Part shown: piece after piece, positions 1 to 64,000 of the stretch | How positions within the stretch are numbered: the first letter of the stretch is position 1 | Layout: the number at the start of each line of letters is the position of its first letter | Assembly (NCBI RefSeq): GCF_005239135.1 | Contig: NZ_QKNX01000005.1 | Span: 62,001 to 126,000, forward strand | Direction of reading: 5' to 3' | DNA length: 64,000 nt | Source of the DNA: Natronomonas salsuginis | Lineage (GTDB): Archaea > Halobacteriota > Halobacteria > Halobacteriales > Haloarculaceae | Notes under the pieces: generated by a model | What the model was told of the DNA's origin: nothing | The model's database searches: none | The model's input: the letters and a program-made list of their open reading frames with translations, nothing else | Program-made: the position numbers and the translations under genes

Positions 1-1869
1 CATAATCGGACACAGATCGGCAACATCGTGAACAATATAGCCAGTAAGGGCAACAACGAGCCCAGTGACGGAGCGTTCACTTTCGGAGAGATGCTGGAGG
101 TCATCGGCGTAAACACCATTACCGCCCTCACGGACAATATTCAACTCGAACACCGTCTGCTCTTCAGTGCGACGACCGACTTTCACGTCCTTACGCTTGC
201 GCTCGATCCAGATGCGTTCGATGTTTGCATACCCGAGTAATTCAAGCACCGTGTCAATCGTCTGGTTGAATTCTTCGACCAGTTTCCGTTCTGTGTCCTC
301 GACATGGGAGTGAAGCCTTTCGATTTCGTCGACGAGTTCATCACGTTGGTCGGAAAGCCTATCTTCAGCTTCAAGCTCCGTCTCGAGGTCCGCTATGGTT
401 GACTCGATATCATCCAACTTTGTCTCGGCCTGTCGGATGGCGACCTCCGTATCAATAAGATCGTCTTCGACAGCTGCGTGTTCGGCGCGGAGCGCTTCGT
501 CAGGCTCCGTCGCTGCGTCCTCGCGGGCGGCTTCCAGTCCGTCTTCAAGATCCGCCACTGTCTCTTTGGCTTCTTCGAGACGCTCTTCGTACGTTTCAAT
601 TCGAGTCTCTGTCTGCTCTTTCTGCCGTTCGGCTTCCGCCAGCCGCTTTTCTGCACGCTCCCACTGGTCGAGTTGGGATTCAACCTCCTTGAGTTGGCTC
701 CGGACCTCCTGTTGGTCCGATTCGAGCGCATTGATCTGCTCGCGGAACGCTGTATTGATCTCTCGATACTGGTCGATCACGGCATCGACTGTATCGGTCG
801 TGACCTGACTGCCGCAGGCCAGACAGCTGATCTGTTCACCCTCGACGAGTGTGTCAGTGAGATCGCCCGACTCCCCAGAGTGGGTCGCGGTCAGCGGGCC
901 CTCCGGGAGGTCAATATCGACATCGAGTTGCCCAACCGCCTCCTCGATCGAGGTCATAGAGTCCTGAAGTGTGCGCGCAGCCTCCATACCAGAGGTGATC
1001 TCCTGACGTTGGGAACGAATGGTGTCGATCTGGTCGGCGAGCCGTTCGCGTTCGGCTTCGAGCCGATCACGCTCGGCGCGCAACTCGGCTTCCTCGGCGT
1101 CGGGTTTATCGATCGCCTCGAGATCGTCGATAGCCGCTTTCTGGAGATTTCGCTGTTGGTCGAGTTTCCGCTTGAGAGTGTTCACCTCGGTTCGCTGGGA
1201 GGTGAGCTCTTCCTCGAGTTCCTGTACTCGCTCTGGTTTTTCATCTGACGCCGTCTCGTCGAACTGTGCTTCGAGCGTTTCTTTCCGCTCTTGGATCTCT
1301 GCTTCCGTCGTTCGAAGGTCATCGAGCTCAGTTTCGAGTTGCGTCCGCTGTTCTTCGAGTTTTGGAATGCGCTGTTTGTATTCATCGAGCTGTTCGAGTT
1401 CGGCTTCGATATTCTCTTTTTCCGCGCGCAGTTGTTGCAATTCTGCCTCGATTTCGTCTGTATCGATCGGCCGCATCAACACCTCGTGAAGATCGCCATT
1501 GCGTTCGATCGTCTGCCGAACCGGATTGTCTTTCAGCAGAAACGCATACAAATCGAGTAATTCGGACTCGTCTGTAAACGGCTCGCCGTTCATCATAGTC
1601 GTGCCGCCTGCCCGCTCAATCGTCCGCGTGTACGTTTCATCACCGAGCCGAAGGGTTGCTTGACCCTCGTCGGTATCGCTTTTGAGTGAGATTTGATTGG
1701 AGCTGCTCCCCACTGTAGCCATGATTCCTTGCAAAAACGAGGTCCGGTTCGTCGCGTTTCGCCCACTGAGAACCGTCACACCCGGTGGTAAGTCAGCTTC
1801 CGCATGCTCAATTCCGCCAATATTTTCGAGCTCAACACAGAGAGGTCCCTCGGAAAGCGCTTGTGACAT
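1..1869 (-). CDS. Archaea-specific SMC-related coiled-coil ATPase (partial)
   Basis: The minus frame is open from an ATG at 1869 to the left edge, so the 3' end is missing (at least 623 codons). Residues about 1-60 form an N-terminal ATPase head with an atypical P-loop, reading SGRNATNRTSF where a classical Walker A would have GKS/T. Long stretches rich in Glu, Arg, Gln and Leu follow, typical of coiled coil. They are broken near 810-830 by a CLACGS motif, a CxxC hook like the Rad50 zinc hook. This combination matches the haloarchaeal family annotated as archaea-specific SMC-related protein, which often sits beside the rod-determining factor gene rdfA; I see no rdfA here. Role in DNA or chromosome organisation is inferred from the family. 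Confidence 0.8.
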   Translation of the reverse strand, partial: MSQALSEGPLCVELENIGGIEHAEADLPPGVTVLSGRNATNRTSFLQGIMATVGSSSNQISLKSDTDEGQATLRLGDETYTRTIERAGGTTMMNGEPFTDESELLDLYAFLLKDNPVRQTIERNGDLHEVLMRPIDTDEIEAELQQLRAEKENIEAELEQLDEYKQRIPKLEEQRTQLETELDDLRTTEAEIQERKETLEAQFDETASDEKPERVQELEEELTSQRTEVNTLKRKLDQQRNLQKAAIDDLEAIDKPDAEEAELRAERDRLEAERERLADQIDTIRSQRQEITSGMEAARTLQDSMTSIEEAVGQLDVDIDLPEGPLTATHSGESGDLTDTLVEGEQISCLACGSQVTTDTVDAVIDQYREINTAFREQINALESDQQEVRSQLKEVESQLDQWERAEKRLAEAERQKEQTETRIETYEERLEEAKETVADLEDGLEAAREDAATEPDEALRAEHAAVEDDLIDTEVAIRQAETKLDDIESTIADLETELEAEDRLSDQRDELVDEIERLHSHVEDTERKLVEEFNQTIDTVLELLGYANIERIWIERKRKDVKVGRRTEEQTVFELNIVREGGNGVYADDLQHLSESERSVTGLVVALTGYIVHDVADLCPIM

Positions 1870-2585
1870 TAGTACCTTGTTTGGCAAAAACAATAAAAAA
1901 GTTCGGTTTCGAATCGGCTTTGTCACAAAAAAATCGAAGGTTACCAGACAAGGATTCCCGTCACGGTCATGATTAGACGATAGCACGCTCAGGCATGCTT
2001 TTATTCATGAGGGCGAATACCGGTAGTTCCCGCCAGTCTTGATTGTTGGTTGGGTTTCTTAAACAAGGTGTGAAAGATTAGCTTGACCAACTTACAGAGT
2101 CAAATGCGGTGGCGTTTTCACTCCCATGGGAGCGCCATTGAAGCAAATAGGATACGAAGTCATCGATCATTCACAGGGCTGGTGCTGGACGCGAGCTAAG
2201 AGTGCCCGCGTCTAAGTGGCTGTAGGTCGGCGGGATGCCAATACGGTTTGTCGGATCCCCTTTTTATACGTAACGTGTCGTCACGAGCGTGGTCAATCCA
2301 CTCGCGGAACACCTCAAATCGGAACCAGACTGGTAGTGCTCGCCCGCCGCGATGCGGCGTGACGAGCACACCCCACCGAACAATTACTCATAGATCCCGT
2401 AAGAGGAAACTCACTAGCACGAGCAACAACCCCACGACTGAATCCGTCGTACTCGTTCGTACACGCGCTTCTCGGATTCGTTCGGAAGGCCGTCTGAATA
2501 TCACATCGTTTCGGATAGGGGTATTCAACTCCTTTCGGCGTGCGATTAATCGAATACTACTATATCCTATTAAGATCGGAGCCTT
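1870..2585. other. Gene-poor, decayed stretch
   Basis: No intact gene is visible. The leader of the SMC-like gene occupies the first part. A short minus-strand open stretch ending at a stop at 2195-2197 (from about 2330, reading ...EWIDHARDD...) looks like a gene 3' end, but I do not recognise it. Stops and frame breaks surround it. Confidence 0.4.
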
Positions 2586-2830
2586 CTATCCATCAATCTC
2601 CGAAAGCGCCTCTATAGCAACATCACTGATTTCGTCTGCTTCGACAGGGGAGTAGCGCTCACAAACCATCTCCTCAGAGTTGTCGAGATACCGGGCGGCG
2701 ACTGTGTATCCGAAGGCCCGCACAAGAACTCCTCCCACCCCTTGTCGACCGCTGTGAGGTAGGAGATAATCGTGTTTCGGATGATCGATGTCAGTTTCAG
2801 CGGCCTCAGAGGGTCTCTGGAGAAATGACC
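2586..2830 (-). pseudogene. C-terminal remnant of a tyrosine-type integrase
   Basis: The minus frame ending at 2586 encodes DYLLPHSGRQGVGGVLVRAF, then AARYLDNSEEMVCERYSPVE. This resembles the C-terminal end of haloarchaeal site-specific integrases, where the Tyr of the ERYS segment would be the nucleophile. Nothing of the catalytic core (R-H-R boxes) precedes it, so this is a fragment. The upstream sequence belongs to a different broken gene. Confidence 0.5.
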
Positions 2831-2844
2831 GTGCCCCGTCCGTC

Positions 2845-2949
2845 AAACACCAACCTGTCGGAGTGCCCGATGGGCCATTAAAATTTGTCCTTGTCCGGTC
2901 CACCACACCGGACGAAGACGCCGGTATCGGCGATGTAGACCGTCGTCAT
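2845..2949 (-). pseudogene. PIN-domain toxin N-terminal remnant
   Basis: An ATG at 2949 opens MTTVYIADTGVFVRCGG and stops at 2878. The beginning MTTVYIADTG with its early Asp is typical of haloarchaeal VapC-like PIN nucleases. The frame then shifts and similarity fades after about 2845, where integrase-like sequence begins. The ATG overlaps the stop of the upstream wHTH-type gene, the usual arrangement of this pair. Confidence 0.55.
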
Positions 2950-3500
2950 GCAGTCGTATCGGCGTATTCGGTAGTAACCGGTTCCAGCGCTTGGAGGATA
3001 ATCTTGGCTTCAAGCGAAGAGAGGTCGAGTTCCCGTGCCGCAATCCGATGGTTAACCGGGCCGTCGACGTGCTCGGAGGCGTACTCGAAGGCGACAGCAA
3101 GACCATCGAAGCCATGGCGCTCGATCTAGCGTCGATATCCTCGTCCTTATCGCGGCGGGCAACCGCGACGATAAGTGCCGGCGTGGTCGGTTGGGTTTCG
3201 CCATCCGTCGAGAGTGTGAGTGCAATCGACTCGGAGTCGTAGTCGTACGGGCGATGCTCAACGGATTTTCTCGACTAAGCCAGCGGTTTCGAGGTTCTGG
3301 AGGTGGTCGCAGGCAGTCTCCTGTGGGATATCGAACTCGTCGATAAGTTCGGAAACGGTGATGGGACCGTGCTGCAAAATGTGGGCGTAGAGCCGAGCGA
3401 GTGCTGGGGTCTCGAGGAAGTCGACGACCGTCTGAAGCTGCTGAATGGGTGGCTGGCCCGACCGGGGGCGGGTACGCCATCGTTGTAATGAATGATAGAT
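2946..3500 (-). pseudogene. Broken winged-helix antitoxin/regulator paired with PIN toxin
   Basis: Minus-strand pieces in different frames add up to one protein. The first is a winged-helix domain (segment ELIDEFDIPQETACDHLQNL near 3300-3370). The second covers about 3120-3250 (ESIALTLSTDGE, LIVAVARRDKDEDID). The last is a C-terminal part ending ELDLSSLEAKIILQALEP before the stop at 2946. There are frameshifts near 3250 and 3115. Such proteins sit directly upstream of PIN toxins in haloarchaea, as here. No good start codon is visible. The locus is dead. Confidence 0.55.
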
Positions 3501-4094
3501 AATTCAGATAACGTTTCCCGCTGGAGAGGTGAACTCGGAGTTCTCCCAGTGACGACAGAGAGACACACTCTCTCAGCGGCTTTCCCTGGGATAAGCCTTG
3601 ACGTGAGGCGATTGTATCATTCGTGCTTCTCCTACGGCGCGGGGTACCTCAAAGTGGCCGTGATTATCGGTAATCATGACCAATTGGTACCGAAGGTTAT
3701 TCCTGCGAATCCAACGGACATAGCCCCGTCAAACACGTAAATCTCTATTTTGATCATTCTATAAATCATACATTGCTATATCGAATCTACCAGAGTCTTG
3801 CTACACAACCTCGGAGGATGGATCTGATGCGTGCCTTCGTTTCGCTATTAAAACATACTATTATTTATGTTTTTTGAGTCCACCCATATATTATAACATC
3901 GACACGATATCTACTACAGAGTGTGTCTGAGTAGGAGAGAGCAACAACGACATAAACACGACCTGCGTACCAAGGTATAAGCGATTGATACTCTACCACT
4001 TGACCACTTTGGGAAACAAAGAGTGTACCATCATCTCTATTTATATCGATCTGATATCAGACAGACAGACAGACGGACCCACCGATACTGAGAT
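3501..4094. other. Gene-free stretch and leader of the P1B ATPase
   Basis: No gene is supported. It holds a 32-base segment (3806-3837) repeated with three mismatches at 52172-52203, an AT-rich stretch at 3840-3900, a TATA-like TTTATAT near 4039-4045 about 50 bases before the next ATG, and a GACA microsatellite. Confidence 0.5.
4060..4077. repeat. GACA tetranucleotide microsatellite
   Basis: About 4.5 units of GACA lie in the leader of the ATPase gene at 4095, between its TATA-like element and the start codon. Slippage here could alter leader length. Confidence 0.7.
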
Positions 4095-6592
4095 ATGACT
4101 GGCAACTGTGACTTGTGTGGTCGTGTGATTCAATCTTCCACATTTGAGACTGTTAGTGAGCGGTCATTCTGTTCAAGTGGGTGCCACGAGGTGTACACGA
4201 CGCTTGGAGCTCCCGATTCCCTCGATACCACCCAGACAACTGAGAACGGGATCGATCAAGAGGAAGACGCGGTTCCTACTGATCAGCATCGTTCTCGGAC
4301 GTTTCTCCGGATCGATGGAATGTACTCCGCGACGTGTGAGGCGTATCTTGAATCTCTCGCCGAGAAACAAGAGGGAGTGACCAGTGCCGAGGCGAGTTAC
4401 GTCACGGAGACGATCCGAGTTGAACACGATCCAAACACTGCTTCGAAGGAATCGTTGCGCGAGGTGTTGAGCACTCTGGGGTACACGGCGTATCTCCGTG
4501 AGGATGCCTCATCAGACGTGGGAGAGGCCGGTGGCACGACACGTCGATCACGGGAGATGGGTGGGATTCGAAAGCGTCGAGACGACCAGCTCTTGGGAAT
4601 GCGATACTCCGTTGGGTTCCTCTTCGGTGCGTTTCTGTTGGTCCCATACGTTGCGATCCTCTATCCAGCGCAGCTCGCGTCGATTTTCGACTGGCAAGTG
4701 CTCGAAATATTTGAGGGCGCATTTCGGTTAGACAGCCAAGGGGCATTCGTATTCCTCCGACTGTATTTCGTGATGACTGGTATCATTCTCATCTTTACCG
4801 GTCTGCCAGTGTTGCGTGGCGCGTATATCAGTCTCAAAATGCGGCGCCCGAACACCGATCTGTTGGTCGCGCTCACCGCCATCAGCGCGTACGCGTACAG
4901 TACGGCTGCCGTTATCCTCGGGCAAAACGACATTTTCTATGATCTCGCGATCATCGTCACGGCCGCGGTTACCGCGATGGTATTCTACGAATCGTCAATC
5001 AAACAGCGGGCACTTGATCGTCTCACCGAGCTCACCATATCACAGGTCGAGAGTGCACGAACGTACGACTCGGACGGAGAGACTGAGGAAGTTCGCGTGG
5101 AGAATCTCAATACAGGGGATGTCGTGCTCGTTCGACAGGGCGAACGTGTTCCAATAGACGGTGAACTGGTTGAAGACAGCTGTACCGTCGACGAAGCGAT
5201 CGTGACAGGTGAATCGCTTCCGGTGCTCAAACGCGCCGGAGACGACGTGATCGGGGGGTCGATCGTGACGGACGGTGCAGCGTTGGTCCGTGTCGGCCCA
5301 GACGTAACGAGTAGTATCGACCGGATAACGACCGCCGTCTGGGACCTACAGAGCGCGACTCACGGCGTCCAACGCCACGCCGACCAACTCGCGTCGTACG
5401 CCGTCTTCCTCGTCGTCGGAGCCGCTGTCGCGGTCGGCGGCGTCGGTGTACTCGCATTCGGGATTGGCCTGCCAGATGCCGTCCTCCTCGCGCTGTTGAT
5501 CATCCTTGCCGGCTCGCCGTGGGCCCTCGGACTTGCGACGCCCCTGTCGGTCGCGAAGAGCCTCTCCAGTGCGCTCCGGCGCGGGATCATCATCTTCGAC
5601 GAAACAGTCTTCGAACGGCTCCGCGACGTCGATATCGTCGTCTTCGATAAGACGGGGACACTCACAACCGGAGAGATGGAGGTGATCGAAGCGGACGCGC
5701 CTCCCGAGTTACTCGACGCCGTCGCCGCCCTCGAACAACGGGCGTCACACCCCGCTGCGAACGCTATCACGACGGCGTTCGCGGGCAGTGACGATGGCGA
5801 CGCCGCAGCGGCTCAGCCGGACTCGGGAGATGACCCGGTCGGAACGGAAGGCGTCGGTCAGATACGCGAGTTCACGAACCATCGGTCCGGTATCGAAGGC
5901 GTGATCGGCGACACGTCGTACCTCGTCGGGAACCTCGATCTATTCGCAGAACAGGGGTGGACCGTTAACGACGACATCCGGTCTCGGGTCGCCGACGCTC
6001 AGGGATTCGGACAGCTTCCGGTCGTGATCGGTCGTGACGGGACAGCAGAGGGGCTGATCGTCGTCGGGGACGAGCCGCGAGACGGCTGGGATGACACCGT
6101 CTCTCGGCTTGGGGAGCGGGGCACGGAGATCGTCGTCCTGACCGGCGACGACGAGGAGGCGACGGACTTCTTCAAGCGACACGACGCCGTGACGCACGTC
6201 TTTGCGACGGTTCCGCCGGAGGGGAAGACGGCGACGATCCGGCGGCTCAAATCTGATGGGGAGGTCGCGATGGTCGGTGACGGTACCAACGAGCCCCGGC
6301 GCTCGCCGCTGCCGACCTCGGCATCTCACTGGGCGGCGGTACGGCATTAGCCGCCGCCGCCGCCGATATCGCGATCGTCGACAACGACATCCGCTCCGTC
6401 GAAACCGCCTTCGACCTCGCGGGGGCGGCTCGCCGTCGGGTGAAACAGAACAACCTCCTCGCGTTCTCCTACAACGGTATCGCGCTCGCGGCGTTGGCCG
6501 TCGGCTTCTTCAATCCGCTGACGGCAGCGGCCGCGGTCATTGCCAGTGGTGGGTTGCTCGCCGTAAACACTCGACGGAAACTCCTCGGGTAG
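4095..6592 (+). pseudogene. SPW-motif heavy-metal P1B ATPase, copy A (frameshifted)
   Basis: Membrane P1B-family ATPase, broken by one frameshift. Order: Cys-rich TRASH/YHS-like finger (C5, C8, C26, C30); HMA-like domain with GMYSATC (S78, C81), one of two CxxC cysteines lost; transmembrane segments; TGES actuator; TM6 motif S474-P475-W476 instead of CPC; DKTGT (D518); SHP; GDGTN. At about 6290 one C of GACGCC is missing, so the frame runs out at 6350. The homologous C-terminus continues in another frame to the stop at 6592, including YNG and ASGG where copper pumps have YN and MSS. It is closely related to 20940-23429. The break could be a true mutation or a one-base sequencing error. Substrate is unclear because most Cu(I) ligands are gone. 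Confidence 0.85.
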
Positions 6593-6755
6593 CGAGGTAC
6601 GGTCGCCGACGGAACTCGGATCCGAATCGCCCTACTGACGTGGAAGAGTGGCCATCTATTATTCGGACATCGTCGATCCAATCGGTGCGGTCGTCACCCG
6701 GCTCCGACTCACTTCTGTTTCTAAAGGACTATTCTTGTCCAGACACTACCACAAC

Positions 6756-6942
6756 CATGGAATTCGACTTCACACGTTCGGTGGTTCCGCTTGCCGTGAT
6801 CGTCGCCGTCGCAACGGTCGCGCTAACCGCCGTGATGGCACCCTCGACCGTTTTTATGATGGTTCTCCCCTCGATGATCGCGTTCTCGGTGGTCGCGTAC
6901 TTCCTCGGGATGAAACACGGCGAATTCCGCGGTAGTCCGTAG
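6756..6942 (+). CDS. Small two-helix membrane protein (DUF7333-like)
   Basis: A 62-residue protein from the ATG at 6756. Two hydrophobic helices (about residues 9-27 and 31-50) separate a short N-terminus from a KHGEF tail. It resembles small haloarchaeal membrane proteins of the DUF7333 type; function unknown. It lies between the ATPase and the convergent membrane protein gene. No equivalent is present in copy B, where those two genes are only 70 bases apart. Confidence 0.6.
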
Positions 6943-7087
6943 CGCCCCTGTCCGGCACCGCCCCCAAAGTCACAGTGTCACTCCACCTAAAGCGTCCTAA
7001 TTCAGTTACCACCACCGGTGGTCCGCACTTCGTGTTCAACAGGCTCGATGAGCGATCAGCAGCCGAGAATCGACGAGGCCGGGATGT

Positions 7088-8290
7088 TTACTCGGTGACT
7101 CCCGCACTGAGCTCAGACACGTCTTTCCGGACGGGTGTCGAGGAGTCGATCGAATACACGAGCGTTCCGGTGAACAGTGCGATGCTCCCTAACAGGAATA
7201 TCGAATTGAGCGGCGACGCCGAATCGACGAAGATCCAGTATATCGGCGCCGCAATTGTTGGGCCGGCTGCGATGACGGCGACTTGGGAGACGAGGGGGCC
7301 ACAACACCCACACGTACACGCACCGACGACCGTCGCCGTCCCGGCCGTACTCTGTGTCGCTCCCGCCTGCTGATCGAGACGCCACGAGTGAGCGACGGCG
7401 GCCGCGTTCAACCCCACGAGGACGCCGAGGAGTCCGAGCACGATGACCACGCCGGGAGAGATCGCGATGAAAAACGGAACGTCGGGGAGCAGAACCTCAA
7501 GGGTGGGCCATCGCACGATCTGATACAGTACGTTCAGGACCGCCACGGTCGTCTCCTGCGGAGCGCCCTCTTCACTGAAGAAAGATAGGTATCCCGTCGT
7601 CGCCATAAAGAAGAGGCTCACCATGGCTCCGACGCTGAATCCGAACCGACGCGCCACCGGATCCCGAAGGATCGTCGACAGTGCCGTGCCAACGTCTTTC
7701 CAGAGGATGTAGCCGACGAGCAGCGGCGTCGCGAGGACGATTCCGTACCCGATCGGGTTGGTGTAGCCGCTGAATCCGGGCAGCAGATACGGGTACAGTA
7801 TCCAGCCGCCGAGCAGCATGCCGAGAGCCATGTACCGTGGACGTGTCGTCCATCGCACGAGTCCGGTCAGGAAACTCGCGACCACGACTACCAAGCCGGT
7901 TCCGATCGCGAGCGGCTGGTACCACGACCGCGGGAACGGCATCGAGTCCGCACGATACGCCGGATCCGGGGCCAGACCCTCGAAGAGGATTGCGCCGCCG
8001 ACAGTAATTCCGATACCGACCGCAATCCCGTACAGAGCGGTTCTCGGCGAGATCCGCCTCCTCCGCTTGAGGAGGACGAGCGCACCGATCGAGAGGACGC
8101 CGATACCAGCGATCGCTAGCCCGTGCGACTGTGAGAGTCCCGACGACTCAGCGCTACCGTGGGCGGAAACTGTTGGGATTAGCGAAAGGAGACAGATCCC
8201 GACAGCAATCAGGACGAATAGACGGAGCGACCTTCGTCGAGGTCTGGGTCTGTCAGCATCAGCGTTCCCTTTCAGGCCTTTCTGAGTCAT
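7088..8290 (-). CDS. Polytopic membrane protein with CTCGCC motif, copy A
   Basis: 400 residues, with a basic N-terminus, a hydrophobic segment ending in VSAHG, and about nine further membrane segments. Near the C-terminus is a striking cysteine cluster, GAC-TCGCCGPLVSQ, with Cys at 325, 327, 329 and 330, followed by another hydrophobic segment. I do not know a characterised homologue. The copy at 23500-24696 has the same motif. Both are convergent with an SPW-type P1B ATPase, suggesting a shared metal-handling role; the cysteines could bind a soft metal (inference). Confidence 0.75.
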   Translation of the reverse strand: MTQKGLKGNADADRPRPRRRSLRLFVLIAVGICLLSLIPTVSAHGSAESSGLSQSHGLAIAGIGVLSIGALVLLKRRRRISPRTALYGIAVGIGITVGGAILFEGLAPDPAYRADSMPFPRSWYQPLAIGTGLVVVVASFLTGLVRWTTRPRYMALGMLLGGWILYPYLLPGFSGYTNPIGYGIVLATPLLVGYILWKDVGTALSTILRDPVARRFGFSVGAMVSLFFMATTGYLSFFSEEGAPQETTVAVLNVLYQIVRWPTLEVLLPDVPFFIAISPGVVIVLGLLGVLVGLNAAAVAHSWRLDQQAGATQSTAGTATVVGACTCGCCGPLVSQVAVIAAGPTIAAPIYWIFVDSASPLNSIFLLGSIALFTGTLVYSIDSSTPVRKDVSELSAGVTE

Positions 8291-9010
8291 CGCGAGGGCT
8301 TAGAGACTCACACACAATTATCTGTCTCTCTCGTCCCCCCCGAGACGTACTGCCTGACCACCCCGAGAGTCTGCACACGCGTGGAACCGTCCTGTAGAGT
8401 CTCGACCAGAACGGTTCAGAAGTGCGTATCTGATCGCGTCAGTTCGGTTCGTAGCCGGCGTACTCCATGAGCTGACTGAAGATGTCCGAGTCCATGACGG
8501 AGCGGTACACCCCGCCGGTAAGCATGCCGCCGGGGTAGAATGACCCGTTCATCACGTGGTTGACCTTGTGGCAGTGCATGAGGTAGATCTCGGGGTCCGC
8601 GTCGGCCGTGAACTCGATCGTGTGCCGTTCCGCGGGGGCGATGTTCGTGACGTCGATGTCGTGTCTGGCGGCTTCCGGAACGACCCCGCCGTCCTTTTCG
8701 ACGCGCTGGAAGCGGTGGTTGTGGATATGCATCGGGTGCGACATGTATCTCCCGTTGACGAGGTGAATACGGACCTGATCGCCCTGATCGACGATGATCG
8801 GTGACCCTTGTTCGGGGTGGAGCGTCCGGGGTGCTCTCTTCCCGTTAACGGTGAAGACGTCTGGATTGCGTGAGGCCGTGTTGTACGTGAAGTCCGCTTC
8901 ACCAGCCCACTTCTTCGGGCTCCGCGAGTCCCAGTCTTTGATCGTCATGAAGTACTCCCGGTCCGCCGGTTCGTAGCCCTCGGGATCGACCCGGAAGATC
9001 CCGTACATCC

Positions 9011-10259
9011 GGCTCTGTTGAAATCCTTAGGAACTGGTAGGACCGGCGTGCGAGATACAGAGGCTGTATCTATCAACGACTCTTGATTCGCGTCAGCTCC
9101 CCCGTTACAGCCCGACGAAGCGATAGTGTAACTGGTAGCGAAGGGTGTTAGGCTCGTCCCCACGAACCCTTGTCCGAATGGACGCTAAGGAGTGGCTCCG
9201 TCGGCACCAAGTCCTCGTGTACGCAGTTGCCGTCGCGCTGGCGGTGGTCATCGGAGTGGGCCGTCCGATGTGGGCCACGCCCATCGAAGGACTCATCAAC
9301 CCCGTGCTGGCCGTCCTGCTGTACGTCACGTTCCTCGAAATCCCGTTTGTGCGGCTCCGCCGGGCGTTCACGAACGGGCGGTTCATCGGAGCGGCCCTCG
9401 GGCTGAACTTCCTCGTTGTGCCGGTCGTGGTGTGGGGACTCACCCGAGTCCTCCCGTCCGACCGAGTCGTCCTCGTCGGTGTCCTGATGGTACTACTGAC
9501 GCCGTGCATCGACTACGTCATCACTTTCACCGACCTCGCGGACGGCGACGCCGAACAGCTCACCGCGACGACACCGGCGCTGATGCTGGTACAACTGCTC
9601 CTGCTCCCGGTGTACCTGTGGCTGTTCGTCGGCCCGGAGATTGCGGCGGTCATCGAGGCAGGCCCGTTCATCGAGGCGTTCGTGCTGATCATCGCGCTGC
9701 CGCTGGGGCTGGCGTGGCTCACCGAGGCCGGTGCGGAGCGCTCCGGGCGGGTCGCGGGGTGGCAGGAGACGCTGGGGTGGTTTCCCGTGCCGATGATGGG
9801 CGTAACACTGTTCGTCGTCATCGCCTCGCAACTCCCGCGTGTACAGAACGCCTTCGATCAGATTGTAGTGGTCGTGCCGGTCTACGTCGCGTTTCTGTTC
9901 GTCATGCCGTTGCTCGGGCGATTGGTGAGCGGCCTGTTCGGGATGGACGTTGGCGAGCGGCGGGCACTGGTGTTCACGTCCGTGACACGGAACTCGCTGG
10001 TCGTCTTGCCGCTGGGGCTTGCGCTGCCAGCGGGTTACGAGTTGGTGCCGGCTATCATCGTGACGCAGACGCTGGTCGAGTTGAGCGGGATGGTGGTACT
10101 CACGCGAGTCGTGCCGGCGGTACTAGTTCCGGCTCCGCCGGCTGACGACAGCCAGCCCACTATACCGAGTGGTGAGTGATTCCCGGCGGTGGCCGATTCG
10201 CGCTCTATATTCAGCACAGCTGCAAAAACATATCACCTGCTGAGGATTTCAACAGAGCC
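9011..10259. mobile_element. Mobile insertion cassette carrying acr3
   Basis: 1,249 bases bounded by inverted repeats beginning GGCTCTGTTGAAATCC (16 perfect bases, then partial match). Flanked by the direct repeat GTACATCC at 9003-9010 and 10260-10267, an 8-base target duplication. It contains only the acr3 gene, with no transposase. Its ends share GGCTCTGTTGAA with the transposase-bearing arsC element at 39161-40795, which may mobilise it in trans. Confidence 0.9.
9178..10179 (+). CDS. acr3: Arsenite permease, ACR3/bile acid:Na+ symporter superfamily
   Basis: 333 residues from the ATG at 9178 (an upstream in-frame start at 9145 is less likely). About ten hydrophobic helices, with the superfamily signature TPCIDYVITFTDLADGD after helix 4, where ACR3 proteins have a conserved Cys; SVTRNSLVVLPL near the C-terminus matches the second conserved region. 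Predicted to expel As(III) across the membrane using ion gradients. It is the sole cargo of the cassette 9011-10259 and complements the arsC gene carried by the related element at 39161. Confidence 0.85.
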   Translation: MDAKEWLRRHQVLVYAVAVALAVVIGVGRPMWATPIEGLINPVLAVLLYVTFLEIPFVRLRRAFTNGRFIGAALGLNFLVVPVVVWGLTRVLPSDRVVLVGVLMVLLTPCIDYVITFTDLADGDAEQLTATTPALMLVQLLLLPVYLWLFVGPEIAAVIEAGPFIEAFVLIIALPLGLAWLTEAGAERSGRVAGWQETLGWFPVPMMGVTLFVVIASQLPRVQNAFDQIVVVVPVYVAFLFVMPLLGRLVSGLFGMDVGERRALVFTSVTRNSLVVLPLGLALPAGYELVPAIIVTQTLVELSGMVVLTRVVPAVLVPAPPADDSQPTIPSGE

Positions 10260-11018
10260 GTACATCCCCATATCGATGTGGCGGTGGGTCTGGAGGTGGC
10301 AGTGATACAGGTGCGTCCCCGGAACGTTCGCCGGAATCTCATAGGTGTGCTTCTCGCCCGCGGGAACTTTGATCCCGGTCAACGTCGGGACGCCGTCGTT
10401 TTTCCACGTCTTCGTGACACCGTGGAAGTGGATCGTGTGCGGTCTACGCCCGTTCGTGTTGTCGAGCGTCACTTCCATGTCGTTACCTTCGGTCGTACGG
10501 AGGATCGGGCCTGGAACGCTCGGATCGTTGTCGTCGACCTGCCACGCCCAGACACGCGGCAACTCAACTGGACCACCCATTGAATCGAGCGGGTGGACGG
10601 CGTGTCGTGCCGGCTGCGTCCCCATCGTCACAGAGCCTCCCTGCTCGTCGACGTTGACCACCGTCGGAGGACTGGTGTAGGGAAGGTCAGACGGTGTCGT
10701 CTGGGCTTCACTCGGTGTGCCAGTAGCTGCTGTCGGCGCGTTAATTATTTTTGATGAACAGCCCGCCAACGCTGATACGCCCGTCACGCCGGTCGCAGCA
10801 AGAAATTCTCGCCGGGACAGTCCGGTTCCGGGGGCACCGAAAGGTGTCGTCATGGTTCATTCGACACATTGGGCTGTCGCGATAAACGAGGACTGCAGAA
10901 CCCCTATTTTTGAGAAGGCAAGCGAATATGTTCGACAACAGTCGGACGGGTTTCACAAGCAAAACTAAGGGTTTGCTGTCGAAAGAACTGAGATCTGAGA
11001 CCCACAGATAGCAAACAG

Positions 11019-11747
11019 TTACATTCCACCTGTTGCCGTCAGATACGCGCTCGTGAATTGAATCGCATTGTACGCACCGTGAATCAGAGCCGGAACAACG
11101 AGGTTATCGGTGTACTCGTAGGTCGCACCGAGTACCAGAGCTAGTACGAATGCGATACCGACGTACACGAGCTTCCCTTCTCCACTCAACGAGAAGAGAT
11201 GGATCGACGCGAAGAGGGCGCTCGCAAGAACGATTGCACGGGTTGGATGTAACGTTTCTCGGAGCGTTCCCTGAACCAGTCCTCGGTATAACAGCTCTTC
11301 GCCCGGACCGACTAGCAGAAACGATAGAGGAATGAGAATTAGAAAAGCTATCGGATTTTGCTGACCAACTGTTACTACTTGGTTTTCTGCTGATTCCAGT
11401 CCGAGCGAGGAGATAACGCGTGATGAGACAATGAGTAATCCGAGGAGTGTACCTACCCCCCCGATGGTTACAGCAACATCTCACCTGTCCGGAATCGAAA
11501 GCGAAACGAATTCGAAGTCGAGATCTCGGAATCTGAGATAGAGGATTGAGAGCCCTCCGAATGTCACCCCCTGTAACAAGATCGTGCTCATTACGAGGCG
11601 CAACGATGGACGAGCGGTTACATCGACCCCGAATGCGCCCAGCAGTGCGGCAACGATGGTGACAATTACCGACCCAATAACCGTTGAGCCGTACGTGAGC
11701 CCAACTGCACTCCCGACAGACTGAATCCGTGTCGTTATTTCTGTCAT
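11019..11747 (-). pseudogene. CPBP-family intramembrane protein, copy A (nonsense)
   Basis: Start ATG at 11747, 7 bases after the CDF gene ends, so probably in an operon with it. The frame is stopped by TGA at 11481-11483 where the paralogue at 26918-27646 has CGA (Arg); beyond it the same frame continues to 11019. The downstream part carries the CPBP motifs GEELLYRGLVQ, SALFASIHLFS and IHGAYNAIQF. The CPBP family includes Rce1-type CAAX proteases and bacteriocin-immunity-like proteins; substrate here is unknown. Confidence 0.8.
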
Positions 11748-11754
11748 TTGAAAA

Positions 11755-12690
11755 TCAGTGGTTGTGACTCGTGTTGTCGGCAGTCTCCGGGTCCCTCTCC
11801 ATCTCACCCACTAGTTCGACGGTTGCGTGATCGATTCCATGGTCGGAAAGAAGCTGATGGACGCGAGAGCGGATCGCCTGATGTTGGTCTAGTGATGTGG
11901 GCTCATACTGAAGGCGCACTGTCGCTACGGTCAACTGACTACATACTTGCCAGACGTGTATGTCGTCGACGTCTTCAACGCCATCGACAGCTGTCAGTTC
12001 ATTTCGAAGTTTATCCGGTGAGATAGGGCTCCGTTCTAAGAGGATTGAGGTGCTTCCGCGGAGTACCTTTCCTGCCGAAACGAGCACTAACACGCCGATG
12101 AGGATGGCAGCCACCGGGTCGGCGACAGGTAAATCGAACGTGACGACGGCGAGTGTCGAAATGATCACCGCGACTGATCCACCGGCATCGCCGAGAAGGT
12201 GATAGAATGCGCCGCGCTCGTTGAGGCTCATCTCGCCCCCTTGTACGATATAGACCGATCCCAAGTTGACAAGCAAGCCGCCGACGGCGATGATCAGCGT
12301 CATTGTCGGATCGATCTCAACCGGGTCCAGGAACCGTTGATACGATTCCCACAGGATGTACCCGACCATCGGAACGAGCAGTATCCCGTTGAGAAACGCA
12401 GCAACCGGCTCCAGTCGATGGAGTCCGTACGACCACTCAGCACCGCCTTCGAATCGTTCCGCGGTGTAGCTCGCGCCGAACGCCATTGCGTACGCAAGCA
12501 TGTCGAATAGCATGTGGAGCGCATCGCTGATGAGAGCGACCGAACCGAAGAGGAGCCCACCAGCCAATTCGGCAAGGAAGCCAAGGAAATTGACGACCGC
12601 TACGAGGGCAAGTCGGCGCGTACTGCTGCCTGTTTCGGTTGTTAGTTCATATTCTTCCGTCTCTTCGTGAGCATGCCCGTGTTGACTCAT
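11755..12690 (-). CDS. CDF cation diffusion facilitator, copy A
   Basis: 311 residues. His-rich N-terminus (HGHAHEE) and C-terminus (TSHNH), six membrane helices, and the HxxxD sites of zinc transporters: DALHMLFD in helix 2 and HLLGDAGG in helix 5, followed by a cytoplasmic dimerisation domain (VDGVEDVDDIHVWQV). Predicted to export Zn(II) or similar divalent metals in exchange for protons. It lies 50 bases after the zntA-like gene and 7 bases before the CPBP gene, so these probably form one transcription unit. The copy B paralogue has a stop codon. Confidence 0.9.
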   Translation of the reverse strand: MSQHGHAHEETEEYELTTETGSSTRRLALVAVVNFLGFLAELAGGLLFGSVALISDALHMLFDMLAYAMAFGASYTAERFEGGAEWSYGLHRLEPVAAFLNGILLVPMVGYILWESYQRFLDPVEIDPTMTLIIAVGGLLVNLGSVYIVQGGEMSLNERGAFYHLLGDAGGSVAVIISTLAVVTFDLPVADPVAAILIGVLVLVSAGKVLRGSTSILLERSPISPDKLRNELTAVDGVEDVDDIHVWQVCSQLTVATVRLQYEPTSLDQHQAIRSRVHQLLSDHGIDHATVELVGEMERDPETADNTSHNH

Positions 12691-12740
12691 ACGTTTTGAT
12701 CTGATAAATTCGTAATGTCCGGTATTACGACTCTCAAGCG

Positions 12741-15371
12741 TCAGTTGTTCTCTGTCTCCGGTTCGACGCGAGAGAGTCGCATTGCGTTCCCGGTCACGGC
12801 CATCGTCATCCCCGCGTCGCCGGCGAGGACGGCGAGCCAGATGGGGACGTACCCGAACGGAACCGCGAGAGCAAGTCCGGCTTTGACACCGAGGCTGGCC
12901 CAGATATTCTGCCGGATGACGCCGTTTGCGTCGTTCGCGAGCTCGTAGAGATACGGGAGCTTTGCGAGGTCGTCACCCATCAGCGCGATGTCGGCCGTCT
13001 CCAACGCGGTGTCCGTCCCGGCCGCGCCCATCGCAATACCCACCGTTGCCGTCGCGAGCGCCGGGGCGTCGTTGATCCCATCACCGACCATCGCGACGCC
13101 CTCGTGTTCCTCGATGAGCTCCTCGACGGCAGCCACTTTCTCGTCGGGGAGCAGTTCTGCCCGGTACTCGTCGACTCCGACTTGGTCGGCGATCGCGCGA
13201 GCAGTTCGCTCGTTGTCGCCGGTCAGCATGACCGTCCGTGAGACGCCGAGATCTCTGAGTCGAGCGATCGTTCGCGCTGCTTCGGGACGGATCTCGTCGG
13301 CCACGGCGACGATACCTTCAAGTTCGTCTTCAGTGCCGACGAGGATGACCGTCTTCCCTTCCGATTGAAGCTTCGGAACCGTCTCTTCGAGCAGATCGAG
13401 GCAGTTGTTCCGGTCACAGATCTGCCGGGCAGTCTGCCTGACGACACCCCCGTCGGTCGTCGCATGGACGTGTGAGAGATCGAAACCTAACTCCTCGAAC
13501 AGCCCCGGCTTCCCGGCGAAGTGCGGCGTGCCGCCGAGATCGGCACGCACTCCCTTTCCGGTGATGCTTTCGAAGTCATCGATATCGCGCTCGTCGACCC
13601 CCATACTGCCGGCTTCAGCGACGATTGCCTCGCCGATGGGATGTTCGCTCCGCTGTTCGAGCCCACGCGCACACCGGAGGACATCTTCTTCGGAATTTTC
13701 GTTCAGTGGAACGACGTCGGTGACGGTGAGCTCCCCTTTCGTGAGCGTCCCGGTCTTGTCGAACGCGACGACGTCGACGCTCCCCATCGCTTCGAGGTGG
13801 TTGCCGCCCTTGATCAGGACCCCGTTCTTAGCAGCGCTCGTGATCCCCGACACCACGGAGACGGGCGTCGAGATGACGAACGCACACGGACAGGCGAGTA
13901 CGAGGAGCGTCAGCCCATAAACGACGGCCGTGGGCCACGTGATTCCAAGGACGTACGGGCTCCCCACTGTCGTCAGGATGGCGAAGGCAACGACGACCGG
14001 CGTGTAGTATGCCGAGAAGCGCTCGACGAACTGCTCACGCTCGGTCTTGTTTGACTGAGCGTCTTCGACCATCTCCACGATACGCGAGAGCGTGTTATCG
14101 CCGGCCTCGGAGGTAACCTCCACCTCGAGATACCCCTCTTCGTTGATCGTACCGGCGTACACCTCGTCTCCCATCGCCTTATCGACGGGCACGCTTTCGC
14201 CCGTGATGGGCGCCTGATTGACTGCGCTTTCACCGTCGACGACGGTCCCGTCGAGTGGGATCTTCTCGCCCGGCTTCACGACGACGACGTCACCGACAGC
14301 GACCTCGTCGACTGGAACCGTCTCCGTACTACTGTCTCGCTTGACGGTCGCTTCGTCCGGCGAGAGGTCCATCAACTCCCGGAGCGAGTTCCGGGCGCGA
14401 TCCATCGAGTACCGCTCCAGCAGTTCAGCAACGCTAAACAGGAACGCGAGGGTGGCGGCCTCGAAGTAAAGCGCTTCACCGAAGGCGAGGCTCGCGACCA
14501 GCGCCCCGAGGATAGCCACCGACATCAAAAAGTCGATATCGAGGTTCAGATTCCGCGCCGAGTAGTAGCCGTTGCGAAGGATCTCTTGACCCCCGAAGGC
14601 GACGGCGACAAGGAACAGTCCGTCGGCAACGAACAGCTCTGTGCCGAGAAGGCTCGCAATCTGTCCGTTCTGCCCAGTGAGGAAGAATTCAAGGAGCAAA
14701 CCGAGAGCAACGAACCCACCGCTGATCCACGTCTTGAGTGCCCGCGGACTCACCCAGATGCTCTCGCGTTCCTCGGTCGCGTTCTGACCTTCGGACTCGT
14801 CGCTCGAACTGTCTGTAACCTCGTATCCAGCACGTTCGATAGCACTGATTATCTCGGCTTCTCCGGCCTCCGAAGAATCGTACGTGACAACGACGGTTCC
14901 GTTCGTTGGCCGGGTTTTATACGCTGTGACTCCAGCTTTGTCGAGTGACTTTTCGATCTTCCCCGCACACGAGGGGCAGTCCATCTCGGGAACCGTAAAT
15001 TTCGTCGTTATCTCGTCGACGTCTTCGATGGTGTATCCCGCCTTTTCGACCCGATCAGCTATCTCGGTAGCGCTGGTTTGCTCGCTGTCGTATGAGACTG
15101 TCAACGTTCCCGTCGTCACTTGCGGGTCGATGCTGTTGATCCCGTCCAGTTTTTCGACGCTGTTCTCAACTTTTCCTGCACACGAGGGACAGTCCATCTC
15201 CGGAACCGAGAGCTGTGCAACATTCCCTTGCCCGTGTGGTGGGGAGGTGTCATCGACATCCCTTGTATGCTGAGTGGACTCGTGACTATGCTGAGATCCC
15301 TCTTCGTGCGTGTGGGTTCGATTCGGTGGTTCGCCACGTTTGTCGTGGGAATCATCGTCAGGTGGGGTCAT
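12741..15371 (-). CDS. zntA: ZntA-like P1B-2 ATPase (Zn/Cd/Pb), copy A
   Basis: 876 residues with a His-rich start (HTHEEGSQHSHE). Two HMA domains follow, each with MDCPSCAGK (residues about 58-66 and 127-135). After the transmembrane core come PITGES, CPCAFVISTP (C494), DKTGTLTKGE, SEHPIGEA and VGDGINDAPAL, ending with GDAGMTMAVTGNAMRL, where P1B-2 pumps carry the Asp that binds Zn(II). The DCPSC form of the HMA motif and the final Asp favour Zn/Cd/Pb over Cu. It stands first in a probable zntA-CDF-CPBP operon. A TATA-like element about 25-33 bases before the ATG suggests a leaderless transcript. Confidence 0.92.
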   Translation of the reverse strand: MTPPDDDSHDKRGEPPNRTHTHEEGSQHSHESTQHTRDVDDTSPPHGQGNVAQLSVPEMDCPSCAGKVENSVEKLDGINSIDPQVTTGTLTVSYDSEQTSATEIADRVEKAGYTIEDVDEITTKFTVPEMDCPSCAGKIEKSLDKAGVTAYKTRPTNGTVVVTYDSSEAGEAEIISAIERAGYEVTDSSSDESEGQNATEERESIWVSPRALKTWISGGFVALGLLLEFFLTGQNGQIASLLGTELFVADGLFLVAVAFGGQEILRNGYYSARNLNLDIDFLMSVAILGALVASLAFGEALYFEAATLAFLFSVAELLERYSMDRARNSLRELMDLSPDEATVKRDSSTETVPVDEVAVGDVVVVKPGEKIPLDGTVVDGESAVNQAPITGESVPVDKAMGDEVYAGTINEEGYLEVEVTSEAGDNTLSRIVEMVEDAQSNKTEREQFVERFSAYYTPVVVAFAILTTVGSPYVLGITWPTAVVYGLTLLVLACPCAFVISTPVSVVSGITSAAKNGVLIKGGNHLEAMGSVDVVAFDKTGTLTKGELTVTDVVPLNENSEEDVLRCARGLEQRSEHPIGEAIVAEAGSMGVDERDIDDFESITGKGVRADLGGTPHFAGKPGLFEELGFDLSHVHATTDGGVVRQTARQICDRNNCLDLLEETVPKLQSEGKTVILVGTEDELEGIVAVADEIRPEAARTIARLRDLGVSRTVMLTGDNERTARAIADQVGVDEYRAELLPDEKVAAVEELIEEHEGVAMVGDGINDAPALATATVGIAMGAAGTDTALETADIALMGDDLAKLPYLYELANDANGVIRQNIWASLGVKAGLALAVPFGYVPIWLAVLAGDAGMTMAVTGNAMRLSRVEPETENN

Positions 15372-15393
15372 TACTCGCCGCTTGCCGCTACAG

Positions 15394-15404
15394 ATTTATT
15401 AAAT
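15394..15404 (-). promoter_or_regulatory. TATA element of zntA copy A
   Basis: The minus strand reads TTTAATAAATC 23-33 bases upstream of the ATG at 15371, the spacing expected for a leaderless haloarchaeal transcript. Copy B has a matching element at 33193-33201. Confidence 0.5.
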
Positions 15405-15480
15405 CTACTGCGAAAAATGCCCCCTATTATGTTAAATATTAATAAATACTATGTATTTGATTATTAACATTCCCGTTAGA

Positions 15481-15903
15481 TCATCTCACTCGAACTGTCC
15501 CGACCATTCCAGAACTCTCATGCGGAATACAACAGTACCCGTACGTTCCGGGTTGATCGAACGTGTGCTCGTAGTTCTCCCCCGGGGCGATGAGTCCCTC
15601 AGTAACCCGGTTCCTCGCAGCACGCTCTGACTCGAAGCCACCACTTGCGAAGTACACGGCCTCGGCAGGAATCTCGTCTTCGTACGCTGTGACCGTGTGC
15701 TGGATGTCGCTCTCGTTCGTCCACGTCACTGTCCCTTCGGTTTCGATCGTCACAGTCTTCGGCTCGAACGTGTGATCGTCGGGCATCGTGACGGCCAGGC
15801 TCGACGATGCCTGCCCGCTCAAACATCCAGCGGTGCTCAGCGTCGCCAAGGCGGCAGTACTGAGTCGCAATACCGTCCGTCGATTGTAGAATTTGAGTGT
15901 CAT
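15481..15903 (-). CDS. Halocyanin/plastocyanin-like blue copper protein, copy A
   Basis: 140 residues. Twin-arginine leader NRRTVLRLS plus lipobox TAGC predict a lipid-anchored exported protein. One cupredoxin domain has QHTVTAY (His ligand) and CCIPHESSGM (Cys, His and Met of the type 1 copper site). Likely an electron carrier or periplasmic copper binder. It precedes the truncated ZIP gene in map order and follows it in transcription, as in copy B (34999-35424). An extra Cys precedes the ligand Cys (YGYCCIPH; copy B has YGYFCIPH). Confidence 0.88.
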   Translation of the reverse strand: MTLKFYNRRTVLRLSTAALATLSTAGCLSGQASSSLAVTMPDDHTFEPKTVTIETEGTVTWTNESDIQHTVTAYEDEIPAEAVYFASGGFESERAARNRVTEGLIAPGENYEHTFDQPGTYGYCCIPHESSGMVGTVRVR

Positions 15904-15927
15904 TGGAACAGAGATGGGTGGTGCCTA

Positions 15928-16171
15928 TCAGAGCGCCACGAAGAGGTCGGTCACGTACATCACGCCGAGGCCGAGCAGGAACGCAAGCAGGTTCGTGGCG
16001 CTGGCCACGCGACCGCCTGCATCCCGAACCATTCCCGCGATCTCCCAGTTGACCTGTAAGATTGCGCCAACCCCGATCGCGAGGAAGAAGGCGCCGATCG
16101 TTGGTGAATAGGCGAGACTGCCGATCCAGCCACCGAGAATGACGGGTGCGCCGGCGATGACGCCGATCGCG
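15928..16171 (-). pseudogene. ZIP-like metal transporter, C-terminal fragment, copy A
   Basis: The C-terminal portion of a ZIP-like transporter (GVIAGAPVILGGWIGS to YVTDLFVAL) is nearly identical to the end of the intact gene at 35449-36705. DNA identity stops abruptly at about 16171, and what follows is the broken arsenite permease on the other strand. This marks the right edge of duplicate copy A and a recombination junction. Confidence 0.88.
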
Positions 16172-17061
16172 GACTCATTTATTCTCCCGTTTCTGATGGT
16201 TATGCTCCTCGCTGCGTTCACGGGAATCCCGCTATCTCGACTTCGCGCTGCCTTTGGGAACCGACGCGTCATGGGTCCAGTCTCCTCGTCAACTTTCTCT
16301 GGAGTCCTTTGTTGGCCGTCGGGCTTGGCGCCGTCTTCCTCCGCGAGTACCCGGCGCTGTGGGTCGGGCTCATTATGCTGATGGTCACCCCGTGTACAGA
16401 CTGGTACCTGTTATTCACTGACATCGCAGGCGGAGATGTGCCGCTCGCCACCTCGCTGTTGCCGTACAATCTCGTGTTACAGCTCGTACTATTGCCTGTG
16501 TATCTGTACGTCTTTGCGGGGACGCTCGTTGAGTTACCGACGGCGCTGCTGGTAGAGAGCGTCGTGCTCGTGTTGGTCGTTCCGCTCACGCTTGGGGGCG
16601 TGACTCGATCGGGACTGATCCAGTGGCGGAGCCAACAGTGGTTCAACAGGCGCTTTCTTCCGAAGATGAGTCCGCTACAGATCGTGTTTCTGAACCTCGC
16701 TATCGGGGCGATGTTCGCCTCGCAAGGCGGGGTTATCGTCGAGAACCCCCGACTGCTCGCACTGATGGCAATCCCCGTAATTGCATTTTACGCGATTAAC
16801 CTCGGTGTGGGATTCGCTGTCGGCCGCGTGCTCGACTTCTCGTACGAGGAACTCTTGTGTTTCAATAACACCATCCTCTCGCGGAACTCACCGACCGCGC
16901 TCGGAATCGCCGTAGTCGCGTTTCCGAATGAGCCGCTCATTCCGTTTGTGCTGGTGATCGGCCCGCTCTTGGAACTTCCCCTACTGGGGATAATCGCCCA
17001 AGTACACGTGGCGATTAGCGACCGTGGATGGTGGCTGCGTACGTCCGAGGACACTGCATAG
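16172..17061 (+). pseudogene. Truncated, frameshifted arsenite permease (ACR3 superfamily)
   Basis: The first helices are missing, and the sequence starts at the junction with the ZIP fragment. The stretch FLMVMLLAAFTGIPLSRLRA aligns with the intact permease at 9178. A frameshift near 16275 follows, then an open frame from 16309 with TPCTDWYLLFTDIAGGD and NTILSRNSPTALG down to 17061. The 250-residue remainder contains most of the transport core, but loss of the N-terminus makes function unlikely. It is distinct in sequence from the cassette-borne acr3. Confidence 0.8.
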
Positions 17062-17639
17062 ATGTACCATCAACCAACACGATCTCCACCACAAAGAGTG
17101 ACTAATTGTAACTCGTAGTATGTGTCTGCCAAAGCGTGACTCATTGAATGTTCAGGGTTTGATACCTGCTGTCGATCGGATGCGTAGTGGGTGTGGTTTC
17201 GTCCGTGAAAGTATCTTCTTGCAGGGGTACTACATTTTTATCGAAGAGTATTGCAGGTCTCTTCTTGTTTGAAACAGCGATCTATTTAGTCGAAATAGCA
17301 TGGTTATCGACCCAATTTACATCAGTCTCCCAGCAGACTAAAACAAATTGTTGCGTCCCGGGTTCACTTCTCTCCAACCATCTCACCGGGTACCTGCGTC
17401 CATGCCACCCATTCACGCAAGCGCGGTCTCAGCAGCCAATTCAATGAAATAAGGCAAGACGAATATTGTTCGAGCGGTGAACCAGAACGGTTTCAATGTT
17501 GGGCACGGTACCACCTACTAACAGCCCGATCTTATGTCACACAAGGTAACAGCAATACTACAGATCGAACACAGATATAACGATTCGGGACAGCATAGTC
17601 ATAACACACCTCTATCTGACCACGACAATCTATCTTGAC
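17062..17639. other. Intergenic, no gene seen
   Basis: Open stretches here lack any recognisable domain or start context. The last 100 bases would hold the copA promoter. Confidence 0.5.
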
Positions 17640-20102
17640 ATGACGCGAACTGACGACTCCTGTAAACTTTGCGATCTCCCGGTTGCCGAGACGGGAGTTG
17701 CCGATTCCGACGGCTGCACCTTCTGTTGTCGAGGATGCCGCGACGTATATGATGCCCTGGGAGATCTCGAGGATATCGATACTGAGGCTGTTCGACGCCA
17801 GAAAGCGGCTGACAACTCTAAAGAATGGACAGTCCCTGACGACCATGAGAGCACATTCCTCGAAATCGAGGGGATGTACTGTGCGACCTGCGAGGCGTTC
17901 ATTGAGTCTGCCGCGACGACGATCGACGGCGTGAGCGGTGCCGAAGCGAGCTACCTCACCGAGACCACACGGATCGACCACGACCCTGAGGTAGTCACAT
18001 GCGAGGAACTCTGCGAAACGGTGTCGGGGTTCGGGTACTCAGCGTACCCTCGCGACGATGCTTTCCGACAACGACAAGCCGACAACAGGGCATTCGCTCG
18101 GATGGCTGTCGGTGTTCTCTTTGGGATGATGGTGATGCTCCAGTACATCGTTATTATATACCCAACGTACTTCGGCGGGCTCTTCTACGATGAACGAATG
18201 GTGCATTTCCTCGAAGAGATGATGGCTGGATCTGGTGCAAACTACTTTTTCATTGTAATTGCCGTCCTCACGACGCTTGTGCTGTTGATCACCGGGAAGC
18301 CGATTCTCCGAGGTGCGTATGTTAGCGTCCGTACCCGTTCGCCGAACATGGATCTCCTCGTGGCGATCGCCGCAGTAAGTGCGTACCTTTACAGCACGGT
18401 TACGCTTCTCAACGGCGGTACACATGTCTACTATGATGTCACGGTCGCCATCGTTGTCATTGTCACAGTTGGCAACTACCATGAATCGTCGATCAAACGA
18501 CGTGCGACGGATCTCCTTTCGGACCTCACGACCGTGCAAGTGGACCACGCTCGCCGTCTGGAGAACGATGCTTATGAGGAAGTACCTATCGAGGAACTAT
18601 CCGGTGACGACCAGGTATTGGTTCGGGAGGGTGAACGAGTCCCGGTCGACGGTTGCGTTGTTGAAGGACGGGCTTCGGTCGATGAAGCGGTTGTGACCGG
18701 TGAATCACTCCCTGTCCACAAGACGCCAAGTGACGAGGTCGTGGGCGGATCGGTCGTCGAAGATGGTGCAGTAGCCATCTCCGTCGACGAGGACCCAACC
18801 AACACGCTCGATCGTATCGAGAACCTCGTTTGGAATCTGCAGAGTTCCGCACACGGTATCCAGAAATTAGCTGATAAGCTCGCGACGATCTTCGTTCCGT
18901 TAGTGCTCGTCCTCGCGGTCGTCGTCACCACCGCGTACCTCTCGTTCGGAGCCTCCATCGCAACTGCTCTGCTCATCGGGTTGACCGTCCTTATCGTCTC
19001 CTGTCCGTGCGCGCTGGGATTGGCGACGCCGCTGGCGGTTGCATCCGGGATTAAAGAAGCTCTCGAACGAAATATCGTCGTCTTCGATGACACGGTTTTC
19101 GAGCGGCTTCGAGGGGCTGATACGGTTGTCTTCGACAAGACAGGAACGATCACCACAGGGGATTTTGAGGTTGTTCGAACGGAAGCTCCGGACGAACTGC
19201 TGGCCGCGGCCGCCAGACTCGAGGCGAAGTCTGGCCATCCAGTCGCGGCCGCGATTGCAAAACTGGACCGGGCCGCTACCGACGGCGGTATCACGGACGA
19301 CAGTCGGAACAAAGAAGTGGATCTCAAGGAAGTCGAACCGTTCACTGCGAACGCGCCTGTCGAGGGAGTCGAGGCATTTGAGAGCCACGCAAAGGGCGTC
19401 TCGGGAATCGTTGATGGAACCCGTCTCCTTGTCGGACATCCGGACCTATTCGCTGACGAAGGCTGGGACGTTCCCACAGATATCGACACGCAGGCTTCTG
19501 AAGAGCGGGAGTGTGGTAATATGCCGATTCTCGTTGGACGCGAGGGTGCTACGGAGGGGTTCGTCGTCCTCGGAGATACAGTTCGAGAGGAGTGGGAAGA
19601 GACTGTGCGATCGCTCAGCCAGCAGGATATCGACGTGGTCGTGCTGACTGGCGACGACAGCCGCGTGGCCGACCATTTCCATGAACACAACCATATTGAC
19701 CGGGTTTTCACTGGCGTACCGCCGGAAGGGAAAGCTGAGACGGTAGCGCGGTTGACATCCGATGGCCAAACGGTAATGGTTGGCGACGGGACGAACGACG
19801 CACCGGCGCTGGTGCAGGCCGATCTCGGAATCGCCCTCGGTGGGGGAACGGCGATGGCCATCGACGCCGCGGACATCGCTATTGTCGATGACGACCTCCG
19901 GTCGGTAGCCACCGTGTTCGAGCTTTCGACCGCGGCCGGTAGACGGGTGAAAGAAAACATCGGCTGGGCGTTCTGTTACAACGCTATCGCCATCCCATTG
20001 GCTATCACCGGCTTGCTCAATCCGCTGTTTGCAGCGGCTGCGATGGCAATGAGCAGTATCCTCGTCGTGACTAATTCCTCACGATCGCTATTATCGGAAT
20101 AG
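17640..20102 (+). CDS. copA: Canonical copper-exporting P1B-1 ATPase
   Basis: 820 residues. Order: TRASH-like Cys-rich finger (C8, C11, CTFCCRGC); HMA domain with the intact GMYCATC; transmembrane core; TGES; C455-P456-C457; DKTGTITTGD (D499); SGHP; GDGTNDAPAL; YN in TM7; MAMSS in TM8. All classical Cu(I) ligands (CPC, YN, MSS) are present, so this should export Cu(I). It shares its domain plan with the two SPW ATPases flanking it (4095 and 20940), which have lost those residues. It stands alone between the two duplicated blocks. Confidence 0.93.
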   Translation: MTRTDDSCKLCDLPVAETGVADSDGCTFCCRGCRDVYDALGDLEDIDTEAVRRQKAADNSKEWTVPDDHESTFLEIEGMYCATCEAFIESAATTIDGVSGAEASYLTETTRIDHDPEVVTCEELCETVSGFGYSAYPRDDAFRQRQADNRAFARMAVGVLFGMMVMLQYIVIIYPTYFGGLFYDERMVHFLEEMMAGSGANYFFIVIAVLTTLVLLITGKPILRGAYVSVRTRSPNMDLLVAIAAVSAYLYSTVTLLNGGTHVYYDVTVAIVVIVTVGNYHESSIKRRATDLLSDLTTVQVDHARRLENDAYEEVPIEELSGDDQVLVREGERVPVDGCVVEGRASVDEAVVTGESLPVHKTPSDEVVGGSVVEDGAVAISVDEDPTNTLDRIENLVWNLQSSAHGIQKLADKLATIFVPLVLVLAVVVTTAYLSFGASIATALLIGLTVLIVSCPCALGLATPLAVASGIKEALERNIVVFDDTVFERLRGADTVVFDKTGTITTGDFEVVRTEAPDELLAAAARLEAKSGHPVAAAIAKLDRAATDGGITDDSRNKEVDLKEVEPFTANAPVEGVEAFESHAKGVSGIVDGTRLLVGHPDLFADEGWDVPTDIDTQASEERECGNMPILVGREGATEGFVVLGDTVREEWEETVRSLSQQDIDVVVLTGDDSRVADHFHEHNHIDRVFTGVPPEGKAETVARLTSDGQTVMVGDGTNDAPALVQADLGIALGGGTAMAIDAADIAIVDDDLRSVATVFELSTAAGRRVKENIGWAFCYNAIAIPLAITGLLNPLFAAAAMAMSSILVVTNSSRSLLSE

Positions 20103-20309
20103 CCGCCCGAACCATCGTTGATCGACTGGTAGTGGTCGATACAAACTATTCTTGAAGAGACTGCCCTTGATCGCTTGGTTCCCGGTTGAGAGCCCAATAC
20201 TATCGAGATTAAAGTAATATCATGCGAGCATATAATGTATCTTGTTCACCCCCCTCACAAGTATTAATGAATAGAACTTCAAGAAATCCAAACGAGAATA
20301 TTGAGGGAA

Positions 20310-20710
20310 GGTTCTGTTGAATTCCTCACAGGCTGACTGAGTGCAAGATACCGGGAACTCACTTATCGGTCAGTACAGGCTGTTCACGAATCATTCGGTA
20401 CAGGCTGTTCACGAATCATTCGGTACAGGGGATTCACGGAACAGTCTCTAATCGGCATCACACAAATAGCTCTTTCTAATTGAAACGAAGGGGCTGAGGC
20501 GCTCCCGTCTATTCGCAGCAACGGGCCGGGGGGATAGCAGCGGCGGACTGCTATCAGCGGTAAATGCTGAGCATGTCCCCGGCATCCTAGACAACTATTC
20601 TCATGTTGCATAAAGTTTGAGGCCAGTCAACTAATCGAACAGTATGCAGGCTTCGGCGAACAGTTGTTTCAGACGAGAATATGTCTGAAGAATATGATTT
20701 CAACAGAGCA
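20310..20710. mobile_element. MITE-like relic related to the arsC insertion element
   Basis: The left end GGTTCTGTTGAATTCC and the inverted right end TGCTCTGTTGAAATCA resemble the ends of the acr3 and arsC elements. Flanks TGAGGGAA (20302-20309) and TGGGGGAG (20711-20718) match at six of eight bases, as expected for a decayed 8-base duplication. Inside the right end, the inverted sequence TTCTTCAGACATATTCTCGT matches the left end of the arsC element (39177 onward) closely. No coding sequence remains. Confidence 0.7.
20375..20440. repeat. 25-base tandem repeat, about 2.5 units
   Basis: Units beginning ACAGGCTGTTCACGAATCAT start at 20375 and 20400, with a degenerate third from 20425. They lie within the relic insertion element. 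Confidence 0.8.
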
Positions 20711-20939
20711 TGGGGGAGTAAAAAGGTGCCAAATAATATTAGATATGCTATCTGATGCAATAGAACGATACTCTAATTAAACTCCTTCTCTATACACAAA
20801 CTGTGTGCTTAACAATCTGGACCTCAAGTGCTACTCTTGGACTATTCTCTTCGACATGAAAACACTCCCAAGTGGACTCACCAAATATTTTGCTTCCTGT
20901 CAAGCCTTGTGGAAACAAGCGTGTATGTACTGATCTACC

Positions 20940-23429
20940 ATGTCATTTGATGAATGCTATCTATGTGGCCGCAAGTTTCAATCATCCGTAGTCGAAACCA
21001 AATCCGAGATACAATTCTGTTCGACCGGCTGTCATGATGTTCATACAACGCTCGGTGATGAGACTTCTAGCGAAACTATCGAGTCGAAAGAGAAAGATAC
21101 TCATGAATCCTTGGGGGAGGGAATCGACCAGACGTTTTTTCGGATTGATGGAATGTATTCTGCGACGTGTGAAGTTTTTCTCGAATCGCGTGCCGAAAAG
21201 CAAGAAGGAGTGGTTGATGCTGAGGCGAGCTATGTGACTGAAACGATACGTGTGATACACGAGAGTGACCACGTTTCGAAGGATGAACTTCGCGACACAT
21301 TGAGTACGCTCGGCTATACGGCGTATCTTCGCGAACACGCCTCTAAAAACGCTCAAGAGTCGACGAGCACGACACGCCGATCACGGGAGATAGATGGAAT
21401 ACGAAAACGTCGGGATGATCAGCTTCTCGATTTCCGGTATGCCGCTGGACTCCTTTTTGGCGCGTTCCTGATGGTTCCGTACGTCGCGATCATGTATCCA
21501 ATCCATCTTGCTTCCATTCTTGATTGGGAAGCCCTCCATCTCTTCGAAGATACATTCCAGATGAGTGGTCAGGGAGGACTCATCTTTCTGCGGATTTACT
21601 TCGTGTTAACCGGTGTTATTCTCTTTTTCACCGGGCTACCTGTGCTACGTGGCGCGTTCATCAGTCTGAAGATGCGGCGGCCGAACACAGACCTGCTCGT
21701 AGCAATAACCGTACTGAGTGCCTATGTCTACGGTACTGTCGCGGTCCTCCTCGGTCGAAATGATTTATTTTTCGATCTTACCATCGTTGTCGCTGCAGCT
21801 GTAACCGCCGTAGCGTTCTATGAGTCATCGGTCAAACAGCGTGCGCTGAACCGCCTCACGGAACTTACGGTTTCTCAGGTCGATACTGCACGGGTATACG
21901 CCCCAGACGGAACGACGAATGAGGTTGGAATTGAGGAACTCACATCGAATGATCTCGTACTTGCCCGCCAAGGCGAACGGATTCCGGTTGACGGTGAACT
22001 CGCCGAAAGTAGTTGTTCTGTCGATGAGGCAGTCATCACAGGAGAATCTCTTCCGGTGTTGAAGCAGGCGGGTGATAACGTCATCGGTGGGTCGATTGTC
22101 ACGGACGGTGCGGCTCTGATTCAGGTCGGAGAGAACGCAACGAGTAGCATCGACCGAATTACGACTGCTGTCTGGGATTTACAGAGTGCCACGCACTCCG
22201 TCCAACGTCACGCCGACCGGCTCGCATCACGGGCTATAGGGCTGGTTGGCGGTGCGGCTGTCGTAGTGGGTGGCGGTGCGGCAACGATACTCGATATGAG
22301 TGTTGTGAATGCTTTCCTCCTATTTTTGCTAGTCCTTCTCGTTGGATCACCATGGGCACTTGGGTTCGCTACACCGCTTTCAGTGGCAACGAGTCTTGAA
22401 GAGGCGCTCAGACGGGGAATAGTCGTTTTCGACGAAACGGTCTTTGAACGTCTTCGGGATATTGACATCGTTGTCTTCGACAAAACGGGGACCCTTACGA
22501 CTGGGGAGATGGACGTGATCGAGACAGACGCACCACCAGAGTTACTAGAGGCCGTCGCAGAATTAGAGCGGCGGGCGTCTCACCCCGCTGCAAGTGCCAT
22601 CGTGTCGGCGTTCGCTCGTGAGAGTAATGCTTCTGATTCACTGCGTTCGGATGGGGGTGTAATCGACGAAGACAAAGAGAAAGATACTGGCCGTGTAAGC
22701 GAATTCACTAGTCATAGATCCGGAGTCGAAGGAGTGATCGACGGAACGAAACTCCTGGTCGGTAATCCCGATCTATTTATTCAGCAGGGCTGGATGGTAA
22801 GCGACGACATCGAATCGCGCGTCGCTGAGGCCCGGGGCTTCGGACGACTTCCGGTCATCATCGGGCGCGACGGAGCCGCGGAGGGGATTATTATCGTAGG
22901 CGATGAGCCCCGAGACGGATGGGATGGTACGATTCGCCGTCTTGGAGAGCGGGGAACTGAAGTCGTCATACTAACCGGTGACGACGAGGAGGCTACCGAC
23001 TTCTTCAAACGTCATAAAGACGTTACGCACGTATTCGCGGGTGTTCCCCCGGAGGGGAAAACTGCAACGATTCGACGACTTAAATCGGGTGGACAGGTCG
23101 CGATGGTCGGTGACGGAACGAACGATGCACCGGCACTTGCGACGGCCGACCTCGGGATCTCATTAGGGAGTGGTACAGCGTTGGCAGCGGACGCGGCCGA
23201 TATTGCGATCGTCGACGACGAAATTAGTTCCGTCGAAACGGCGTTCGATTTGGCGAAGGCAGCGAATCATCGCGTTAAACAAAACAATATCGGCGCTCTT
23301 CTTTATAACGGAATCGCGATCTTGGCTGTGGCTGTCGGATTCTTTAATCCACTCACGGCAGCTGTAGCCGTAGTCGCCTGTGGTGGTCTAATCGTAGCCA
23401 ACTGCCAGCGAGAGTTAGCGAAATCATAA
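20940..23429 (+). CDS. SPW-motif heavy-metal P1B ATPase, copy B (intact)
   Basis: 829 residues, uninterrupted. Order: TRASH-like finger (CYLCGR...CSTGCHDV); HMA-like domain with GMYSATC; membrane core; ITGES; S470-P471-W472 in place of CPC; DKTGTLTTGE (D514); ASHP; GDGTNDAPAL; LYNG; and a TM8 segment ACGG instead of MSS. The ATPase machinery is complete, but Cu(I) ligands in TM6, TM8 and the HMA domain are changed, in the same way as in copy A. A shift of substrate or a regulatory role is inferred. Its base composition is more AT-rich than copy A. The next gene, 70 bases away on the opposite strand, encodes the CTCGCC membrane protein. Confidence 0.88.
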   Translation: MSFDECYLCGRKFQSSVVETKSEIQFCSTGCHDVHTTLGDETSSETIESKEKDTHESLGEGIDQTFFRIDGMYSATCEVFLESRAEKQEGVVDAEASYVTETIRVIHESDHVSKDELRDTLSTLGYTAYLREHASKNAQESTSTTRRSREIDGIRKRRDDQLLDFRYAAGLLFGAFLMVPYVAIMYPIHLASILDWEALHLFEDTFQMSGQGGLIFLRIYFVLTGVILFFTGLPVLRGAFISLKMRRPNTDLLVAITVLSAYVYGTVAVLLGRNDLFFDLTIVVAAAVTAVAFYESSVKQRALNRLTELTVSQVDTARVYAPDGTTNEVGIEELTSNDLVLARQGERIPVDGELAESSCSVDEAVITGESLPVLKQAGDNVIGGSIVTDGAALIQVGENATSSIDRITTAVWDLQSATHSVQRHADRLASRAIGLVGGAAVVVGGGAATILDMSVVNAFLLFLLVLLVGSPWALGFATPLSVATSLEEALRRGIVVFDETVFERLRDIDIVVFDKTGTLTTGEMDVIETDAPPELLEAVAELERRASHPAASAIVSAFARESNASDSLRSDGGVIDEDKEKDTGRVSEFTSHRSGVEGVIDGTKLLVGNPDLFIQQGWMVSDDIESRVAEARGFGRLPVIIGRDGAAEGIIIVGDEPRDGWDGTIRRLGERGTEVVILTGDDEEATDFFKRHKDVTHVFAGVPPEGKTATIRRLKSGGQVAMVGDGTNDAPALATADLGISLGSGTALAADAADIAIVDDEISSVETAFDLAKAANHRVKQNNIGALLYNGIAILAVAVGFFNPLTAAVAVVACGGLIVANCQRELAKS

Positions 23430-23499
23430 TACGATCCATCGATTTCGGTCCATTTTATGAGAGAGGAAGGGAGAGGACAGCGGAGTGTATAGCGCTGTG

Positions 23500-24696
23500 T
23501 CAGTCCGCCGGGGCAACTGATGTAGATTGTGTGGAAAGCCTCGCTGAATCGATCGAATAAATCAGCGTTCCGGTGAACAAAACGATACTCCCAATACTGA
23601 ATAGCGAACTGAGTGGGGAAGCGGAATCAACGAATATCCAGTATAGCGGGGCCGCGATCGCAGGACCTGCCGCTATGAACGCTATCTGTGATACGAGTGG
23701 TCCACAGCACCCACACGTGCAAGCACCGACGACAGCAGCGGTTCCAGCGGTACCCTGTGTCGTTCCTGCCTGTTGTTCGACGAGCCAATATCGAGCGATA
23801 ACCGCAGCATTCAAGCCAATAAGGACGCCTAATAACCCAACGAGAATAATTACTCCTGGAGAAATTGCGATGAAAAATGGGATTTCTGGAAAGACAGCCT
23901 CGATCGTCGGCCACTTCACGAGCTGGTATAGGACCGACATAACCACGATTGTCGTCTCTTGAGGGGCACCCTCTTCCAAAAAGAACGACATATATCCCGT
24001 CGTGGACATGAAGAACAGAGACATAATCGCCCCTACACCGACGCCGAATCGGCGTGCTACTGGATCTTGAAGAATTCTATAAAGGACAGAACCGGTGTCT
24101 TTCCAGAGTATATACCCTACGAGGACGGGAGTCCCTATTACGAGACCATATCCGATTGGATTGGTGTAGCCCAAAAAGCCTGGGAACAAATACGGATACA
24201 GGACCCATCCACCCATCAGTATTCCAAGAAACGTGTATCGTGGTCGAGTCGGCCACCGAACTACCCCGGCAATAAAACTCAGAACCATAATTGAAATACC
24301 GGTCCCTATAGCGAGCGGTTGGTACCACAATCGGGCGAATGGCATCGATTTCGCAGTAAACGTTGGATCCGGTGCTAACCCTTCGAATAGAATTCCTCCG
24401 ATAGCTGTTATCATTATACCGAAAAAGATCCCGTAAACTGTGGCTCTCGGGGAGATACGATTCATTCGCTTGAGTAAAATGAAGGTACTGAGAGATGCAA
24501 TACCAACAAGTATAACGACGATCCCATGCCACTGAGAGAGTCCTGTCGTCCCGTTACCACCATGTGCGGACACGACCGATATTTGCGTGGTCATAAACGC
24601 GATGGAAAGAAGAACCGTTAAAAGCCAAAAAGATCCATGCCAAGGAGTATGTCCGCAGGTATCTTCCTTATGTGATTGACGCTCTTTTGATGGCAT
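23500..24696 (-). CDS. Polytopic membrane protein with CTCGCC motif, copy B
   Basis: 398 residues, homologous along its length to 7088-8290: a first hydrophobic segment ending in VSAHGG, several helices, SMPFARLWYQPLAIG, EEGAPQETT, and the cysteine cluster ACTCGCCGPLVSQ near residue 325. Function unknown. Convergent with the SPW ATPase, again as in copy A. Conservation of the cysteine cluster despite general divergence suggests it matters for function. Confidence 0.75.
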   Translation of the reverse strand: MPSKERQSHKEDTCGHTPWHGSFWLLTVLLSIAFMTTQISVVSAHGGNGTTGLSQWHGIVVILVGIASLSTFILLKRMNRISPRATVYGIFFGIMITAIGGILFEGLAPDPTFTAKSMPFARLWYQPLAIGTGISIMVLSFIAGVVRWPTRPRYTFLGILMGGWVLYPYLFPGFLGYTNPIGYGLVIGTPVLVGYILWKDTGSVLYRILQDPVARRFGVGVGAIMSLFFMSTTGYMSFFLEEGAPQETTIVVMSVLYQLVKWPTIEAVFPEIPFFIAISPGVIILVGLLGVLIGLNAAVIARYWLVEQQAGTTQGTAGTAAVVGACTCGCCGPLVSQIAFIAAGPAIAAPLYWIFVDSASPLSSLFSIGSIVLFTGTLIYSIDSARLSTQSTSVAPAD

Positions 24697-24808
24697 TGGT
24701 TGGCTTTGTGGAACGAGCTACTTCTAGTTGGCTAATATGCTTACTATACCTAGACGTAGTCGTTCCTGTATCGCGCAAATTGTGAGGGCAATGATTCAAC
24801 TATGTAAT

Positions 24809-26650
24809 CTAGCTACTCTTCTCCTCCTCCGAAGAGATATCATCAGCGGATGCAGGTAATACTTCTAGTGGCCGCATCATATCATGGTCTTCGTGTTCAA
24901 TCATATGACAGTGCCACATGTACTCACCAGTTTGGTCGTTGAACAACCCTTCGTATTCGCCGAAGTGAACGAGTAGATGCACTACATCGCCGGGGTCGAC
25001 GGAAACCACATCATTCCAACCTTGTTCGAACGGCTTTGGATCTCGAAGTCCGTCAGGGTTGATATTGTCTTCGGTGGAATCGTAATCAATGGATTGCCGT
25101 CCAAGAACTTGGAAGTGAACAAGATGGAGATGGATTGGGTGAGACATCCCTGTGAGATTAGCAATGCTCCAAAGTTCTGTATCACCGACGGTGGGTGCCT
25201 CTGTCGTTGGATCGGTGAGTCTGTGTCCCGATTGATCGTCCTCTGTTCCAAGTAGAAACAGCGGCCGTCCGTAGTCGTCGCTGAGCTGTACTAGCGGAAG
25301 ATATCGCTTGTTATCGACTAAATCTAGAGAAATCTCCGGAATTTGCGTTAGTGTTTCGGGGATCTGACTCACATCTGCTCCACCAGACGTATTCTTCACG
25401 TCAACAAGCATAATCTCGGGGAGCGGTTGGACGGGTTCTTGATCCTCCTCAGTCGTTCCGTAGTACTTCGCTGGCGCATTATTGTGGAGAAGTAACGTTG
25501 TACCTGCATACTCAGAGAAGTCAACGACAACATCGGCTCGTTTACTTGACCCGAGTTCAAGTCTATTTCCAATTTCGACTGGATTCGAGAGTAGTCCGCC
25601 ATCGTTTCCGATCTGGACGAATGATGGGCCGTCACCGATGGTCTCACCGAGGTCTTCATCGTATTCAAGTAGTGTGAGATTATAGTAGCGGCTGTTGGCT
25701 CCGTTGAGCATTCGGAATCGGTACTTCCTAGGTTCGACTGAAAGCCGAGGCCATGCTTTTCCGTTGACAACCGAGACATCGCCGAAAAACTGAGTTATGA
25801 TGCTCGGCTCAGGGTATGACTCATCTTTTCCTTGATTCTCTGGACCTGTCGGATAGTAGAGTGAACCATCCTTATTGAAACTTCGGTCTTGAAACACGAG
25901 TGGAATTTCGTATTCACCCTCCGGCAGACCAAGATTCCGTTCGTGTTCGTTACGGAGGATATAGAATCCTGCGAGTCCGGCGTACACGTTCAACCGTGTG
26001 ATACCGAGTGAGTGATCGTGATACCAAAGCGTCGTCGGAGGCTGATCGTTCACGTAGTAGTAGTCTTTCTTTTCGAACTTTGGACCAGTCTTCTGGAAGT
26101 CTTGTGTGAACCAGGCCTGTGCATGGCCGTCGCTTTGGTCTTCAACGTTACCGCCGTGGAGATGAGTTACTGTTCGGACACCCGTCGAATCGTACGGGAT
26201 TATATTACTGTGAATCGTCGTATCCTCAGGAAGGAGATGGGTGTCCGGAAGCTTGTTTTCCCACCGGACGTAGATCGGCTCGCCTTGTTGGGCTTCGATC
26301 GTCGGCCCGGGAAACTGGCCGTCGTATCCCCAGACAGTCGTTGCCGGAAGGTCACGGTGGATTTTCTGCTCGACTTCACGCGTTTCCACTTTATAATAGG
26401 GGTGGCCGTTTTTCGTTCCGATCGGTTCTACTGTTCCGGGACGGGGAACTTCGTTGACCCACTTGTCAAGCTCAGGCGACGTATGCCCTGTCGAAGGTAT
26501 TTGTTCCGGTTGGTCTGAACTCTCCTTGATCGGTGGCTCAGTGTTCATTGTCAAACAGCCTGCAATGGCTGAAACACTAGAACCCCCTGCTGTGAGGAGA
26601 TAATCACGTCGAGACAGTTCAGTTTCTGAGATACCGAAACGAGTGGTCAT
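24809..26650 (-). CDS. Three-domain multicopper oxidase (CotA/laccase-like)
   Basis: 613 residues from the ATG at 26650; an upstream in-frame start would push the twin-arginine leader (SRRDYLLT, lipobox AGC) into the interior. Copper ligands: THLHGG, LWYHDHSLG, HPIHLHLVHFQ and WHCHMIEHEDHDMM, the last being a full HCHxxxHxxxxM type 1 site. It resembles CotA and laccases more than the two-domain enzyme at the same position in copy A. Likely exported and oxidises Cu(I) or organic substrates. The short leader resembles that of the copy A enzyme, although the catalytic domains differ. Confidence 0.9.
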   Translation of the reverse strand: MTTRFGISETELSRRDYLLTAGGSSVSAIAGCLTMNTEPPIKESSDQPEQIPSTGHTSPELDKWVNEVPRPGTVEPIGTKNGHPYYKVETREVEQKIHRDLPATTVWGYDGQFPGPTIEAQQGEPIYVRWENKLPDTHLLPEDTTIHSNIIPYDSTGVRTVTHLHGGNVEDQSDGHAQAWFTQDFQKTGPKFEKKDYYYVNDQPPTTLWYHDHSLGITRLNVYAGLAGFYILRNEHERNLGLPEGEYEIPLVFQDRSFNKDGSLYYPTGPENQGKDESYPEPSIITQFFGDVSVVNGKAWPRLSVEPRKYRFRMLNGANSRYYNLTLLEYDEDLGETIGDGPSFVQIGNDGGLLSNPVEIGNRLELGSSKRADVVVDFSEYAGTTLLLHNNAPAKYYGTTEEDQEPVQPLPEIMLVDVKNTSGGADVSQIPETLTQIPEISLDLVDNKRYLPLVQLSDDYGRPLFLLGTEDDQSGHRLTDPTTEAPTVGDTELWSIANLTGMSHPIHLHLVHFQVLGRQSIDYDSTEDNINPDGLRDPKPFEQGWNDVVSVDPGDVVHLLVHFGEYEGLFNDQTGEYMWHCHMIEHEDHDMMRPLEVLPASADDISSEEEKSS

Positions 26651-26917
26651 GATACATTCGGTGATTGGCATAGCCCCATCATAGGGAGACGGCGGAGTCC
26701 CAATTCGCGGGAGAGCGCGTGTATATGTTCGGGAAAAGCTAGATAGGTCTTGAAGACAAACTATACATCTTGCTGGTCCCATGAACAACATATTTGACAT
26801 TTAGAAGAACCACTCTCTTTACAGGTTTGGCGGATCCGATATGAAACTGGCTTCTCGATAAATCTATAGACTTGAAGGGGGTTTGAATCCGATAATCAGG
26901 GTGGAGATTGACGACTT

Positions 26918-27646
26918 TTATACCCCACCTGTCGCGGTCAGGTATGCGCTCGCAAACTGTACCGCATTATAGGCACCGTGAATCACAGCAGGAACAGTGA
27001 GATTGTCGGTGTACTCGTAGGTTATCCCAAGTACCAAGGCTAGAAGGAACGCGACACCGATGTACACCAGTTTTCCTTCCCCGGTCAACGAGAAGAGGTG
27101 GATCGACGCAAAGAGGGCACTCGTAAGGACGATTGCACGAGATGGGTGCAGAGATTCCCGGAGTGTACCCTGAATAATCCCACGGTATAGCAGCTCCTCC
27201 CCGGGGCCGACGAGTAGAAACGAAAGGGGGACTAACAGCAAGAACGCTTCTGGATTCTGCTGACCAATCGTGACAATCTGGTTCTGTGCTGAATCGATCC
27301 CGAATGAAGAAATAACCGCCGAAACAATCACGATTAGCCCCAAGAGCGCAAGTATCCCACTGCTAATGACAATAATATCTCGCTTATCCGGAATAGTAAA
27401 CGGGGCGAAGTTAAAGCCAAGATCATGAATCTTGAGATAGATGATAGCGAGTCCTCCGAACGTTACTCCCTGTAATAGGACTGTACTCAGCAATAGACCC
27501 AATGATGGGCGAGCAGCGACGTCAATCCCAAATACGGCTAGAAGCGTAGCAGCGATGGCGACGATGATCGATCCAATGATCATGGAGCCGTACGTGAGTC
27601 CAATTGCAGTCCCAACAGAACGTATTCGTGAAGCAAATTGTGTCAT
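26918..27646 (-). CDS. CPBP-family intramembrane protein, copy B (intact)
   Basis: 242 residues, with eight or so hydrophobic segments and the CPBP motifs GEELLYRGIIQ, LFASIHLFS and VIHGAYNAVQ (Glu-Glu, Arg, two His). Family members include CAAX-type proteases. In copy A the equivalent gene follows the CDF gene by 7 bases; here about 1.9 kb with small regulatory genes separates them. Confidence 0.82.
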   Translation of the reverse strand: MTQFASRIRSVGTAIGLTYGSMIIGSIIVAIAATLLAVFGIDVAARPSLGLLLSTVLLQGVTFGGLAIIYLKIHDLGFNFAPFTIPDKRDIIVISSGILALLGLIVIVSAVISSFGIDSAQNQIVTIGQQNPEAFLLLVPLSFLLVGPGEELLYRGIIQGTLRESLHPSRAIVLTSALFASIHLFSLTGEGKLVYIGVAFLLALVLGITYEYTDNLTVPAVIHGAYNAVQFASAYLTATGGV

Positions 27647-27771
27647 ATTAGGTAACTGGGTCCTTTGTAGCTAGAGTGTTTCGACTTCTGTTGACCGTCT
27701 CAATAGCATTGGCTAAGGAGAAGCTGTGGTTGTAGGTGAGACGTATCTGTTTGTTCATTAGTACCTCTGGG

Positions 27772-27951
27772 TTAAGCCAGTAAATGCTTGTAGCCGATTG
27801 GCATCTCTGGAGTCGTCTTTCGATAATTGCTCAAGTGCATTATATATCGAGACATATCTTGATCGGTAAGGCTCTCAATCCACAATACGTCTTGTAGATG
27901 CTTGGATAGCAAAATTACATTCCGGTTTCCTATTGAATGGGATTCCGCCAC
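27772..27951 (-). CDS. Hypothetical 59-residue protein
   Basis: A minus frame with GTG at 27951 and stop at 27772 reads ...LLSKHLQDVLWIESLTDQDMS..., with even composition and no stops. Nothing recognised. It may be a relic of a larger gene, since the frame is open a little further upstream without an ATG. Confidence 0.3.
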   Translation of the reverse strand: MAESHSIGNRNVILLSKHLQDVLWIESLTDQDMSRYIMHLSNYRKTTPEMPIGYKHLLA

Positions 27952-28027
27952 CGATTCATTATGGTGCGTCCCACAGTATCATTAAGAATTTCCACAACTT
28001 GTTGGGAATTCATTCACGCTTACATTT

Positions 28028-28288
28028 ATGACACAGCAAAAATATTCCCGTGAACAACCACCAGATGGACGCGAGGACAACATAGAGTCCATCGAAGAGA
28101 TCGCTTGTTCCGAGTGCTCAGATCGAATTATCCAAGACAGCGATCAGGATGAAACGACCTGTGAGAACTGTGGATTGATTTTCGAAGAGGGCCACGTCGA
28201 CCACGGTCCTGAATGGCGTGCGTTCATGTCCGAACATGATGAAAAAGAGCCGAACCTGTATCCTGACTACGCAGCTGATGTACGTTAG
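28028..28288 (+). CDS. Stand-alone TFB-type zinc ribbon protein
   Basis: 86 residues. CSECSDRIIQ...CENCGLIFEEGHVDHGPEW is the N-terminal zinc ribbon and B-finger-like start of archaeal TFB (the TFIIB homologue). The protein stops before any cyclin-fold repeats, so it could not bind TBP and BRE as a full TFB does. Either a truncated tfb gene or a small regulator that competes for RNA polymerase. No further TFB sequence follows; a wHTH gene begins 150 bases later. Confidence 0.75.
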   Translation: MTQQKYSREQPPDGREDNIESIEEIACSECSDRIIQDSDQDETTCENCGLIFEEGHVDHGPEWRAFMSEHDEKEPNLYPDYAADVR

Positions 28289-28434
28289 TCAGTATGCCGC
28301 TCCTCGTATCGCGACTCTTTCGACAGTTCGTCGGTTATGAACTGGGAGTTGCAATCTGCTTGGATTCGCGCCGTCAGGAGAATACGTAGACGACAATCGG
28401 ACTCCATATCCCGGCGAACACATATAATCGAATA

Positions 28435-28812
28435 ATGGGAGACAATTCAGTGTCGTCCGAGGACACACCGACGTTACAGGATGTCCTCGATGCGCTGGAT
28501 GATCCCGAGTGCCGAGCCATCCTCCGTGAAACCCTTGAACCCATGACTGCGAACGAACTCATCGATGCTTGTGACATCCCCAAATCGACGTTGTATCGCA
28601 AATTAGAACTGCTCCGTTCCGCTTCTCTCCTAGAAGAGTGGGATACGATCAATCCGGGTGGCGGACGAGTCACCCACTACGAACGATCGTTTGATGACGT
28701 GACGATCTCTATGAACGACACCGGTGAGTTTTCCGTACGTGTCGAACGTCCACCACAGTCTACCGACGAACGGCTTGTAGACATCTGGTCAATGATGGGG
28801 GATGAGGTATGA
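28435..28812 (+). CDS. Winged-helix transcriptional regulator
   Basis: 125 residues. An ArsR-like winged helix is visible at about residues 17-70 (LDDPECRAILRETL, DACDIPKSTLYRKLELL recognition helix), followed by a beta-rich tail. Its stop overlaps the ATG of the next membrane gene (ATGA), so the two are co-translated, a common haloarchaeal pairing of wHTH and small membrane sensor. Confidence 0.78.
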   Translation: MGDNSVSSEDTPTLQDVLDALDDPECRAILRETLEPMTANELIDACDIPKSTLYRKLELLRSASLLEEWDTINPGGGRVTHYERSFDDVTISMNDTGEFSVRVERPPQSTDERLVDIWSMMGDEV

Positions 28813-29087
28813 ACGGTGTAATAACCTCGATTGCGGTGGTTAAGTTTGTAATCTTGCTCCTTGGAGGTGGGATTACCTACATCGCATTTAAGGCCTATCT
28901 GCGAACGGGTGAGGATTCTATCCGTGTTCTGGGTATTGGGTTCGGTGTCATCACACTCGGCGCTCTATTGACGGGTGTAGCCAACCAGTTCTTTTCCCTC
29001 TCGCTAGCACGCGGTGTGCTCATTAATAGTGTGTTCGTCTCTTTCGGACTTGCGGTCATCATGTACTCTCTTCATATTCAGAGATGA
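28809..29087 (+). CDS. Small three-helix membrane protein (DUF7521-like)
   Basis: 92 residues with three hydrophobic segments (about 5-27, 38-60, 66-88) and a charged loop (YLRTGEDSIR). Overlaps the wHTH gene by four bases. Resembles haloarchaeal DUF7521 membrane partners of ArsR-like regulators; a signalling role is inferred only from this pairing. Confidence 0.7.
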   Translation: MNGVITSIAVVKFVILLLGGGITYIAFKAYLRTGEDSIRVLGIGFGVITLGALLTGVANQFFSLSLARGVLINSVFVSFGLAVIMYSLHIQR

Positions 29088-29094
29088 CTCGGAT

Positions 29095-29500
29095 TTTGTC
29101 AGCCTATATTTACCACCCGAAGCCACTGAAGTGCAGTTGATTGCCCTGTCATCTCGAAGTGACGTATTTGGTCGGGTGCGACCGGCCAGACAGGACGAAT
29201 CATATTCCACCAATCGACGAGCAGTTTCGCCCAGACCGAATCACCGACTGCAGCGTACCGGCTGATACTGAACTGCGACCCGTAGCGTAGGTCAAGGATG
29301 ATACCGTATACATGGGACAGAAACGTCGAAAACGTCCAGTCTCAGAACTACCTCCAGAACACTGACTGCGCCATATTCGTCTGTTTTCTCGACGAGCAGT
29401 GAGTACATCTCGTCTCAACTCTGTCAGGTCCCCTTTCCGACTCGTATCGCGACTGGGTCTCACTCAGTTTCATCGAAAAACTCGAACATCTGGGTACTTG
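29095..29500 (-). pseudogene. Degenerate unidentified gene
   Basis: Minus-strand pieces in two frames read like one protein: YSLLVEKTDEYGAVSVLEVV (about 29340-29400) and, after a break, RYGSQFSISRYAAVGDSVWA (about 29230-29300). No family recognised, and no start codon. It lies at the left border of the CDF gene of copy B, in DNA absent from copy A. Confidence 0.35.
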
Positions 29501-29513
29501 TGGGGAACCATGC

Positions 29514-30449
29514 TTAGTGGTTGTGACTCGTGTGGTCGGTGATCCCCGTGTCGTTTTCCAAGTCACTCACCAACTCAACGGTCATGTGATCGACTCCCCG
29601 GTCCGAAAGAAGTTGATAGACTCGAGAGCGAATCGTCTGTTGTTGGTCTAATGATGCTGGCTCATATTGAAGTCGCACCGTCGCTACCGTCAGCTGACTA
29701 CAAACTTGCCAGACGTGCAGGTCGTCAACGTCCACGACGCCGTCGATAGTCGTCAGTTCGACCCGAAGTCCATCCGGTGAAATCGGACTTCACTCTAGGA
29801 GAATCGATGTGCTTCCACGGAACACTTTCCCTGCCGAAACCAGTATTAAGACGCCGATGAGGACCGCAGCGACTGGGTCAGCGATGGGTAAATCGAATAT
29901 GACGACGGCTAATGTGGAGATGATCACCGCGACTGAGCCACCCGCATCGCCGAGGAGATGGTAGAATGCTCCGCGCTCGTTGAGACTCATTTCCCTTCCT
30001 TGGACGATATAGACTGACCCCAAATTGATAAGTAAGCCACCGACGGCGATGATCAACGTCATCGTGGGATCGATCGAGACCGGGTCCAAGAATCGGTGAT
30101 AGGACTCCCACAGAATATATCCGACCATCGGAACGAGCAGTATCCCGTTGAGAAACGCAGCGACTGGCTCCAATCGATGAAGACCATACGACCACTCATC
30201 CCTGCCTTCGAACTGTTCTGCGGTGTAGCTCGCTCCGAACGCCATCGCGTACGCGAGCATGTCGAACAGCATGTGAAATGCATCACTGAGGAGGGCGACC
30301 GAACCGAAGAGGAGTCCACCAGCTAGTTCGGCAAGAAAGCCAAGGAAATTCACGACCGCTACGAGCGCAAGTCGGCACGTATTGCTGCTCGTTTCGGTTG
30401 CTAGTTCATGTTTCTCCGTCTCTTCATGGGTATGTCCGTGTCGACTCAT
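29514..30449 (-). pseudogene. CDF cation diffusion facilitator, copy B (nonsense)
   Basis: Start ATG at 30449 (MSRHGHTHEE). The helix sites DAFHMLFD and HLLGDAGG are intact. TGA at 29790-29792 replaces an Arg codon of the paralogue (LLERSPIS). The same frame resumes immediately and continues through VDVDDLHVWQV to the His-rich end at 29514. The stop removes the cytoplasmic domain but leaves all six membrane helices, so partial activity is possible. Confidence 0.85.
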
Positions 30450-30495
30450 ACGTTCCAACCTAACAAATTCATAATTCGGTATTACGTCTTAAGCG

Positions 30496-33168
30496 TCAGC
30501 TGCTCTCTGTCTCCGGAGTGATTCGAGAGAGCCGCATAGCGTTCCCTGTCACAGCCATTGTCATCCCGGCGTCGCCAGCGAGGACGGCGAGCCAGATCGG
30601 GACGTATCCGAACGGGACTGCGACCGCCAGCCCGGCTTTGACAGCGAGACTCGACCAGATGTTCTGCCGGATGACACCGTTCGCATCATTTGCGAGTTCG
30701 TAGAGGTATGGGAGCTTTGCGAGGTCATCGCTCATCAAGGCGATATCCGCGGTCTCCAGCGCCGTATCCGTTCCGGCAGCCCCCATCGCCACGCCGACTG
30801 TGGCGGTGGCGAGCGCCGGTGCGTCGTTGATTCCGTCACCGACCATCGCAACCCCGTCAAACTCGTCAACGAGTTTCTCGATCGCGGCCACCTTCTCTTC
30901 GGGGAGTAGTTCGGCCTGGTACTCGTCGACACCGATCTGGTCGGCGATCGCACGGGCAGTCCGCTCGTTGTCGCCCGTCAGCATCACCGTTCGGGAGACA
31001 CCGAGTTGCTTCAGTCGCGACACTGTTCGCTTCGCCTCTGGACGAATCTCGTCGGCGACTGCGATGACGCCTTCGAGTTCGTCTTCAGTGCCGACGAGCA
31101 CAACCGTCTTGCCTTCAGCTTGGAGTTCAGGGACGGTTCCTTCGAGAAGGTCGAGACAGTTGTTCCGGTCGCACATCTGCCGGGCCGTCTGTGTCACGAC
31201 GCCACCATCGGTCGTCGCGTGAACGTGCGAAAGGTCGAACCCTAATTCCTCGAATAGTCCCGGCTTGCCTGCGAAATGAGGGGTGCCGTCGAGATCAGCA
31301 CGAACACCCTTCCCGGTGATGCTCTCGAAGTCATCGATCTCGCGCTCAGCGACTCCAACGCTGCCGGCTTCAGCGACGATTGCCTCGCCGATTGGGTGTT
31401 CACTCCGTTGTTCGAGCCCACGTGCACACCGGAGGACGTCTTCCTTTGAATTCTCGTTCAAAGCAACGACATCGGTGACGGTGAGCTCCCCTTTCGTGAG
31501 CGTCCCGGTCTTGTCGAACGCGACGACGTCGACCGCGCCCATCGCTTCGAGGTGATTACCGCCTTTGATCAGGACGGCGTTCTTCGCGGCACTCGTAATT
31601 CCCGATACCACCGAGACGGGCGTCGAGATGACGAACGCACAGGGACAGGCCAACACCAACAGCGTCAGTCCGTAGACGACGGCCGTAGACCAGGTCGTGC
31701 CGAGGATGTACGGGCTTCCCACCGTCGTCATGATGGCGAAAGCGACGACGACTGGCGTGTAGTACGTCGAGAAGCGCTCGACAAACTGCTCACGCTCGGT
31801 CTTGTTCGACTGGGCGTCCTCGACCATTTCGACGATACGCGAGAGTGTGTTATCACCGGCTTCAGAGGTAACCTCCACCTCGAGATACCCCTCCTCGTTG
31901 ATAGTGCCGGCGTACACCTCGTCGCCCGTCGTCTTGTCGACGGGGACGCTTTCACCCGTGATCGGTGCCTGGTTGACGGCGCTTTCACCGTTGACAACAG
32001 CCCCGTCCATCGGGATTTTCTCTCCCGGTTTGACGACGACAACGTCACCCACGGCGACCTCGTCGACGGGAACCGTCTCCGTACTACCGTCCCGTTTGAC
32101 GGTCGCTTCATCCGGAGAGAGATCCATCAGTTCTCGAAGCGAGTTCCGGGCGCGATCCATCGAGTACCGCTCCAGCAGTTCAGCAACGCTAAACAGGAAC
32201 GCGAGTGTGGCGGCCTCGAAGTAGAGTGCCTCACCGAAGACGATACTCGCAATGAGTGCTCCGATGATAGCCACCGACATCAGGAAGTCGATGTCGAGGT
32301 TCAGATTCCGCGCCGAGTAGTAGCCGTTGCGAAGGATCTCCTGGCCGCTGGTAGCCACTGCAATCAGAAACAGTACGTCGGCGACGAGCAGATCCGTACC
32401 AATAAGACCTGCAATCTGTATATTTTGACCAGTTAGGAAGAACTCGAAGAGTAAGCCGAGGGCAACGAATCCACCGCTCACCCACGTCTTGAGTGCTCGT
32501 GAACTCGTCCAGATACTCTGGCGATTCTCTGTCTGTTCCTGCCGTCCTGATTCATCGCTCGACGTGTCTGTCACCTCGTACCCAGCGCTTTCGATAGCGT
32601 CGATCACATCGGCTTCGCCAACTCTCGAAGAATCGTACGTGACGACGACGGTTCCGGTCGTCGGCTGAGTGTCATATGTTGTGACTCCACCGACTCGGTC
32701 GAGAGCATTTTCGATTTTGCCCGCGCACGAAGGGCAATCCATCTCTGGGACCGTGAATCTCGAGGTCACTTCACCGGTGTTCTCCACGGTGTATCCAGCC
32801 TTTTCAACACGATCAACTATCGCGGTGGCGTTCGTCTGTCCGCGGTCGTAGGAGACTGTCAGCGTTCCCGTCGTCACTTATGGATCGACGCTTTCGATAC
32901 CGTCTAGATTTTCGACGCTGTTTTCCACCTTTCCTGCGCAGGATGGACAATCCATCTCCGGAACAGAGAACTGTGCAACGTCTCCTTGGCCTAGCTGTGG
33001 GGCAACGTCATCATCATCATCATCTTGTCCAGTGTGCTGGGCGTACTCGTGATCATCGTGATCGTGGTCATGTGTATGGCCCTGCTCGTGAGGATCCTCT
33101 CCGTTGTTATGGGTGTGATCCGGTGGTTCACCACTTCCGTTGTAGGATTCCTCGTCAGGTGGGGTCAT
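30496..33168 (-). pseudogene. zntA: ZntA-like P1B-2 ATPase, copy B, split by a stop codon
   Basis: Homologous along its length to 12741-15371. The first 96 codons (33168-32881) encode a His/Asp-rich leader (HTHDHDHDDHEY) and the first HMA domain with MDCPSCAGK. TAA at 32878-32880 replaces a Gln codon. A GTG follows at once (TAAGTG), allowing a second protein of 793 residues with one HMA domain, PITGES, CPCAFVISTP, DKTGT, GDGINDAPAL and GDAGMTMAVTGNAM. It may be dead, or may produce a separate HMA chaperone and a pump by re-initiation. In line with the CDF gene downstream. Confidence 0.85.
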
Positions 33169-33400
33169 TACATCCTGCTATCCATTACAGACTTATTAAA
33201 TTAGCTGCTATTGACTACCCATATAATATCAAGATGTACTAAAAAAATTAGATTAAGTTATTAATACAGCCGTTAATTCGTTTCTTCCTTGGGTTCTAGT
33301 CCGAGCTGCTCGATACTCGCTGTGTTTGATCTTGAGGAGGAGTGTAATATTCGTCTTGCAGTCAAATGGTTTTATACAGGCGCTCTGCCTACCCTTCTCT

Positions 33401-33550
33401 ATGTGTATCTACTGCGACGCCTACGAAGAAGAGCGAGAAGGGGAGAGTCAACCCTCGGTCGAGCAAAACCACTCTGAACAAAAGGCTATTTCCACGCAAT
33501 CAAGAGGGATGTTTGGACAACTCCGTTCTTTGCTAGTAGATCTATTGTAA
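33401..33550 (+). CDS. Small CxxC protein with leaderless promoter
   Basis: 49 residues starting MCIYCDAYEEEREGES. A TATA-like TTTTATA at 33370-33376 lies about 28 bases before the ATG, ideal for a leaderless transcript. The N-terminal CxxC could bind metal. I do not recognise the family. It may be a truncated gene: the next 200 bases contain an open stretch in another frame with a strongly hydrophobic segment (VVIFGLAVFFFYGF). Confidence 0.4.
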   Translation: MCIYCDAYEEEREGESQPSVEQNHSEQKAISTQSRGMFGQLRSLLVDLL

Positions 33551-34079
33551 CCGACTGACCATCTCTGCCCATTGATGACTGGCGAACACCCGATGTGTGG
33601 ATCGGACGTGGACTTAGGGTCGTCATCTTTGGTCTAGCAGTGTTCTTCTTCTATGGGTTTAGCTTCGAATCTTTGGAGCTACAACGTCATCTGCACGTCT
33701 GGCATATCAACAAAGGCTGTCTCGTATCATTCATGACGGGCCGTCTGTGGCGATGAATCAACCGTGTTCGTAAATATATCCTCTATCTGCACGTCTCCGA
33801 CCATCGTTCCGTAGTGATAGCGGAGCTCCGGATCGATGGTCGCCTGCAGAATCCCGTCGAACACCGACGCACCGTTACGTTGCAGTATTGCCGAAAGCGA
33901 CATCATCGGGAACATCGTTCGATTGTAGGGCGTACGCGGAGACACAGCGAGATACTTCTGCTCTTCATCCCACCGAAATGTGATGCATCTTCGAAGAGTT
34001 TGAGAAACGAAGAATTTGTGTTCGGTAATCGCACCAAAATAAGTAAATGAGAGAGTAGTGAACGGCTGATTGACCTATT
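33551..34079. other. Intergenic with possible gene relics
   Basis: Holds an open frame with one hydrophobic segment (about 33570-33756, plus strand, no clear start) and a 72-codon minus frame at 33727-33945 without recognisable domain. Neither is convincing. The end supplies the promoter of the next gene. Confidence 0.35.
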
Positions 34080-34865
34080 ATGTTCGAAGCAGTCCTCCGT
34101 GTTGATATTCTTCTTTTTTTGGCCATCGGAGTGCTCGGCGGGGCACACTGTATCGGTATGTGTGGACCGCTAGTGACGATGTATGCCGAGCGGATGGCTC
34201 CACGTGTAGACGGCGGGACGGAGAGGACAGGTACTCCGGGTCAACGGGGACATCTTACCACATACGAGGTTCGCCAGCATGCTCTGTTTAACGTGGGGCG
34301 GACGCTCAGTTACGCGCTCATTGGTGGGATGTTCGGCGCGCTTGGTGGCTTCGTGTTTATTTCGGCGGACCAGTTAACGGCAATCGCAGATCCCATCCGG
34401 GGCGGCGTTGGCGTTTTGATCGGGGTATTCATCATCGCATCTGGTGTGAAATATCTCCTTGGAGGTGCTGCTGGTCTCGGAATCCCCGGAGTTCAGCGAG
34501 TAACCAACTGGATCGCTGTTCGCGTTGACCGATACGTGAATAGTCCTGGAATTGTTGGCCTCGGTGCGCTTCACGGGTTGTTACCCTGTCCAATATTGTA
34601 TCCCGCGTACCTGTATGCGTTCGCGACGGGATCCGCTGTGTCCGGGTTTCTTGCGTTAGCGACGCTTGGTATTGGAACGATACCAGCTGTTTTCGCTTAT
34701 GGAACGCTTATTGAGTCCGTTGATGTCATTCATCGCCGACGACTCCATCGTCTCCTCGGTATCGCCTTCATTCTGCTGGGATACGTTTTGTTGGGACATG
34801 GATTGATGGCGATCGGCATCACTATTCCAACGCCGATGCTTCCACGATATCAACCGCTGGGGTGA
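34080..34865 (+). CDS. TauE/SafE-type (COG2836-like) membrane protein
   Basis: 261 residues, about six membrane helices. The signature GGAHCIGMCGPLV follows the first helix, and LHGLLPCPILYPAYLYA lies in the middle. This is the UreH/COG2836-like branch of the sulfite exporter superfamily, often found near copper and cytochrome oxidase maturation genes; Cys and Met in GAHCIGMCGP could bind Cu(I). It is present only in copy B, between zntA and halocyanin, on the opposite strand. Confidence 0.78.
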   Translation: MFEAVLRVDILLFLAIGVLGGAHCIGMCGPLVTMYAERMAPRVDGGTERTGTPGQRGHLTTYEVRQHALFNVGRTLSYALIGGMFGALGGFVFISADQLTAIADPIRGGVGVLIGVFIIASGVKYLLGGAAGLGIPGVQRVTNWIAVRVDRYVNSPGIVGLGALHGLLPCPILYPAYLYAFATGSAVSGFLALATLGIGTIPAVFAYGTLIESVDVIHRRRLHRLLGIAFILLGYVLLGHGLMAIGITIPTPMLPRYQPLG

Positions 34866-34998
34866 CCAAGGGGCGTAATTAGTAAAGGTACTGTTATTCC
34901 TGTCACCCGAAATTTGGCATGTCTGGTATTCCGTCGAAGTCCTTTCGATCCTAATTACCGACTAGGGCGTGAGCTTAGACTGCTTAAGCACAAGATTG

Positions 34999-35424
34999 TT
35001 ATTTATTTACTAGAATTGTCCCGACCATCCCAGACCCCTCATGTGGGATACAGAAGTATCCGTACGTTCCCGGCTGATCGAACGTATGCTCGTAGTTCTC
35101 GCCCGGAGCGATGAGTCCCTCGGTGACCCGGTTCCTCGCAGTACGTTCTGTCTCGAAGCCACCACTCGCGAAGTACACCGCTTCGTCTGGAATCTCGTCT
35201 TCATACGCCGTAACCGTGTGCTCGATGTCACTCTCGTTCGTCCACGTAACCGTCTGACCAGGTTCGATCCTCGCGGTCTTCGGCTCAAATCTGAGGTCGC
35301 CGGGCATCGTGACGGTCTGGACCGACGATGACTGTCCACCCAGACACCCAGCCGTGGTAAGCGTCGCCAGGGCGGCAGAGCTGAGTCGCAACACCGTCCG
35401 CCGATCGGAGATTTCGAGTGGCAT
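34999..35424 (-). CDS. Halocyanin/plastocyanin-like blue copper protein, copy B
   Basis: 141 residues. Leader DRRTVLRLS with lipobox TAGC, then a cupredoxin domain with EHTVTAYEDE and FCIPHEGSGM, giving the His, Cys, His and Met copper ligands. Starts 24 bases after the ZIP gene ends, so it is the last gene of an oxidase-ZIP-halocyanin operon. Close paralogue of 15481-15903. Confidence 0.9.
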   Translation of the reverse strand: MPLEISDRRTVLRLSSAALATLTTAGCLGGQSSSVQTVTMPGDLRFEPKTARIEPGQTVTWTNESDIEHTVTAYEDEIPDEAVYFASGGFETERTARNRVTEGLIAPGENYEHTFDQPGTYGYFCIPHEGSGMVGTILVNK

Positions 35425-35448
35425 TGTAACAGAGATGGGTGGTGCCTA

Positions 35449-36705
35449 TTAGAGCGCCACGAAGAGGTCGGTCACGTACATTATACCGAGACCGAGCAGA
35501 AATGCAAGCAGATTCGTGGCACTGGCCACGCGACCGCCTGCATCACGAACCATGCTCGCAATCTCCCAGTTTACCTGCAGGATCGCGCCAACGCCGATCG
35601 CGAGGAAGAAGGCGCCGATCGTTGGTGAATAGGCGAGACTGCCGATCCAGCCACCGAGAATGACGGGTGCGCCGGCGATGACGCCGAGCGCGGCGAAGTG
35701 TCCGAGCGCCGGACGTTCTCCGCGAGCGACCGGCGCAACGACAGCCGGGCCTTCCGTCACGTTGTGAAGCATGAATCCGATCACGAGGAATGCGCCGAGC
35801 GAGACACGCCCGAGTGCGAATGAACTCCCGATTGCCAGCCCCTCTGCGAGGTTGTGCAGGCCGATCCCGACCGCGACCAGATACGCGATCCAGAGACCGC
35901 TACTTGCCCGGCTATCACCAGCGGCGACGCGACCCTCACGCCACGCACTGATTGCCTGGACGAGGAGGAGTGCGCCGAATATTCCGGAGACAACCAAGAG
36001 GTTCCCCTCGTAGGCGCCTGGAACTCGTTCGGCGAGTTCGAACGCTTCGAACCCGGCGTCGAACGCCAAGAAGCCCAGTACGCCAGCTGCAAATAAGAGA
36101 ACGGCATGCAGCCACCGATCACTCATCGTCTTGATGTAGGGGAACCACAGCATCCCTAATGCGACCGGGATCACGCCGACGAACAGCCCGATGACTGCAA
36201 GCGTCCAGAGCAGACTGAGGCTGAATCCAGGTGCCTGACTCGGAGCGACGATCGTATTCTCGAATGTCGCCCCGTCAGAGAGTACGAGGGCGACGTTGAG
36301 ATCCCATCCCGGATTCCAGTGATACGGGATCACGATCTGTGCGCTTTCCATCGGAGCGAGCGTTTGGTCGCCACCAGCTCCTTCGACCTGAAAATTCCAG
36401 TAGGCCTCATCGACGAGGACCTGTGCTATCGTCACGGAATCGGGCCCGTTGTTCGTTACGTGTAACACGACCGTTTCGTCGCTCGGAAGCGTCGTGTGCG
36501 TGATCGTCACGTCGGGAAGCGGTTCACCACTCTGGCTCTGAATACTCGCGAGTGGTGACGTGAACGCGAACACACCCAAGACGAGCACGAGCAACACGAT
36601 CGGGAGTATCGCGCTGACCCATCGCGGTAGTCCGAGCGGCTGTGTGACCTCGTTTTCAGTAGATACACCACCGTCTGGCGTCGGTTTTTGTGTCTCATCC
36701 GCCAT
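35449..36705 (-). CDS. ZIP-like metal transporter with N-terminal extracytoplasmic domain
   Basis: 418 residues from the ATG at 36705. One N-terminal helix, then a beta-rich domain of about 100 residues (TITHTTLPSDETVVLHVTNNG), then about eight helices with the ZIP metal-site motifs HNLAEGLAIG and HNVTEGPAV. Family members import Zn or Fe, or act in either direction. One base separates it from the upstream oxidase gene. Its end is nearly identical to the fragment at 15928-16171. Confidence 0.85.
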   Translation of the reverse strand: MADETQKPTPDGGVSTENEVTQPLGLPRWVSAILPIVLLVLVLGVFAFTSPLASIQSQSGEPLPDVTITHTTLPSDETVVLHVTNNGPDSVTIAQVLVDEAYWNFQVEGAGGDQTLAPMESAQIVIPYHWNPGWDLNVALVLSDGATFENTIVAPSQAPGFSLSLLWTLAVIGLFVGVIPVALGMLWFPYIKTMSDRWLHAVLLFAAGVLGFLAFDAGFEAFELAERVPGAYEGNLLVVSGIFGALLLVQAISAWREGRVAAGDSRASSGLWIAYLVAVGIGLHNLAEGLAIGSSFALGRVSLGAFLVIGFMLHNVTEGPAVVAPVARGERPALGHFAALGVIAGAPVILGGWIGSLAYSPTIGAFFLAIGVGAILQVNWEIASMVRDAGGRVASATNLLAFLLGLGIMYVTDLFVAL

Positions 36706-36706
36706 G

Positions 36707-37966
36707 TTAGACCACCTCAAAGAAGCTCATCCAGCCGAGTTCGGCGAACTCGGATTGGTGGGCGTGGAACATGTACAGCCCGGGTTCGTGATCTGAGTAG
36801 TCGAGCTCGATGATACCGCGTTGCGCCTGCGTCTGCATGATCGTGTCTACGGTCTTGCGCGTCGGTGTCAGCGTAGTCCCGTGGTCATAGTAATCGAAGA
36901 ACTGCGAGTGCGTGTGGAACGAGTTGATGAGGTCGAACTCAGTCGCATTGGAGAGATACACGCGTTGCCGTTCGTTCTTGTCGATCTGGATGGGACGCTT
37001 CGTCTCGCCCGCCGTCCAGTTGCCGGTGCCGTCGGTACTACCAACCCCGTATGCGAACGCCCGTGTGTTCGCCGCGTAGACCTCGTTCCCGCCGTCGAAG
37101 TTAGTGTCGAACGAGTTCATCACCATGACCATCTCGTTGACGGCGTCGTTTTCGGCGTACTCGTGGTTCCGGCTCTTCGCCTCTTCGACGAACCGCGTCC
37201 GCATGTCGTCGGTAATCGGTCCGGGGTAATTGACGTAGTCGCGTGGATTCTCCCTGACGCGTTCGGGGTCCGGATCGACGATGATCGTGCCGTAGAGTCC
37301 GCGGTGGATGTGTTCTTTCAGCGGGAGCGAGTGGCAATGATAGAAGTGCGTACCGGCGGGTTGGGCAATCCACTCGTAGGTGAATGATTCTCCCGTTTCG
37401 AGGACACCAGGCCCGTTTTGGGGGATTCCGTCCATTCGCGGGTTAAGGTTCTTCAGATGCGGATGGATCGTGTGAGCGTGCCGTCCTAGGTTCGTGAATT
37501 TAACGCGAATTAGGTCGCCCTCAACGGCACGGATCGTGGGGCCCGGCACCTGACCGTTGAATGCCCACGCTTGGAACTCGACGCCCGGAGCGATGGTGAT
37601 CGTTGTGTCGACAGCGGTGAATTCGAACTCCCGTACGGTTCGACCATCCTCCTCGTAGACTTGCTGCGGAACGTTATCCTGCCCGCTATCTCCGGTATTG
37701 AACGCGGTGAGGAACTCATGCGGATCGAAGTCCAAATCTTGGTATTCGCCCACCGAACCGAAGTTACCGTGTGTATCATCGCCCCCGTGGCCGGGTGACG
37801 CACTTGCACGTGAACTCCCGAGTCCAACGGCGGCACTTCCCGCGACACCAAGACTGCCGAGTACCGTGCGACGACTGACGCTCGTTTCACCAGTGAGTGA
37901 TCCAACCAAACGCTGTTCGAGTCGTTTAGTGACATCTGCCGCACTCTCGTAATCTATCGAGGGCAT
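36707..37966 (-). CDS. Two-domain multicopper oxidase (nitrite-reductase-like fold)
   Basis: 419 residues from the ATG at 37966, chosen because the twin-arginine leader (VSRRTVLGSLG) then sits near the N-terminus. Ligands: HAHTIHPHLK, FYHCHSLPLKEHIHRG, SFHTHSQFFDYYDHG and MFHAHQSEFAELGWM. First gene of an operon with ZIP and halocyanin. A TATA-like element around 38021-38031 lies beside an inverted repeat that may bind the neighbouring DtxR-like protein. Related enzymes oxidise Cu(I) or reduce nitrite; the neighbours favour a metal role. Confidence 0.87.
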   Translation of the reverse strand: MPSIDYESAADVTKRLEQRLVGSLTGETSVSRRTVLGSLGVAGSAAVGLGSSRASASPGHGGDDTHGNFGSVGEYQDLDFDPHEFLTAFNTGDSGQDNVPQQVYEEDGRTVREFEFTAVDTTITIAPGVEFQAWAFNGQVPGPTIRAVEGDLIRVKFTNLGRHAHTIHPHLKNLNPRMDGIPQNGPGVLETGESFTYEWIAQPAGTHFYHCHSLPLKEHIHRGLYGTIIVDPDPERVRENPRDYVNYPGPITDDMRTRFVEEAKSRNHEYAENDAVNEMVMVMNSFDTNFDGGNEVYAANTRAFAYGVGSTDGTGNWTAGETKRPIQIDKNERQRVYLSNATEFDLINSFHTHSQFFDYYDHGTTLTPTRKTVDTIMQTQAQRGIIELDYSDHEPGLYMFHAHQSEFAELGWMSFFEVV

Positions 37967-38031
37967 GATCTCCTCGACGGGTTGACTCTTCGGATACCCA
38001 TATGTGATAGTGGATGGGCCCAATATATAAA

Positions 38032-38062
38032 TTAGACCCATCTAAACTTCGAGTAGGTCTAA
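38032..38062. promoter_or_regulatory. Inverted repeat TTAGACC...GGTCTAA before the oxidase operon
   Basis: TTAGACC at 38032-38038 and GGTCTAA at 38056-38062 are perfect inverted half-sites directly upstream of the TATA-like element of the oxidase-ZIP-halocyanin operon. The likely binder is the DtxR-family protein encoded next door (inference). Confidence 0.5.
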
Positions 38063-38094
38063 TCTAGAAATAGACTAGCAGACTTCCGAGCTTC

Positions 38095-38772
38095 TCAGTG
38101 AGAACTCTGTGTGAGAGATTGGGTGGATATGGAACATGCGACTTCTTCGGGTAGCGCAACCGGACCATCTCCGCTATCAGGGTCAAGTGTGACCATTCCA
38201 AATGGCGCAATCTCGACAACATCTACGACAGTTCCGGGGAGAATCCCGTGTTTGGACAGGTACCGGAGGAGATCTGGATCTGTGTCCGGAACCCGTACGA
38301 TCTGAACGCTGTCACCCACTTGATGATCAGCAAGACGTTCACCATCCTTTGCTCCCGATACATCCAGATTCGCGGTGGGAATTGGGTCGCCATGCGGATC
38401 AACCGCTGGTTGTCCTAGCTGCTCTGCAATCCGGTCGGCAAACTTACTGCTGATGTGGTGTTCGAGACGATCTGCTTCGTCGTGTACCTCTGCCCAATCA
38501 TACTCGAGGTGGTCCGTCAGATATCGTTCTAACAGTCGGTGATGGCGAATAATTTCAAGAGCAATAGGAACTCCAGTATCAGTGAGTTCAACCCCCTTGT
38601 AGGGTTCGTACAGCACGAAATCACGCTCTGATAACTTTTTCATCATACTGGTAACCGTCGGTTGCTCTACATCCATATACTCAGCGAGTACCGATGTTCG
38701 TACCCGGTCGTCCGCTTCGTTCTGGAGATAATAGATCGCTTTGAGATAGTCTTCCATGATCGCACTCAGCAT
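38095..38772 (-). CDS. DtxR/MntR-family metal-dependent regulator
   Basis: 225 residues. N-terminal winged helix (DYLKAIYYLQ, EYMDVEQPTVTSMMKKLSERDFV), metal-binding dimerisation domain (HHRLLERYLTDHLEYDWAEVHDEA DRLEH as in SirR/IdeR, with conserved His and Glu), and a C-terminal FeoA/SH3-like domain (GDSVQIVRVPD...PFGMVTL). Senses Fe(II), Mn(II) or a similar ion and represses targets. The leaderless start at 38772 lies just after a TTAGATAAGGCTAA site, suggesting autoregulation. Confidence 0.9.
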   Translation of the reverse strand: MLSAIMEDYLKAIYYLQNEADDRVRTSVLAEYMDVEQPTVTSMMKKLSERDFVLYEPYKGVELTDTGVPIALEIIRHHRLLERYLTDHLEYDWAEVHDEADRLEHHISSKFADRIAEQLGQPAVDPHGDPIPTANLDVSGAKDGERLADHQVGDSVQIVRVPDTDPDLLRYLSKHGILPGTVVDVVEIAPFGMVTLDPDSGDGPVALPEEVACSISTQSLTQSSH

Positions 38773-38782
38773 TGTGAAATAA

Positions 38783-38796
38783 TTAGATAAGGCTAA
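38783..38796. promoter_or_regulatory. IdeR/DtxR-like operator before the regulator gene
   Basis: TTAGATAAGGCTAA resembles the IdeR box TTAGGTTAGGCTAA and lies between the TATA-like element (about 38797-38806, minus strand) and the ATG at 38772. A repressor here would block its own promoter. Confidence 0.55.
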
Positions 38797-38799
38797 ATT

Positions 38800-39152
38800 T
38801 ATAATTTACTGCGTCTGTCTTACTTGGAGTGATAATTATCGATTGTGTCCAGCCAGCAACCACAGCTAAATTTGAACTATCATCAAAAATAACCCACTCT
38901 GTTGAATTTATATTACTTAAATGCCACCTTCAGTGAAACAGACGTTAAATAAGTGTACAGATGTATTGGGAGATTTATAGAAACAAATTGTATGGTGTGT
39001 ATGAATGTCCCTCTCCACGCTCTTTGGAACACACGACTCATCGGATGCTGCCTACGATTTCGAGTGGTTCTTTGATTGACGAGGATACTGACAGTAGGGA
39101 GTGCGGCAATTGAGGTAGATATCGGCGGAGTAATCCGTTGATCGTCCTATTG
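38800..39152. other. Intergenic upstream of the arsC element
   Basis: No complete gene is supported. CTCTGTTGAATTTA at about 38898 resembles an insertion-element end, but no partner is seen. The last bases belong to the small gene interrupted by the arsC element. Confidence 0.4.
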
Positions 39153-39397
39153 AATTCCGTGGCTCTGTTGAAGCCCTCTTCTTCAGATAGGTTCTCGCCT
39201 GAAACAGCCGGTCGATAAGAGTTGCTTATCGAGCGTTGAGGATTCTACCAGCTCAAAGAGGGTCCCGAGAGTCGTGCGAGAGACAGCGTGAATCTGCCGT
39301 TGACTGGTCTTCGTTTATTGGTTTGGAGTAGTGCGACAGCAGCAAACGTGAGATATTGATAATCCAATACTGCTCTATAGAGATCATAGTAACCGAC

Positions 39398-39847
39398 ATG
39401 TCCCGGTATCGTGTCCGACAGAGCGTGAGCAACGATCACGTGACGTTTGGATTCGTCTGTGTTCAGAACGCTGGACGGAGTCAGATGTCTGCTGCCTTCG
39501 CTGAACGGGAGCGACAGCGCCGCGGACTCGAAAACGAGGTAGAGATACTCACCGGGGGCACCCATCCCGCAGACGAGGTCCACCCGGAGGTTGTCGAAGC
39601 AATGCGGGAACTCGACATTGACCTTTCGGACCGCGTCCCGCAAGAGGTGTCAACGGCGACGTTGAACGAATGTGATGTCGTTCTGACGATGGGGTGCTCA
39701 ACGCTGGAGTTAGACGCCTCAGTCAAGGTTCGGGACTGGGCACTTGATGACCCACACGGTCAGGACATCGACCGCGTTCGAGAGATTCGCGGCGAGATCG
39801 AGGGTCGTGTCACCGACCTCTTCGACGAGTTCTTCGGTGACGAATAA
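39398..39847 (+). CDS. arsC: Arsenate reductase, low-molecular-weight phosphatase type
   Basis: 149 residues from the ATG at 39398 (an upstream in-frame ATG at 39356 is possible). The active-site loop CVQNAGRSQMS is the C-x5-R-S motif of LMW-PTPase-fold ArsC, with VVLTMGC and DWALDDPHGQD later supplying the second Cys and the Asp-Pro loop. Reduces As(V) to As(III). It needs an exporter; the acr3 cassette at 9178 with related ends would supply it. Cargo of the element 39161-40795. Confidence 0.88.
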   Translation: MSRYRVRQSVSNDHVTFGFVCVQNAGRSQMSAAFAERERQRRGLENEVEILTGGTHPADEVHPEVVEAMRELDIDLSDRVPQEVSTATLNECDVVLTMGCSTLELDASVKVRDWALDDPHGQDIDRVREIRGEIEGRVTDLFDEFFGDE

Positions 39848-39921
39848 CGTCAGCTGTCGGTCAGCGATACCGGTTAGGACGTGCACCTGCCGCTGCTGAC
39901 TGTTTCCTCTGTATTGACCGC

Positions 39922-40743
39922 TCAGAGTGATCGGTCTACATTATAAATGAGACAGGCGATGGTAAGTTCCCGGAACTGTTTCCACCAGCGTCGTGAGCGG
40001 ACGAACGCACCATATTTTCGCTTGAGCGTAGAGTTGACCGTCTCGGATTGACCCCGCTGGCCGTAGAGATCAACGTCTAAGCGCGCCTTCCATGCCTTAT
40101 GGAGCGATGTGAACTCTCGATGCTTGATCAGTAGACGAACCTCGTGTTGACGGGCAAGTCGTCTGATTTTCTGGTCGTCGTAGCCTTTGTCACCGAGCAG
40201 AACGTCAATACTCTCGAGGTTGCGCTTGATCAACGACGGAGCGATCTGGCTATCGTGTTTTCGTGTCGTCGTCACGTGGAGATCGAGGATTGCGTTCACT
40301 TTCGTATCGACCAATAACGTCACATTGAGTTGCTGAATCGTGAGTTCAGCTTGTTTCGTGTAGTGTTTCGAAGCGTGACTGCGGTCGAATCCTGACGCAT
40401 CAATTCCGACGACGCCGTTTGCCGGAAGTAGGGTCGCTGAGAGAATCAATATGATACGCCATACGGCCATCTCAAGTCGATTGAATGCCTTACAGAGCGT
40501 TGATGGAGTAGGAAGCTCGGCTAGCCCGAGAACACGACGAATACGTGGCATCTCGATCAATTCGTCAAGCAGGCCACGGTAGGTTGTGTTCTTCCGAACT
40601 TTGAGACACAACTGGCCAACGTGTTGCGGGAGTGTATAGCGGTGTTTGGAGAGCTTCGAGGAGTATCGAAAGACTGCTCGCCGGGCCAGATGGATAGCTT
40701 TCTCAGTAAACCGGAGAATCTGCGATTTCGGGAGAGCCTTCAT
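39922..40743 (-). CDS. IS5-family transposase (ISH type)
   Basis: 273 residues. DDE catalytic residues are recognisable in VVGIDASGFDRS, VLLGDKGYDD and GQSETVNSTLKRKYG. Cuts and inserts DNA at the inverted ends of its element. The frame is intact and the element has a perfect target duplication, so the insertion is recent and the enzyme probably active. Confidence 0.88.
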   Translation of the reverse strand: MKALPKSQILRFTEKAIHLARRAVFRYSSKLSKHRYTLPQHVGQLCLKVRKNTTYRGLLDELIEMPRIRRVLGLAELPTPSTLCKAFNRLEMAVWRIILILSATLLPANGVVGIDASGFDRSHASKHYTKQAELTIQQLNVTLLVDTKVNAILDLHVTTTRKHDSQIAPSLIKRNLESIDVLLGDKGYDDQKIRRLARQHEVRLLIKHREFTSLHKAWKARLDVDLYGQRGQSETVNSTLKRKYGAFVRSRRWWKQFRELTIACLIYNVDRSL

Positions 40744-41009
40744 TTCGTGGTATTACAGGACGAACATGCAACTCTCAGAGAATTTCAACAGAGCCAATTC
40801 CGTTGTTCTGGCTCTCTTTGTGCTTTACGTGGGTGCTCTTCTCCAGTAACACTGTGAGGTATTGACCACAATCAAGTCAGCATATATCACTTGAATAGAA
40901 TTCCAATCTAGCTGTAAATACGTGTTCTACTCAACGTTTCCACTCAAATCGTTGATTTTGTAACCTTCCTCAGTATATTGTATGAGCACCTCTGACGATT
41001 CACCTTCTA

Positions 41010-42605
41010 GTGAAAACTTTTGAATGCACTCTGTGCGAAGCGTACCAGTTAGGGATCACCATCCGTAACGAGTTCAAAGAAACCGATCTCGTCACTGCGT
41101 TCGAGAACCTCGATCACTCGATAGACGCGATCGAAGACGAGTATCCAGCGTGGCATCCTGCGCCACTCTCCTTTCGAGCAATGATCCTCTCGTTCGTTTT
41201 CATGGAGATCACCGGAGATTCGTACGCCGAGTTTTCTCGACGACTCACCCGGCAACCGGAAGTCGCCACTATTCTCGGCTTCACCCGAGTACCTGACGAA
41301 TCGGCCTTCTCACGAGCGTGGCGAAATCGATTCGACGACGAGACCCACGAATATGTCCACGCTGCTGCCCACTTTGTTATCAAAGAAGTTCACGATCGCG
41401 ATATCTCAGCGTCTGAGGTTCGCCCCAAGAAAGAGATCGTCGATGGTACTGAAGAAAACATAGACTCGGTAGAAGACGAATCATTCTCACAGAACGAAAT
41501 CGTCCAGATAACACGCCTCGCGCGTGATCACGCCTTCGGTCATTTCGACTCTGATCGGGCGTCGAACGCCTCTTACGAGGACACGCAATTTTTCGAGCTA
41601 CAGACGTTCATGGGGATGGTTCGGTGCGGAACCGCGCAGGGAGCGACTCGCTTCCAGTACCGGCGGGGTGAAGAGTACAGCCCACATGGCGACACCCACC
41701 TTCGCACCGTCAAGCAGTTCGATTCTGAAGAGCTCGTGAACGGGTTCAATGAGACGATGGATCGCTTACTCTCCGTGATCGCCTCTGAAGCATCGTTCCG
41801 TCGGCCGGTTACCGCTGCGATCGACATCACGACTATCCCCTATTACGGGGACGTTGAGGACATGCCGATGGTCAGCGGGACGAAGGATAGAGACAGTCGG
41901 GCCTTCAAATTCGCAACGCTCTCGATCATCGGACAGAATATCCCGCTCGTTCTTGCCGTGGAACCGGTTCGAGAAAGTTCTGAATGGGACGATAACCCGT
42001 CGAATCAGATACATCGTACTGTGCGACGGCTTGTTCGACGAGCGAAAGAACACGTTCCAATCGAGACAGTACTCTGTGACCGAGAGTTTGACTCGATACA
42101 AGTGTTCCAGACGCTCTCAAACCTCGATGTGAACTACCTCATTCCGAAGCGGGTCTCTAGCTCCGAACGGGAGGTGTTTGACCAAATGGACAAAGACGAC
42201 CAGGAAGTCGCTGTGGAGTCGGCCTCTGTCCACGTAGAATCTGGATCGCATCCAATGCGGCTCCTGTACGTGCCGTCGACGAGTGGGGAGGGAACGGCCG
42301 TCTTCGCGACGAATCTCCGAGTCGGACCCGACGAGGCCGAGACGTTCTGTCAGCGCTACAGCCGCCGGTGGCAGATCGAGAGTGAGTACAAATCGATCAA
42401 AGGTGACTTTCTCGCGAAGACCTCCTCGAAAGATTACCGTGTTCGCCTATTCTACTTCGTGTTCGCGGTCCTCTTGTACAATATCTGGCGGCTCACCGAC
42501 TTCCTGCTGAAAGCGGGTGTGGGAGGTGAGATGGACTACGCACCAGTGTTGACTGCGGGTGAGTGTGTTGAGCTCGTTGCCTCGTCGTTGATTCCACACG
42601 ACTAA
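41010..42605 (+). CDS. Large DDE transposase (IS4-like fold)
   Basis: 531 residues from a GTG. Homologous to 43012-44793: both share DRASNA(S/T)Y, AIDIT (first Asp), a C-terminal (L/F)(C/L)DR.F (second Asp) and IE.EYK.IK (Glu), followed by SSKDYRVRLFYFVFAVLLYN, a hydrophobic C-terminal part. I cannot assign an exact ISfinder family or see convincing terminal repeats. It lies just right of the arsC element. Confidence 0.75.
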   Translation: MKTFECTLCEAYQLGITIRNEFKETDLVTAFENLDHSIDAIEDEYPAWHPAPLSFRAMILSFVFMEITGDSYAEFSRRLTRQPEVATILGFTRVPDESAFSRAWRNRFDDETHEYVHAAAHFVIKEVHDRDISASEVRPKKEIVDGTEENIDSVEDESFSQNEIVQITRLARDHAFGHFDSDRASNASYEDTQFFELQTFMGMVRCGTAQGATRFQYRRGEEYSPHGDTHLRTVKQFDSEELVNGFNETMDRLLSVIASEASFRRPVTAAIDITTIPYYGDVEDMPMVSGTKDRDSRAFKFATLSIIGQNIPLVLAVEPVRESSEWDDNPSNQIHRTVRRLVRRAKEHVPIETVLCDREFDSIQVFQTLSNLDVNYLIPKRVSSSEREVFDQMDKDDQEVAVESASVHVESGSHPMRLLYVPSTSGEGTAVFATNLRVGPDEAETFCQRYSRRWQIESEYKSIKGDFLAKTSSKDYRVRLFYFVFAVLLYNIWRLTDFLLKAGVGGEMDYAPVLTAGECVELVASSLIPHD

Positions 42606-43011
42606 CCCGCTGAGATCTCGCTGGGTCCGCCGCTCAAGAGTGACAACCGTATCCAGCAGCGCCAAAATCCACGCAATTTCGTACGCTCGTCTGGTAGTTC
42701 GAGAGTAAAGATTCAAAACCGATGCCTGACCGGTGAGAATCACCACGATTTGATGGCGGTTCGATCCAAAACTGGTCTATCCTCCGAAACTGTGTGGGTA
42801 GACCCAACCTGACTGTTTGGCATTTCTACAAGCGAAACAAGGGGATCACCAGCGTTTCAGGAGTCCGACCAGATCGTGAAGACGGAACTGCAGGGAGAAC
42901 TGCCAGTTAGAGTACCATTGGGTCACAAATCAGTCGAAAATCGGGAGAAATCACTACTCAGAAAATACAGCTGCCGCTCCGGGGATTGGCTACCACAGTG
43001 AAAACCGCTGT
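42606..43011. other. Intergenic between two transposase genes
   Basis: Probably contains the right end of the first transposon and the left end of the second unit, but I find no clear inverted repeat or target duplication. Confidence 0.4.
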
Positions 43012-44793
43012 TCAGTCAGGAGGGGTGAACAGGCAGAACGCGACCAACTCGATAAGCTCGCCCGCAAGGATCGGCGGGTGCTCACCGAGATCGACATCCA
43101 CCGCGTCTCGAAGGATGAAGTTCGCCATACGCCACACGTTGTACAGCAGCGTTCCAATCACGAAGTACAGGAACCGAATCCGGTAATCCTTCGACGCCGA
43201 CGTCGGCAGGAAGTGCTTCTTGATGGTCTTGTACTCGTTCTCGATCTCCATCCGCTGGCTGTACTGGCCGAGCAACGCTTCCGCGCGGTGATGGTCAACG
43301 TGCTCGTTGATCGTGAACACCGCGTACTTGTCCTCGTCCTTCTTCGACGGCGTGTACACGTACGTAATGTCGTGCTCACGACCGTCGTATTCGTGCGTGC
43401 CGTGCCCGATACGACTGTTGTACACGTCGTGGTCCTTGATCTCCTCGATGTTCTCCTTATCTACCTTCGCGCGAGCTGGCTTTCCGAGTACGTACAGTAA
43501 CTCACGCCGGTCGATAACGTCACGGGTCTCCTTGCTACTGAATCCACGGTCGAGGAACACCTTGTGAATGTCCACGTGACGGGAAGCCTGCTCTAGCAAG
43601 CTCTCCACAATATCAGCGCGAGACGTCCGCTCGATGTCCCATCCCATCTCGTTTTCCCACCGTCGCTGATCACGCACAGGTTCTACACCGAGGACAATCG
43701 GTGTGTTCTCAGCGATAATCGTGATCGTGGCGAACTTGTATCCACGCTCATCGCTATCCTTGAGCCCAGATACCAAGTCGGGGTGGTCAGGATCTATCAG
43801 TTTCTCCTTCCCTTTGATGGTCACCTTGATGGGGGTCTTGTCGGACTTGCGGGCCTCCTTCTTGGACATGAACGGCGAAGCATAGAAATTCCATGCGGTG
43901 ATGTCAATCGCCGCGTGAACCGGCTCTGTGAATCCTGCCTCAGCGTAGTCCTCATCGGTGAGCTCGTTCAGGATGTTCTCAACGCCTGCGTGGAACGGCT
44001 CCAGTACTTCGTCACGGATTCGCTTCCACTCCGGTTGCTGTTTTCCCGTCACGAATTCGTCGAATGTGAGTTGGGATTCCGGTTTGGCGATCTTCTTCAT
44101 CGTGCGGTTATGCGACGACCCGTGCGGGACCTTCTCCCGTTCACTGAGCCGGGCGAACCGTCGTGAAGCGGTCGTTGTCCCGGCACGAGACATGTTCAGG
44201 TAGCCTTGCCGTTCGAAGTACGCTTCCAACGGGTACGTCGCGTTACTCGCGCGGTCCGCGGTGAACTCACTGAACCCGAGGTCAGTCGCGCGCTTCACCG
44301 CATCCATAATCTCCGCTTCACTGACCCGGTCGTGCTGGACGTCTTCCGGATCAAGCGCGGGTTCATTCGTCCGGATCACATCGTGCTCGGCACACACCGT
44401 TCGAATGGCTTCAGCAGCGTCTCGTAGTAGCTTGCGCTCTGCCGGGTCGAATCGATTGCGCTTGTTGTGACTGATGATCTGCTGAGAGATCGGCCGGTCG
44501 AAGCCGAGACGCAGGTACACGTACGCAGCCCCGCGTAGCCGGCGCGCGAGCTCTGACTGATTGAACTCGCGCGCGTACTTGTAGAGGAACAACCGAACCA
44601 TCGATTCCAAGTCGAACTTCGCACGACCTGGATCATCGTACCCGGTGAACCAGTCCTCATCGATGTCGAGATTCGTGATGACGCGGGTGATGTGGTCGTG
44701 AATGTGGCACAAGTCCTCTGTCTGCTCCTCGATGGAGCTCAGGATCTCATCATAGTAACTGTGATCGTCGGTAGCCGTCACCGACACCACCAC
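43012..44793 (-). CDS. Large DDE transposase-like protein in a nuclease/AAA+ module
   Basis: 593 residues from a run of GTG codons at 44793. Catalytic-type residues: AIDITAWNFY, VFLDRGFSS and IENEYKTIKKHF; DRASNATY is shared with 41010-42605, to which it is homologous but longer, with an inserted segment between first and second Asp. Downstream genes encode a winged-helix protein, a Cas4-like nuclease and an Orc1/Cdc6-like ATPase. Its likely promoter lies at about 44920 with the 16-base motif shared by the nuclease and ATPase genes. Confidence 0.72.
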   Translation of the reverse strand: MVVSVTATDDHSYYDEILSSIEEQTEDLCHIHDHITRVITNLDIDEDWFTGYDDPGRAKFDLESMVRLFLYKYAREFNQSELARRLRGAAYVYLRLGFDRPISQQIISHNKRNRFDPAERKLLRDAAEAIRTVCAEHDVIRTNEPALDPEDVQHDRVSEAEIMDAVKRATDLGFSEFTADRASNATYPLEAYFERQGYLNMSRAGTTTASRRFARLSEREKVPHGSSHNRTMKKIAKPESQLTFDEFVTGKQQPEWKRIRDEVLEPFHAGVENILNELTDEDYAEAGFTEPVHAAIDITAWNFYASPFMSKKEARKSDKTPIKVTIKGKEKLIDPDHPDLVSGLKDSDERGYKFATITIIAENTPIVLGVEPVRDQRRWENEMGWDIERTSRADIVESLLEQASRHVDIHKVFLDRGFSSKETRDVIDRRELLYVLGKPARAKVDKENIEEIKDHDVYNSRIGHGTHEYDGREHDITYVYTPSKKDEDKYAVFTINEHVDHHRAEALLGQYSQRMEIENEYKTIKKHFLPTSASKDYRIRFLYFVIGTLLYNVWRMANFILRDAVDVDLGEHPPILAGELIELVAFCLFTPPD

Positions 44794-44897
44794 CGTGAAT
44801 CACGTCCCGATTGAGTAACACCGGAGCGAACAGGCATCCACGCGTGGCTCCCGAACTGCGACCGGATCGGAACCGGGCCGGGCAGGGAACCGAGCAT
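44781..44897 (-). CDS. Possible 38-residue leader peptide
   Basis: An ATG at 44897 lies at leaderless distance from the TATA-like AAAATATG near 44925-44932. The frame (MLGSLPGPVPIRSQ...) ends at TGA overlapping the GTG start of the transposase. It may be translated for coupling, or the true transposase start may differ. Confidence 0.35.
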
Positions 44898-44940
44898 GGC
44901 GTGCCAGAGTGTTACTTTGAATCGAAGCATATTTTCGCGC

Positions 44941-44956
44941 GTGCGATTTCCGAATT
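44941..44956. promoter_or_regulatory. Shared upstream motif, site 1 (transposase promoter)
   Basis: GTGCGATTTCCGAATT, 44-59 bases upstream of the ATG at 44897. Matches sites at 46839 and 47941. Just upstream of a TATA-like element on the minus strand. Confidence 0.6.
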
Positions 44957-45098
44957 GCCAAATAAACGTACGTACTGCGTGGTTTAAGCCGAGAACCGTA
45001 CAGAGGAATCCGGAAATGACTGCGGTTTAGACCAAAGTATAATGCGATTCGAATCTATCTTCAGTTTCTAAGGGGGTCCACGCGAAACGATGCGGTGA

Positions 45099-45635
45099 AT
45101 GCCCGACTCTGAGTCGATTAGTGATTTCCTTCAGAAACGTGGCGCACTCGGTATTCTTACGCTCCTCTCAACGGCGGACGGACGACGATTCAAACACTTG
45201 AACGAGTACCTCACGATCAGCTCGTCAACGCTCACTCTCCGTCTCACTGAAGCCCGTGGACTGGGGCTCGTGGTTCCCGGGATGGAGACTGATGAAACTA
45301 GTGTGAACAACGAATACCGAATCACGACGCGCGGGAAACGCGTTGCACGCCAGATGGAGAGTCAGGGTCTCATCCACGCCGTTCAGACGATCCTTGACTA
45401 CCAGCAAGACGTTGAAAGCGAACTACCTGATTTACTCGATTGGGTCGAAGATCACAAAGATGAATTAGCACGGTTGGATGACCGAACACCGTATCAAGAT
45501 CCGTTTGGAGAGTCCGTCGTTGATACCGGGGATGAACCAGAATACGACGATGAGTTCATGATTGAGGAGGATTTCGGCAGAGTTGAGCAGTGGGGCACTG
45601 AACCAGATGAGGAAGAAAACGACGCAGACGAGTAG
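45099..45635 (+). CDS. Winged-helix DNA-binding protein
   Basis: 178 residues. The winged helix spans about residues 8-85 (GALGILTLLSTADGRRFKHLNEYLTISSSTLTLRLTEARGLGLV), similar to HxlR/PadR-like regulators, followed by an acidic tail ending EEENDADE. Divergent from the transposase-like gene and in the middle of the nuclease/AAA+ module. It is a candidate binder of the shared motif, or a DNA-targeting component. Confidence 0.7.
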   Translation: MPDSESISDFLQKRGALGILTLLSTADGRRFKHLNEYLTISSSTLTLRLTEARGLGLVVPGMETDETSVNNEYRITTRGKRVARQMESQGLIHAVQTILDYQQDVESELPDLLDWVEDHKDELARLDDRTPYQDPFGESVVDTGDEPEYDDEFMIEEDFGRVEQWGTEPDEEENDADE

Positions 45636-45664
45636 GATCTTGAGTACCTAGTCTGGTATTGTTT

Positions 45665-46798
45665 TCACTCACGGTCAGCGTTAAGTTGCGAACCTGCTTC
45701 AGGACCACTCAACGTAACGAGGTCTCCTGCTTCAGCACAATCCGGGCAGAAGGGGAGATCGTCTGTGTTGCCGTCCCAATCAACGGTATTCCATTCGAAT
45801 GAGCCACCACATCCAGAACACCGCCAATTGTAGACTCCGTACTCCTCGGCAAGATCAGGGAATTGGTGAGCGAGTGTCGGTGTGAGACGCGCATCACGCT
45901 CCTTGTGTGCGTCTATGTACTCTTGGAGGTTGTGCCGGTCGTACTGATCGAACACGGGGAGCAGACCGTCAGAGCCGGTATCTGCGTACGGTGAATCAGC
46001 CTCACCGCAGCGATGCTTGAACGAACAGTAGTTGCACTCCCAGTCGCGCTCAGGTATGGCTGGAGGGAGTTCACATGCTTGTTCGTACTCGGTTTGAGTA
46101 GCCATCCATTCTACAACGCGCTCCCAGAACACGGGATCGAATTCGATGTGAAACGCTTCAATGTCCAGTGTTGTCCGACTCCCGTACACAACCATCCCGT
46201 CCGTGATTGAGTGGTCGTACTCGTTGTTAAGGGCGTATAGGTACGCGTGGAGTTGCGCCCGGTGGTGCGGTTTCGGGCCTGATAAATGATCGACGGAGGT
46301 CGTCGTTTTAATCTCCGTCAGGAACAACGGCTCTGCATCGGCATTCACGATTGCAGGGTCAGTTGACCCGCGCACTTGGAGTGAAGTACCATCGACGACG
46401 AACTCGGTGTCAATCCAGAGTGAGTTCGCTACGTACGTTTCAGGAGTGGTGATGTGCTGCAGGAATGGGACGATAACCTGTTCTTCAAACTCGGAGCCAA
46501 TCCAGAACAGGCCTTCCGGCGGGGTGCCTTCGCGTGGCGCGTTCTTCCGGGCGTAGCTGGCTTTCCGATGACATTGAAGGAGTTTGCTCGGTGAATGACG
46601 CTCTGGGTCTTTTGGTGGCGATGGCCCGTTGAAATACGCCTTCCCTTCGAGGATGTTCGTCTGGAATTGCTGTTCACTGTACCAATCGTTGAACGCACGA
46701 TTCGTGACGCGCTGACGCACGATCTGTTGCGCTTCCTGGTCGGGATTCGGAGACGGCGAGTCCGCTCCGATAGGTGTGTCTCTGGATGGACCGCTCAT
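45665..46798 (-). CDS. Cas4/AddB-like PD-(D/E)XK nuclease with zinc ribbon
   Basis: 377 residues from the ATG at 46798; the longer frame to 46879 would cross the promoter motif at 46839. Features in order: LLQCHRKASY (first Cys), GSEFE, RGSTDPAI (Asp), FLTEIKTTT (E-x-K), HRAQLHAYLYAL (QxxxY), CNYCSFKHRC (three further Cys of a likely Fe-S cluster), then a C-terminal zinc ribbon CSGCGG...CPDC. RecB-type nucleases of this kind cut or resect DNA. In its setting it could play the part of TnsA (inference). Confidence 0.8.
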   Translation of the reverse strand: MSGPSRDTPIGADSPSPNPDQEAQQIVRQRVTNRAFNDWYSEQQFQTNILEGKAYFNGPSPPKDPERHSPSKLLQCHRKASYARKNAPREGTPPEGLFWIGSEFEEQVIVPFLQHITTPETYVANSLWIDTEFVVDGTSLQVRGSTDPAIVNADAEPLFLTEIKTTTSVDHLSGPKPHHRAQLHAYLYALNNEYDHSITDGMVVYGSRTTLDIEAFHIEFDPVFWERVVEWMATQTEYEQACELPPAIPERDWECNYCSFKHRCGEADSPYADTGSDGLLPVFDQYDRHNLQEYIDAHKERDARLTPTLAHQFPDLAEEYGVYNWRCSGCGGSFEWNTVDWDGNTDDLPFCPDCAEAGDLVTLSGPEAGSQLNADRE

Positions 46799-46838
46799 CA
46801 CGATTCGAGTGAGAAGACGGGAGACAATAGGCAGCCGC

Positions 46839-46854
46839 GTGTAATTTCCGAATC
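46839..46854. promoter_or_regulatory. Shared upstream motif, site 2 (nuclease promoter)
   Basis: GTGTAATTTCCGAATC, 41-56 bases upstream of the nuclease ATG at 46798, with an AT-rich element (CTATTGTC, minus) between. Confidence 0.6.
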
Positions 46855-46895
46855 CGTCACCAATCGACCAGGTGAGCACGCTGAGCGGTGTCGCG

Positions 46896-47900
46896 TTATG
46901 CTCTCGTCCGGTAGATTCGGGCCTTTGTGTTCCCTTCAGCGCGGATCAGATTGTAGTGTTCGAGTTTAGATAGATAATTCCGGACCATCCGCTTGGTTTT
47001 CGGGTCACTCGCAGTAGCACAATACGTCTCATAGAGGTTCTGTGGGGTAATCTCCCCGTGCTCCGTGATGATGTTGTACAGGAGTTCTTGGTCCGTTGTG
47101 AGTCGGTCTATGGTTTTCTGCTTGATTTCCGATTTCGCTTCCGGAGTCTCTTCCTGAATAATGTCGGCGGTGATCTCATCGACTGACTCGTTTTTCGCTT
47201 TCCGTGCTGATCGACGAAGGATACCGATTGCAACACGAGCGTCTCCACCCGCGTTTGCTGCAATCAACTCTAATCGAGGGGTGTCGATAACCCCATCTGT
47301 GAGTCCCCACCGAACGCGATCACTGAGAATAGCAACGAGTTCTCCCTCCCAGTATGAGCGGAAACGAATGCGTTCACAGTCAGCAAGACGACTGTTCAAC
47401 CGGTCATCAACAGCCGCGAAGAGTTCCTCTTCATCGTTGGAGATAAGGATCATCGTAAGATGCGGAATCCGGTATAGATCATACAGTAGCGACTTGTCTT
47501 CTAACTGGTCTACTTCATCCAGAATGACGACGTATGGCGTCTCGTCAGCCTTCCGAAGCCGTTCAAGCAGGACGTCCTTCGGTGTGGATTGCCGGTGAAC
47601 ATCAATGGTTCGGCCGATCCCATCCAGCAGCCTGTACAGGGTTTTGAAGCGGCTGTGGTCCTCCCAGCAGTTCACGTACTGGTAATTCAGGCTAACCACT
47701 TCCTCACGCAACTGTTCTACCAAGAACTGTGCAATACAGGTCTTGCCCGCACCTGACGGGCCGTGGAGAAGTGCCGGGTCAGCTCGTTGTCCTTCCGTAA
47801 TGGGGATGAGAACGCTGGAAAGGTAGTTGACTTCGGCATCTCGGTGTTGCACCTCCCGAGGGATGAATTCTGGTTGCAGGACGCGTGCATCTGTTATCAT
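46896..47900 (-). CDS. Orc1/Cdc6-like AAA+ ATPase
   Basis: 334 residues. Walker A GPSGAGKT, Walker B VVILDEVDQ, sensor ILISND, Arg-rich lid GGDARVAIGILRRSARKA, and a C-terminal winged helix (ELLYNIITEHGEITPQNLYETY). Typical haloarchaeal Orc1 proteins are around 400 residues, so this is a short relative. It may initiate plasmid replication; equally, as an AAA+ protein next to a transposase and a nuclease it may act as a TnsC-like regulator. I see no origin-type repeats nearby. Confidence 0.82.
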   Translation of the reverse strand: MITDARVLQPEFIPREVQHRDAEVNYLSSVLIPITEGQRADPALLHGPSGAGKTCIAQFLVEQLREEVVSLNYQYVNCWEDHSRFKTLYRLLDGIGRTIDVHRQSTPKDVLLERLRKADETPYVVILDEVDQLEDKSLLYDLYRIPHLTMILISNDEEELFAAVDDRLNSRLADCERIRFRSYWEGELVAILSDRVRWGLTDGVIDTPRLELIAANAGGDARVAIGILRRSARKAKNESVDEITADIIQEETPEAKSEIKQKTIDRLTTDQELLYNIITEHGEITPQNLYETYCATASDPKTKRMVRNYLSKLEHYNLIRAEGNTKARIYRTRA

Positions 47901-47940
47901 GGGTGCGTCGACGGGAACTGCCAGGCAAATAAATGGAAGT

Positions 47941-47956
47941 GTGTGATTTCCGAATT
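47941..47956. promoter_or_regulatory. Shared upstream motif, site 3 (Orc-like promoter)
   Basis: GTGTGATTTCCGAATT, 41-56 bases upstream of the ATG at 47900; the TATA-like ATTTATTT lies at 47927-47934. Same distance as in the nuclease gene. Confidence 0.65.
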
Positions 47957-48185
47957 TCCGGAACGAACCAACCTTAAAGATTATCAGCTATCATCAGGTG
48001 AAGCCCGCAGATCGGTCAGTTGACGACCAAGCCCAGTTGAGCGCCAGTGCGGATGTGCTGCGTCACTTACTACCGAATCCAGGTTCGGATAGTGTAACGC
48101 CATCCCGACACCGGTAACTCCCGAAAGGCCGATTCAAGCGTAGTATCCGTCGGCCAGTACCATCCCGAGTACACCTGCGCCTCTT

Positions 48186-50090
48186 TTAGCCTCGTCTCAC
48201 TCGAAGTCCGTTCCCGATGGCCAGCAGTTCGGAGCCTTCATGCGCGACTACTGCAAGAGCGATACCGAGTACACCGAGCAGCGCTCCGGGGATGAGTACG
48301 GCCAACACGAGCAGCGAGAACACGATGTTCTGACGGCTAATCCCCTGTGCACGCTTGCCGAGCCGAAGCGCATACGTCACCTTCGTGATATCATCCGCCA
48401 TCAGGGCGATGTCAGCAGCCTCAATCGCAGCATCCGTTCCTGCAGTTCCCATAGCGATGCCAACCGTGGCTTGGGCCAATGCCGGTGCATCATTGATCCC
48501 GTCGCCGACCATCCCGACCGCTTCGTACTTCTTCGTGAGTTCCTTGACAGCATCGACCTTTTCCTCCGGTTTCAGGTCCGCTCGGACATCGTCAATCCCG
48601 AGTTCTGCTGCGATTGCCTGCGCCGTTTCTTCATTGTCTCCCGTGAGCATGAGAACCTCAACGCCCATCTCGTGAAGCTCACGAATGACGTCTTTCGCCT
48701 CTGGTCGCGGTTCATCACGGAGTGCAATGACCCCCATGATCCGGTCAGGTGTTCCAACAAGTACGACGGTCTTCCCCTCGTTTCGAAGGTCTTCAACCTC
48801 TGAAAACCCTTCTACGTCGAGGTCGAACCGCTCGAAAAGCCCTGGCTTCCCCACATAGACGGTTTCCTCCATGAGTTGGGCTTGCGCGCCGTAGCCGGTG
48901 ATCGAGCTGAATTCGGACACTTCGGTCTGTTCGAGTCCGCGTTCAGCCGCGGCGTTCATGATCGCTTCTCCAAGGTGGTGTTCGGAGTATTGTTCGACGC
49001 TCGCTGCCTGTCTAAGCACGTCGTCTTCGGTACCCTCAAACGCAATCACATCCGTAACCACTGGTTCACCCCGCGTGAGAGTTCCAGTCTTGTCGAAGGC
49101 GATGGCCTCGATTTTCCCGAGGTTCTCAAGGTGGATACCCCCCTTGACAAGCACGCCTTCACGTCCAGCGCGCCCGATACCGGATGCGATGGCGATGGGC
49201 GTAGACATGACCAAGGCACAAGGGGCAGCCGCGACGAGCAGAACGATTGCGCGTCGTGCCCAGTAGTCCGGCAGGGCGATAACGAACGGTGCTATCATGA
49301 GCCCGAGGGCAGCGAGGAGAACAATCGGCGAGTAGACGCCGCCAAATCTCTCGATGAACAGCTGGGACTTCCCCTTTTCTTCCTGTGCTTCTTCGACGAG
49401 GTGGATCATCTTCGAGAGCGTGTTGTCCTCGAAGGTGGTGGTCGCTTCAATGTCGAGGACTCCTTCCTGATTGACGGTGCCTGCGAACACCTGATCGCCC
49501 TCTTGTTTATCGACGGCGGTGGATTCGCCGGTGACCGCTGCCTGATCGACCGTGGAGCGACCATCGACGACACGCCCGTCGGTCGGGATAGATTCGCCAG
49601 GTTTGACGCGAAACAGGTCGCCGATGTCGAGTTCTCGTGCAGAGACCATTTGCGTGGTTCCGTCTGTGATGAGACGCGCTTCTTCAGGCGCGAGATCGAG
49701 CAAGCTTCGAATTGAGGCGCGGGTCCGTGCGAACGTGTATTCCTCAACGCCTTCCGCAGCGCCATACAGAATGACGAGGAACGCTGCTTCCTCCCACAGG
49801 CCGAGCGCGGCTGCGCCACCGGTCGCGGCTAACATCAGAATCTCAATATCGATTTCGTATTCTTCAACCAACTCTTCGAACCCTTCTTGCGCCCAGTGGA
49901 AACCTCCGAGCAGCATTGCTACTACGTACAGGCCATTTTCGGCCAGTAATGGGAGGTAGTCGAAGAGGCTGAGTCCGAAGGTGAGAATCGCTATCATGCC
50001 TGCGATGAGCGCATTTCGTATCGGTGGGAAGAGGTACCACTGTCCGCTCCACTGTGTGTTGTTTTCCTCCGTGTCGTCCGTATCACTCAT
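48186..50090 (-). CDS. P1B-4-like heavy-metal ATPase with APC motif
   Basis: 634 residues, no N-terminal HMA domain. Core motifs: AVTGES, A289-P290-C291 (AAPCALVMSTP), DKTGTLTRGE, SEHHLGEA, GDGINDAPAL and a final HEGSELLAIGNGLR. Lack of an HMA domain, six or so membrane segments and the HEGS signature fit the P1B-4 group (Co, Zn, Cd), where TM4 usually carries SPC; here it is APC. The promoter holds the near-palindrome TTGGAATATTCTAA, also found before the gene at 51285. Confidence 0.82.
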   Translation of the reverse strand: MSDTDDTEENNTQWSGQWYLFPPIRNALIAGMIAILTFGLSLFDYLPLLAENGLYVVAMLLGGFHWAQEGFEELVEEYEIDIEILMLAATGGAAALGLWEEAAFLVILYGAAEGVEEYTFARTRASIRSLLDLAPEEARLITDGTTQMVSARELDIGDLFRVKPGESIPTDGRVVDGRSTVDQAAVTGESTAVDKQEGDQVFAGTVNQEGVLDIEATTTFEDNTLSKMIHLVEEAQEEKGKSQLFIERFGGVYSPIVLLAALGLMIAPFVIALPDYWARRAIVLLVAAAPCALVMSTPIAIASGIGRAGREGVLVKGGIHLENLGKIEAIAFDKTGTLTRGEPVVTDVIAFEGTEDDVLRQAASVEQYSEHHLGEAIMNAAAERGLEQTEVSEFSSITGYGAQAQLMEETVYVGKPGLFERFDLDVEGFSEVEDLRNEGKTVVLVGTPDRIMGVIALRDEPRPEAKDVIRELHEMGVEVLMLTGDNEETAQAIAAELGIDDVRADLKPEEKVDAVKELTKKYEAVGMVGDGINDAPALAQATVGIAMGTAGTDAAIEAADIALMADDITKVTYALRLGKRAQGISRQNIVFSLLVLAVLIPGALLGVLGIALAVVAHEGSELLAIGNGLRVRRG

Positions 50091-50127
50091 ACTGGTAGAG
50101 TAGAGGACTGACAGGATAAGACTTAAT

Positions 50128-50141
50128 TTGGAATATTCTAA
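50128..50141. promoter_or_regulatory. Palindromic operator TTGGAATATTCTAA (ATPase promoter)
   Basis: One mismatch from the perfect palindrome at 51323-51336, and placed 38-51 bases upstream of the ATG at 50090, exactly as in the other promoter. Sits just upstream of a TATA-like TTAAGTCTTA. Confidence 0.65.
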
Positions 50142-50162
50142 AAGCGAGTTAGAGTATGCTAA

Positions 50163-50912
50163 TCACGAGGTGGGGTCTGAGGGTGAAACCGGATCGTGAT
50201 TCATGTACTGCTTGATGATTTCGGCTTCAGCCCGACGTACACGGTACGTGAGCGTTGACCGGGGGAGGCCGAGTTCTTCGGCAAGTTCACCGAGATCAAT
50301 CTCCCGAGGGGTGTTGTAAAACCCATGGTGAACAGCAGCGGTTAGCGCCTCGCGCTGTTCACGGGTCAGCGTACCCTCCTCAGCGGAGAACGTGGCAGTA
50401 TTCGTTGCTGAAAGCCCCGTCAGCCGGATGATTTCTACATTGACGTCAGCCGAGAGTTCTGCGTGTAAGGCGTCGAAGAAACCGTGGATATCGGCGTCTT
50501 CAGGATGGATGATACGCCAGGTGTGACGGCGCTGTTCATGCTGTGTTTCGAAGAGCAATCCATCACCGAGATGCTCAAGCGCGAGGTGCGGGATGGACGT
50601 ACAAACGGGTGTTCGTTGCCAGTACGTGTAAAGGACGAGCGTATCGTCCGTCTCATCGAGAACCTCTGTTTCGGAGTCCGCTCCACACGGTTCAGTAGCA
50701 AGACAGTCTGCGTAGTAGTCGGCAGTGAGAAACGCGTCTTCGATAGCCGAGAGAGCGTCGGGTGAGCCAGTTGCATGGTCAACGCGCCAGAGGCTATCTG
50801 CTGTGGCATGGAGAGACAGCGACCGGACCCGAGCATCGGGGAAATCAGCCAACGTATCCGCAAGCGTATTCCACCCTGGATCGTAATCAAGGGCGAAAAC
50901 GAGTTCTCTCAT
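50163..50912 (-). CDS. Bat-type HTH-10 transcriptional regulator
   Basis: About 249 residues from the ATG at 50912 (MRELVFALDY); 50933 is an alternative start. A ligand-sensing N-terminal region is followed by the HTH-10 domain characteristic of bacterio-opsin activator relatives (LTREQREALTAAVHHGFYNTPR, DLGELAEELGLPRSTLTYRVRRAE). Lies between two genes whose promoters share a palindrome, so it is a candidate regulator of both, probably responding to metal. Confidence 0.82.
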   Translation of the reverse strand: MRELVFALDYDPGWNTLADTLADFPDARVRSLSLHATADSLWRVDHATGSPDALSAIEDAFLTADYYADCLATEPCGADSETEVLDETDDTLVLYTYWQRTPVCTSIPHLALEHLGDGLLFETQHEQRRHTWRIIHPEDADIHGFFDALHAELSADVNVEIIRLTGLSATNTATFSAEEGTLTREQREALTAAVHHGFYNTPREIDLGELAEELGLPRSTLTYRVRRAEAEIIKQYMNHDPVSPSDPTS

Positions 50913-51009
50913 GCCCGACGGAAGGAGATCCATCGATAAAATACACCGGACTTCTACCCGGTTAGGCCGTTCGTCGCTCTTCAAAGGATTATGAACGCGT
51001 ACAGGCTCG

Positions 51010-51285
51010 TTAGATCGGGTCATCTTGGGCGTGAGTTTCTGCCATTCGCTTGGCTTCAGCTGCGTACTGTTTGCGTTCGGCTTCATCCTCGACAGCACCC
51101 AAGTTGTCTGGATCAACATCCAGTGCAGCGGTCGTATCGCGCATATCTGTGAAGCTCGTCAGCGCACGCTCTTTTCTGAAGTATTGCTTGCCATCTGGGG
51201 TTGCGTAGACGAGGATAATCAAGTTCTGTTCGTCGTCAGAATACGTTCGCTCGACCAACCAGACACGCTCCGTGTCGTCTTCCAT
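51010..51285 (-). CDS. Small acidic protein of unknown function
   Basis: 91 residues from the ATG at 51285, chosen because it lies 38 bases from the palindromic operator as in the ATPase gene. Reads like a compact alpha/beta protein (VWLVERTYSDDEQNLIILVYATPDGKQYFRKERAL) with an acidic helical tail. No family recognised. The shared operator suggests co-regulation with the P1B-4-like pump, perhaps as metal chaperone or sensor. Confidence 0.65.
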   Translation of the reverse strand: MEDDTERVWLVERTYSDDEQNLIILVYATPDGKQYFRKERALTSFTDMRDTTAALDVDPDNLGAVEDEAERKQYAAEAKRMAETHAQDDPI

Positions 51286-51322
51286 AGCTGGTTTTAGGTG
51301 GACTAGCCTGATAGGGCTTAAG

Positions 51323-51336
51323 TTGGAATATTCCAA
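51323..51336. promoter_or_regulatory. Perfect palindromic operator TTGGAATATTCCAA
   Basis: A 14-base perfect palindrome 38-51 bases upstream of the ATG at 51285. Paired with the near-identical site at 50128-50141. Confidence 0.7.
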
Positions 51337-51457
51337 ACCCAGGTTTACGCGGAGTGCAAACCATCTCTGGTGCCTGAAAGAGGGCAAGATTCTGAATCTT
51401 TCAGGCACTTTCCCGTGTGAGATCCTCGCGGTAGTTGCGGTCGGGAATCACTCAAAT

Positions 51458-51958
51458 CTACATGTACGTGACGTAGTTGTCAATCACGTCCTCAACGACA
51501 TCGAGACGGTACTCGGTGATGTCCCACTCAGCCGCTGTTCGACGTATCTCTGTTGTTCGCTCGGTGTTGTCGATCCTAGTAGCATGTTCACGGAGGCCCT
51601 CAGGTGAATTCACTTCGTACTCCTTCTGCCACGCTTCGATTTGAGCGTAGAGATTTTCTTTCAAATCGAGGAGCCCGTCGGAATCGTGCTCATCCAAGAG
51701 CTCACGGACTACTTGGAATCGCTGATAGATCGGGTCAGCAGCGTACGCCTTTGTCCCTTTATTGTTGAATTCGAGAAGGACCGTCATCTTAACGAGGCGG
51801 TTGAGATGTTCACGAGCAGTGCGTTCAGAGACGCTTGCCTCTGCCGCAATCCATGAAGCTGATCGGGGGGTCGAAAGGGACTGGCTGACTGCCTGAACTC
51901 TGTCGAAGGCGCTCGCATGTTTCCTCCACGCCTCAGTACCCGGTTCTGAGTCAGCCAT
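51458..51958 (-). CDS. Winged-helix regulator, DUF7342-like
   Basis: 166 residues. N-terminal TEAWRKHASAFDRVQAVSQSL, then HTH (SASWIAAEASVSERTAREHLNRLVKMTVLLEF), a helical linker and a C-terminal domain. Resembles haloarchaeal DUF7342/TrmB-like regulators. Another candidate binder of the palindromes. Confidence 0.75.
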   Translation of the reverse strand: MADSEPGTEAWRKHASAFDRVQAVSQSLSTPRSASWIAAEASVSERTAREHLNRLVKMTVLLEFNNKGTKAYAADPIYQRFQVVRELLDEHDSDGLLDLKENLYAQIEAWQKEYEVNSPEGLREHATRIDNTERTTEIRRTAAEWDITEYRLDVVEDVIDNYVTYM

Positions 51959-52334
51959 AGCAGCCAGTAATAGGCAGAATGCAATAAGCAGTTCCCAAAC
52001 TCAACCTCTTGGTGCGAGCGAACTCAAAATGGGGTGCCGTCTGAAACCTATCAGAATTCGGGCGTTACGGCCGGATTTCGGCTCATTTGCGGGAGAGACG
52101 AACCGATCACCCCCTATCATGTTAGCGAACTAGTGATTTGTAGAAATCCAAACTGCGAAGTTGGGGTAGCACAGCCTCGGAGGATGGAATTGATGCGTGC
52201 CTTCTGTTACGATTCATCTGTTCTGAATCGAAATCGAGACTGATCTCCATTGTGGGCTTTGCGCTGGTTACATTTCCAGAATATCTCGAATGTCGAGCTC
52301 TCCGTTCAGCAAAACGCACGCTCCGCGGTCTATT
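51959..52334. other. Intergenic with a repeat shared with the left end
   Basis: No convincing gene. Contains 52172-52203, a near-copy of 3806-3837; in one frame both encode QPRRM(D/E)LMRAF, so it may be a relic of a gene family or mobile element. Confidence 0.45.
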
Positions 52335-52766
52335 TCAGTTCCGTTCATCTGGACGGTCGACGTCTTCGGCGGTCTTGATTTCGTCCGTTTTCTCGACTTC
52401 GGCGAATAGCTCTCGGTACGCATCGGGCTCGAAGAGGTTGTTCCGGTCGAACAGCTCGCGGGCGGCATTGGTGAGCTGAAAGAACCGGTATGGCTGGCCC
52501 CGCTCGAGCCCCTCACGATCTCGCTCGATGGCCTTGATCAGCCCCACCTCCTCCAGCCGAATGAGGTGGTCGGTGAGCGTCGACGCGGCGACGCTCGGGT
52601 TGTAGTATTCGAGTTCTTTCTTCGAGGGCGCGCCTTTCGGATGACCGACAATCGTCCCGATGATATTCGCGCGGGTCGTGTCGTCGAGGGCACTCAACGC
52701 TGCGATCGGATCGAGGCCGGCCGCGTTCTCGGCTGGCGTGAGCGGGGTGGCGTCAGGCCGGGACAT
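52335..52766 (-). CDS. ArsR-like winged-helix regulator
   Basis: 143 residues: LDDTTRANIIGTIVGHPKGAPSKKELEYYNPSVAASTLTDHLIRLEEVGLI is a winged helix, with a C-terminal FDRNNLFEPDAYRELFAEV helix. No cysteine cluster for metal binding. Divergent from the gene at 52899. Confidence 0.78.
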   Translation of the reverse strand: MSRPDATPLTPAENAAGLDPIAALSALDDTTRANIIGTIVGHPKGAPSKKELEYYNPSVAASTLTDHLIRLEEVGLIKAIERDREGLERGQPYRFFQLTNAARELFDRNNLFEPDAYRELFAEVEKTDEIKTAEDVDRPDERN

Positions 52767-52898
52767 TGTGTCTCAGTGTTTGTCCCCTGGTCAGATAACC
52801 ATTTCGGTGAAACTCGAAGTGGTACCCAGAGTGCCGGGGCATTCCACTTCCGGTCGTATTTCCGTACCGTTAGGTGGCGGTAGTGAATCCTACCCAGT

Positions 52899-53474
52899 AT
52901 GACCAACGACGACGCTACCCGTCCCGTCATCGACAAATTGGGTGACCAGCCGGGCGAGACGCTCACACCCGAACGGGTCGAGGCGATCCAGACCGCGATG
53001 CACGAGGACCTCGGACGATTCATCAACAACACGTCCTACTTCGTTCTCGGTTCCTACGGTGAGGAGGAGCGACCACGATTGGAGGCTGTTCGCGACCAAC
53101 TTGCGAGCGATGCCGCAGCCTCAAACTCCGATGATGGTGTCGACGCATTCCTGATGGACGATATTCTGGACATCTCGGAGTTCTTCACGTCGAAATTCAA
53201 GCTGTTGGTCAGCTACGCGGATCATATCGTCGGGGTGTACGAACACTCCCAGGGCGGACACGCGTGGGAAGCGGGCTACATCGATCAGCCGACCTATCGG
53301 GAGCGAACGCGAGCCTTCTATCGAACGTACGAGACTGAGGAGGAACAGTACGCGGCCTACGACGGGATGTTCGCACACTATCTCCTCTCGATGGAGCGGG
53401 TGGATCGTGCGTACACGTGGACGACGCCCGATGACCTTCGTGACTATATTGAGGATGCTTACGCGCCGGACTGA
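52899..53474 (+). CDS. Conserved hypothetical with deoxyribosyltransferase/TIR-like features
   Basis: 191 residues. YFVLGSYGEEERPRLEAVRDQL near residue 45, and later VGVYEHSQGGHAWEAGYID. A beta strand ending in SYG, and E...S.GG...E.G further on, recall nucleoside 2-deoxyribosyltransferase and TIR-like folds, where a Glu attacks the N-glycosidic bond. That assignment is inference. Divergent from the ArsR-like gene. Confidence 0.5.
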   Translation: MTNDDATRPVIDKLGDQPGETLTPERVEAIQTAMHEDLGRFINNTSYFVLGSYGEEERPRLEAVRDQLASDAAASNSDDGVDAFLMDDILDISEFFTSKFKLLVSYADHIVGVYEHSQGGHAWEAGYIDQPTYRERTRAFYRTYETEEEQYAAYDGMFAHYLLSMERVDRAYTWTTPDDLRDYIEDAYAPD

Positions 53475-53520
53475 CGGCGTGAGGAACGACTATTTGCGTC
53501 GGATACTGAATCTTCTCGTG

Positions 53521-53961
53521 ATGGTCGACATCCCTGATACACTTCGCTCGGTATTTACTGCGACTATTGAGTCCGAGGACGGAAGCTGCACATTCGAGGT
53601 TCCAGCGAGTGAGGTACGTCACGACGCTATTCAACCCGGTGAAACGTATCGAATCGCTGTTCTCGAAACCGGGCATACAACGGCGCTATCCGATACACCG
53701 TCCGCGGACAGATCGTCTGAGACCTCCCCGACCACTCAGGAGCAGGGACCCCCCGAGCCGCCTGTTGAAGAGGGTGAGATTCGGGAGGTGACGATTGAGA
53801 CGATTGGTGACCAGGGCGACGGCATCGCGAAGGTTGACCGCGGTTACGTCGTGATCGTTCCGGAGGGGCAGCCCGGTGACGAACCGACCGTTGAGATCGA
53901 ACAGGTGCAACAGAACGTCGCCTTTGCTACGATCGTTGAGCCGGACCCCCGAACGCTGTGA
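53521..53961 (+). CDS. TRAM-domain protein
   Basis: 146 residues from the ATG at 53521. A proline/serine-rich linker precedes a C-terminal TRAM domain (VTIETIGDQGDGIAKVDRGYVVIVP...VQQNVAFATIV), which binds RNA; archaeal TRAM proteins are often small RNA chaperones. The N-terminal 45 residues resemble a divergent beta-domain (FTATIESEDGSCTFEVP). Confidence 0.8.
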   Translation: MVDIPDTLRSVFTATIESEDGSCTFEVPASEVRHDAIQPGETYRIAVLETGHTTALSDTPSADRSSETSPTTQEQGPPEPPVEEGEIREVTIETIGDQGDGIAKVDRGYVVIVPEGQPGDEPTVEIEQVQQNVAFATIVEPDPRTL

Positions 53962-54049
53962 GTGCTCCTCTACCAAATCGTTTAGTTGATGCTGTCGGTA
54001 ACGACGGAACCAGTGGAGTGTTCTACAGGATATGAAGAATCGTACTGTT

Positions 54050-54262
54050 TTATCTGACGGAGTATCCGTTTGCTTTGAGAAGTTCGCGGACGCGTTCCTC
54101 GTGATCGCCCTGGAGTTCGATGTGCCCTTCTTTGACGGTGCCACCAGTTCCAAGTGTAGATTTCAGTTCTGAGGCGAGTGAGTCGAGATCGGTGCCACCT
54201 TCGAACCCCTCGACGACGACCATTTTCTTTCCATACCGGCGTTCTTCCGTTCGGACAGTCAC
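54050..54262 (-). CDS. SUI1/eIF1-like translation factor, start uncertain
   Basis: SUI1 core visible: RTEERRYGKKMVVVEGFEGG, then LKSTLGTGGTVKEGHIELQGDH and LLKANGYSV at the end. The listed start is a GTG at 54262 (70 residues), but codons upstream to about 54310 continue the family-like sequence NPLADLDRATEQ without an ATG, so either an unusual start or a small frame error has removed the N-terminus. Confidence 0.75.
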   Translation of the reverse strand: MTVRTEERRYGKKMVVVEGFEGGTDLDSLASELKSTLGTGGTVKEGHIELQGDHEERVRELLKANGYSVR

Positions 54263-54461
54263 CTGTTCTGTCGCCCGATCGAGATCAGCGAGCGGATTGC
54301 CCCATCGAATCAGTAGCGTAGATAATTTCGATGAGATGGTGCGAGAGCGGTATTCTCATATCAGGCTGGAGAGTTAGGAGACGTTGCTATCGAGGCGCTC
54401 GAAGATATCGACAGTATACCGCAGTGAATTCATATAGCGTACGAGGGCTGCACTGTCGTGT

Positions 54462-55115
54462 TCACACCGCTTCGACGGTGAACAGCGAATCGTCGTTGAG
54501 GACGACCTGCACGCGCCGGTGCCAGGCCTCGGCGAATGCCGCCCGCTGCTCCTCGCTCGCGGACCCCTCTAGAATCCGCTGGAGATTCCCGATTGCGGGG
54601 CCGCCGTCGGGAACGTCGCTGACGTGGTAGGTCACTTCAACAGTCTCGTCCGTATCGGTTCGCCGGAACCGGAACGTCGGTTCGTGCGTGCCCGGGTCGA
54701 ACGCGTCGAAGACGAGGAGATCACGACGGCTCCCGTGACCACCGGCGAGCCCGCTGAATCCGTCGTCGTCGGTCGCGCCAGTCACGTACGAAATGATGCG
54801 CCCCATCACGCCGTACGCAGCATCGTCTCGCGGGCCGGCTGCCTGGACTTCGATTTCGCTTCGGATTGGATAGTCATCGGGATACAGGGCATCGAGCCCG
54901 AGCTGGACGATCCGGTAGGCGCCCGAGGCAGTCGGACAGGAGTGACCGGCCTCTTTCACCGCGTCCGTGTAGGTGACGACGAACGGATCGCCTGATGTGA
55001 GGACGCCGAGGGCCTCCGCGACGGGGTCGCGGATTTCGATCGGGTCGGCGTCGTAGTCGACCTGCCAGTCGGTGCTAGTGTGCGTCGCGTCAGTCGCAGG
55101 TGAATTTGTTGTCAT
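54462..55115 (-). CDS. FmdE-like protein in a metal operon
   Basis: 217 residues. EAGHSCPTASGAYRIVQLGLDALYP has the GHxCP motif of the FwdE/FmdE family, whose Cys binds metal or a thiol ligand; the middle part includes VMGRIISYVTGA. Follows the CPG-type ATPase by 12 bases, so it is in the same operon. Role with the pump is unknown, possibly metal delivery or storage. Confidence 0.65.
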   Translation of the reverse strand: MTTNSPATDATHTSTDWQVDYDADPIEIRDPVAEALGVLTSGDPFVVTYTDAVKEAGHSCPTASGAYRIVQLGLDALYPDDYPIRSEIEVQAAGPRDDAAYGVMGRIISYVTGATDDDGFSGLAGGHGSRRDLLVFDAFDPGTHEPTFRFRRTDTDETVEVTYHVSDVPDGGPAIGNLQRILEGSASEEQRAAFAEAWHRRVQVVLNDDSLFTVEAV

Positions 55116-55127
55116 TGGTTGTGGAGA

Positions 55128-57047
55128 TTAGTGTCGGAGCAGTCGCATCCCGTTGAGGATGACGAGGAGAACGCTGGCTTCGTGGACGAGCATCCCGGCG
55201 GCGAGCGTGACGTAACTGGTGAGCACGCCAGCGAGCAGGACGGTCACGGTCAGCACCGCGAGCCCGACGTTCTCGAGGACGTTCCAGCGCGTCGCTTTAC
55301 TGAGTGTGACCGCGTACGGGATGCGTTCGAGGTCGTCGGCCATCAGCGCCATGTCCGCCGTCTCGATGGCGGTGTCCGTGCCGGCAGCGCCCATCGCGAT
55401 ACCGACGTCGGCGGTCGCCAGCGATGGCGCGTCGTTGATGCCATCGCCGACCATCGCAACGACGTGGCCGTCGGCCTGGTATTCTTCGATGACGGTCTGT
55501 TTGTCCTCGGGGAGGAGTTCGGCGCGGTACTCGTCGATGCCCACTTCCCCTGCGACGGCACTTGCCGTCCGCTCGTTGTCGCCGGTGAGCATCACCGTCT
55601 CGATGCCGGCATCCTGAAGCGCCGCTACGACGCCAGGAGCGGCCTCTCGAAGTTCGTCGCGCATCGCGATCACGCCGATGATGCTGCCGTCTCGCACGAC
55701 GTGGACGACCGTCTCACCGCGTTCCTCGCGGCCACGGACGTACTCGGCGATGTAATCCGGGATGTCGATGCTGCGGTCGTCGAGCAGCGCTCGGTTCCCA
55801 ACGACGACCTCGTGGCCGTCCGTATGGGCGACGACACCCTTGCCGGCGACCACGTCGAAGTCATCCGGATCCGGAACCGACCGGTGTTCGGCGCTCGCGG
55901 CATCGGAATGGGCGACCGCAGTTCCGCCATCGGTTGCGGCGGTCGGACGGTCGCGTGCTGCGTCGACGATGGCGTCGGCGAGGTGGTGTTCGCTTTTCTT
56001 CTCGGCAGTCGCCGCGAGCGAGATTACCTCGTCGTCGTCGACGCCAAACCCCTCGACGTCGGCGACGGTGGTCTCGCCCTTCGTGAGGGTGCCGGTCTTG
56101 TCGAAGGCAACGAGGTCGATCTTGCCGGCACGTTCGAGGTGTTCGCCACCCTTCATCAGGACTCCCGACCGGGCGGCGTTCCCGATGGCCGAGACGATGC
56201 TGACCGGCGGTCCGATGACCAGCGCGCCCGGACAGCCGATGACCAGCAAGGTGAGCGACAGGATCGCGTTCTGCGTGACTGCGTACGCGCCGATTGCGAG
56301 CACGATGACGGCTGGGGTGTAGTACTTCGCGAACCGGTCGATGAGACTCTCCGTGGGCGACTGGGCCTCCTGGGCCTCCTCGACGCGGCGGATGATGCGC
56401 TCGAGCGTCGTATCCGAGCCCGCACCCGTCGTCTGGACCTCCAGTGCGCCTTCCTGGTTGACCGTCCCCGCGTAGACTTCGTCACCGTCGGTCTTGTGAA
56501 CGGGCGCGCTCTCGCCGGTGACCGGGGCCTGATTGACGGCACTCTCGCCGTCGACGACGCTCCCGTCGACCGGGATCTTTCCGCCCGGTTTCACGATGAC
56601 AACTTCACCCTCCTCGACGTCGCGGGCAGGTACTTCTTGGAGGTCTCCGTCGCGACGGACGGTCGCCGTGTCGGGCGTCATCTCCAGAAGTTCCTGGAGG
56701 GCCGTCCGGGTCTTCCGCATCGTCCGGCCTTCTAGGTAGCTGCCGAGGCTGAACAGGAAGACGACGGCGGCAGCTTCCCAGTATTCGCCGATGACGATGG
56801 CACCAATGGCCGCCAAGGTCACGAGCGTCTTGATGCCGAGCGTTCGGTTGGTGACCTCGTAGTAGGCGGTTTTGGCGATGTCGTAGCCGCCGATGATCGC
56901 CGCGAGGATGAGAATACCGGCACTCGCTGTATCGAAGCCGGTGAAGTGGCCGAGGCTCCAGCCGCCACCGTAGAGGAGGCCGCTGGACGCCGTGACGATG
57001 GCTTTCCGGTTCTTCCGGTAGTACTGTGTGATCGTTTGTGCGTTCAT
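55128..57047 (-). CDS. P1B ATPase with CPG motif
   Basis: 639 residues, no fused HMA domain. Motifs: PVTGES, C272-P273-G274 (IGCPGALVIGPP, where CPC...STP is usual), DKTGTLTKGE, SEHHLADA, GDGINDAPSL, ending HEASVLLVILNGMRLL. The tail fits Zn/Cd pumps, but the second Cys of CPC is Gly. An HMA chaperone gene ends 4 bases upstream and an FmdE-like gene follows 12 bases downstream. Exports a divalent or soft metal; identity is open. Confidence 0.85.
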   Translation of the reverse strand: MNAQTITQYYRKNRKAIVTASSGLLYGGGWSLGHFTGFDTASAGILILAAIIGGYDIAKTAYYEVTNRTLGIKTLVTLAAIGAIVIGEYWEAAAVVFLFSLGSYLEGRTMRKTRTALQELLEMTPDTATVRRDGDLQEVPARDVEEGEVVIVKPGGKIPVDGSVVDGESAVNQAPVTGESAPVHKTDGDEVYAGTVNQEGALEVQTTGAGSDTTLERIIRRVEEAQEAQSPTESLIDRFAKYYTPAVIVLAIGAYAVTQNAILSLTLLVIGCPGALVIGPPVSIVSAIGNAARSGVLMKGGEHLERAGKIDLVAFDKTGTLTKGETTVADVEGFGVDDDEVISLAATAEKKSEHHLADAIVDAARDRPTAATDGGTAVAHSDAASAEHRSVPDPDDFDVVAGKGVVAHTDGHEVVVGNRALLDDRSIDIPDYIAEYVRGREERGETVVHVVRDGSIIGVIAMRDELREAAPGVVAALQDAGIETVMLTGDNERTASAVAGEVGIDEYRAELLPEDKQTVIEEYQADGHVVAMVGDGINDAPSLATADVGIAMGAAGTDTAIETADMALMADDLERIPYAVTLSKATRWNVLENVGLAVLTVTVLLAGVLTSYVTLAAGMLVHEASVLLVILNGMRLLRH

Positions 57048-57051
57048 TGGT

Positions 57052-57267
57052 CTAGGCGGGCTGGGGCGTGTAGCCCTGGTTTTCGATGGCCTGTGCGAAG
57101 GCGTCGGGGTCAGCGACGTCGTCGTCGTACTCGATCTCGACTCGGCCGGTCGTGTAGTGGACTTTCACATTCTGGACGCCGTCGACGTTCGAGAGGGCGC
57201 GTTCAACGGTGCTCGCGCAGGTCGGGCAGTCGAAGTCCATCACACGGAGTTGGGTCGTTTCGTTCAT
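57052..57267 (-). CDS. HMA-domain metallochaperone (CopZ-like)
   Basis: 71 residues from the ATG at 57267. Single HMA domain with MDFDCPTCASTVE (CxxC) and the usual GVQNVKVHYTTGRVEIEYDD strands. It probably delivers metal to the CPG-type ATPase encoded 4 bases downstream, which lacks its own HMA domain. Confidence 0.9.
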   Translation of the reverse strand: MNETTQLRVMDFDCPTCASTVERALSNVDGVQNVKVHYTTGRVEIEYDDDVADPDAFAQAIENQGYTPQPA

Positions 57268-57464
57268 CACAGTTCTACGTAGCACCCGGACCGCCATATA
57301 CATTTTTTAGATGATATGTTTGAATAGAGATATAGGTCGTTGGAACAGTCCAATAGGTCGTCTAGGGCTTCGACTCGATCCGACCGCAGGCCAGTCGTCC
57401 GGTCGAAGTGCTCGACAGCAGTGTTCGCCGCTACCTTTTCCCGCACGTGTCTCACAGTCCCATT

Positions 57465-57989
57465 ATGAGCAGTTCCGGTGCCGACCACCATCTCGACGAC
57501 ATCGCGATCAGGGATACCCGCGTTTCGGACGCCATCGACGAACCAATGCGAGCGATGATCCTCGACATACTGGCCGATGAGGCACGGACGGCAGGCGAGG
57601 TTCACGACCGACTCACCGATCGAGGGATCGAGCGGACCGAAAACACCGTTCGGCACCACATCAACGAACTCCGCGATTCCGGACTCGTAGACGTCGTCCG
57701 CTTTGAGGAGGGGCGTGGCGGCACGACGAAGTACTACCACGCGAACACGATCGTCCTCTCGTACTCACTACCGGGTTCGGCTGATGCCGCCGTGGAGGAG
57801 ATGACGGATGCTATCCAGCCGCAGGTCACGGAGGCACTGAACCATCTCACGGAGGAGTACGAGGAATCTATCGAGGAGATCACAACGGAGATGCAGCCGT
57901 GTGACCACTGTCGGAACCAGAAGTACGAGACGTACGTCCTGCTGACCGTCCTGCGGCGAGCGTTCGTCCGCGCTCAGCGGGAATCGTAA
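57465..57989 (+). CDS. ArsR-like regulator with CDHC tail
   Basis: 174 residues from the ATG at 57465. N-terminal winged helix (IDEPMRAMILDILADEARTAGEVHDRL, ENTVRHHINELRDSGLV) and C-terminal QPCDHCRNQKYE, a CxxC suited to metal sensing. Divergent from the HMA-ATPase-FmdE operon across about 200 bases, the usual position for its repressor. Confidence 0.85.
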   Translation: MSSSGADHHLDDIAIRDTRVSDAIDEPMRAMILDILADEARTAGEVHDRLTDRGIERTENTVRHHINELRDSGLVDVVRFEEGRGGTTKYYHANTIVLSYSLPGSADAAVEEMTDAIQPQVTEALNHLTEEYEESIEEITTEMQPCDHCRNQKYETYVLLTVLRRAFVRAQRES

Positions 57990-58199
57990 GCGACGCCAGT
58001 GACTCATAACGATATTTACTGACTCGGTCCATGGTGAGAGACTCCGTTGTTGTTGGATCTTCTGGTCACCCCATTCAGGACCCGTGTTCCCCGTGTCGCG
58101 CACGATCACCCGGGTGAAACGAATTGGCAGATGAAATCGCACGCCGTGAAGAGAACGTTAACAGCGTCGATATCGTCGAAACACGAGTGATTGGGGGCG

Positions 58200-58493
58200 T
58201 TAATCGTTGTCGAGTTCGGAACCCGCGTCTCCTTCGGCGAAGATTCGCCGGGAGATGATCGTTCCGTCAGAGATGGAATCAGGTTCGTCACGGCGGACGA
58301 AGCGTTTCTTGAGAACGTCGTAGGCGAACAGACTCGCACCGATGATAACGAAGCCCCAGTGGTAGCCTCCGACGTAGATCGTCCTGTCGACGCCGTCGCC
58401 ACTGCCCGGGAGATTTCCAACGCATCCGGAGAGACCTGCGATGCCGGCTCCGAGCGCAGTGAGAAACTCGCGTCGCTGTACTGTCGAGGACAT
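58200..58493 (-). CDS. TAT lipoprotein, unknown function
   Basis: 97 residues. Twin-arginine leader QRREFLTALG and lipobox SGC near residue 24, then TIYVGGYHWGFVIIGASLFAY, a possible second helix, and a polar tail. The YHWGF segment recalls cytochrome oxidase subunit II, but the cupredoxin domain is absent, so it could be a truncated relative. Precedes a SHOCT protein gene by 9 bases in map order. Confidence 0.5.
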   Translation of the reverse strand: MSSTVQRREFLTALGAGIAGLSGCVGNLPGSGDGVDRTIYVGGYHWGFVIIGASLFAYDVLKKRFVRRDEPDSISDGTIISRRIFAEGDAGSELDND

Positions 58494-58502
58494 GATTGCA
58501 GA

Positions 58503-58871
58503 CTACTGCGACTCCTCGCGGGTGAGTTTCGCACGCCGTTCCTCGAACTCCTCGTCGGAGAGGTCGCCACGAGCGTACGCCACTCGGAGTTCCTCGAGTG
58601 CTCTATCGCTGGTCAGCGACGACCCGACACCACCGACGAGGCCGCGATAGAGGAGGTAGCCGATGCCGACGAGGACAACGAGCCAGACGAGCATCATTCC
58701 GATACCCCACAGCGGTGAGAGGCCGCCGGCCATGCCACCACCCCACCACCAGCCCATCATGCCCATCATCGGCATCGCGAACACCATCATCAACAGCGGG
58801 AACAGGACGATCACCGCGAGGACGATCAGGACGATGCGGAGCAGGCCGTCGGACGTGCGCTCTTTTGACAT
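58503..58871 (-). CDS. Met-rich membrane protein with SHOCT domain
   Basis: 122 residues. Two hydrophobic segments separated by a Met/Trp/Gly-rich loop (MMGMMGWWWGGGMAGG), then a C-terminal SHOCT motif (ALEELRVAYARGDLSDEEFEERRAKL). Met-rich loops can bind Cu(I). Probably co-transcribed with the downstream lipoprotein. Similar to 63267-63644. Confidence 0.8.
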   Translation of the reverse strand: MSKERTSDGLLRIVLIVLAVIVLFPLLMMVFAMPMMGMMGWWWGGGMAGGLSPLWGIGMMLVWLVVLVGIGYLLYRGLVGGVGSSLTSDRALEELRVAYARGDLSDEEFEERRAKLTREESQ

Positions 58872-58997
58872 AGTGAACCACTACGGACTTCGTTGGCTGC
58901 ATTCATAAAGTTGGACGGCCAGTACTGCTCCGTTGGTGGTTCCTAGGTTGGGTGGCGGCTAATACGTCGCTCTGTGTCTTGCTTGGGGCGAATCCAC

Positions 58998-59219
58998 TCA
59001 GCAGCAGTCGGGGTCGTCGGGCGACCACTCACACGCGTTGCCAGTCGTCAAGTTGTTTTCGTCAACGTAGGTCGAGAGACACGCGTAGTTGCAGAAGTAG
59101 GTCGGCGACCCGCAGTCGTCGGTACAGTCGCGCACACAGATCGGGTCGTGGTCGAAGATACGCGACCTGCAGTAGGCGCACGTCTCATCAACGTTGGGGA
59201 GTTCGACGGTCGTAGACAT
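58998..59219 (-). CDS. Small Cys-rich zinc-ribbon protein
   Basis: 73 residues from the ATG at 59219. Cys pattern CAYCRSRI...CVRDC...DCGSPTYFCNYACLSTYV resembles TRASH-type metal fingers (CxxC and FCxxxC). Ends CEWSPDDPDCC. Likely binds metal, perhaps as a chaperone or sensor. Confidence 0.68.
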   Translation of the reverse strand: MSTTVELPNVDETCAYCRSRIFDHDPICVRDCTDDCGSPTYFCNYACLSTYVDENNLTTGNACEWSPDDPDCC

Positions 59220-59318
59220 ACCTGTGCTACGGGCACGAGTCAAAAACGCATTTCGCCAGCTGACCATCGATATACTCCGCCTCCGGGCTGAAGGCGGTGT
59301 GTGAGTGACAAGGAACGA

Positions 59319-59483
59319 CTAGAACTCGATCGCTCCGATCATCGGCTCGCCGACACACTTCGGGCAGACATCGGTGTCGTATTCCGCCATACAGTGTCGG
59401 TGGCAGGAGATCCCGCAGTGCTCGCAGACGAACACCTCATCGTCGCGAGCGCATTCCGAGTCACAGATGTAGCACTGAACCAT
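59319..59483 (-). CDS. Small treble-clef zinc protein
   Basis: 54 residues from the ATG at 59483. CYICDSEC...CEHCGISCHRHCMAEYDTDVCPKC gives a cross-brace of Cys/His pairs as in RING/PHD-like fingers. Function unknown. Confidence 0.6.
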   Translation of the reverse strand: MVQCYICDSECARDDEVFVCEHCGISCHRHCMAEYDTDVCPKCVGEPMIGAIEF

Positions 59484-59721
59484 GGATACTCGAACGTTAA
59501 TTCGCAAGCCGCATCAACGCTATGCTCGGCGCCTGATAGGTGGCTGATCTTCATCACGGCTACCGACCAAGTCTACTCCTGTTTGGAGACAAAATGAATG
59601 CCAAATCGTTGGCTATCCATTGCTCTCTTCGGGATACAACCCGATCTCTGGGTACTTTGACGGAGTTAACTTTCGATTCTTAACAACAATTCGATTGAAT
59701 GAGTAGAACGTCTTTCTACGT

Positions 59722-60447
59722 ATGGACACGACCACGGCGCCCACGGAGACGCTCGGTGGTAGCAAGACGCTCGTTCGAGGCAACGCCCTCGAGAAAACCT
59801 ACGGGTCACGACTCCCGTTGGGACGGTCGACACCCGTTCTCACCGGTGCGGATATCGAGGTCCATGCTGGCGAGATCGTCGGCATCGTCGGCGAGAATGG
59901 GTCGGGCAAGTCCACGCTGATGAAGATTCTCGTCGGGGTTCTCGACCACGACGCGGGCACGGTCCAACGGCATGGAACCGTCGGATGGTGTCCGCAGGAA
60001 CCCCTGCTCTACGATCGGCTAACCGTCTCAGAAACGTTCCGGCTGTTCGGCGCTGGCTACGACATGACGCGCGAGGAAATCGACGCGGCGAAGCAAAGAC
60101 TGGCGGATGAACTCGACTTCGAGCAGTACCTTGACTACCGGGTCGACCAGCTCAGCGGCGGGAACCGACAGAAGGTCAACCTCAGTGTCGCGTTGATGCA
60201 CGACCCGGATGTCCTCATGCTCGACGAACCCTACACGGGGTTCGACTGGGAGACGTACCTGCGATTCTGGGACATGGCCCAGGACCTCGCGAACGACGGC
60301 ACTGCCGTCGTCATGATCTCCCACCTAATTGAGGAGCGGAGTCGACTCGATCGCGTCTTCGAGGTGCGAGACGGACTGGTTCACGACGTGACCGACGAAG
60401 AGACCGAGAGCGAACTCAGGAGCGACCCGGAGGGGGAACATGAATAG
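59722..60447 (+). CDS. ABC transporter ATP-binding subunit
   Basis: 241 residues. Walker A GENGSGKST, Q-loop PQEPL, signature LSGGNRQKV, Walker B VLMLDEPY, H-loop ISHL. Overlaps the first permease gene by 8 bases. With two ABC-2-like permeases it forms a complete exporter; substrate not evident. Confidence 0.92.
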   Translation: MDTTTAPTETLGGSKTLVRGNALEKTYGSRLPLGRSTPVLTGADIEVHAGEIVGIVGENGSGKSTLMKILVGVLDHDAGTVQRHGTVGWCPQEPLLYDRLTVSETFRLFGAGYDMTREEIDAAKQRLADELDFEQYLDYRVDQLSGGNRQKVNLSVALMHDPDVLMLDEPYTGFDWETYLRFWDMAQDLANDGTAVVMISHLIEERSRLDRVFEVRDGLVHDVTDEETESELRSDPEGEHE

Positions 60448-61177
60448 GTTCGTCGTCGGCGTTCGGGCGAATCTCCAGACGTTTGTCCGGACACCTCTGA
60501 ACGTCGTCCTTGCGCTGGTGCTCCCGCTCGTGGTCATCGAGGGGTGGGGCCAGGCGATGGCCGGACTGCCGTCAATGCCGACCGTCGAGGGGATTCCGCT
60601 CGACCTGGGACGCCTCCTCGGCGCGATCTTCGGCGTCGCCATCATCGCCGGGCTGATGGGACTGGTCCAGATGATCAGTGCCCGGGAGGCTGACCGACGG
60701 CTCGTTCAGACCGGGTACGCGCCACGAACGCTGCTCGCGACGCGGCTGGCGACTCTCGCGGGTGTCACGATCGTCGTCGCGGGGGTGAACTTCGGCGTCC
60801 TCTGGCTGACGATCGACGTCGAAGCACCCCTGTTTGTGTTCGCGTTCCTCGCGCTCGCGGGCGTCGTCTATGCTTTCCTCGGTGCGCTCGTCGGCGCAGT
60901 GCTTCCGCGACTGTTCGAGGGGTCGCTCGTCGTCGTCTTCCTCGCGATGATGGACGCGTTCCTCAGTGGCGACAGCCCGCTCGCCGCGGACGTCCCCGAC
61001 TTCGTCCGGTACTTCCCGTTGTATCATCCGAAGGAACTCCTCCAGTCGGCCGCCTTCGACGGTACGTTCGCTGCGGGTGACCTCGTCTTCGTCGGCGGGT
61101 ACCTTCTCGTGTTGCTCGTCCTCGTGACTGCCGTATTCGGTGCGACGATGCGCACGGCCGGGGGGTGGTCAGCGTGA
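60440..61177 (+). CDS. ABC-2-type permease 1
   Basis: 245 residues with six hydrophobic segments. Its stop overlaps the GTG start of the second permease (GTGA). Part of the 59722-61926 operon. Confidence 0.85.
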   Translation: MNRFVVGVRANLQTFVRTPLNVVLALVLPLVVIEGWGQAMAGLPSMPTVEGIPLDLGRLLGAIFGVAIIAGLMGLVQMISAREADRRLVQTGYAPRTLLATRLATLAGVTIVVAGVNFGVLWLTIDVEAPLFVFAFLALAGVVYAFLGALVGAVLPRLFEGSLVVVFLAMMDAFLSGDSPLAADVPDFVRYFPLYHPKELLQSAAFDGTFAAGDLVFVGGYLLVLLVLVTAVFGATMRTAGGWSA

Positions 61178-61926
61178 ACCGAACGGCCACGGCGTTCGGT
61201 ATCGGGCTCCGGGAACACGCCCGCAACTACGTCCTCGTAGCGCTCCTGGTCGTCCTCCCAGTGTCGTTCATCACGCTCGCCTTCGCGGTCACCCAGGACG
61301 TCCAGATGCCGGTCCGGACGGTCGTCGACGGCGAGACGACGACCGTGATGCGGGGGATGCCCGAGGTCCACGGCGTGATCATGACACCGATCACGAGTTC
61401 GTTCATCGTCGGGTTGGCCGGTCTATTCCTAATGCGCGAGGCGAGAGACACGGACGGCCGCCTCGCTGTCGTCGGCTACCGAGCACGGCAGGTCATCGCC
61501 GCACGGTTCGGCGTCCTTGCAGTCATCACGCTTGTCGTGGTCGCTGTCTCCGTCGGGGTGATGCTCATCGACTTCCAGCCCGAACAGCTGTGGTGGTTCG
61601 TCGCCGCGATGCTCGTCCTTTCAGTTACCTACGGACTTATTGGGATGCTCGTCGGCGCCGTCTTCAACCGCCTGGCCGGCCTGTGGATTATGTTGATCCT
61701 CCCGATGATCGATATCGGACTGTTTCAGGACCCGCTGTTCGTCCAGTCTGAACCCGAGTGGTGGATGAAACTCTTCCCGGGCTACCATCCCGTCCGCGTG
61801 ATGGTCGATACCGGACTCACGACGGACTTGGACACGGCTGCGTCGCTCGGCTGGGGGGCCGGCTATCTCCTCGTCGTCGGACTCCTCGCCGTGTGGGTGT
61901 ACTACCGCGGAACTCGAACGACGTGA
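61174..61926 (+). CDS. ABC-2-type permease 2
   Basis: 250 residues from the GTG at 61174, chosen for the four-base overlap with the previous stop. Six hydrophobic segments; homologous in layout to permease 1 (LFPGYHPVRVM versus YFPLYHPKELL), so the pair probably works as a heterodimer. Confidence 0.85.
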   Translation: MNRTATAFGIGLREHARNYVLVALLVVLPVSFITLAFAVTQDVQMPVRTVVDGETTTVMRGMPEVHGVIMTPITSSFIVGLAGLFLMREARDTDGRLAVVGYRARQVIAARFGVLAVITLVVVAVSVGVMLIDFQPEQLWWFVAAMLVLSVTYGLIGMLVGAVFNRLAGLWIMLILPMIDIGLFQDPLFVQSEPEWWMKLFPGYHPVRVMVDTGLTTDLDTAASLGWGAGYLLVVGLLAVWVYYRGTRTT

Positions 61927-62021
61927 CGACGCGCTCGAACGAAGGTGGTATCCGCGGCCGGACGGATCGATCGAGGGCACCCGACGCGATTCGCTGACTT
62001 ACCGAACATCGACGAGGCGTT

Positions 62022-62756
62022 TCACCTGTCTTCCAACCGCTCACGACGCTTCTGGAACTCTTCTTCGTCGATCTCGCCTCGTGCGTAACGGCGTTGGAGG
62101 GTTTCCATCGCGGAATCATCGCTCTCGGGAGATGCGTCACCTCGTCCTAGTGCCCAATAGAGGAGTCCGCCAGCTAAGCCGAGCATTCCGAGTGCCCCGC
62201 CGACGAACGGGACGCCGCCCCACCCGCCTCTCGAGCCACCCATCATGCCCCCTCCGCCGGGCCCCATCATGCCGCCACCGGTGCTCCCGCTTCCGTCGAC
62301 GTCCGAGCCGATGGCCACGGCGCCGTTCTGGACGATCGTCTCGCTATCGGGGACCTCGCCGTCGGGGATTGAGCTCTCCTCGGCCGGGCCGCCGGGGCTG
62401 CCGACGACGATGCGGCCGACCATCCCGACCGACTTGTGCGGGATGCAGTAGTAGTCGTACGTGCCTGGCTCTTCGAACGTGTACTCGAAGGATCCCGACG
62501 AGATGGTTCCACTGTTGAATGCGCTGGCGTCGGATGGAATCCGATTCTCGTAGGCGGTCGCCGAGTGGGCTCCGGCCGCTAGCTCGAAGCGAACGGTCGT
62601 GCCGGGTTCGACGTGGAGTCCGATCGGGTCGAAGTAGTTGTTGCCCATCTTCACGACGGGCGTCTCCTGTGCGCTCGCTGGCTGAGTGATCCCTACACCG
62701 GCGATTGCGCCGGCACCGAGTACTCCCAGGAACTGACGTCGGTTATAGTTCGTCAT
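62022..62756 (-). CDS. Halocyanin fused to a SHOCT tail
   Basis: 244 residues from the ATG at 62756. Twin-arginine leader NRRQFLGVLG, cupredoxin domain (GAHSATAY; YYCIPHKSVGM supplying Cys, His, Met), a Gly/Met-rich linker (GGGMMGPGGGGMMGG), one membrane helix, and a SHOCT motif (ETLQRRYARGEIDEEEFQKRR). Links an extracytoplasmic copper site to a short cytoplasmic module. Blue copper and Met-rich linker suggest Cu(I/II) handling. Confidence 0.85.
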   Translation of the reverse strand: MTNYNRRQFLGVLGAGAIAGVGITQPASAQETPVVKMGNNYFDPIGLHVEPGTTVRFELAAGAHSATAYENRIPSDASAFNSGTISSGSFEYTFEEPGTYDYYCIPHKSVGMVGRIVVGSPGGPAEESSIPDGEVPDSETIVQNGAVAIGSDVDGSGSTGGGMMGPGGGGMMGGSRGGWGGVPFVGGALGMLGLAGGLLYWALGRGDASPESDDSAMETLQRRYARGEIDEEEFQKRRERLEDR

Positions 62757-62781
62757 GTGGTTTGAATCGGTCTGCTGGTCG

Positions 62782-63090
62782 TTATTTTCGCACGGCATCG
62801 ACGAGGCGCTGGACGAGTCCAGACGGTTGCTGGGTCGCGCGCTCGATGGCTGACTCGAGGTCGTTCCGGTCGACGATGCCGATGAACTCGGCGGTCTGCT
62901 CTCCGTTCGCGTAGACGAGTGTCGTCGGCGTCTTTCGGACGCCGTATTCTTCGGCCGTTTCCAGATCTTTCCGGATGTCGACCTCCCGGAACTGCACGTC
63001 CGGATACTTGTCCTCGAGGCCGTCGTTTTTCTCCCGCTGTGTTGTGCATGCCCCGCACGTCTCTTGGGTGAAGAGGATTACTTCGGTCAC
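62782..63090 (-). CDS. Thioredoxin/glutaredoxin-like protein (CGAC)
   Basis: 102 residues from the GTG at 63090 (VTEVILFTQ). Active site ETCGACTTQ, and cis-Pro region KTPTTLVYANGEQ. Cytoplasmic thiol-disulfide exchange or metal transfer. The gene ends 25 bases before the halocyanin-SHOCT gene begins, so co-transcription is likely. Confidence 0.85.
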   Translation of the reverse strand: MTEVILFTQETCGACTTQREKNDGLEDKYPDVQFREVDIRKDLETAEEYGVRKTPTTLVYANGEQTAEFIGIVDRNDLESAIERATQQPSGLVQRLVDAVRK

Positions 63091-63266
63091 ATTGTATACT
63101 ACGGTATTGTAACTTAACCACATTACTATTCAGAATCGTAAGCTGAGAGTCTCCCATTTCTTCGATTCGAAGTCCTGCTCACACAGTGGTGATAGGGAAT
63201 AGCTTGACGAACGAAATCGAATACACAGGCTCCGGATATACGCACCTGGGTGTGTACTCGTTGAGT

Positions 63267-63644
63267 TTACTCCGACCGTTCGAGTTTCTCGCGGCGGGAT
63301 TCGAACTCTTCGTCGGTGAGGTCGCCGCGAGCGTACGCCGTGCGGAGTTCCTCCATCGCGGGGTTTCGAGACGTCTGGCTTTCATTCGCACGTCGGACGA
63401 CGAGGTAGCCACCGCCAAGGAGGATGAGGAGGAAGATGAGCGGGACGAGCATCCCGACGAACGGCCACCACCCGCTGGTGGTCCCGCCGTAGCCCATCAT
63501 CCCTCCGTAGCCCATCATCCCTCCGTAGCCCATCATCCCTCCGAACCCCATCCCCATGGTGAGCAACGGGAGGACGATGAACGCCCCGAGGATCAGGAGC
63601 ACGATAGTCGTGGTGTCGAGTTGATTCGACGAAGACATCGTCAC
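63267..63644 (-). CDS. Met-rich membrane protein with SHOCT domain
   Basis: 125 residues. Hydrophobic segment, then three exact-type repeats of GGMMGY, a second helix, and a C-terminal SHOCT motif (AMEELRTAYARGDLTDEEFESRREKL). The repeated 18-base unit (63493-63546 region) makes the Met-rich loop. Overlaps the upstream DUF302 gene by four bases, so the two form an operon. Confidence 0.82.
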   Translation of the reverse strand: MTMSSSNQLDTTTIVLLILGAFIVLPLLTMGMGFGGMMGYGGMMGYGGMMGYGGTTSGWWPFVGMLVPLIFLLILLGGGYLVVRRANESQTSRNPAMEELRTAYARGDLTDEEFESRREKLERSE

Positions 63645-64000
63645 TCCTCCTCTGGCACCGTTCCCAACTCGTCTGAGACCGTTGCGATGACGCGCTCGAA
63701 TCGTTCGTGCACGTCGACCGCGATCTCGTCGAGGTCTGGATTCTCCGTGATGCCGACCAGTTGCTGGGGGTCGACGGCGCTCACGACGACGTCACCGGCA
63801 TCCGTCTCGTAGACGATGACGTTACACGGGAGCAGGGCCCCCAATTCCGGCTCTTCGGCGAGCCCCTCGTGGGCGAGTGGAGGGTTACACGCCCCGAGAA
63901 TCCGGTATTGGTCTACGTCGACATCGAGCTTTTCCTTCAGGGTCGTTTTGACGTCGATGTCACAGAGGATGCCGAAGCCTTCGTCCTGTAGTGCGGTCGT
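63641..64000 (-). CDS. DUF302-family protein (partial)
   Basis: Minus frame open to the right edge. Contains GFGILCDIDVKTTLKEKLDV, then ILGACNPPLAHEGL and LLPCNVIVYET, the hallmark of DUF302, ending in a short acidic helix. The start lies outside the window. DUF302 proteins often accompany metal or sulfur redox genes; function unknown. Confidence 0.85.
   Translation of the reverse strand, partial: TTALQDEGFGILCDIDVKTTLKEKLDVDVDQYRILGACNPPLAHEGLAEEPELGALLPCNVIVYETDAGDVVVSAVDPQQLVGITENPDLDEIAVDVHERFERVIATVSDELGTVPEEE

Follow-up and report, generated by a model that had tools for sequence, protein, structure and literature searches.

A haloarchaeal clade of P1B-type ATPases with Pro-Trp in place of the CPC motif of Cu(I) pumps

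The window analysed here, a stretch of 64,000 nucleotides from the haloarchaeon Natronomonas salsuginis, holds three related P1B-type ATPase genes. Two of them, copies A and B, read Ser-Pro-Trp at the metal site of transmembrane helix 6 (TM6), and a paralogue lying between them keeps CPC (Table 1). Recomputed positions confirmed what an earlier note on this DNA had read from it: copies A and B have GMYSATC in the HMA domain (at residues 75 and 71, respectively) and ASGG or ACGG (the latter at residue 813 of copy B) in TM8, and the paralogue has CPC, GMYCATC and MSS. TGES, DKTGT and HP lie at residues 371, 518 and 552 of copy A and at 367, 514 and 548 of copy B, where GDGTNDAP follows at 724; copy B therefore has the full set of P1B catalytic motifs (TGES, DKTGT, HP and GDGxNDxP), three of which the note had already called intact, and in copy A the set is broken at GDGTND. 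Copy B also keeps Y789-N790, with T250 at the position of the entry Met and V811, C814 and G815 at those of MxxSS. The CPC relatives of the genome are on contigs C2 and C3 and in the window, and the three are 48, 48 and 41% identical to copy B. Against the P1B model TIGR01525 (cut-off, 346.25 bits), copy B scores 392.1 bits and the third SPW gene of the genome, on contig C6, 379 bits. Against the copper model TIGR01511 (cut-off, 397 bits), copy B fails with 327.1 bits; the CPC paralogue of the window passes both. An AF2 model of copy B (pLDDT 63, pTM 0.42) was too poor for site geometry.

Table 1 Positions of the ATPase genes, their signature segments and neighbouring genes
Feature	Position	Strand	Basis or remark
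PW ATPase copy A, S474-P475-W476, broken	4095..6592	+	frame and motif reading
PW ATPase copy B, intact, 829 aa, S470-P471-W472	20940..23429	+	motif reading, alignment
CPC paralogue, Cu(I)-type, 820 aa, comparison gene	17640..20102	+	CPC, GMYCATC, YN, MSS, entry Met
HMA-domain segment IDGMYSATCE, copy B	21144..21173	+	CxxC: Cys1 is Ser, Cys2 kept
S470-P471-W472 codons, copy B	22347..22355	+	
Third SPW gene of the genome, intact (L002)	C6:168241-170790		other contig
Membrane protein, 398 aa, convergent with copy B	23500..24696	-	CTCGCCGP
Membrane protein homologue, 400 aa, beside copy A	7088..8290	-	same family as 23500..24696
Multicopper oxidase, module B	24809..26800	-	
P1B-2 (ZntA-like) ATPase, module A	12741..15371	-	ACPCAF

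Copy A carries a frameshift near position 6288, inside the GDGTNDAP motif between GDGTND and AP, so that the frame from its ATG ends at 6350; the remainder of the gene, ASGG included, can be read in another frame from 6290. It also has Ala at the equivalent of D751 of copy B, where Asp is found in 51 of the 51 clade rows with a letter. Taken together, the frameshift and the missing Asp, otherwise invariant, point to decay rather than to a read error alone. Over 731 codons copy A is 98% identical to a gene of Halorubrum salipaludis, and in the tree described below it nests among Halorubrum genes, with copy B branching deeper. The two copies are not a recent duplicate pair, and the idea that the SPW form was kept through a duplication in this genome falls with that result, as the copies differ in origin and one of them is broken.

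Both copies stand at the head of colinear modules (A, 4095-15371; B, 20940-32877) that each contain a PW ATPase, a membrane protein of 398 or 400 residues, a multicopper oxidase, a CDF protein and a P1B-2 ATPase. The modules are 73-83% identical in five 300-base stretches and, given the 98% identity of the module A ATPase to that of H. salipaludis, were probably acquired separately. The multicopper oxidase of module A is in two pieces (8439-9008 and 10233-10853, both on the minus strand), between which a gene resembling bile-acid:sodium symporters, and named by that resemblance only, lies on the plus strand (9145-10179); on plasmid pNG600, both pieces match inside one annotated gene. In module B, the P1B-2 ATPase (30496-33168, minus strand) has an in-frame TAA and is open only over 30496-32877, and the CDF gene (29790-30458) is shorter than its module A counterpart. 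Elsewhere, three named plasmid regions combine PW genes with varying sets of azurin, DsbA/DsbB, CAAX protease, and SCO or CcdA genes. At Natrialbaceae loci the recurrent neighbours that could be identified, the others being without annotation, are YCF48-like, DCC1-like, ATP-grasp and LMF1-like genes, with no metal genes among them. Copper/zinc resistance modules are thus the setting of one mobile part of the clade, and the setting alone does not tell function.

Two neighbours were considered as partners of the PW ATPases and rejected. The 398/400-residue membrane protein, whose CTCGCCGP is invariant in 18 aligned rows of its family, matched no family in Pfam or NCBIfam and no sequence in the PDB, and a PDB fold search using its model (pLDDT 67) gave no hit at E 0.001. 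Among 382 haloarchaeal genomes, 85 have a member of its family, frequently inside metal modules. It was found at no fewer than 21 of 63 PW loci (60 haloarchaeal, two bacterial and the C6 locus), an undercount owing to short flanks. It was not found in the loci searched in Natrinema, Natrialba and Natronorubrum, and is present in Saliphagus (L058). Of 20 regions around the membrane protein gene, picked mostly for distance from a PW pattern match, 19 have no PW ATPase in the fetched flanks and one (L203) does. An obligatory partnership is therefore rejected, as the protein was not found at many PW loci and occurs apart from PW genes. At 14 of 40 loci, the first or second gene upstream of the PW ATPase (position -1 or -2) encodes a YCF48-like propeller (PF14870) in the same orientation; examples are L077, L081, L086, L092 and L143. 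Two of the 14 repeat a gene already counted, taken from another source, and L146, among the 40, was skipped. The family is present in 175 of 373 genomes, and a PW-specific association was likewise rejected.

The distribution of such ATPases was surveyed with a degenerate DNA pattern for [S/C/T]PWA[L/F]G..AT-P type stretches, which misses other PW motifs. Across 84,980 species it matched 67 stretches: 60 haloarchaeal P-type ATPase frames, two bacterial CPW ATPases and five short unrelated frames that were dropped from the counts (L049, L051, L071, L094 and L101). Eighteen of the haloarchaeal frames run off the end of the fetched locus; among the 42 uncut ones, 39 reach at least 750 residues, and the other three (L055, L069 and L100) are short and perhaps broken. 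Among whole haloarchaeal genomes, a narrower pattern occurs in 38 of 391 and a looser one, which may take in some other genes, in 96 of 382; the reversed control pattern occurs in 4 of 382, which places the matches above chance. Named records with a PW gene include Halorubrum, Haloarcula, Natrinema, Natrialba, Halobaculum and other genera. Many members of the window's subclade are on plasmids, and some clade members are in records titled chromosome. Four CPW loci from Halosegnis, Haloarcula and Halorussus (L045, L062, L068 and L074) do not differ from one another in identity values or sites, a likeness across genera that suggests recent transfer. The two bacterial CPW ATPases, L059 and L095, share 28% identity with copy B and have retained both the entry Met and M..SS. 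L059, from Desulfobulbus alkaliphilus, is P1B-like with DKTGI instead of DKTGT in a frame without GDGxND, and is possibly an inactive pump with an independently gained Trp.

For the phylogeny, seven rows (duplicates or other P1B types) were removed before alignment, then identical proteins (119 to 111 rows), then short rows and rows at least 95% identical to another (111 to 99). The resulting tree comprises 57 PW, 40 CPC and two bacterial CPW rows, with the ligand columns left out; a distant CPC row, L136_2, was excluded from CPC counts. All 57 haloarchaeal PW rows lie together beyond one branch (SH-aLRT 100), with the CPC row L123 nearest to them, followed by the CPC type of the window. A second tree, inferred under a mixture model from 51 thinned rows (24 PW and 27 CPC, without outgroup) and restricted to 439 columns of the cytosolic HMA, A, P and N domains to exclude an effect of the membrane columns, again separated the PW rows from the CPC rows by a single branch (100/99), as did 100% of 200 bootstrap trees. 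The haloarchaeal proteins are therefore one clade relative to the CPC paralogues. What had been proposed as an SPW lineage holds up as a lineage, though its mark is [S/C/T]PW and not SPW alone: the first position of the TM6 motif is Ser in 43 of the 57 rows, Cys in 10 and Thr in 4. Its third position is Trp in all 57 rows. As a Trp-containing pattern was the source of most of them, this count is in part built in; the 12 PW tree rows found through similarity alone also have Trp in every case.

The order in which ligands disappeared can be read from the number of changes that the 99-row tree requires. Trp needs two (one for the PW clade, one for the bacterial outgroup rows), loss of the entry Met one and loss of the M6 Met one, which makes Trp and both Met losses founding changes on the stem of the clade. 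The first CPC Cys needs six changes, the HMA Cys three and the third N-terminal Cys four. The coordinated loss of ligands suggested earlier is borne out in that several are lost and that Trp and the loss of the M6 Met fall together on the stem, where the loss of the entry Met, absent from the note's list, is a third change; the HMA Cys and the first CPC Cys went later and repeatedly, with only three independent pairs bearing on their co-evolution. SPW with SxxC is the later, commoner state of the clade, and SxxC does not serve as the clade mark it was proposed to be, as five of the 51 rows with a letter have Cys there. The idea that the CPW rows acquired their HMA domain from CPC genes found no support, the HMA domains of those rows being closer to those of PW rows.

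Both CPC cysteines are absent in 47 of the 57 PW rows. At the entry position 55 rows have Thr (50), Val (3), Ser (1) or Ala (1), and at the M6 Met position the 50 rows with a letter have Val (43), Leu (3), Thr (2) or Ala (2), so that Met is found in 0 of 55 and 0 of 50; both Met are present in 39 of 39 haloarchaeal CPC paralogues, all of which also have Cys at the third motif position and SS. No PW row was seen to combine SPW with intact Cu(I) ligands, and CPW with the Met ligands and M..SS occurs in the two bacterial ATPases outside the clade. The first HMA cysteine is kept in 5 of the 51 rows with a letter and the second in 50. The catalytic motifs are retained (DKTGT in 55 of 55, HP in 56 of 56 and GDGTNDAP in 50 of 51 rows with letters; TGES in 51 of 57, with TGEA in five and TGEN in one), as are YN (48 of 50, FN in two), M2 Glu295 (56 of 56) and, mostly, Asp426 (53 of 57). 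N-terminal C6, C9, C27 and C31 are invariant in 21 aligned rows. The sites conserved differently between CPC and PW rows include the gain of Trp, losses of Met, Cys and Trp, and a few exchanges of small or aliphatic residues. Further PW-specific conserved sites are Ser replacing Ala at 481 and 741, Thr257 and, in the A domain, Cys359 (57 of 57 rows; Ala or Gly in CPC rows). The same comparison revealed no newly conserved charged residue in M4-M6 of the PW proteins.

Estimates of dN/dS indicate purifying selection. Sixteen PW pairs gave NG86 values of 0.09-0.39, the highest of which (0.392 and 0.380) became 0.138 and 0.215 under YN00; the 15 PW pairs that computed under YN00 ranged from 0.08 to 0.26, and six CPC pairs gave NG86 values of 0.11-0.31. 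Rates along the protein were compared as amino-acid distances relative to the P domain in pairs with a P-domain distance of 0.15-0.40 (1213 PW, 409 CPC and 410 ZntA-type pairs, not independent of one another), with a column bootstrap and with the ZntA-type (P1B-2) family of the module A ATPase as control. The A domain behaves alike in PW, CPC and ZntA-type proteins (1.21, 1.21 and 1.23). In M3-M4 the ratios are 1.75 (95% range, 1.41-2.19), 0.97 (0.72-1.24) and 1.08 (0.76-1.52), in M5-M6 they are 1.63 (1.29-2.01), 0.89 (0.64-1.18) and 1.26 (0.89-1.70), and in M1-M2 they are 1.56, 1.10 and 1.17. Relative to the P domain, M3-M6 of the PW proteins thus evolves about 1.8 times faster than in CPC pumps; for M3-M4 and M5-M6 the PW and CPC ranges do not overlap, and since the PW and ZntA-type ranges do, the shift is clear only against CPC. 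Maximum-likelihood partition rates, again relative to the P domain, agree in direction, with 2.16, 1.08 and 1.19 for M3-M4, 1.38, 0.73 and 0.94 for M5-M6, and 1.13, 1.06 and 1.09 for the A domain in the same order. By this measure PW proteins are also faster than CPC in the N domain (3.30 versus 2.03) and MA-MB (1.63 versus 0.99), an acceleration not clearly visible in the distances, and similar in the HMA domain (1.34 versus 1.43). PW pairs are less well conserved (0.60-0.68) than CPC pairs (0.34-0.54) around the N-terminal Cys cluster. The rates suggest that the engine has been conserved and that, compared with CPC pumps, the ion route has shed much of the additional constraint on it.

In AfCopA the residues expected to bind with high affinity are CPC, Y682, N683, M711, S714 and S715, the entry site is formed by M158 and the CPC cysteines, and mutants in CPC (C380, C382), YN or MxxSS are impaired in Cu+ binding (PMC9433437). 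Read against these mutants, the ligand changes suggest that the membrane route for Cu(I) is probably gone. As the ATP-burning machinery is kept and most of the known copper-holding residues are lost, PW proteins probably have a function other than pumping copper. We favour, at about even confidence for the account as a whole, a cycling pump of Cu(I)-pump descent whose cargo has no need of thiol or thioether ligands. The trees show that the clade arose once from Cu(I)-type P1B pumps, with the second CPC Cys becoming Trp and the entry and M6 Met lost on the stem; motif conservation and dN/dS show that selection continued to act on the catalytic motifs and on each gene as a whole. On the favoured account the protein would still run an ATP-driven E1/E2 cycle, with Ser/Thr/Cys470, Trp472, Tyr789 and Asn790 as a candidate looser cargo site. 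One part of the clade spread inside copper/zinc resistance modules. A new substrate or a non-transport role, as the earlier note had envisaged, accords with the loss of Cu(I) ligands beside intact catalytic motifs, although a simple swap to another metal is disfavoured by the rate shift in M3-M6 and by the lack of a new conserved set of ligands or charges in M4-M6.

The faster M3-M4 and M5-M6 segments and the absence of new charge in M4-M6 fit a protein without cargo equally well and count against the favoured account. In such a protein the pump part would be vestigial, and the whole would work as an ATP-driven switch or sensor, with the N-terminal Cys cluster and the HMA domain sensing metal. 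The excess of M1-M6 distances over those of CPC pumps would agree with this, as would an A domain ratio equal across groups, an HMA rate near that of CPC pumps, and the retained C6, C9, C27, C31, second HMA Cys and Cys359. We nevertheless regard a non-transport role as unlikely, although it deserves serious weight: the membrane core keeps an invariant Pro-Trp and a nearly invariant YN, the Cys cluster stretch is less conserved than in CPC proteins, and phosphorylation of P-type ATPases normally requires bound cargo. For these reasons, of invariance and of a normally cargo-gated cycle, a cargo free of soft ligands stands slightly ahead of no cargo.

The place of the window's subclade among copper/zinc genes also counts against the favoured account, for it could mean that copper service continues. 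Trp makes a cation-pi contact in the periplasmic protein CusF, and a PW protein might still export Cu(I) or Ag(I) through such a contact together with Ser/Cys and Tyr/Asn. The multicopper oxidase, P1B-2 ATPase and CDF protein of the modules, the azurin, DsbA/B, SCO or CcdA genes of the three plasmid regions, the first Cys kept in 10 of 57 rows and the retained Glu295 and, mostly, Asp426, which are proposed CopA uptake residues, speak for it. Yet both Met are gone, as are both CPC cysteines in most rows, the recurrent neighbours identified in the partially annotated Natrialbaceae loci are not metal genes, the genome of the window has CPC paralogues as well, and Cu+ binding in AfCopA needs CPC and MxxSS (PMC9433437). 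Retained Cu(I) transport through Cys and Trp contacts, above all in the CPW rows, is accordingly less likely, and we consider copper or silver export in general improbable. Far less probable still are decaying pseudo-pumps hitch-hiking on resistance islands. Copy A is broken, three uncut frames are short and many subclade members are on plasmids, but dN/dS is low, 39 of the 42 uncut frames reach at least 750 residues, catalytic motifs persist across the deep clade and some members are in records titled chromosome. Scattered decayed genes do not fit this picture, copy A and perhaps the three short frames apart; the data argue against decay and show a lineage that was founded once, is under selection and lacks most of the known Cu(I) route.

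Substrate, sequence similarity and the metal-binding residues of the membrane domain distinguish the P1B subclasses, and the TM6 signatures given for them in one source, CPC, CPH, SPC and PCP, each contain Cys (PMC4932525). The PW proteins may form a P-type class derived from copper pumps in which membrane metal coordination is gone, moving a non-metal or hydrophobic cargo past Pro-Trp or running a signalling cycle, a wider proposal that we make tentatively and at somewhat less than even confidence. If so, the clade would be, to our knowledge, the first P1B branch to leave metal transport. Present by pattern in about a quarter of the sampled haloarchaeal genomes, it offers a natural test of how far cargo binding can be separated from the ATP cycle, and current gene names (cation or heavy metal translocating P-type ATPase) may mislead on haloarchaeal copper handling.

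A literature search for SPW or CPW P1B ATPases, which required a second term and lay mostly outside subscription papers, found no description, so that a prior one is possible. Among known systems, the P-type subunit KdpB depends on a partner for its cargo selectivity. PW proteins would resemble it if a partner membrane protein held their cargo, and the candidate partner beside copy B is missing from the searched loci of three genera (Natrinema, Natrialba and Natronorubrum) and elsewhere occurs apart from PW genes. P1B-4 ATPases have an SPC motif, and most PW members share its initial Ser; they differ in having Trp, not Cys, at the third position (SPW in the window) and in branching from CPC haloarchaeal pumps. 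Co, Cd and Zn are the P1B-4 substrates in a review table (PMC7558416). P1B-2 Zn/Cd/Pb ATPases have, besides CPC, a Lys in TM7 and an Asp in TM8 (PMC4932525); the PW rows have no CPC, and no Lys or Asp in the TM7 and TM8 stretches compared. The N-terminal Cys cluster before the HMA domain we take as a likeness to ATPases of the CopA2/FixI/CcoI type. For P0001, however, the only Pfam matches at E 0.001 were E1-E2_ATPase, Hydrolase and HMA, without PF12156, which we take to be the N-terminal FixI-type domain, and the Cys clusters of P0001 and P0002 had no Pfam match. The PW clade further differs from this type, whose members are Cu(I) ATPases (PMC7558416), in the loss of its Cu(I) ligands. The closest likeness is to the P1B-1 pumps AfCopA and LpCopA, with which PW proteins share domain order, the HMA domain, TGES, DKTGT, HP, GDGTNDAP and YN in M5 (TM7). 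They depart from P1B-1 in having [S/C/T]PW for CPC in TM6, no MxxSS in TM8, no entry Met (AfCopA M158) or M6 Met, a first HMA Cys that is mostly lost and faster M3-M6 segments. Their nearest relatives in this analysis are the haloarchaeal CPC paralogues, exemplified by the one that lies between copies A and B in the window.

Follow-up and report, generated by a model that had tools for sequence, protein, structure and literature searches.

A haloarchaeal DDE transposon carrying an Orc1/Cdc6-family ATPase and a Cas4-like nuclease behind a common promoter box

Genes for a transposase, a winged-helix protein, a nuclease and an Orc1/Cdc6-like ATPase lie side by side in Natronomonas salsuginis, which raises the question of whether they form one mobile system and, if so, what a homologue of replication initiators does in it. 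The window analysed here is a stretch of 64,000 nucleotides of contig NZ_QKNX01000005.1. An earlier note, made from the sequence alone, placed the four genes at 43012-47956 and saw in them a Tn7-like composition, either a targeted transposon or a domesticated defence or replication module. The four-gene module is real and lies where the note put it, but its end had been set too short. The genes occupy one end of a 9,363-bp transposon, which runs to 52165 and is otherwise filled with cargo. The features are as follows.

40946..42794 (+), separate insertion sequence with a 531-aa transposase; its right end abuts the right end of the transposon, outside which it lies
42798..42802 (no strand), possible target duplication GTAGA, agreeing with GTAGC at four of five positions and weak on its own
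42803..52165 (-), whole transposon, left end at 52165 and right end at 42803
42803..42840 (-), right end, terminal inverted repeat CCCAACCTGACTGTTTGGCATTTCTACAAGC (+ strand)
43012..44793 (-), DDE transposase, 593 aa
44941..44959 (-), promoter box TTCGGAAATCGCAC, 5' of the transposase
45099..45635 (+), winged-helix protein of HxlR/MarR type, transcribed divergently from the transposase
45665..46798 (-), Cas4-like Fe-S nuclease of PD-(D/E)XK type that also has a zinc ribbon; 377 aa when read from the ATG at 46798
46839..46857 (-), promoter box TTCGGAAATTACAC, 5' of the nuclease
46896..47900 (-), Orc1/Cdc6-family AAA+ ATPase, 334 aa
47941..47959 (-), promoter box TTCGGAAATCACAC, preceding orc and marking the limit of homology between elements
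48186..50090 (-), cargo, P-type ATPase for heavy metals; the Halorutilus element has it in inverted order
50163..51119 (-), cargo, HTH_10 (HVO_2928-type) regulator, true start probably downstream
51010..51408 (-), cargo, small hypothetical protein, no family matched
51458..51958 (-), cargo, DUF7342 winged-helix protein
52130..52165 (-), left end, terminal inverted repeat CCCAACTTCGCAGTTTGGATTTCTACAAATC (- strand)
52166..52170 (no strand), possible target duplication GTAGC, pairing with GTAGA at 42798-42802

Terminal repeats had not been found earlier, but inverted repeats are present at 42803-42840 and 52130-52165 and score 38, against a maximum of 25 for shuffled sequence. The right-end sequence is the point where identical copies diverge in relatives. 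A Halorutilus relative of 11,418 bp has cargo and both ends in common with the window transposon, as well as the four-gene block, in which DNA identity is 87%; it is flanked by a perfect 5-bp target site duplication (TSD), AGAGT. A Halapricum relative of 19,163 bp has a perfect 6-bp duplication, GAAGTT. The conserved boundaries and target duplications that the earlier note had proposed to look for are thus found, the duplication being perfect in these two relatives and 4/5 bp in the window, where the element is the only copy in the genome. We regard the locus as almost certainly a DDE transposon with defined ends. The window also has an inverted repeat of 51-56 bp whose outer part was rejected as a transposon end; that part is absent from the Halorutilus and Halorhabdus relatives, and on the left side it forms part of the adjoining insertion sequence. 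Among the group-2 elements a left end was located in L011 with a score above the shuffled maximum, and in L009 with a score below it, yet with a TSD, CGCACA; those of L008 and L014 were searched for and not found, nor were those of several Orc-bearing relatives. In Halococcus dombrowskii the TSD is absent on one side, and the flanks appear to have been swapped between its two copies.

The transposase matches DDE_Tnp_1 and DUF772 (Pfam) above cut-off, in agreement with the DDE-like protein first noticed. Its catalytic triad is intact (D297, D415 and E518) and, with Y511 and R514, gives the YREK signature; each of these five residues is kept in 95% or more of 42 relatives. The spacing Y-(2)-R-(3)-E-(6)-K is present, the lysine being read from the window protein only. 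Judged from its sequence, the enzyme is an IS4-type YREK DDE transposase. It reaches 75.7 bits with the NCBIfam ISH3 model (NF033541), below the cut-off of 225. ISH3/IS4-type haloarchaeal insertion sequences have a related DDE domain and the same signature, whereas the window family is larger and carries accessory genes and cargo. The winged-helix protein, also correctly recognised, is HxlR-type, and its divergent pairing with the transposase is kept in most relatives. It is likely a repressor and would act on the transposase gene.

The nuclease, whose start is probably the ATG at 46798 rather than 46879, matches PDDEXK_1 (Pfam) above cut-off and NCBIfam cas4 below it (E 7e-10; TIGR00372, 39.1 bits against 65). 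The Fe-S-type cysteines (C76, C255, C258 and C264) and those of the zinc ribbon (C327, C330, C351 and C354), both of which the earlier note had described, are invariant in 13 relatives. The invariant core D147, E162-x-K164 and Q182-Y186 makes up a PD-(D/E)XK site with QxxxY motif. The best structural match is Cas4 SSO0001 (PDB 4ic1); the matches are to Cas4, EXO5 and MGME1 folds, and TnsA is absent from the best 50. By sequence and structural comparison, the nuclease is Cas4/EXO5-like and not TnsA-like. It shares with SSO0001 the core, the QxxxY motif and one plus three Fe-S cysteines, and differs in an additional N-terminal region and the C-terminal zinc ribbon. Neither cas1/cas2 nor other cas genes were noticed among the annotated neighbours examined.

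The Orc protein scores above the cut-off of TIGR02928, as expected of the Orc1/Cdc6-like ATPase first proposed. Its Walker A and B motifs are intact, Walker B being at D128/E129, and it has the lid; towards the C-terminus a winged helix is matched weakly. Catalytic residues are conserved across relatives in the transposase, the nuclease and Orc alike. A genuine Tn7 relative was rejected on all three families: the transposase has DDE_Tnp_1, DUF772 and IS4/ISH3 relatives and no TnsB model (Pfam/NCBIfam), no TnsA-type endonuclease was found, and the AAA+ protein present is Orc1/Cdc6 instead of TnsC/TniB. The earlier note had itself set the transposase fold and the Orc family apart from Tn7, rightly so. 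Of its Tn7-like composition, the targeted transposon stands for the family, while Tn7 mechanism and membership are not supported.

Within the window there are just two exact matches to the promoter motif ATTTCCGAATTNCC, one at the promoter of the transposase and one at that of orc. Relatives have the box in front of orc (13), the nuclease (10) and the transposase (14); their upstream sequence, 36 kb in all, has 38 occurrences, and the remaining ~820 kb has 30. A shared promoter motif had been noted for all four genes; it holds for these three, and the winged-helix gene has just a weak variant. Since orc, nuclease and transposase have one box in common, they probably form one regulon. All four proteins recur together among relatives, and the Orc family lies within ~16 kb of the transposase in 14 of 21 relatives with usable flanks (hand-tallied), against ~0.3% expected; the comparison treats related loci as independent. 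Absence of such co-occurrence would have told against the earlier reading. Haloarchaeal plasmids are rich in insertion sequences, and one of these could have landed beside an unrelated plasmid orc operon. Given the 14/21 association, the common ends and the common box, there is next to no chance of this, and co-occurrence and box led us to discard it.

Alternatively, Orc could be a replication initiator that maintains the element or its host plasmid, the box being an Orc-bound origin site. Its family (TIGR02928) and the box 5' of orc in relatives outside transposons fit this, and haloarchaeal orc origins have been linked to nearby transposases (Wu et al. 2012, PMC3528665). However, no Orc-box or other repeats were found upstream of orc, homology stops just past the box in all 10 compared loci, and the nuclease and transposase are preceded by the box as well. 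The same study finds roughly a third of the orc genes of haloarchaea to lack an adjacent origin. We consider the initiator role improbable, and a plasmid origin was rejected for lack of upstream repeats and of any conserved region 5' of orc. A conserved origin beside orc in relatives had been named as grounds for refutation, and none was seen. The window orc resembles origin-adjacent orc/cdc6 genes in having a transposase nearby, but has no adjacent repeats and sits in a transposase regulon.

At 10 of 19 left ends, relatives sit at 20-24 bp from a dif-like motif that neighbours tyrosine recombinases, a site resembling those of chromosome and plasmid resolution. The motif lies 33-36 bp from the left-end core in 9 of the 19 (three mismatches or fewer), plus L191 by eye; the association has P of about 4e-32 with related loci treated as independent. 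Eight more loci have the motif on the right-end side. It occurs in 105 of 145 genomes (almost none for a reversed control) and adjoins XerC/D-like tyrosine recombinase genes, which makes these targets candidate Xer-type sites and indicates that such a site is widespread among haloarchaea. Pre-insertion sites could be identified in two cases. One, in a Halobacterium relative, has a single GAGCAC, which in BOL4-2 stands on either side of a lone element (without orc and nuclease); the other, for the GN101 four-gene element, is matched at the right-end junction only. The fixed distance is seen in relatives and not at the window copy, beside which, as beside the Halorutilus relative, there is no dif-like motif. 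Target specificity for dif-like sites is supported for the family.

Bacterial IS1202-family insertion sequences (ISAjo2 type) hunt pdif/dif sites (PMC10132070). They too are DDE elements with short terminal repeats, inserting at a fixed short distance from Xer-type sites (candidate ones in the window family) with a 5-bp TSD (5-6 in the window family), but are single-gene elements of 1.5 kb with a TnsB-like transposase, whereas the window family has a YREK transposase, winged helix, Orc, Cas4-like nuclease and cargo. Tn7 and the res-site hunters Tn5053/Tn402 are likewise multi-gene targeted transposons with an AAA+ protein and cargo, and Tn5053 targets resolution sites where our family targets resolution-like ones. 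In contrast, no TnsB/TniA, TniQ or TnsA homologue was found in the window transposon, its AAA+ protein is Orc1/Cdc6, and its family targets without an AAA+ gene in cis.

A functional analogue of Tn7/Tn5053 is nevertheless conceivable, with Orc as a TnsC/MuB-like target-selector or activator and the nuclease cutting the non-transferred strand as TnsA does. Gene composition, regulation of orc and nuclease together with the transposase, targeted insertion and the intact ATPase motifs of Orc agree with it. Elements without orc or nuclease, however, insert at the very same sites, and their duplications match in kind and length, the orc-nuclease cassette is also found with transposases just ~27% identical, unlike a co-adapted complex, and the nuclease fold is not that of TnsA. 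IS4-type DDE transposases, moreover, generally cut both strands themselves. We therefore hold this analogy to be unlikely. Shared sites and exchanged transposases make Orc and nuclease look accessory and not an obligate TnsABC-like core, although Orc elements located elsewhere in the same cell could complement the lone ones in trans.

The pair might also be ordinary cargo, for instance for defence or competitor exclusion, on a self-sufficient transposon. Lone elements are mobile without it, the nuclease family occurs without orc too (once beside a serine-type recombinase), and there is weak similarity to defence AAA proteins. On the other hand, the transposase has the box in front of it when the element carries orc, but not in lone elements, and the orc/nuclease association recurs over many lineages while other cargo varies. 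The cargo reading seems quite improbable to us. Searched with defence models, the locus matched none but those for Cas4 nucleases, apart from marginal AAA hits, and a domesticated defence module, as once suggested, finds no evidence here.

Overall, the likely best explanation is a transposon of this anatomy in which Orc and nuclease are accessory factors under common regulation; the accessory role by itself we put at a little under even. The transposase would cut and join the ends and locate the target, given that elements without orc and nuclease reach the same sites, perhaps via a recombinase bound at the dif-like site. Orc may bind the TTCGGAAATnnCAC promoter box, which is found ahead of orc genes outside transposons as well; a competing candidate for this is the winged helix. 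Orc could then be an ATP-dependent regulator or licensing factor that couples transposase supply to replication state, and the nuclease might trim or process DNA ends in transposition or donor repair. That archaea possess a multi-protein targeted transposition system of their own, in which an AAA+ protein derived from a replication initiator and the nuclease license and process YREK transposition into dif-like sites, coupling mobility to replication, is a tentative and rather doubtful proposal.

We found no published description of an Orc-like protein and a Cas4-like nuclease under a transposase's promoter signal. The family seems to play in archaea the part that dif- and res-site hunters play among bacterial transposons, to which it is apparently unrelated. 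It places inside transposons a large set of Orc1/Cdc6 proteins from haloarchaea that annotation usually treats as replication initiators, so that origin prediction from orc genes must change, and raises the testable question whether a replication initiator can regulate a transposase or be its AAA+ partner.

Cargo takes up the 4.2 kb past orc and consists of a P-type metal ATPase and regulators. The insertion sequence at 40946..42794 has a second genomic copy, 83% identical over the stretch.

The window's four-gene block (43012-47956) encodes a DDE transposase, an HxlR-type winged helix protein, a Cas4-like nuclease and an Orc1/Cdc6-like AAA+ ATPase (Orc). These ORFs and their coordinates, taken from an earlier note that likened the composition to Tn7, were borne out, and the domains it stated were found in each. 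The transposase residues D297, D415, Y511, R514 and E518 are kept at ≥95% among 42 relatives; by sequence it is an IS4-type DDE enzyme with the YREK signature, whose lysine was looked at in the window protein alone. The nuclease keeps D147, E162-x-K164, a QxxxY motif, and four Fe-S-type and four zinc-ribbon cysteines in 13 relatives, and Orc keeps Walker A (GPSGAGKT), Walker B (LDE) and the GDAR-motif arginine in 28. The predicted nuclease structure (mean pLDDT 72) matched Cas4 SSO0001 best, followed by MGME1, EXO5 and others; TnsA, the endonuclease of Tn7, was absent from the 50 best matches.

Whether the genes co-occur elsewhere, as the earlier note had asked, was addressed by surveying 292 genomes with the transposase as the starting point. 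Among 21 loci with sufficient flank, the window's Orc family lies within ~16 kb of the transposase in 14 (hand tally). The chance expectation is ~0.3%, rising to ~5% when a 20-fold enrichment on plasmids is allowed for; the P-value is indicative only, as related loci were counted as independent. The order orc > nuclease >< winged helix / transposase > was found repeatedly, on plasmids and chromosomes, in Halobacterium, Halococcus, Natronorubrum, Halosimplex, Halorubrum, Halapricum, Halorutilus and strain DL31, with a single rearranged case (L014). Transposases near haloarchaeal orc origins have been reported, as have orc genes without an adjacent origin, about one third of the total (Wu et al. 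2012, PMC3528665). No description of such an element was found in the open-access literature, to which the search was confined.

The earlier note had found no terminal repeats, but inverted ends are present. Two Halococcus dombrowskii plasmids share an identical 11,710-bp block with a lone transposase relative (one without orc and nuclease) and inverted ends. The same end sequence occurs ~190 bp past the window transposase, with its partner at 52136-52165, beyond cargo genes. The window element is 42803-52165. At its two ends, a Halorutilus element matches the window element at 85% (80 bp) and 72% (108 bp); the match across the four-gene block is 87% (4.9 kb), and the metal-ATPase cargo, inverted in Halorutilus, is matched as well.

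Target duplications (TSDs) of the elements
Halorutilus, 11,418 bp: AGAGT
Halapricum, 19,163 bp: GAAGTT
Salinigranum: TCCAGA, by eye from printed flanks
Halobacterium BOL4-2: GAGCAC, by eye from printed flanks
Halorubrum: CGCACA, by eye from printed flanks
Window copy: GTAGA/GTAGC only

Boundaries and duplications, also raised in the earlier note, are supported by matching ends and 5-6 bp TSDs in relatives, but the window copy itself offers only GTAGA/GTAGC. Its right end adjoins another insertion sequence, and ~20 bp directly outside its left end (52166-52190) resemble the end of that neighbour, so insertion-sequence-like ends face the element from both sides.

A 20-bp motif (consensus ATAAATCATATACCGCTATATCAAAT) lies 33-36 bp from the end core in 9/19 left ends with ≤3 mismatches (P ~4e-32, loci treated as independent); the left end of L191 fits by eye, giving 10/19. 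In group-2 elements and some others, the motif is found at the right side. The motif is present in 105 of 145 genomes, a reversed control giving almost no matches, and often adjoins XerC/D-like recombinases. Through its dyad ATATA-CCGC-TATAT it is similar to archaeal dif sites, in which a 6-nt spacer separates two 11-nt arms (PMC8371274). We infer that it is a recombination site. A pre-insertion site is unbroken in Halobacterium locus L087 (...TTTCGAGCAC-AGATTCTG...); in BOL4-2 the corresponding position is occupied by a lone element with GAGCAC on either side. The sequence of L087 is also identical to that of Halobacterium sp. GN101 as far as the right end of the GN101 four-gene element; as rearrangement has altered the left side of the latter, the junction is one-sided.

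Target choice would be a property of the transposase, perhaps together with the recombinase at the site. It is more likely to be set by the transposase, since lone elements reach the same targets. For IS1202-family elements, a recombinase at the site has been proposed to take part in target finding (PMC10132070). A direct TnsC/TnsA-like role of Orc and nuclease is possible, as lone elements may receive help in trans; most likely, however, the two are accessory, co-regulated factors.

In elements that carry Orc, a box, TTCGGAA[AG][CT]NNC[AC]C, precedes the orc, nuclease and transposase genes, with 38 copies in 36 kb of upstream sequence versus 30 in the other ~820 kb. Some orc genes that are not part of a recognised transposon (L019, L020, L002, L018) have it upstream too; the lone transposases L059 and L061 have no such box ahead of them. 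This pattern suggests that Orc, or something always accompanying it, binds the box. In L060 the orc promoter and first 46 orc codons directly precede a transposase, and are a deletion relic. In most relatives the winged helix gene and the transposase gene are divergently oriented, and the former likely encodes a repressor.

Transposases with orc and nuclease fall into several well-supported clades, one only ~27% identical to the window transposase. Their Orcs cluster together, exemplified by that of GN101 (group 2) within the Halapricum/window/Halorutilus group, in a tree with weak support at many nodes. These trees make it probable that the orc-nuclease cassette has been swapped between transposon backbones.

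Relatives of the cassette genes were also seen in other settings. On Halobacterium NRC-1 plasmid pNRC200 (L018), orc adjoins a truncated nuclease copy, a decayed relative of the cassette. A nuclease subfamily, 41-55% identical to the window nuclease, occurs without the window's Orc family close by on a Haloarcula marina plasmid (L016), where it adjoins a gene annotated as recombinase family protein, and in L035-L056. A second Orc family, ~54% identical to the window Orc (L020 and, in the organism's own genome, L196:8850-9878, C3:112888-113877), is found in many haloarchaeal plasmids with a related box upstream, and is nearly identical between Natronomonas salsuginis and Haloarcula marismortui pNG600.

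Recombinase genes accompany dif-like motifs at further loci. In GN101 (L011:9193-10735) a tyrosine recombinase gene lies between two outward-facing motifs, with a different transposon end ~20 bp outside each. A chromosomal XerC/D-like gene in L197 and L198 follows a small gene (DUF5805 in L197), likewise between outward-facing motifs, and this locus is possibly the haloarchaeal dif region. The window itself holds a tyrosine recombinase remnant (2592-2843), with a dif-like motif (2 mismatches) ~1 kb off at 3761-3780.
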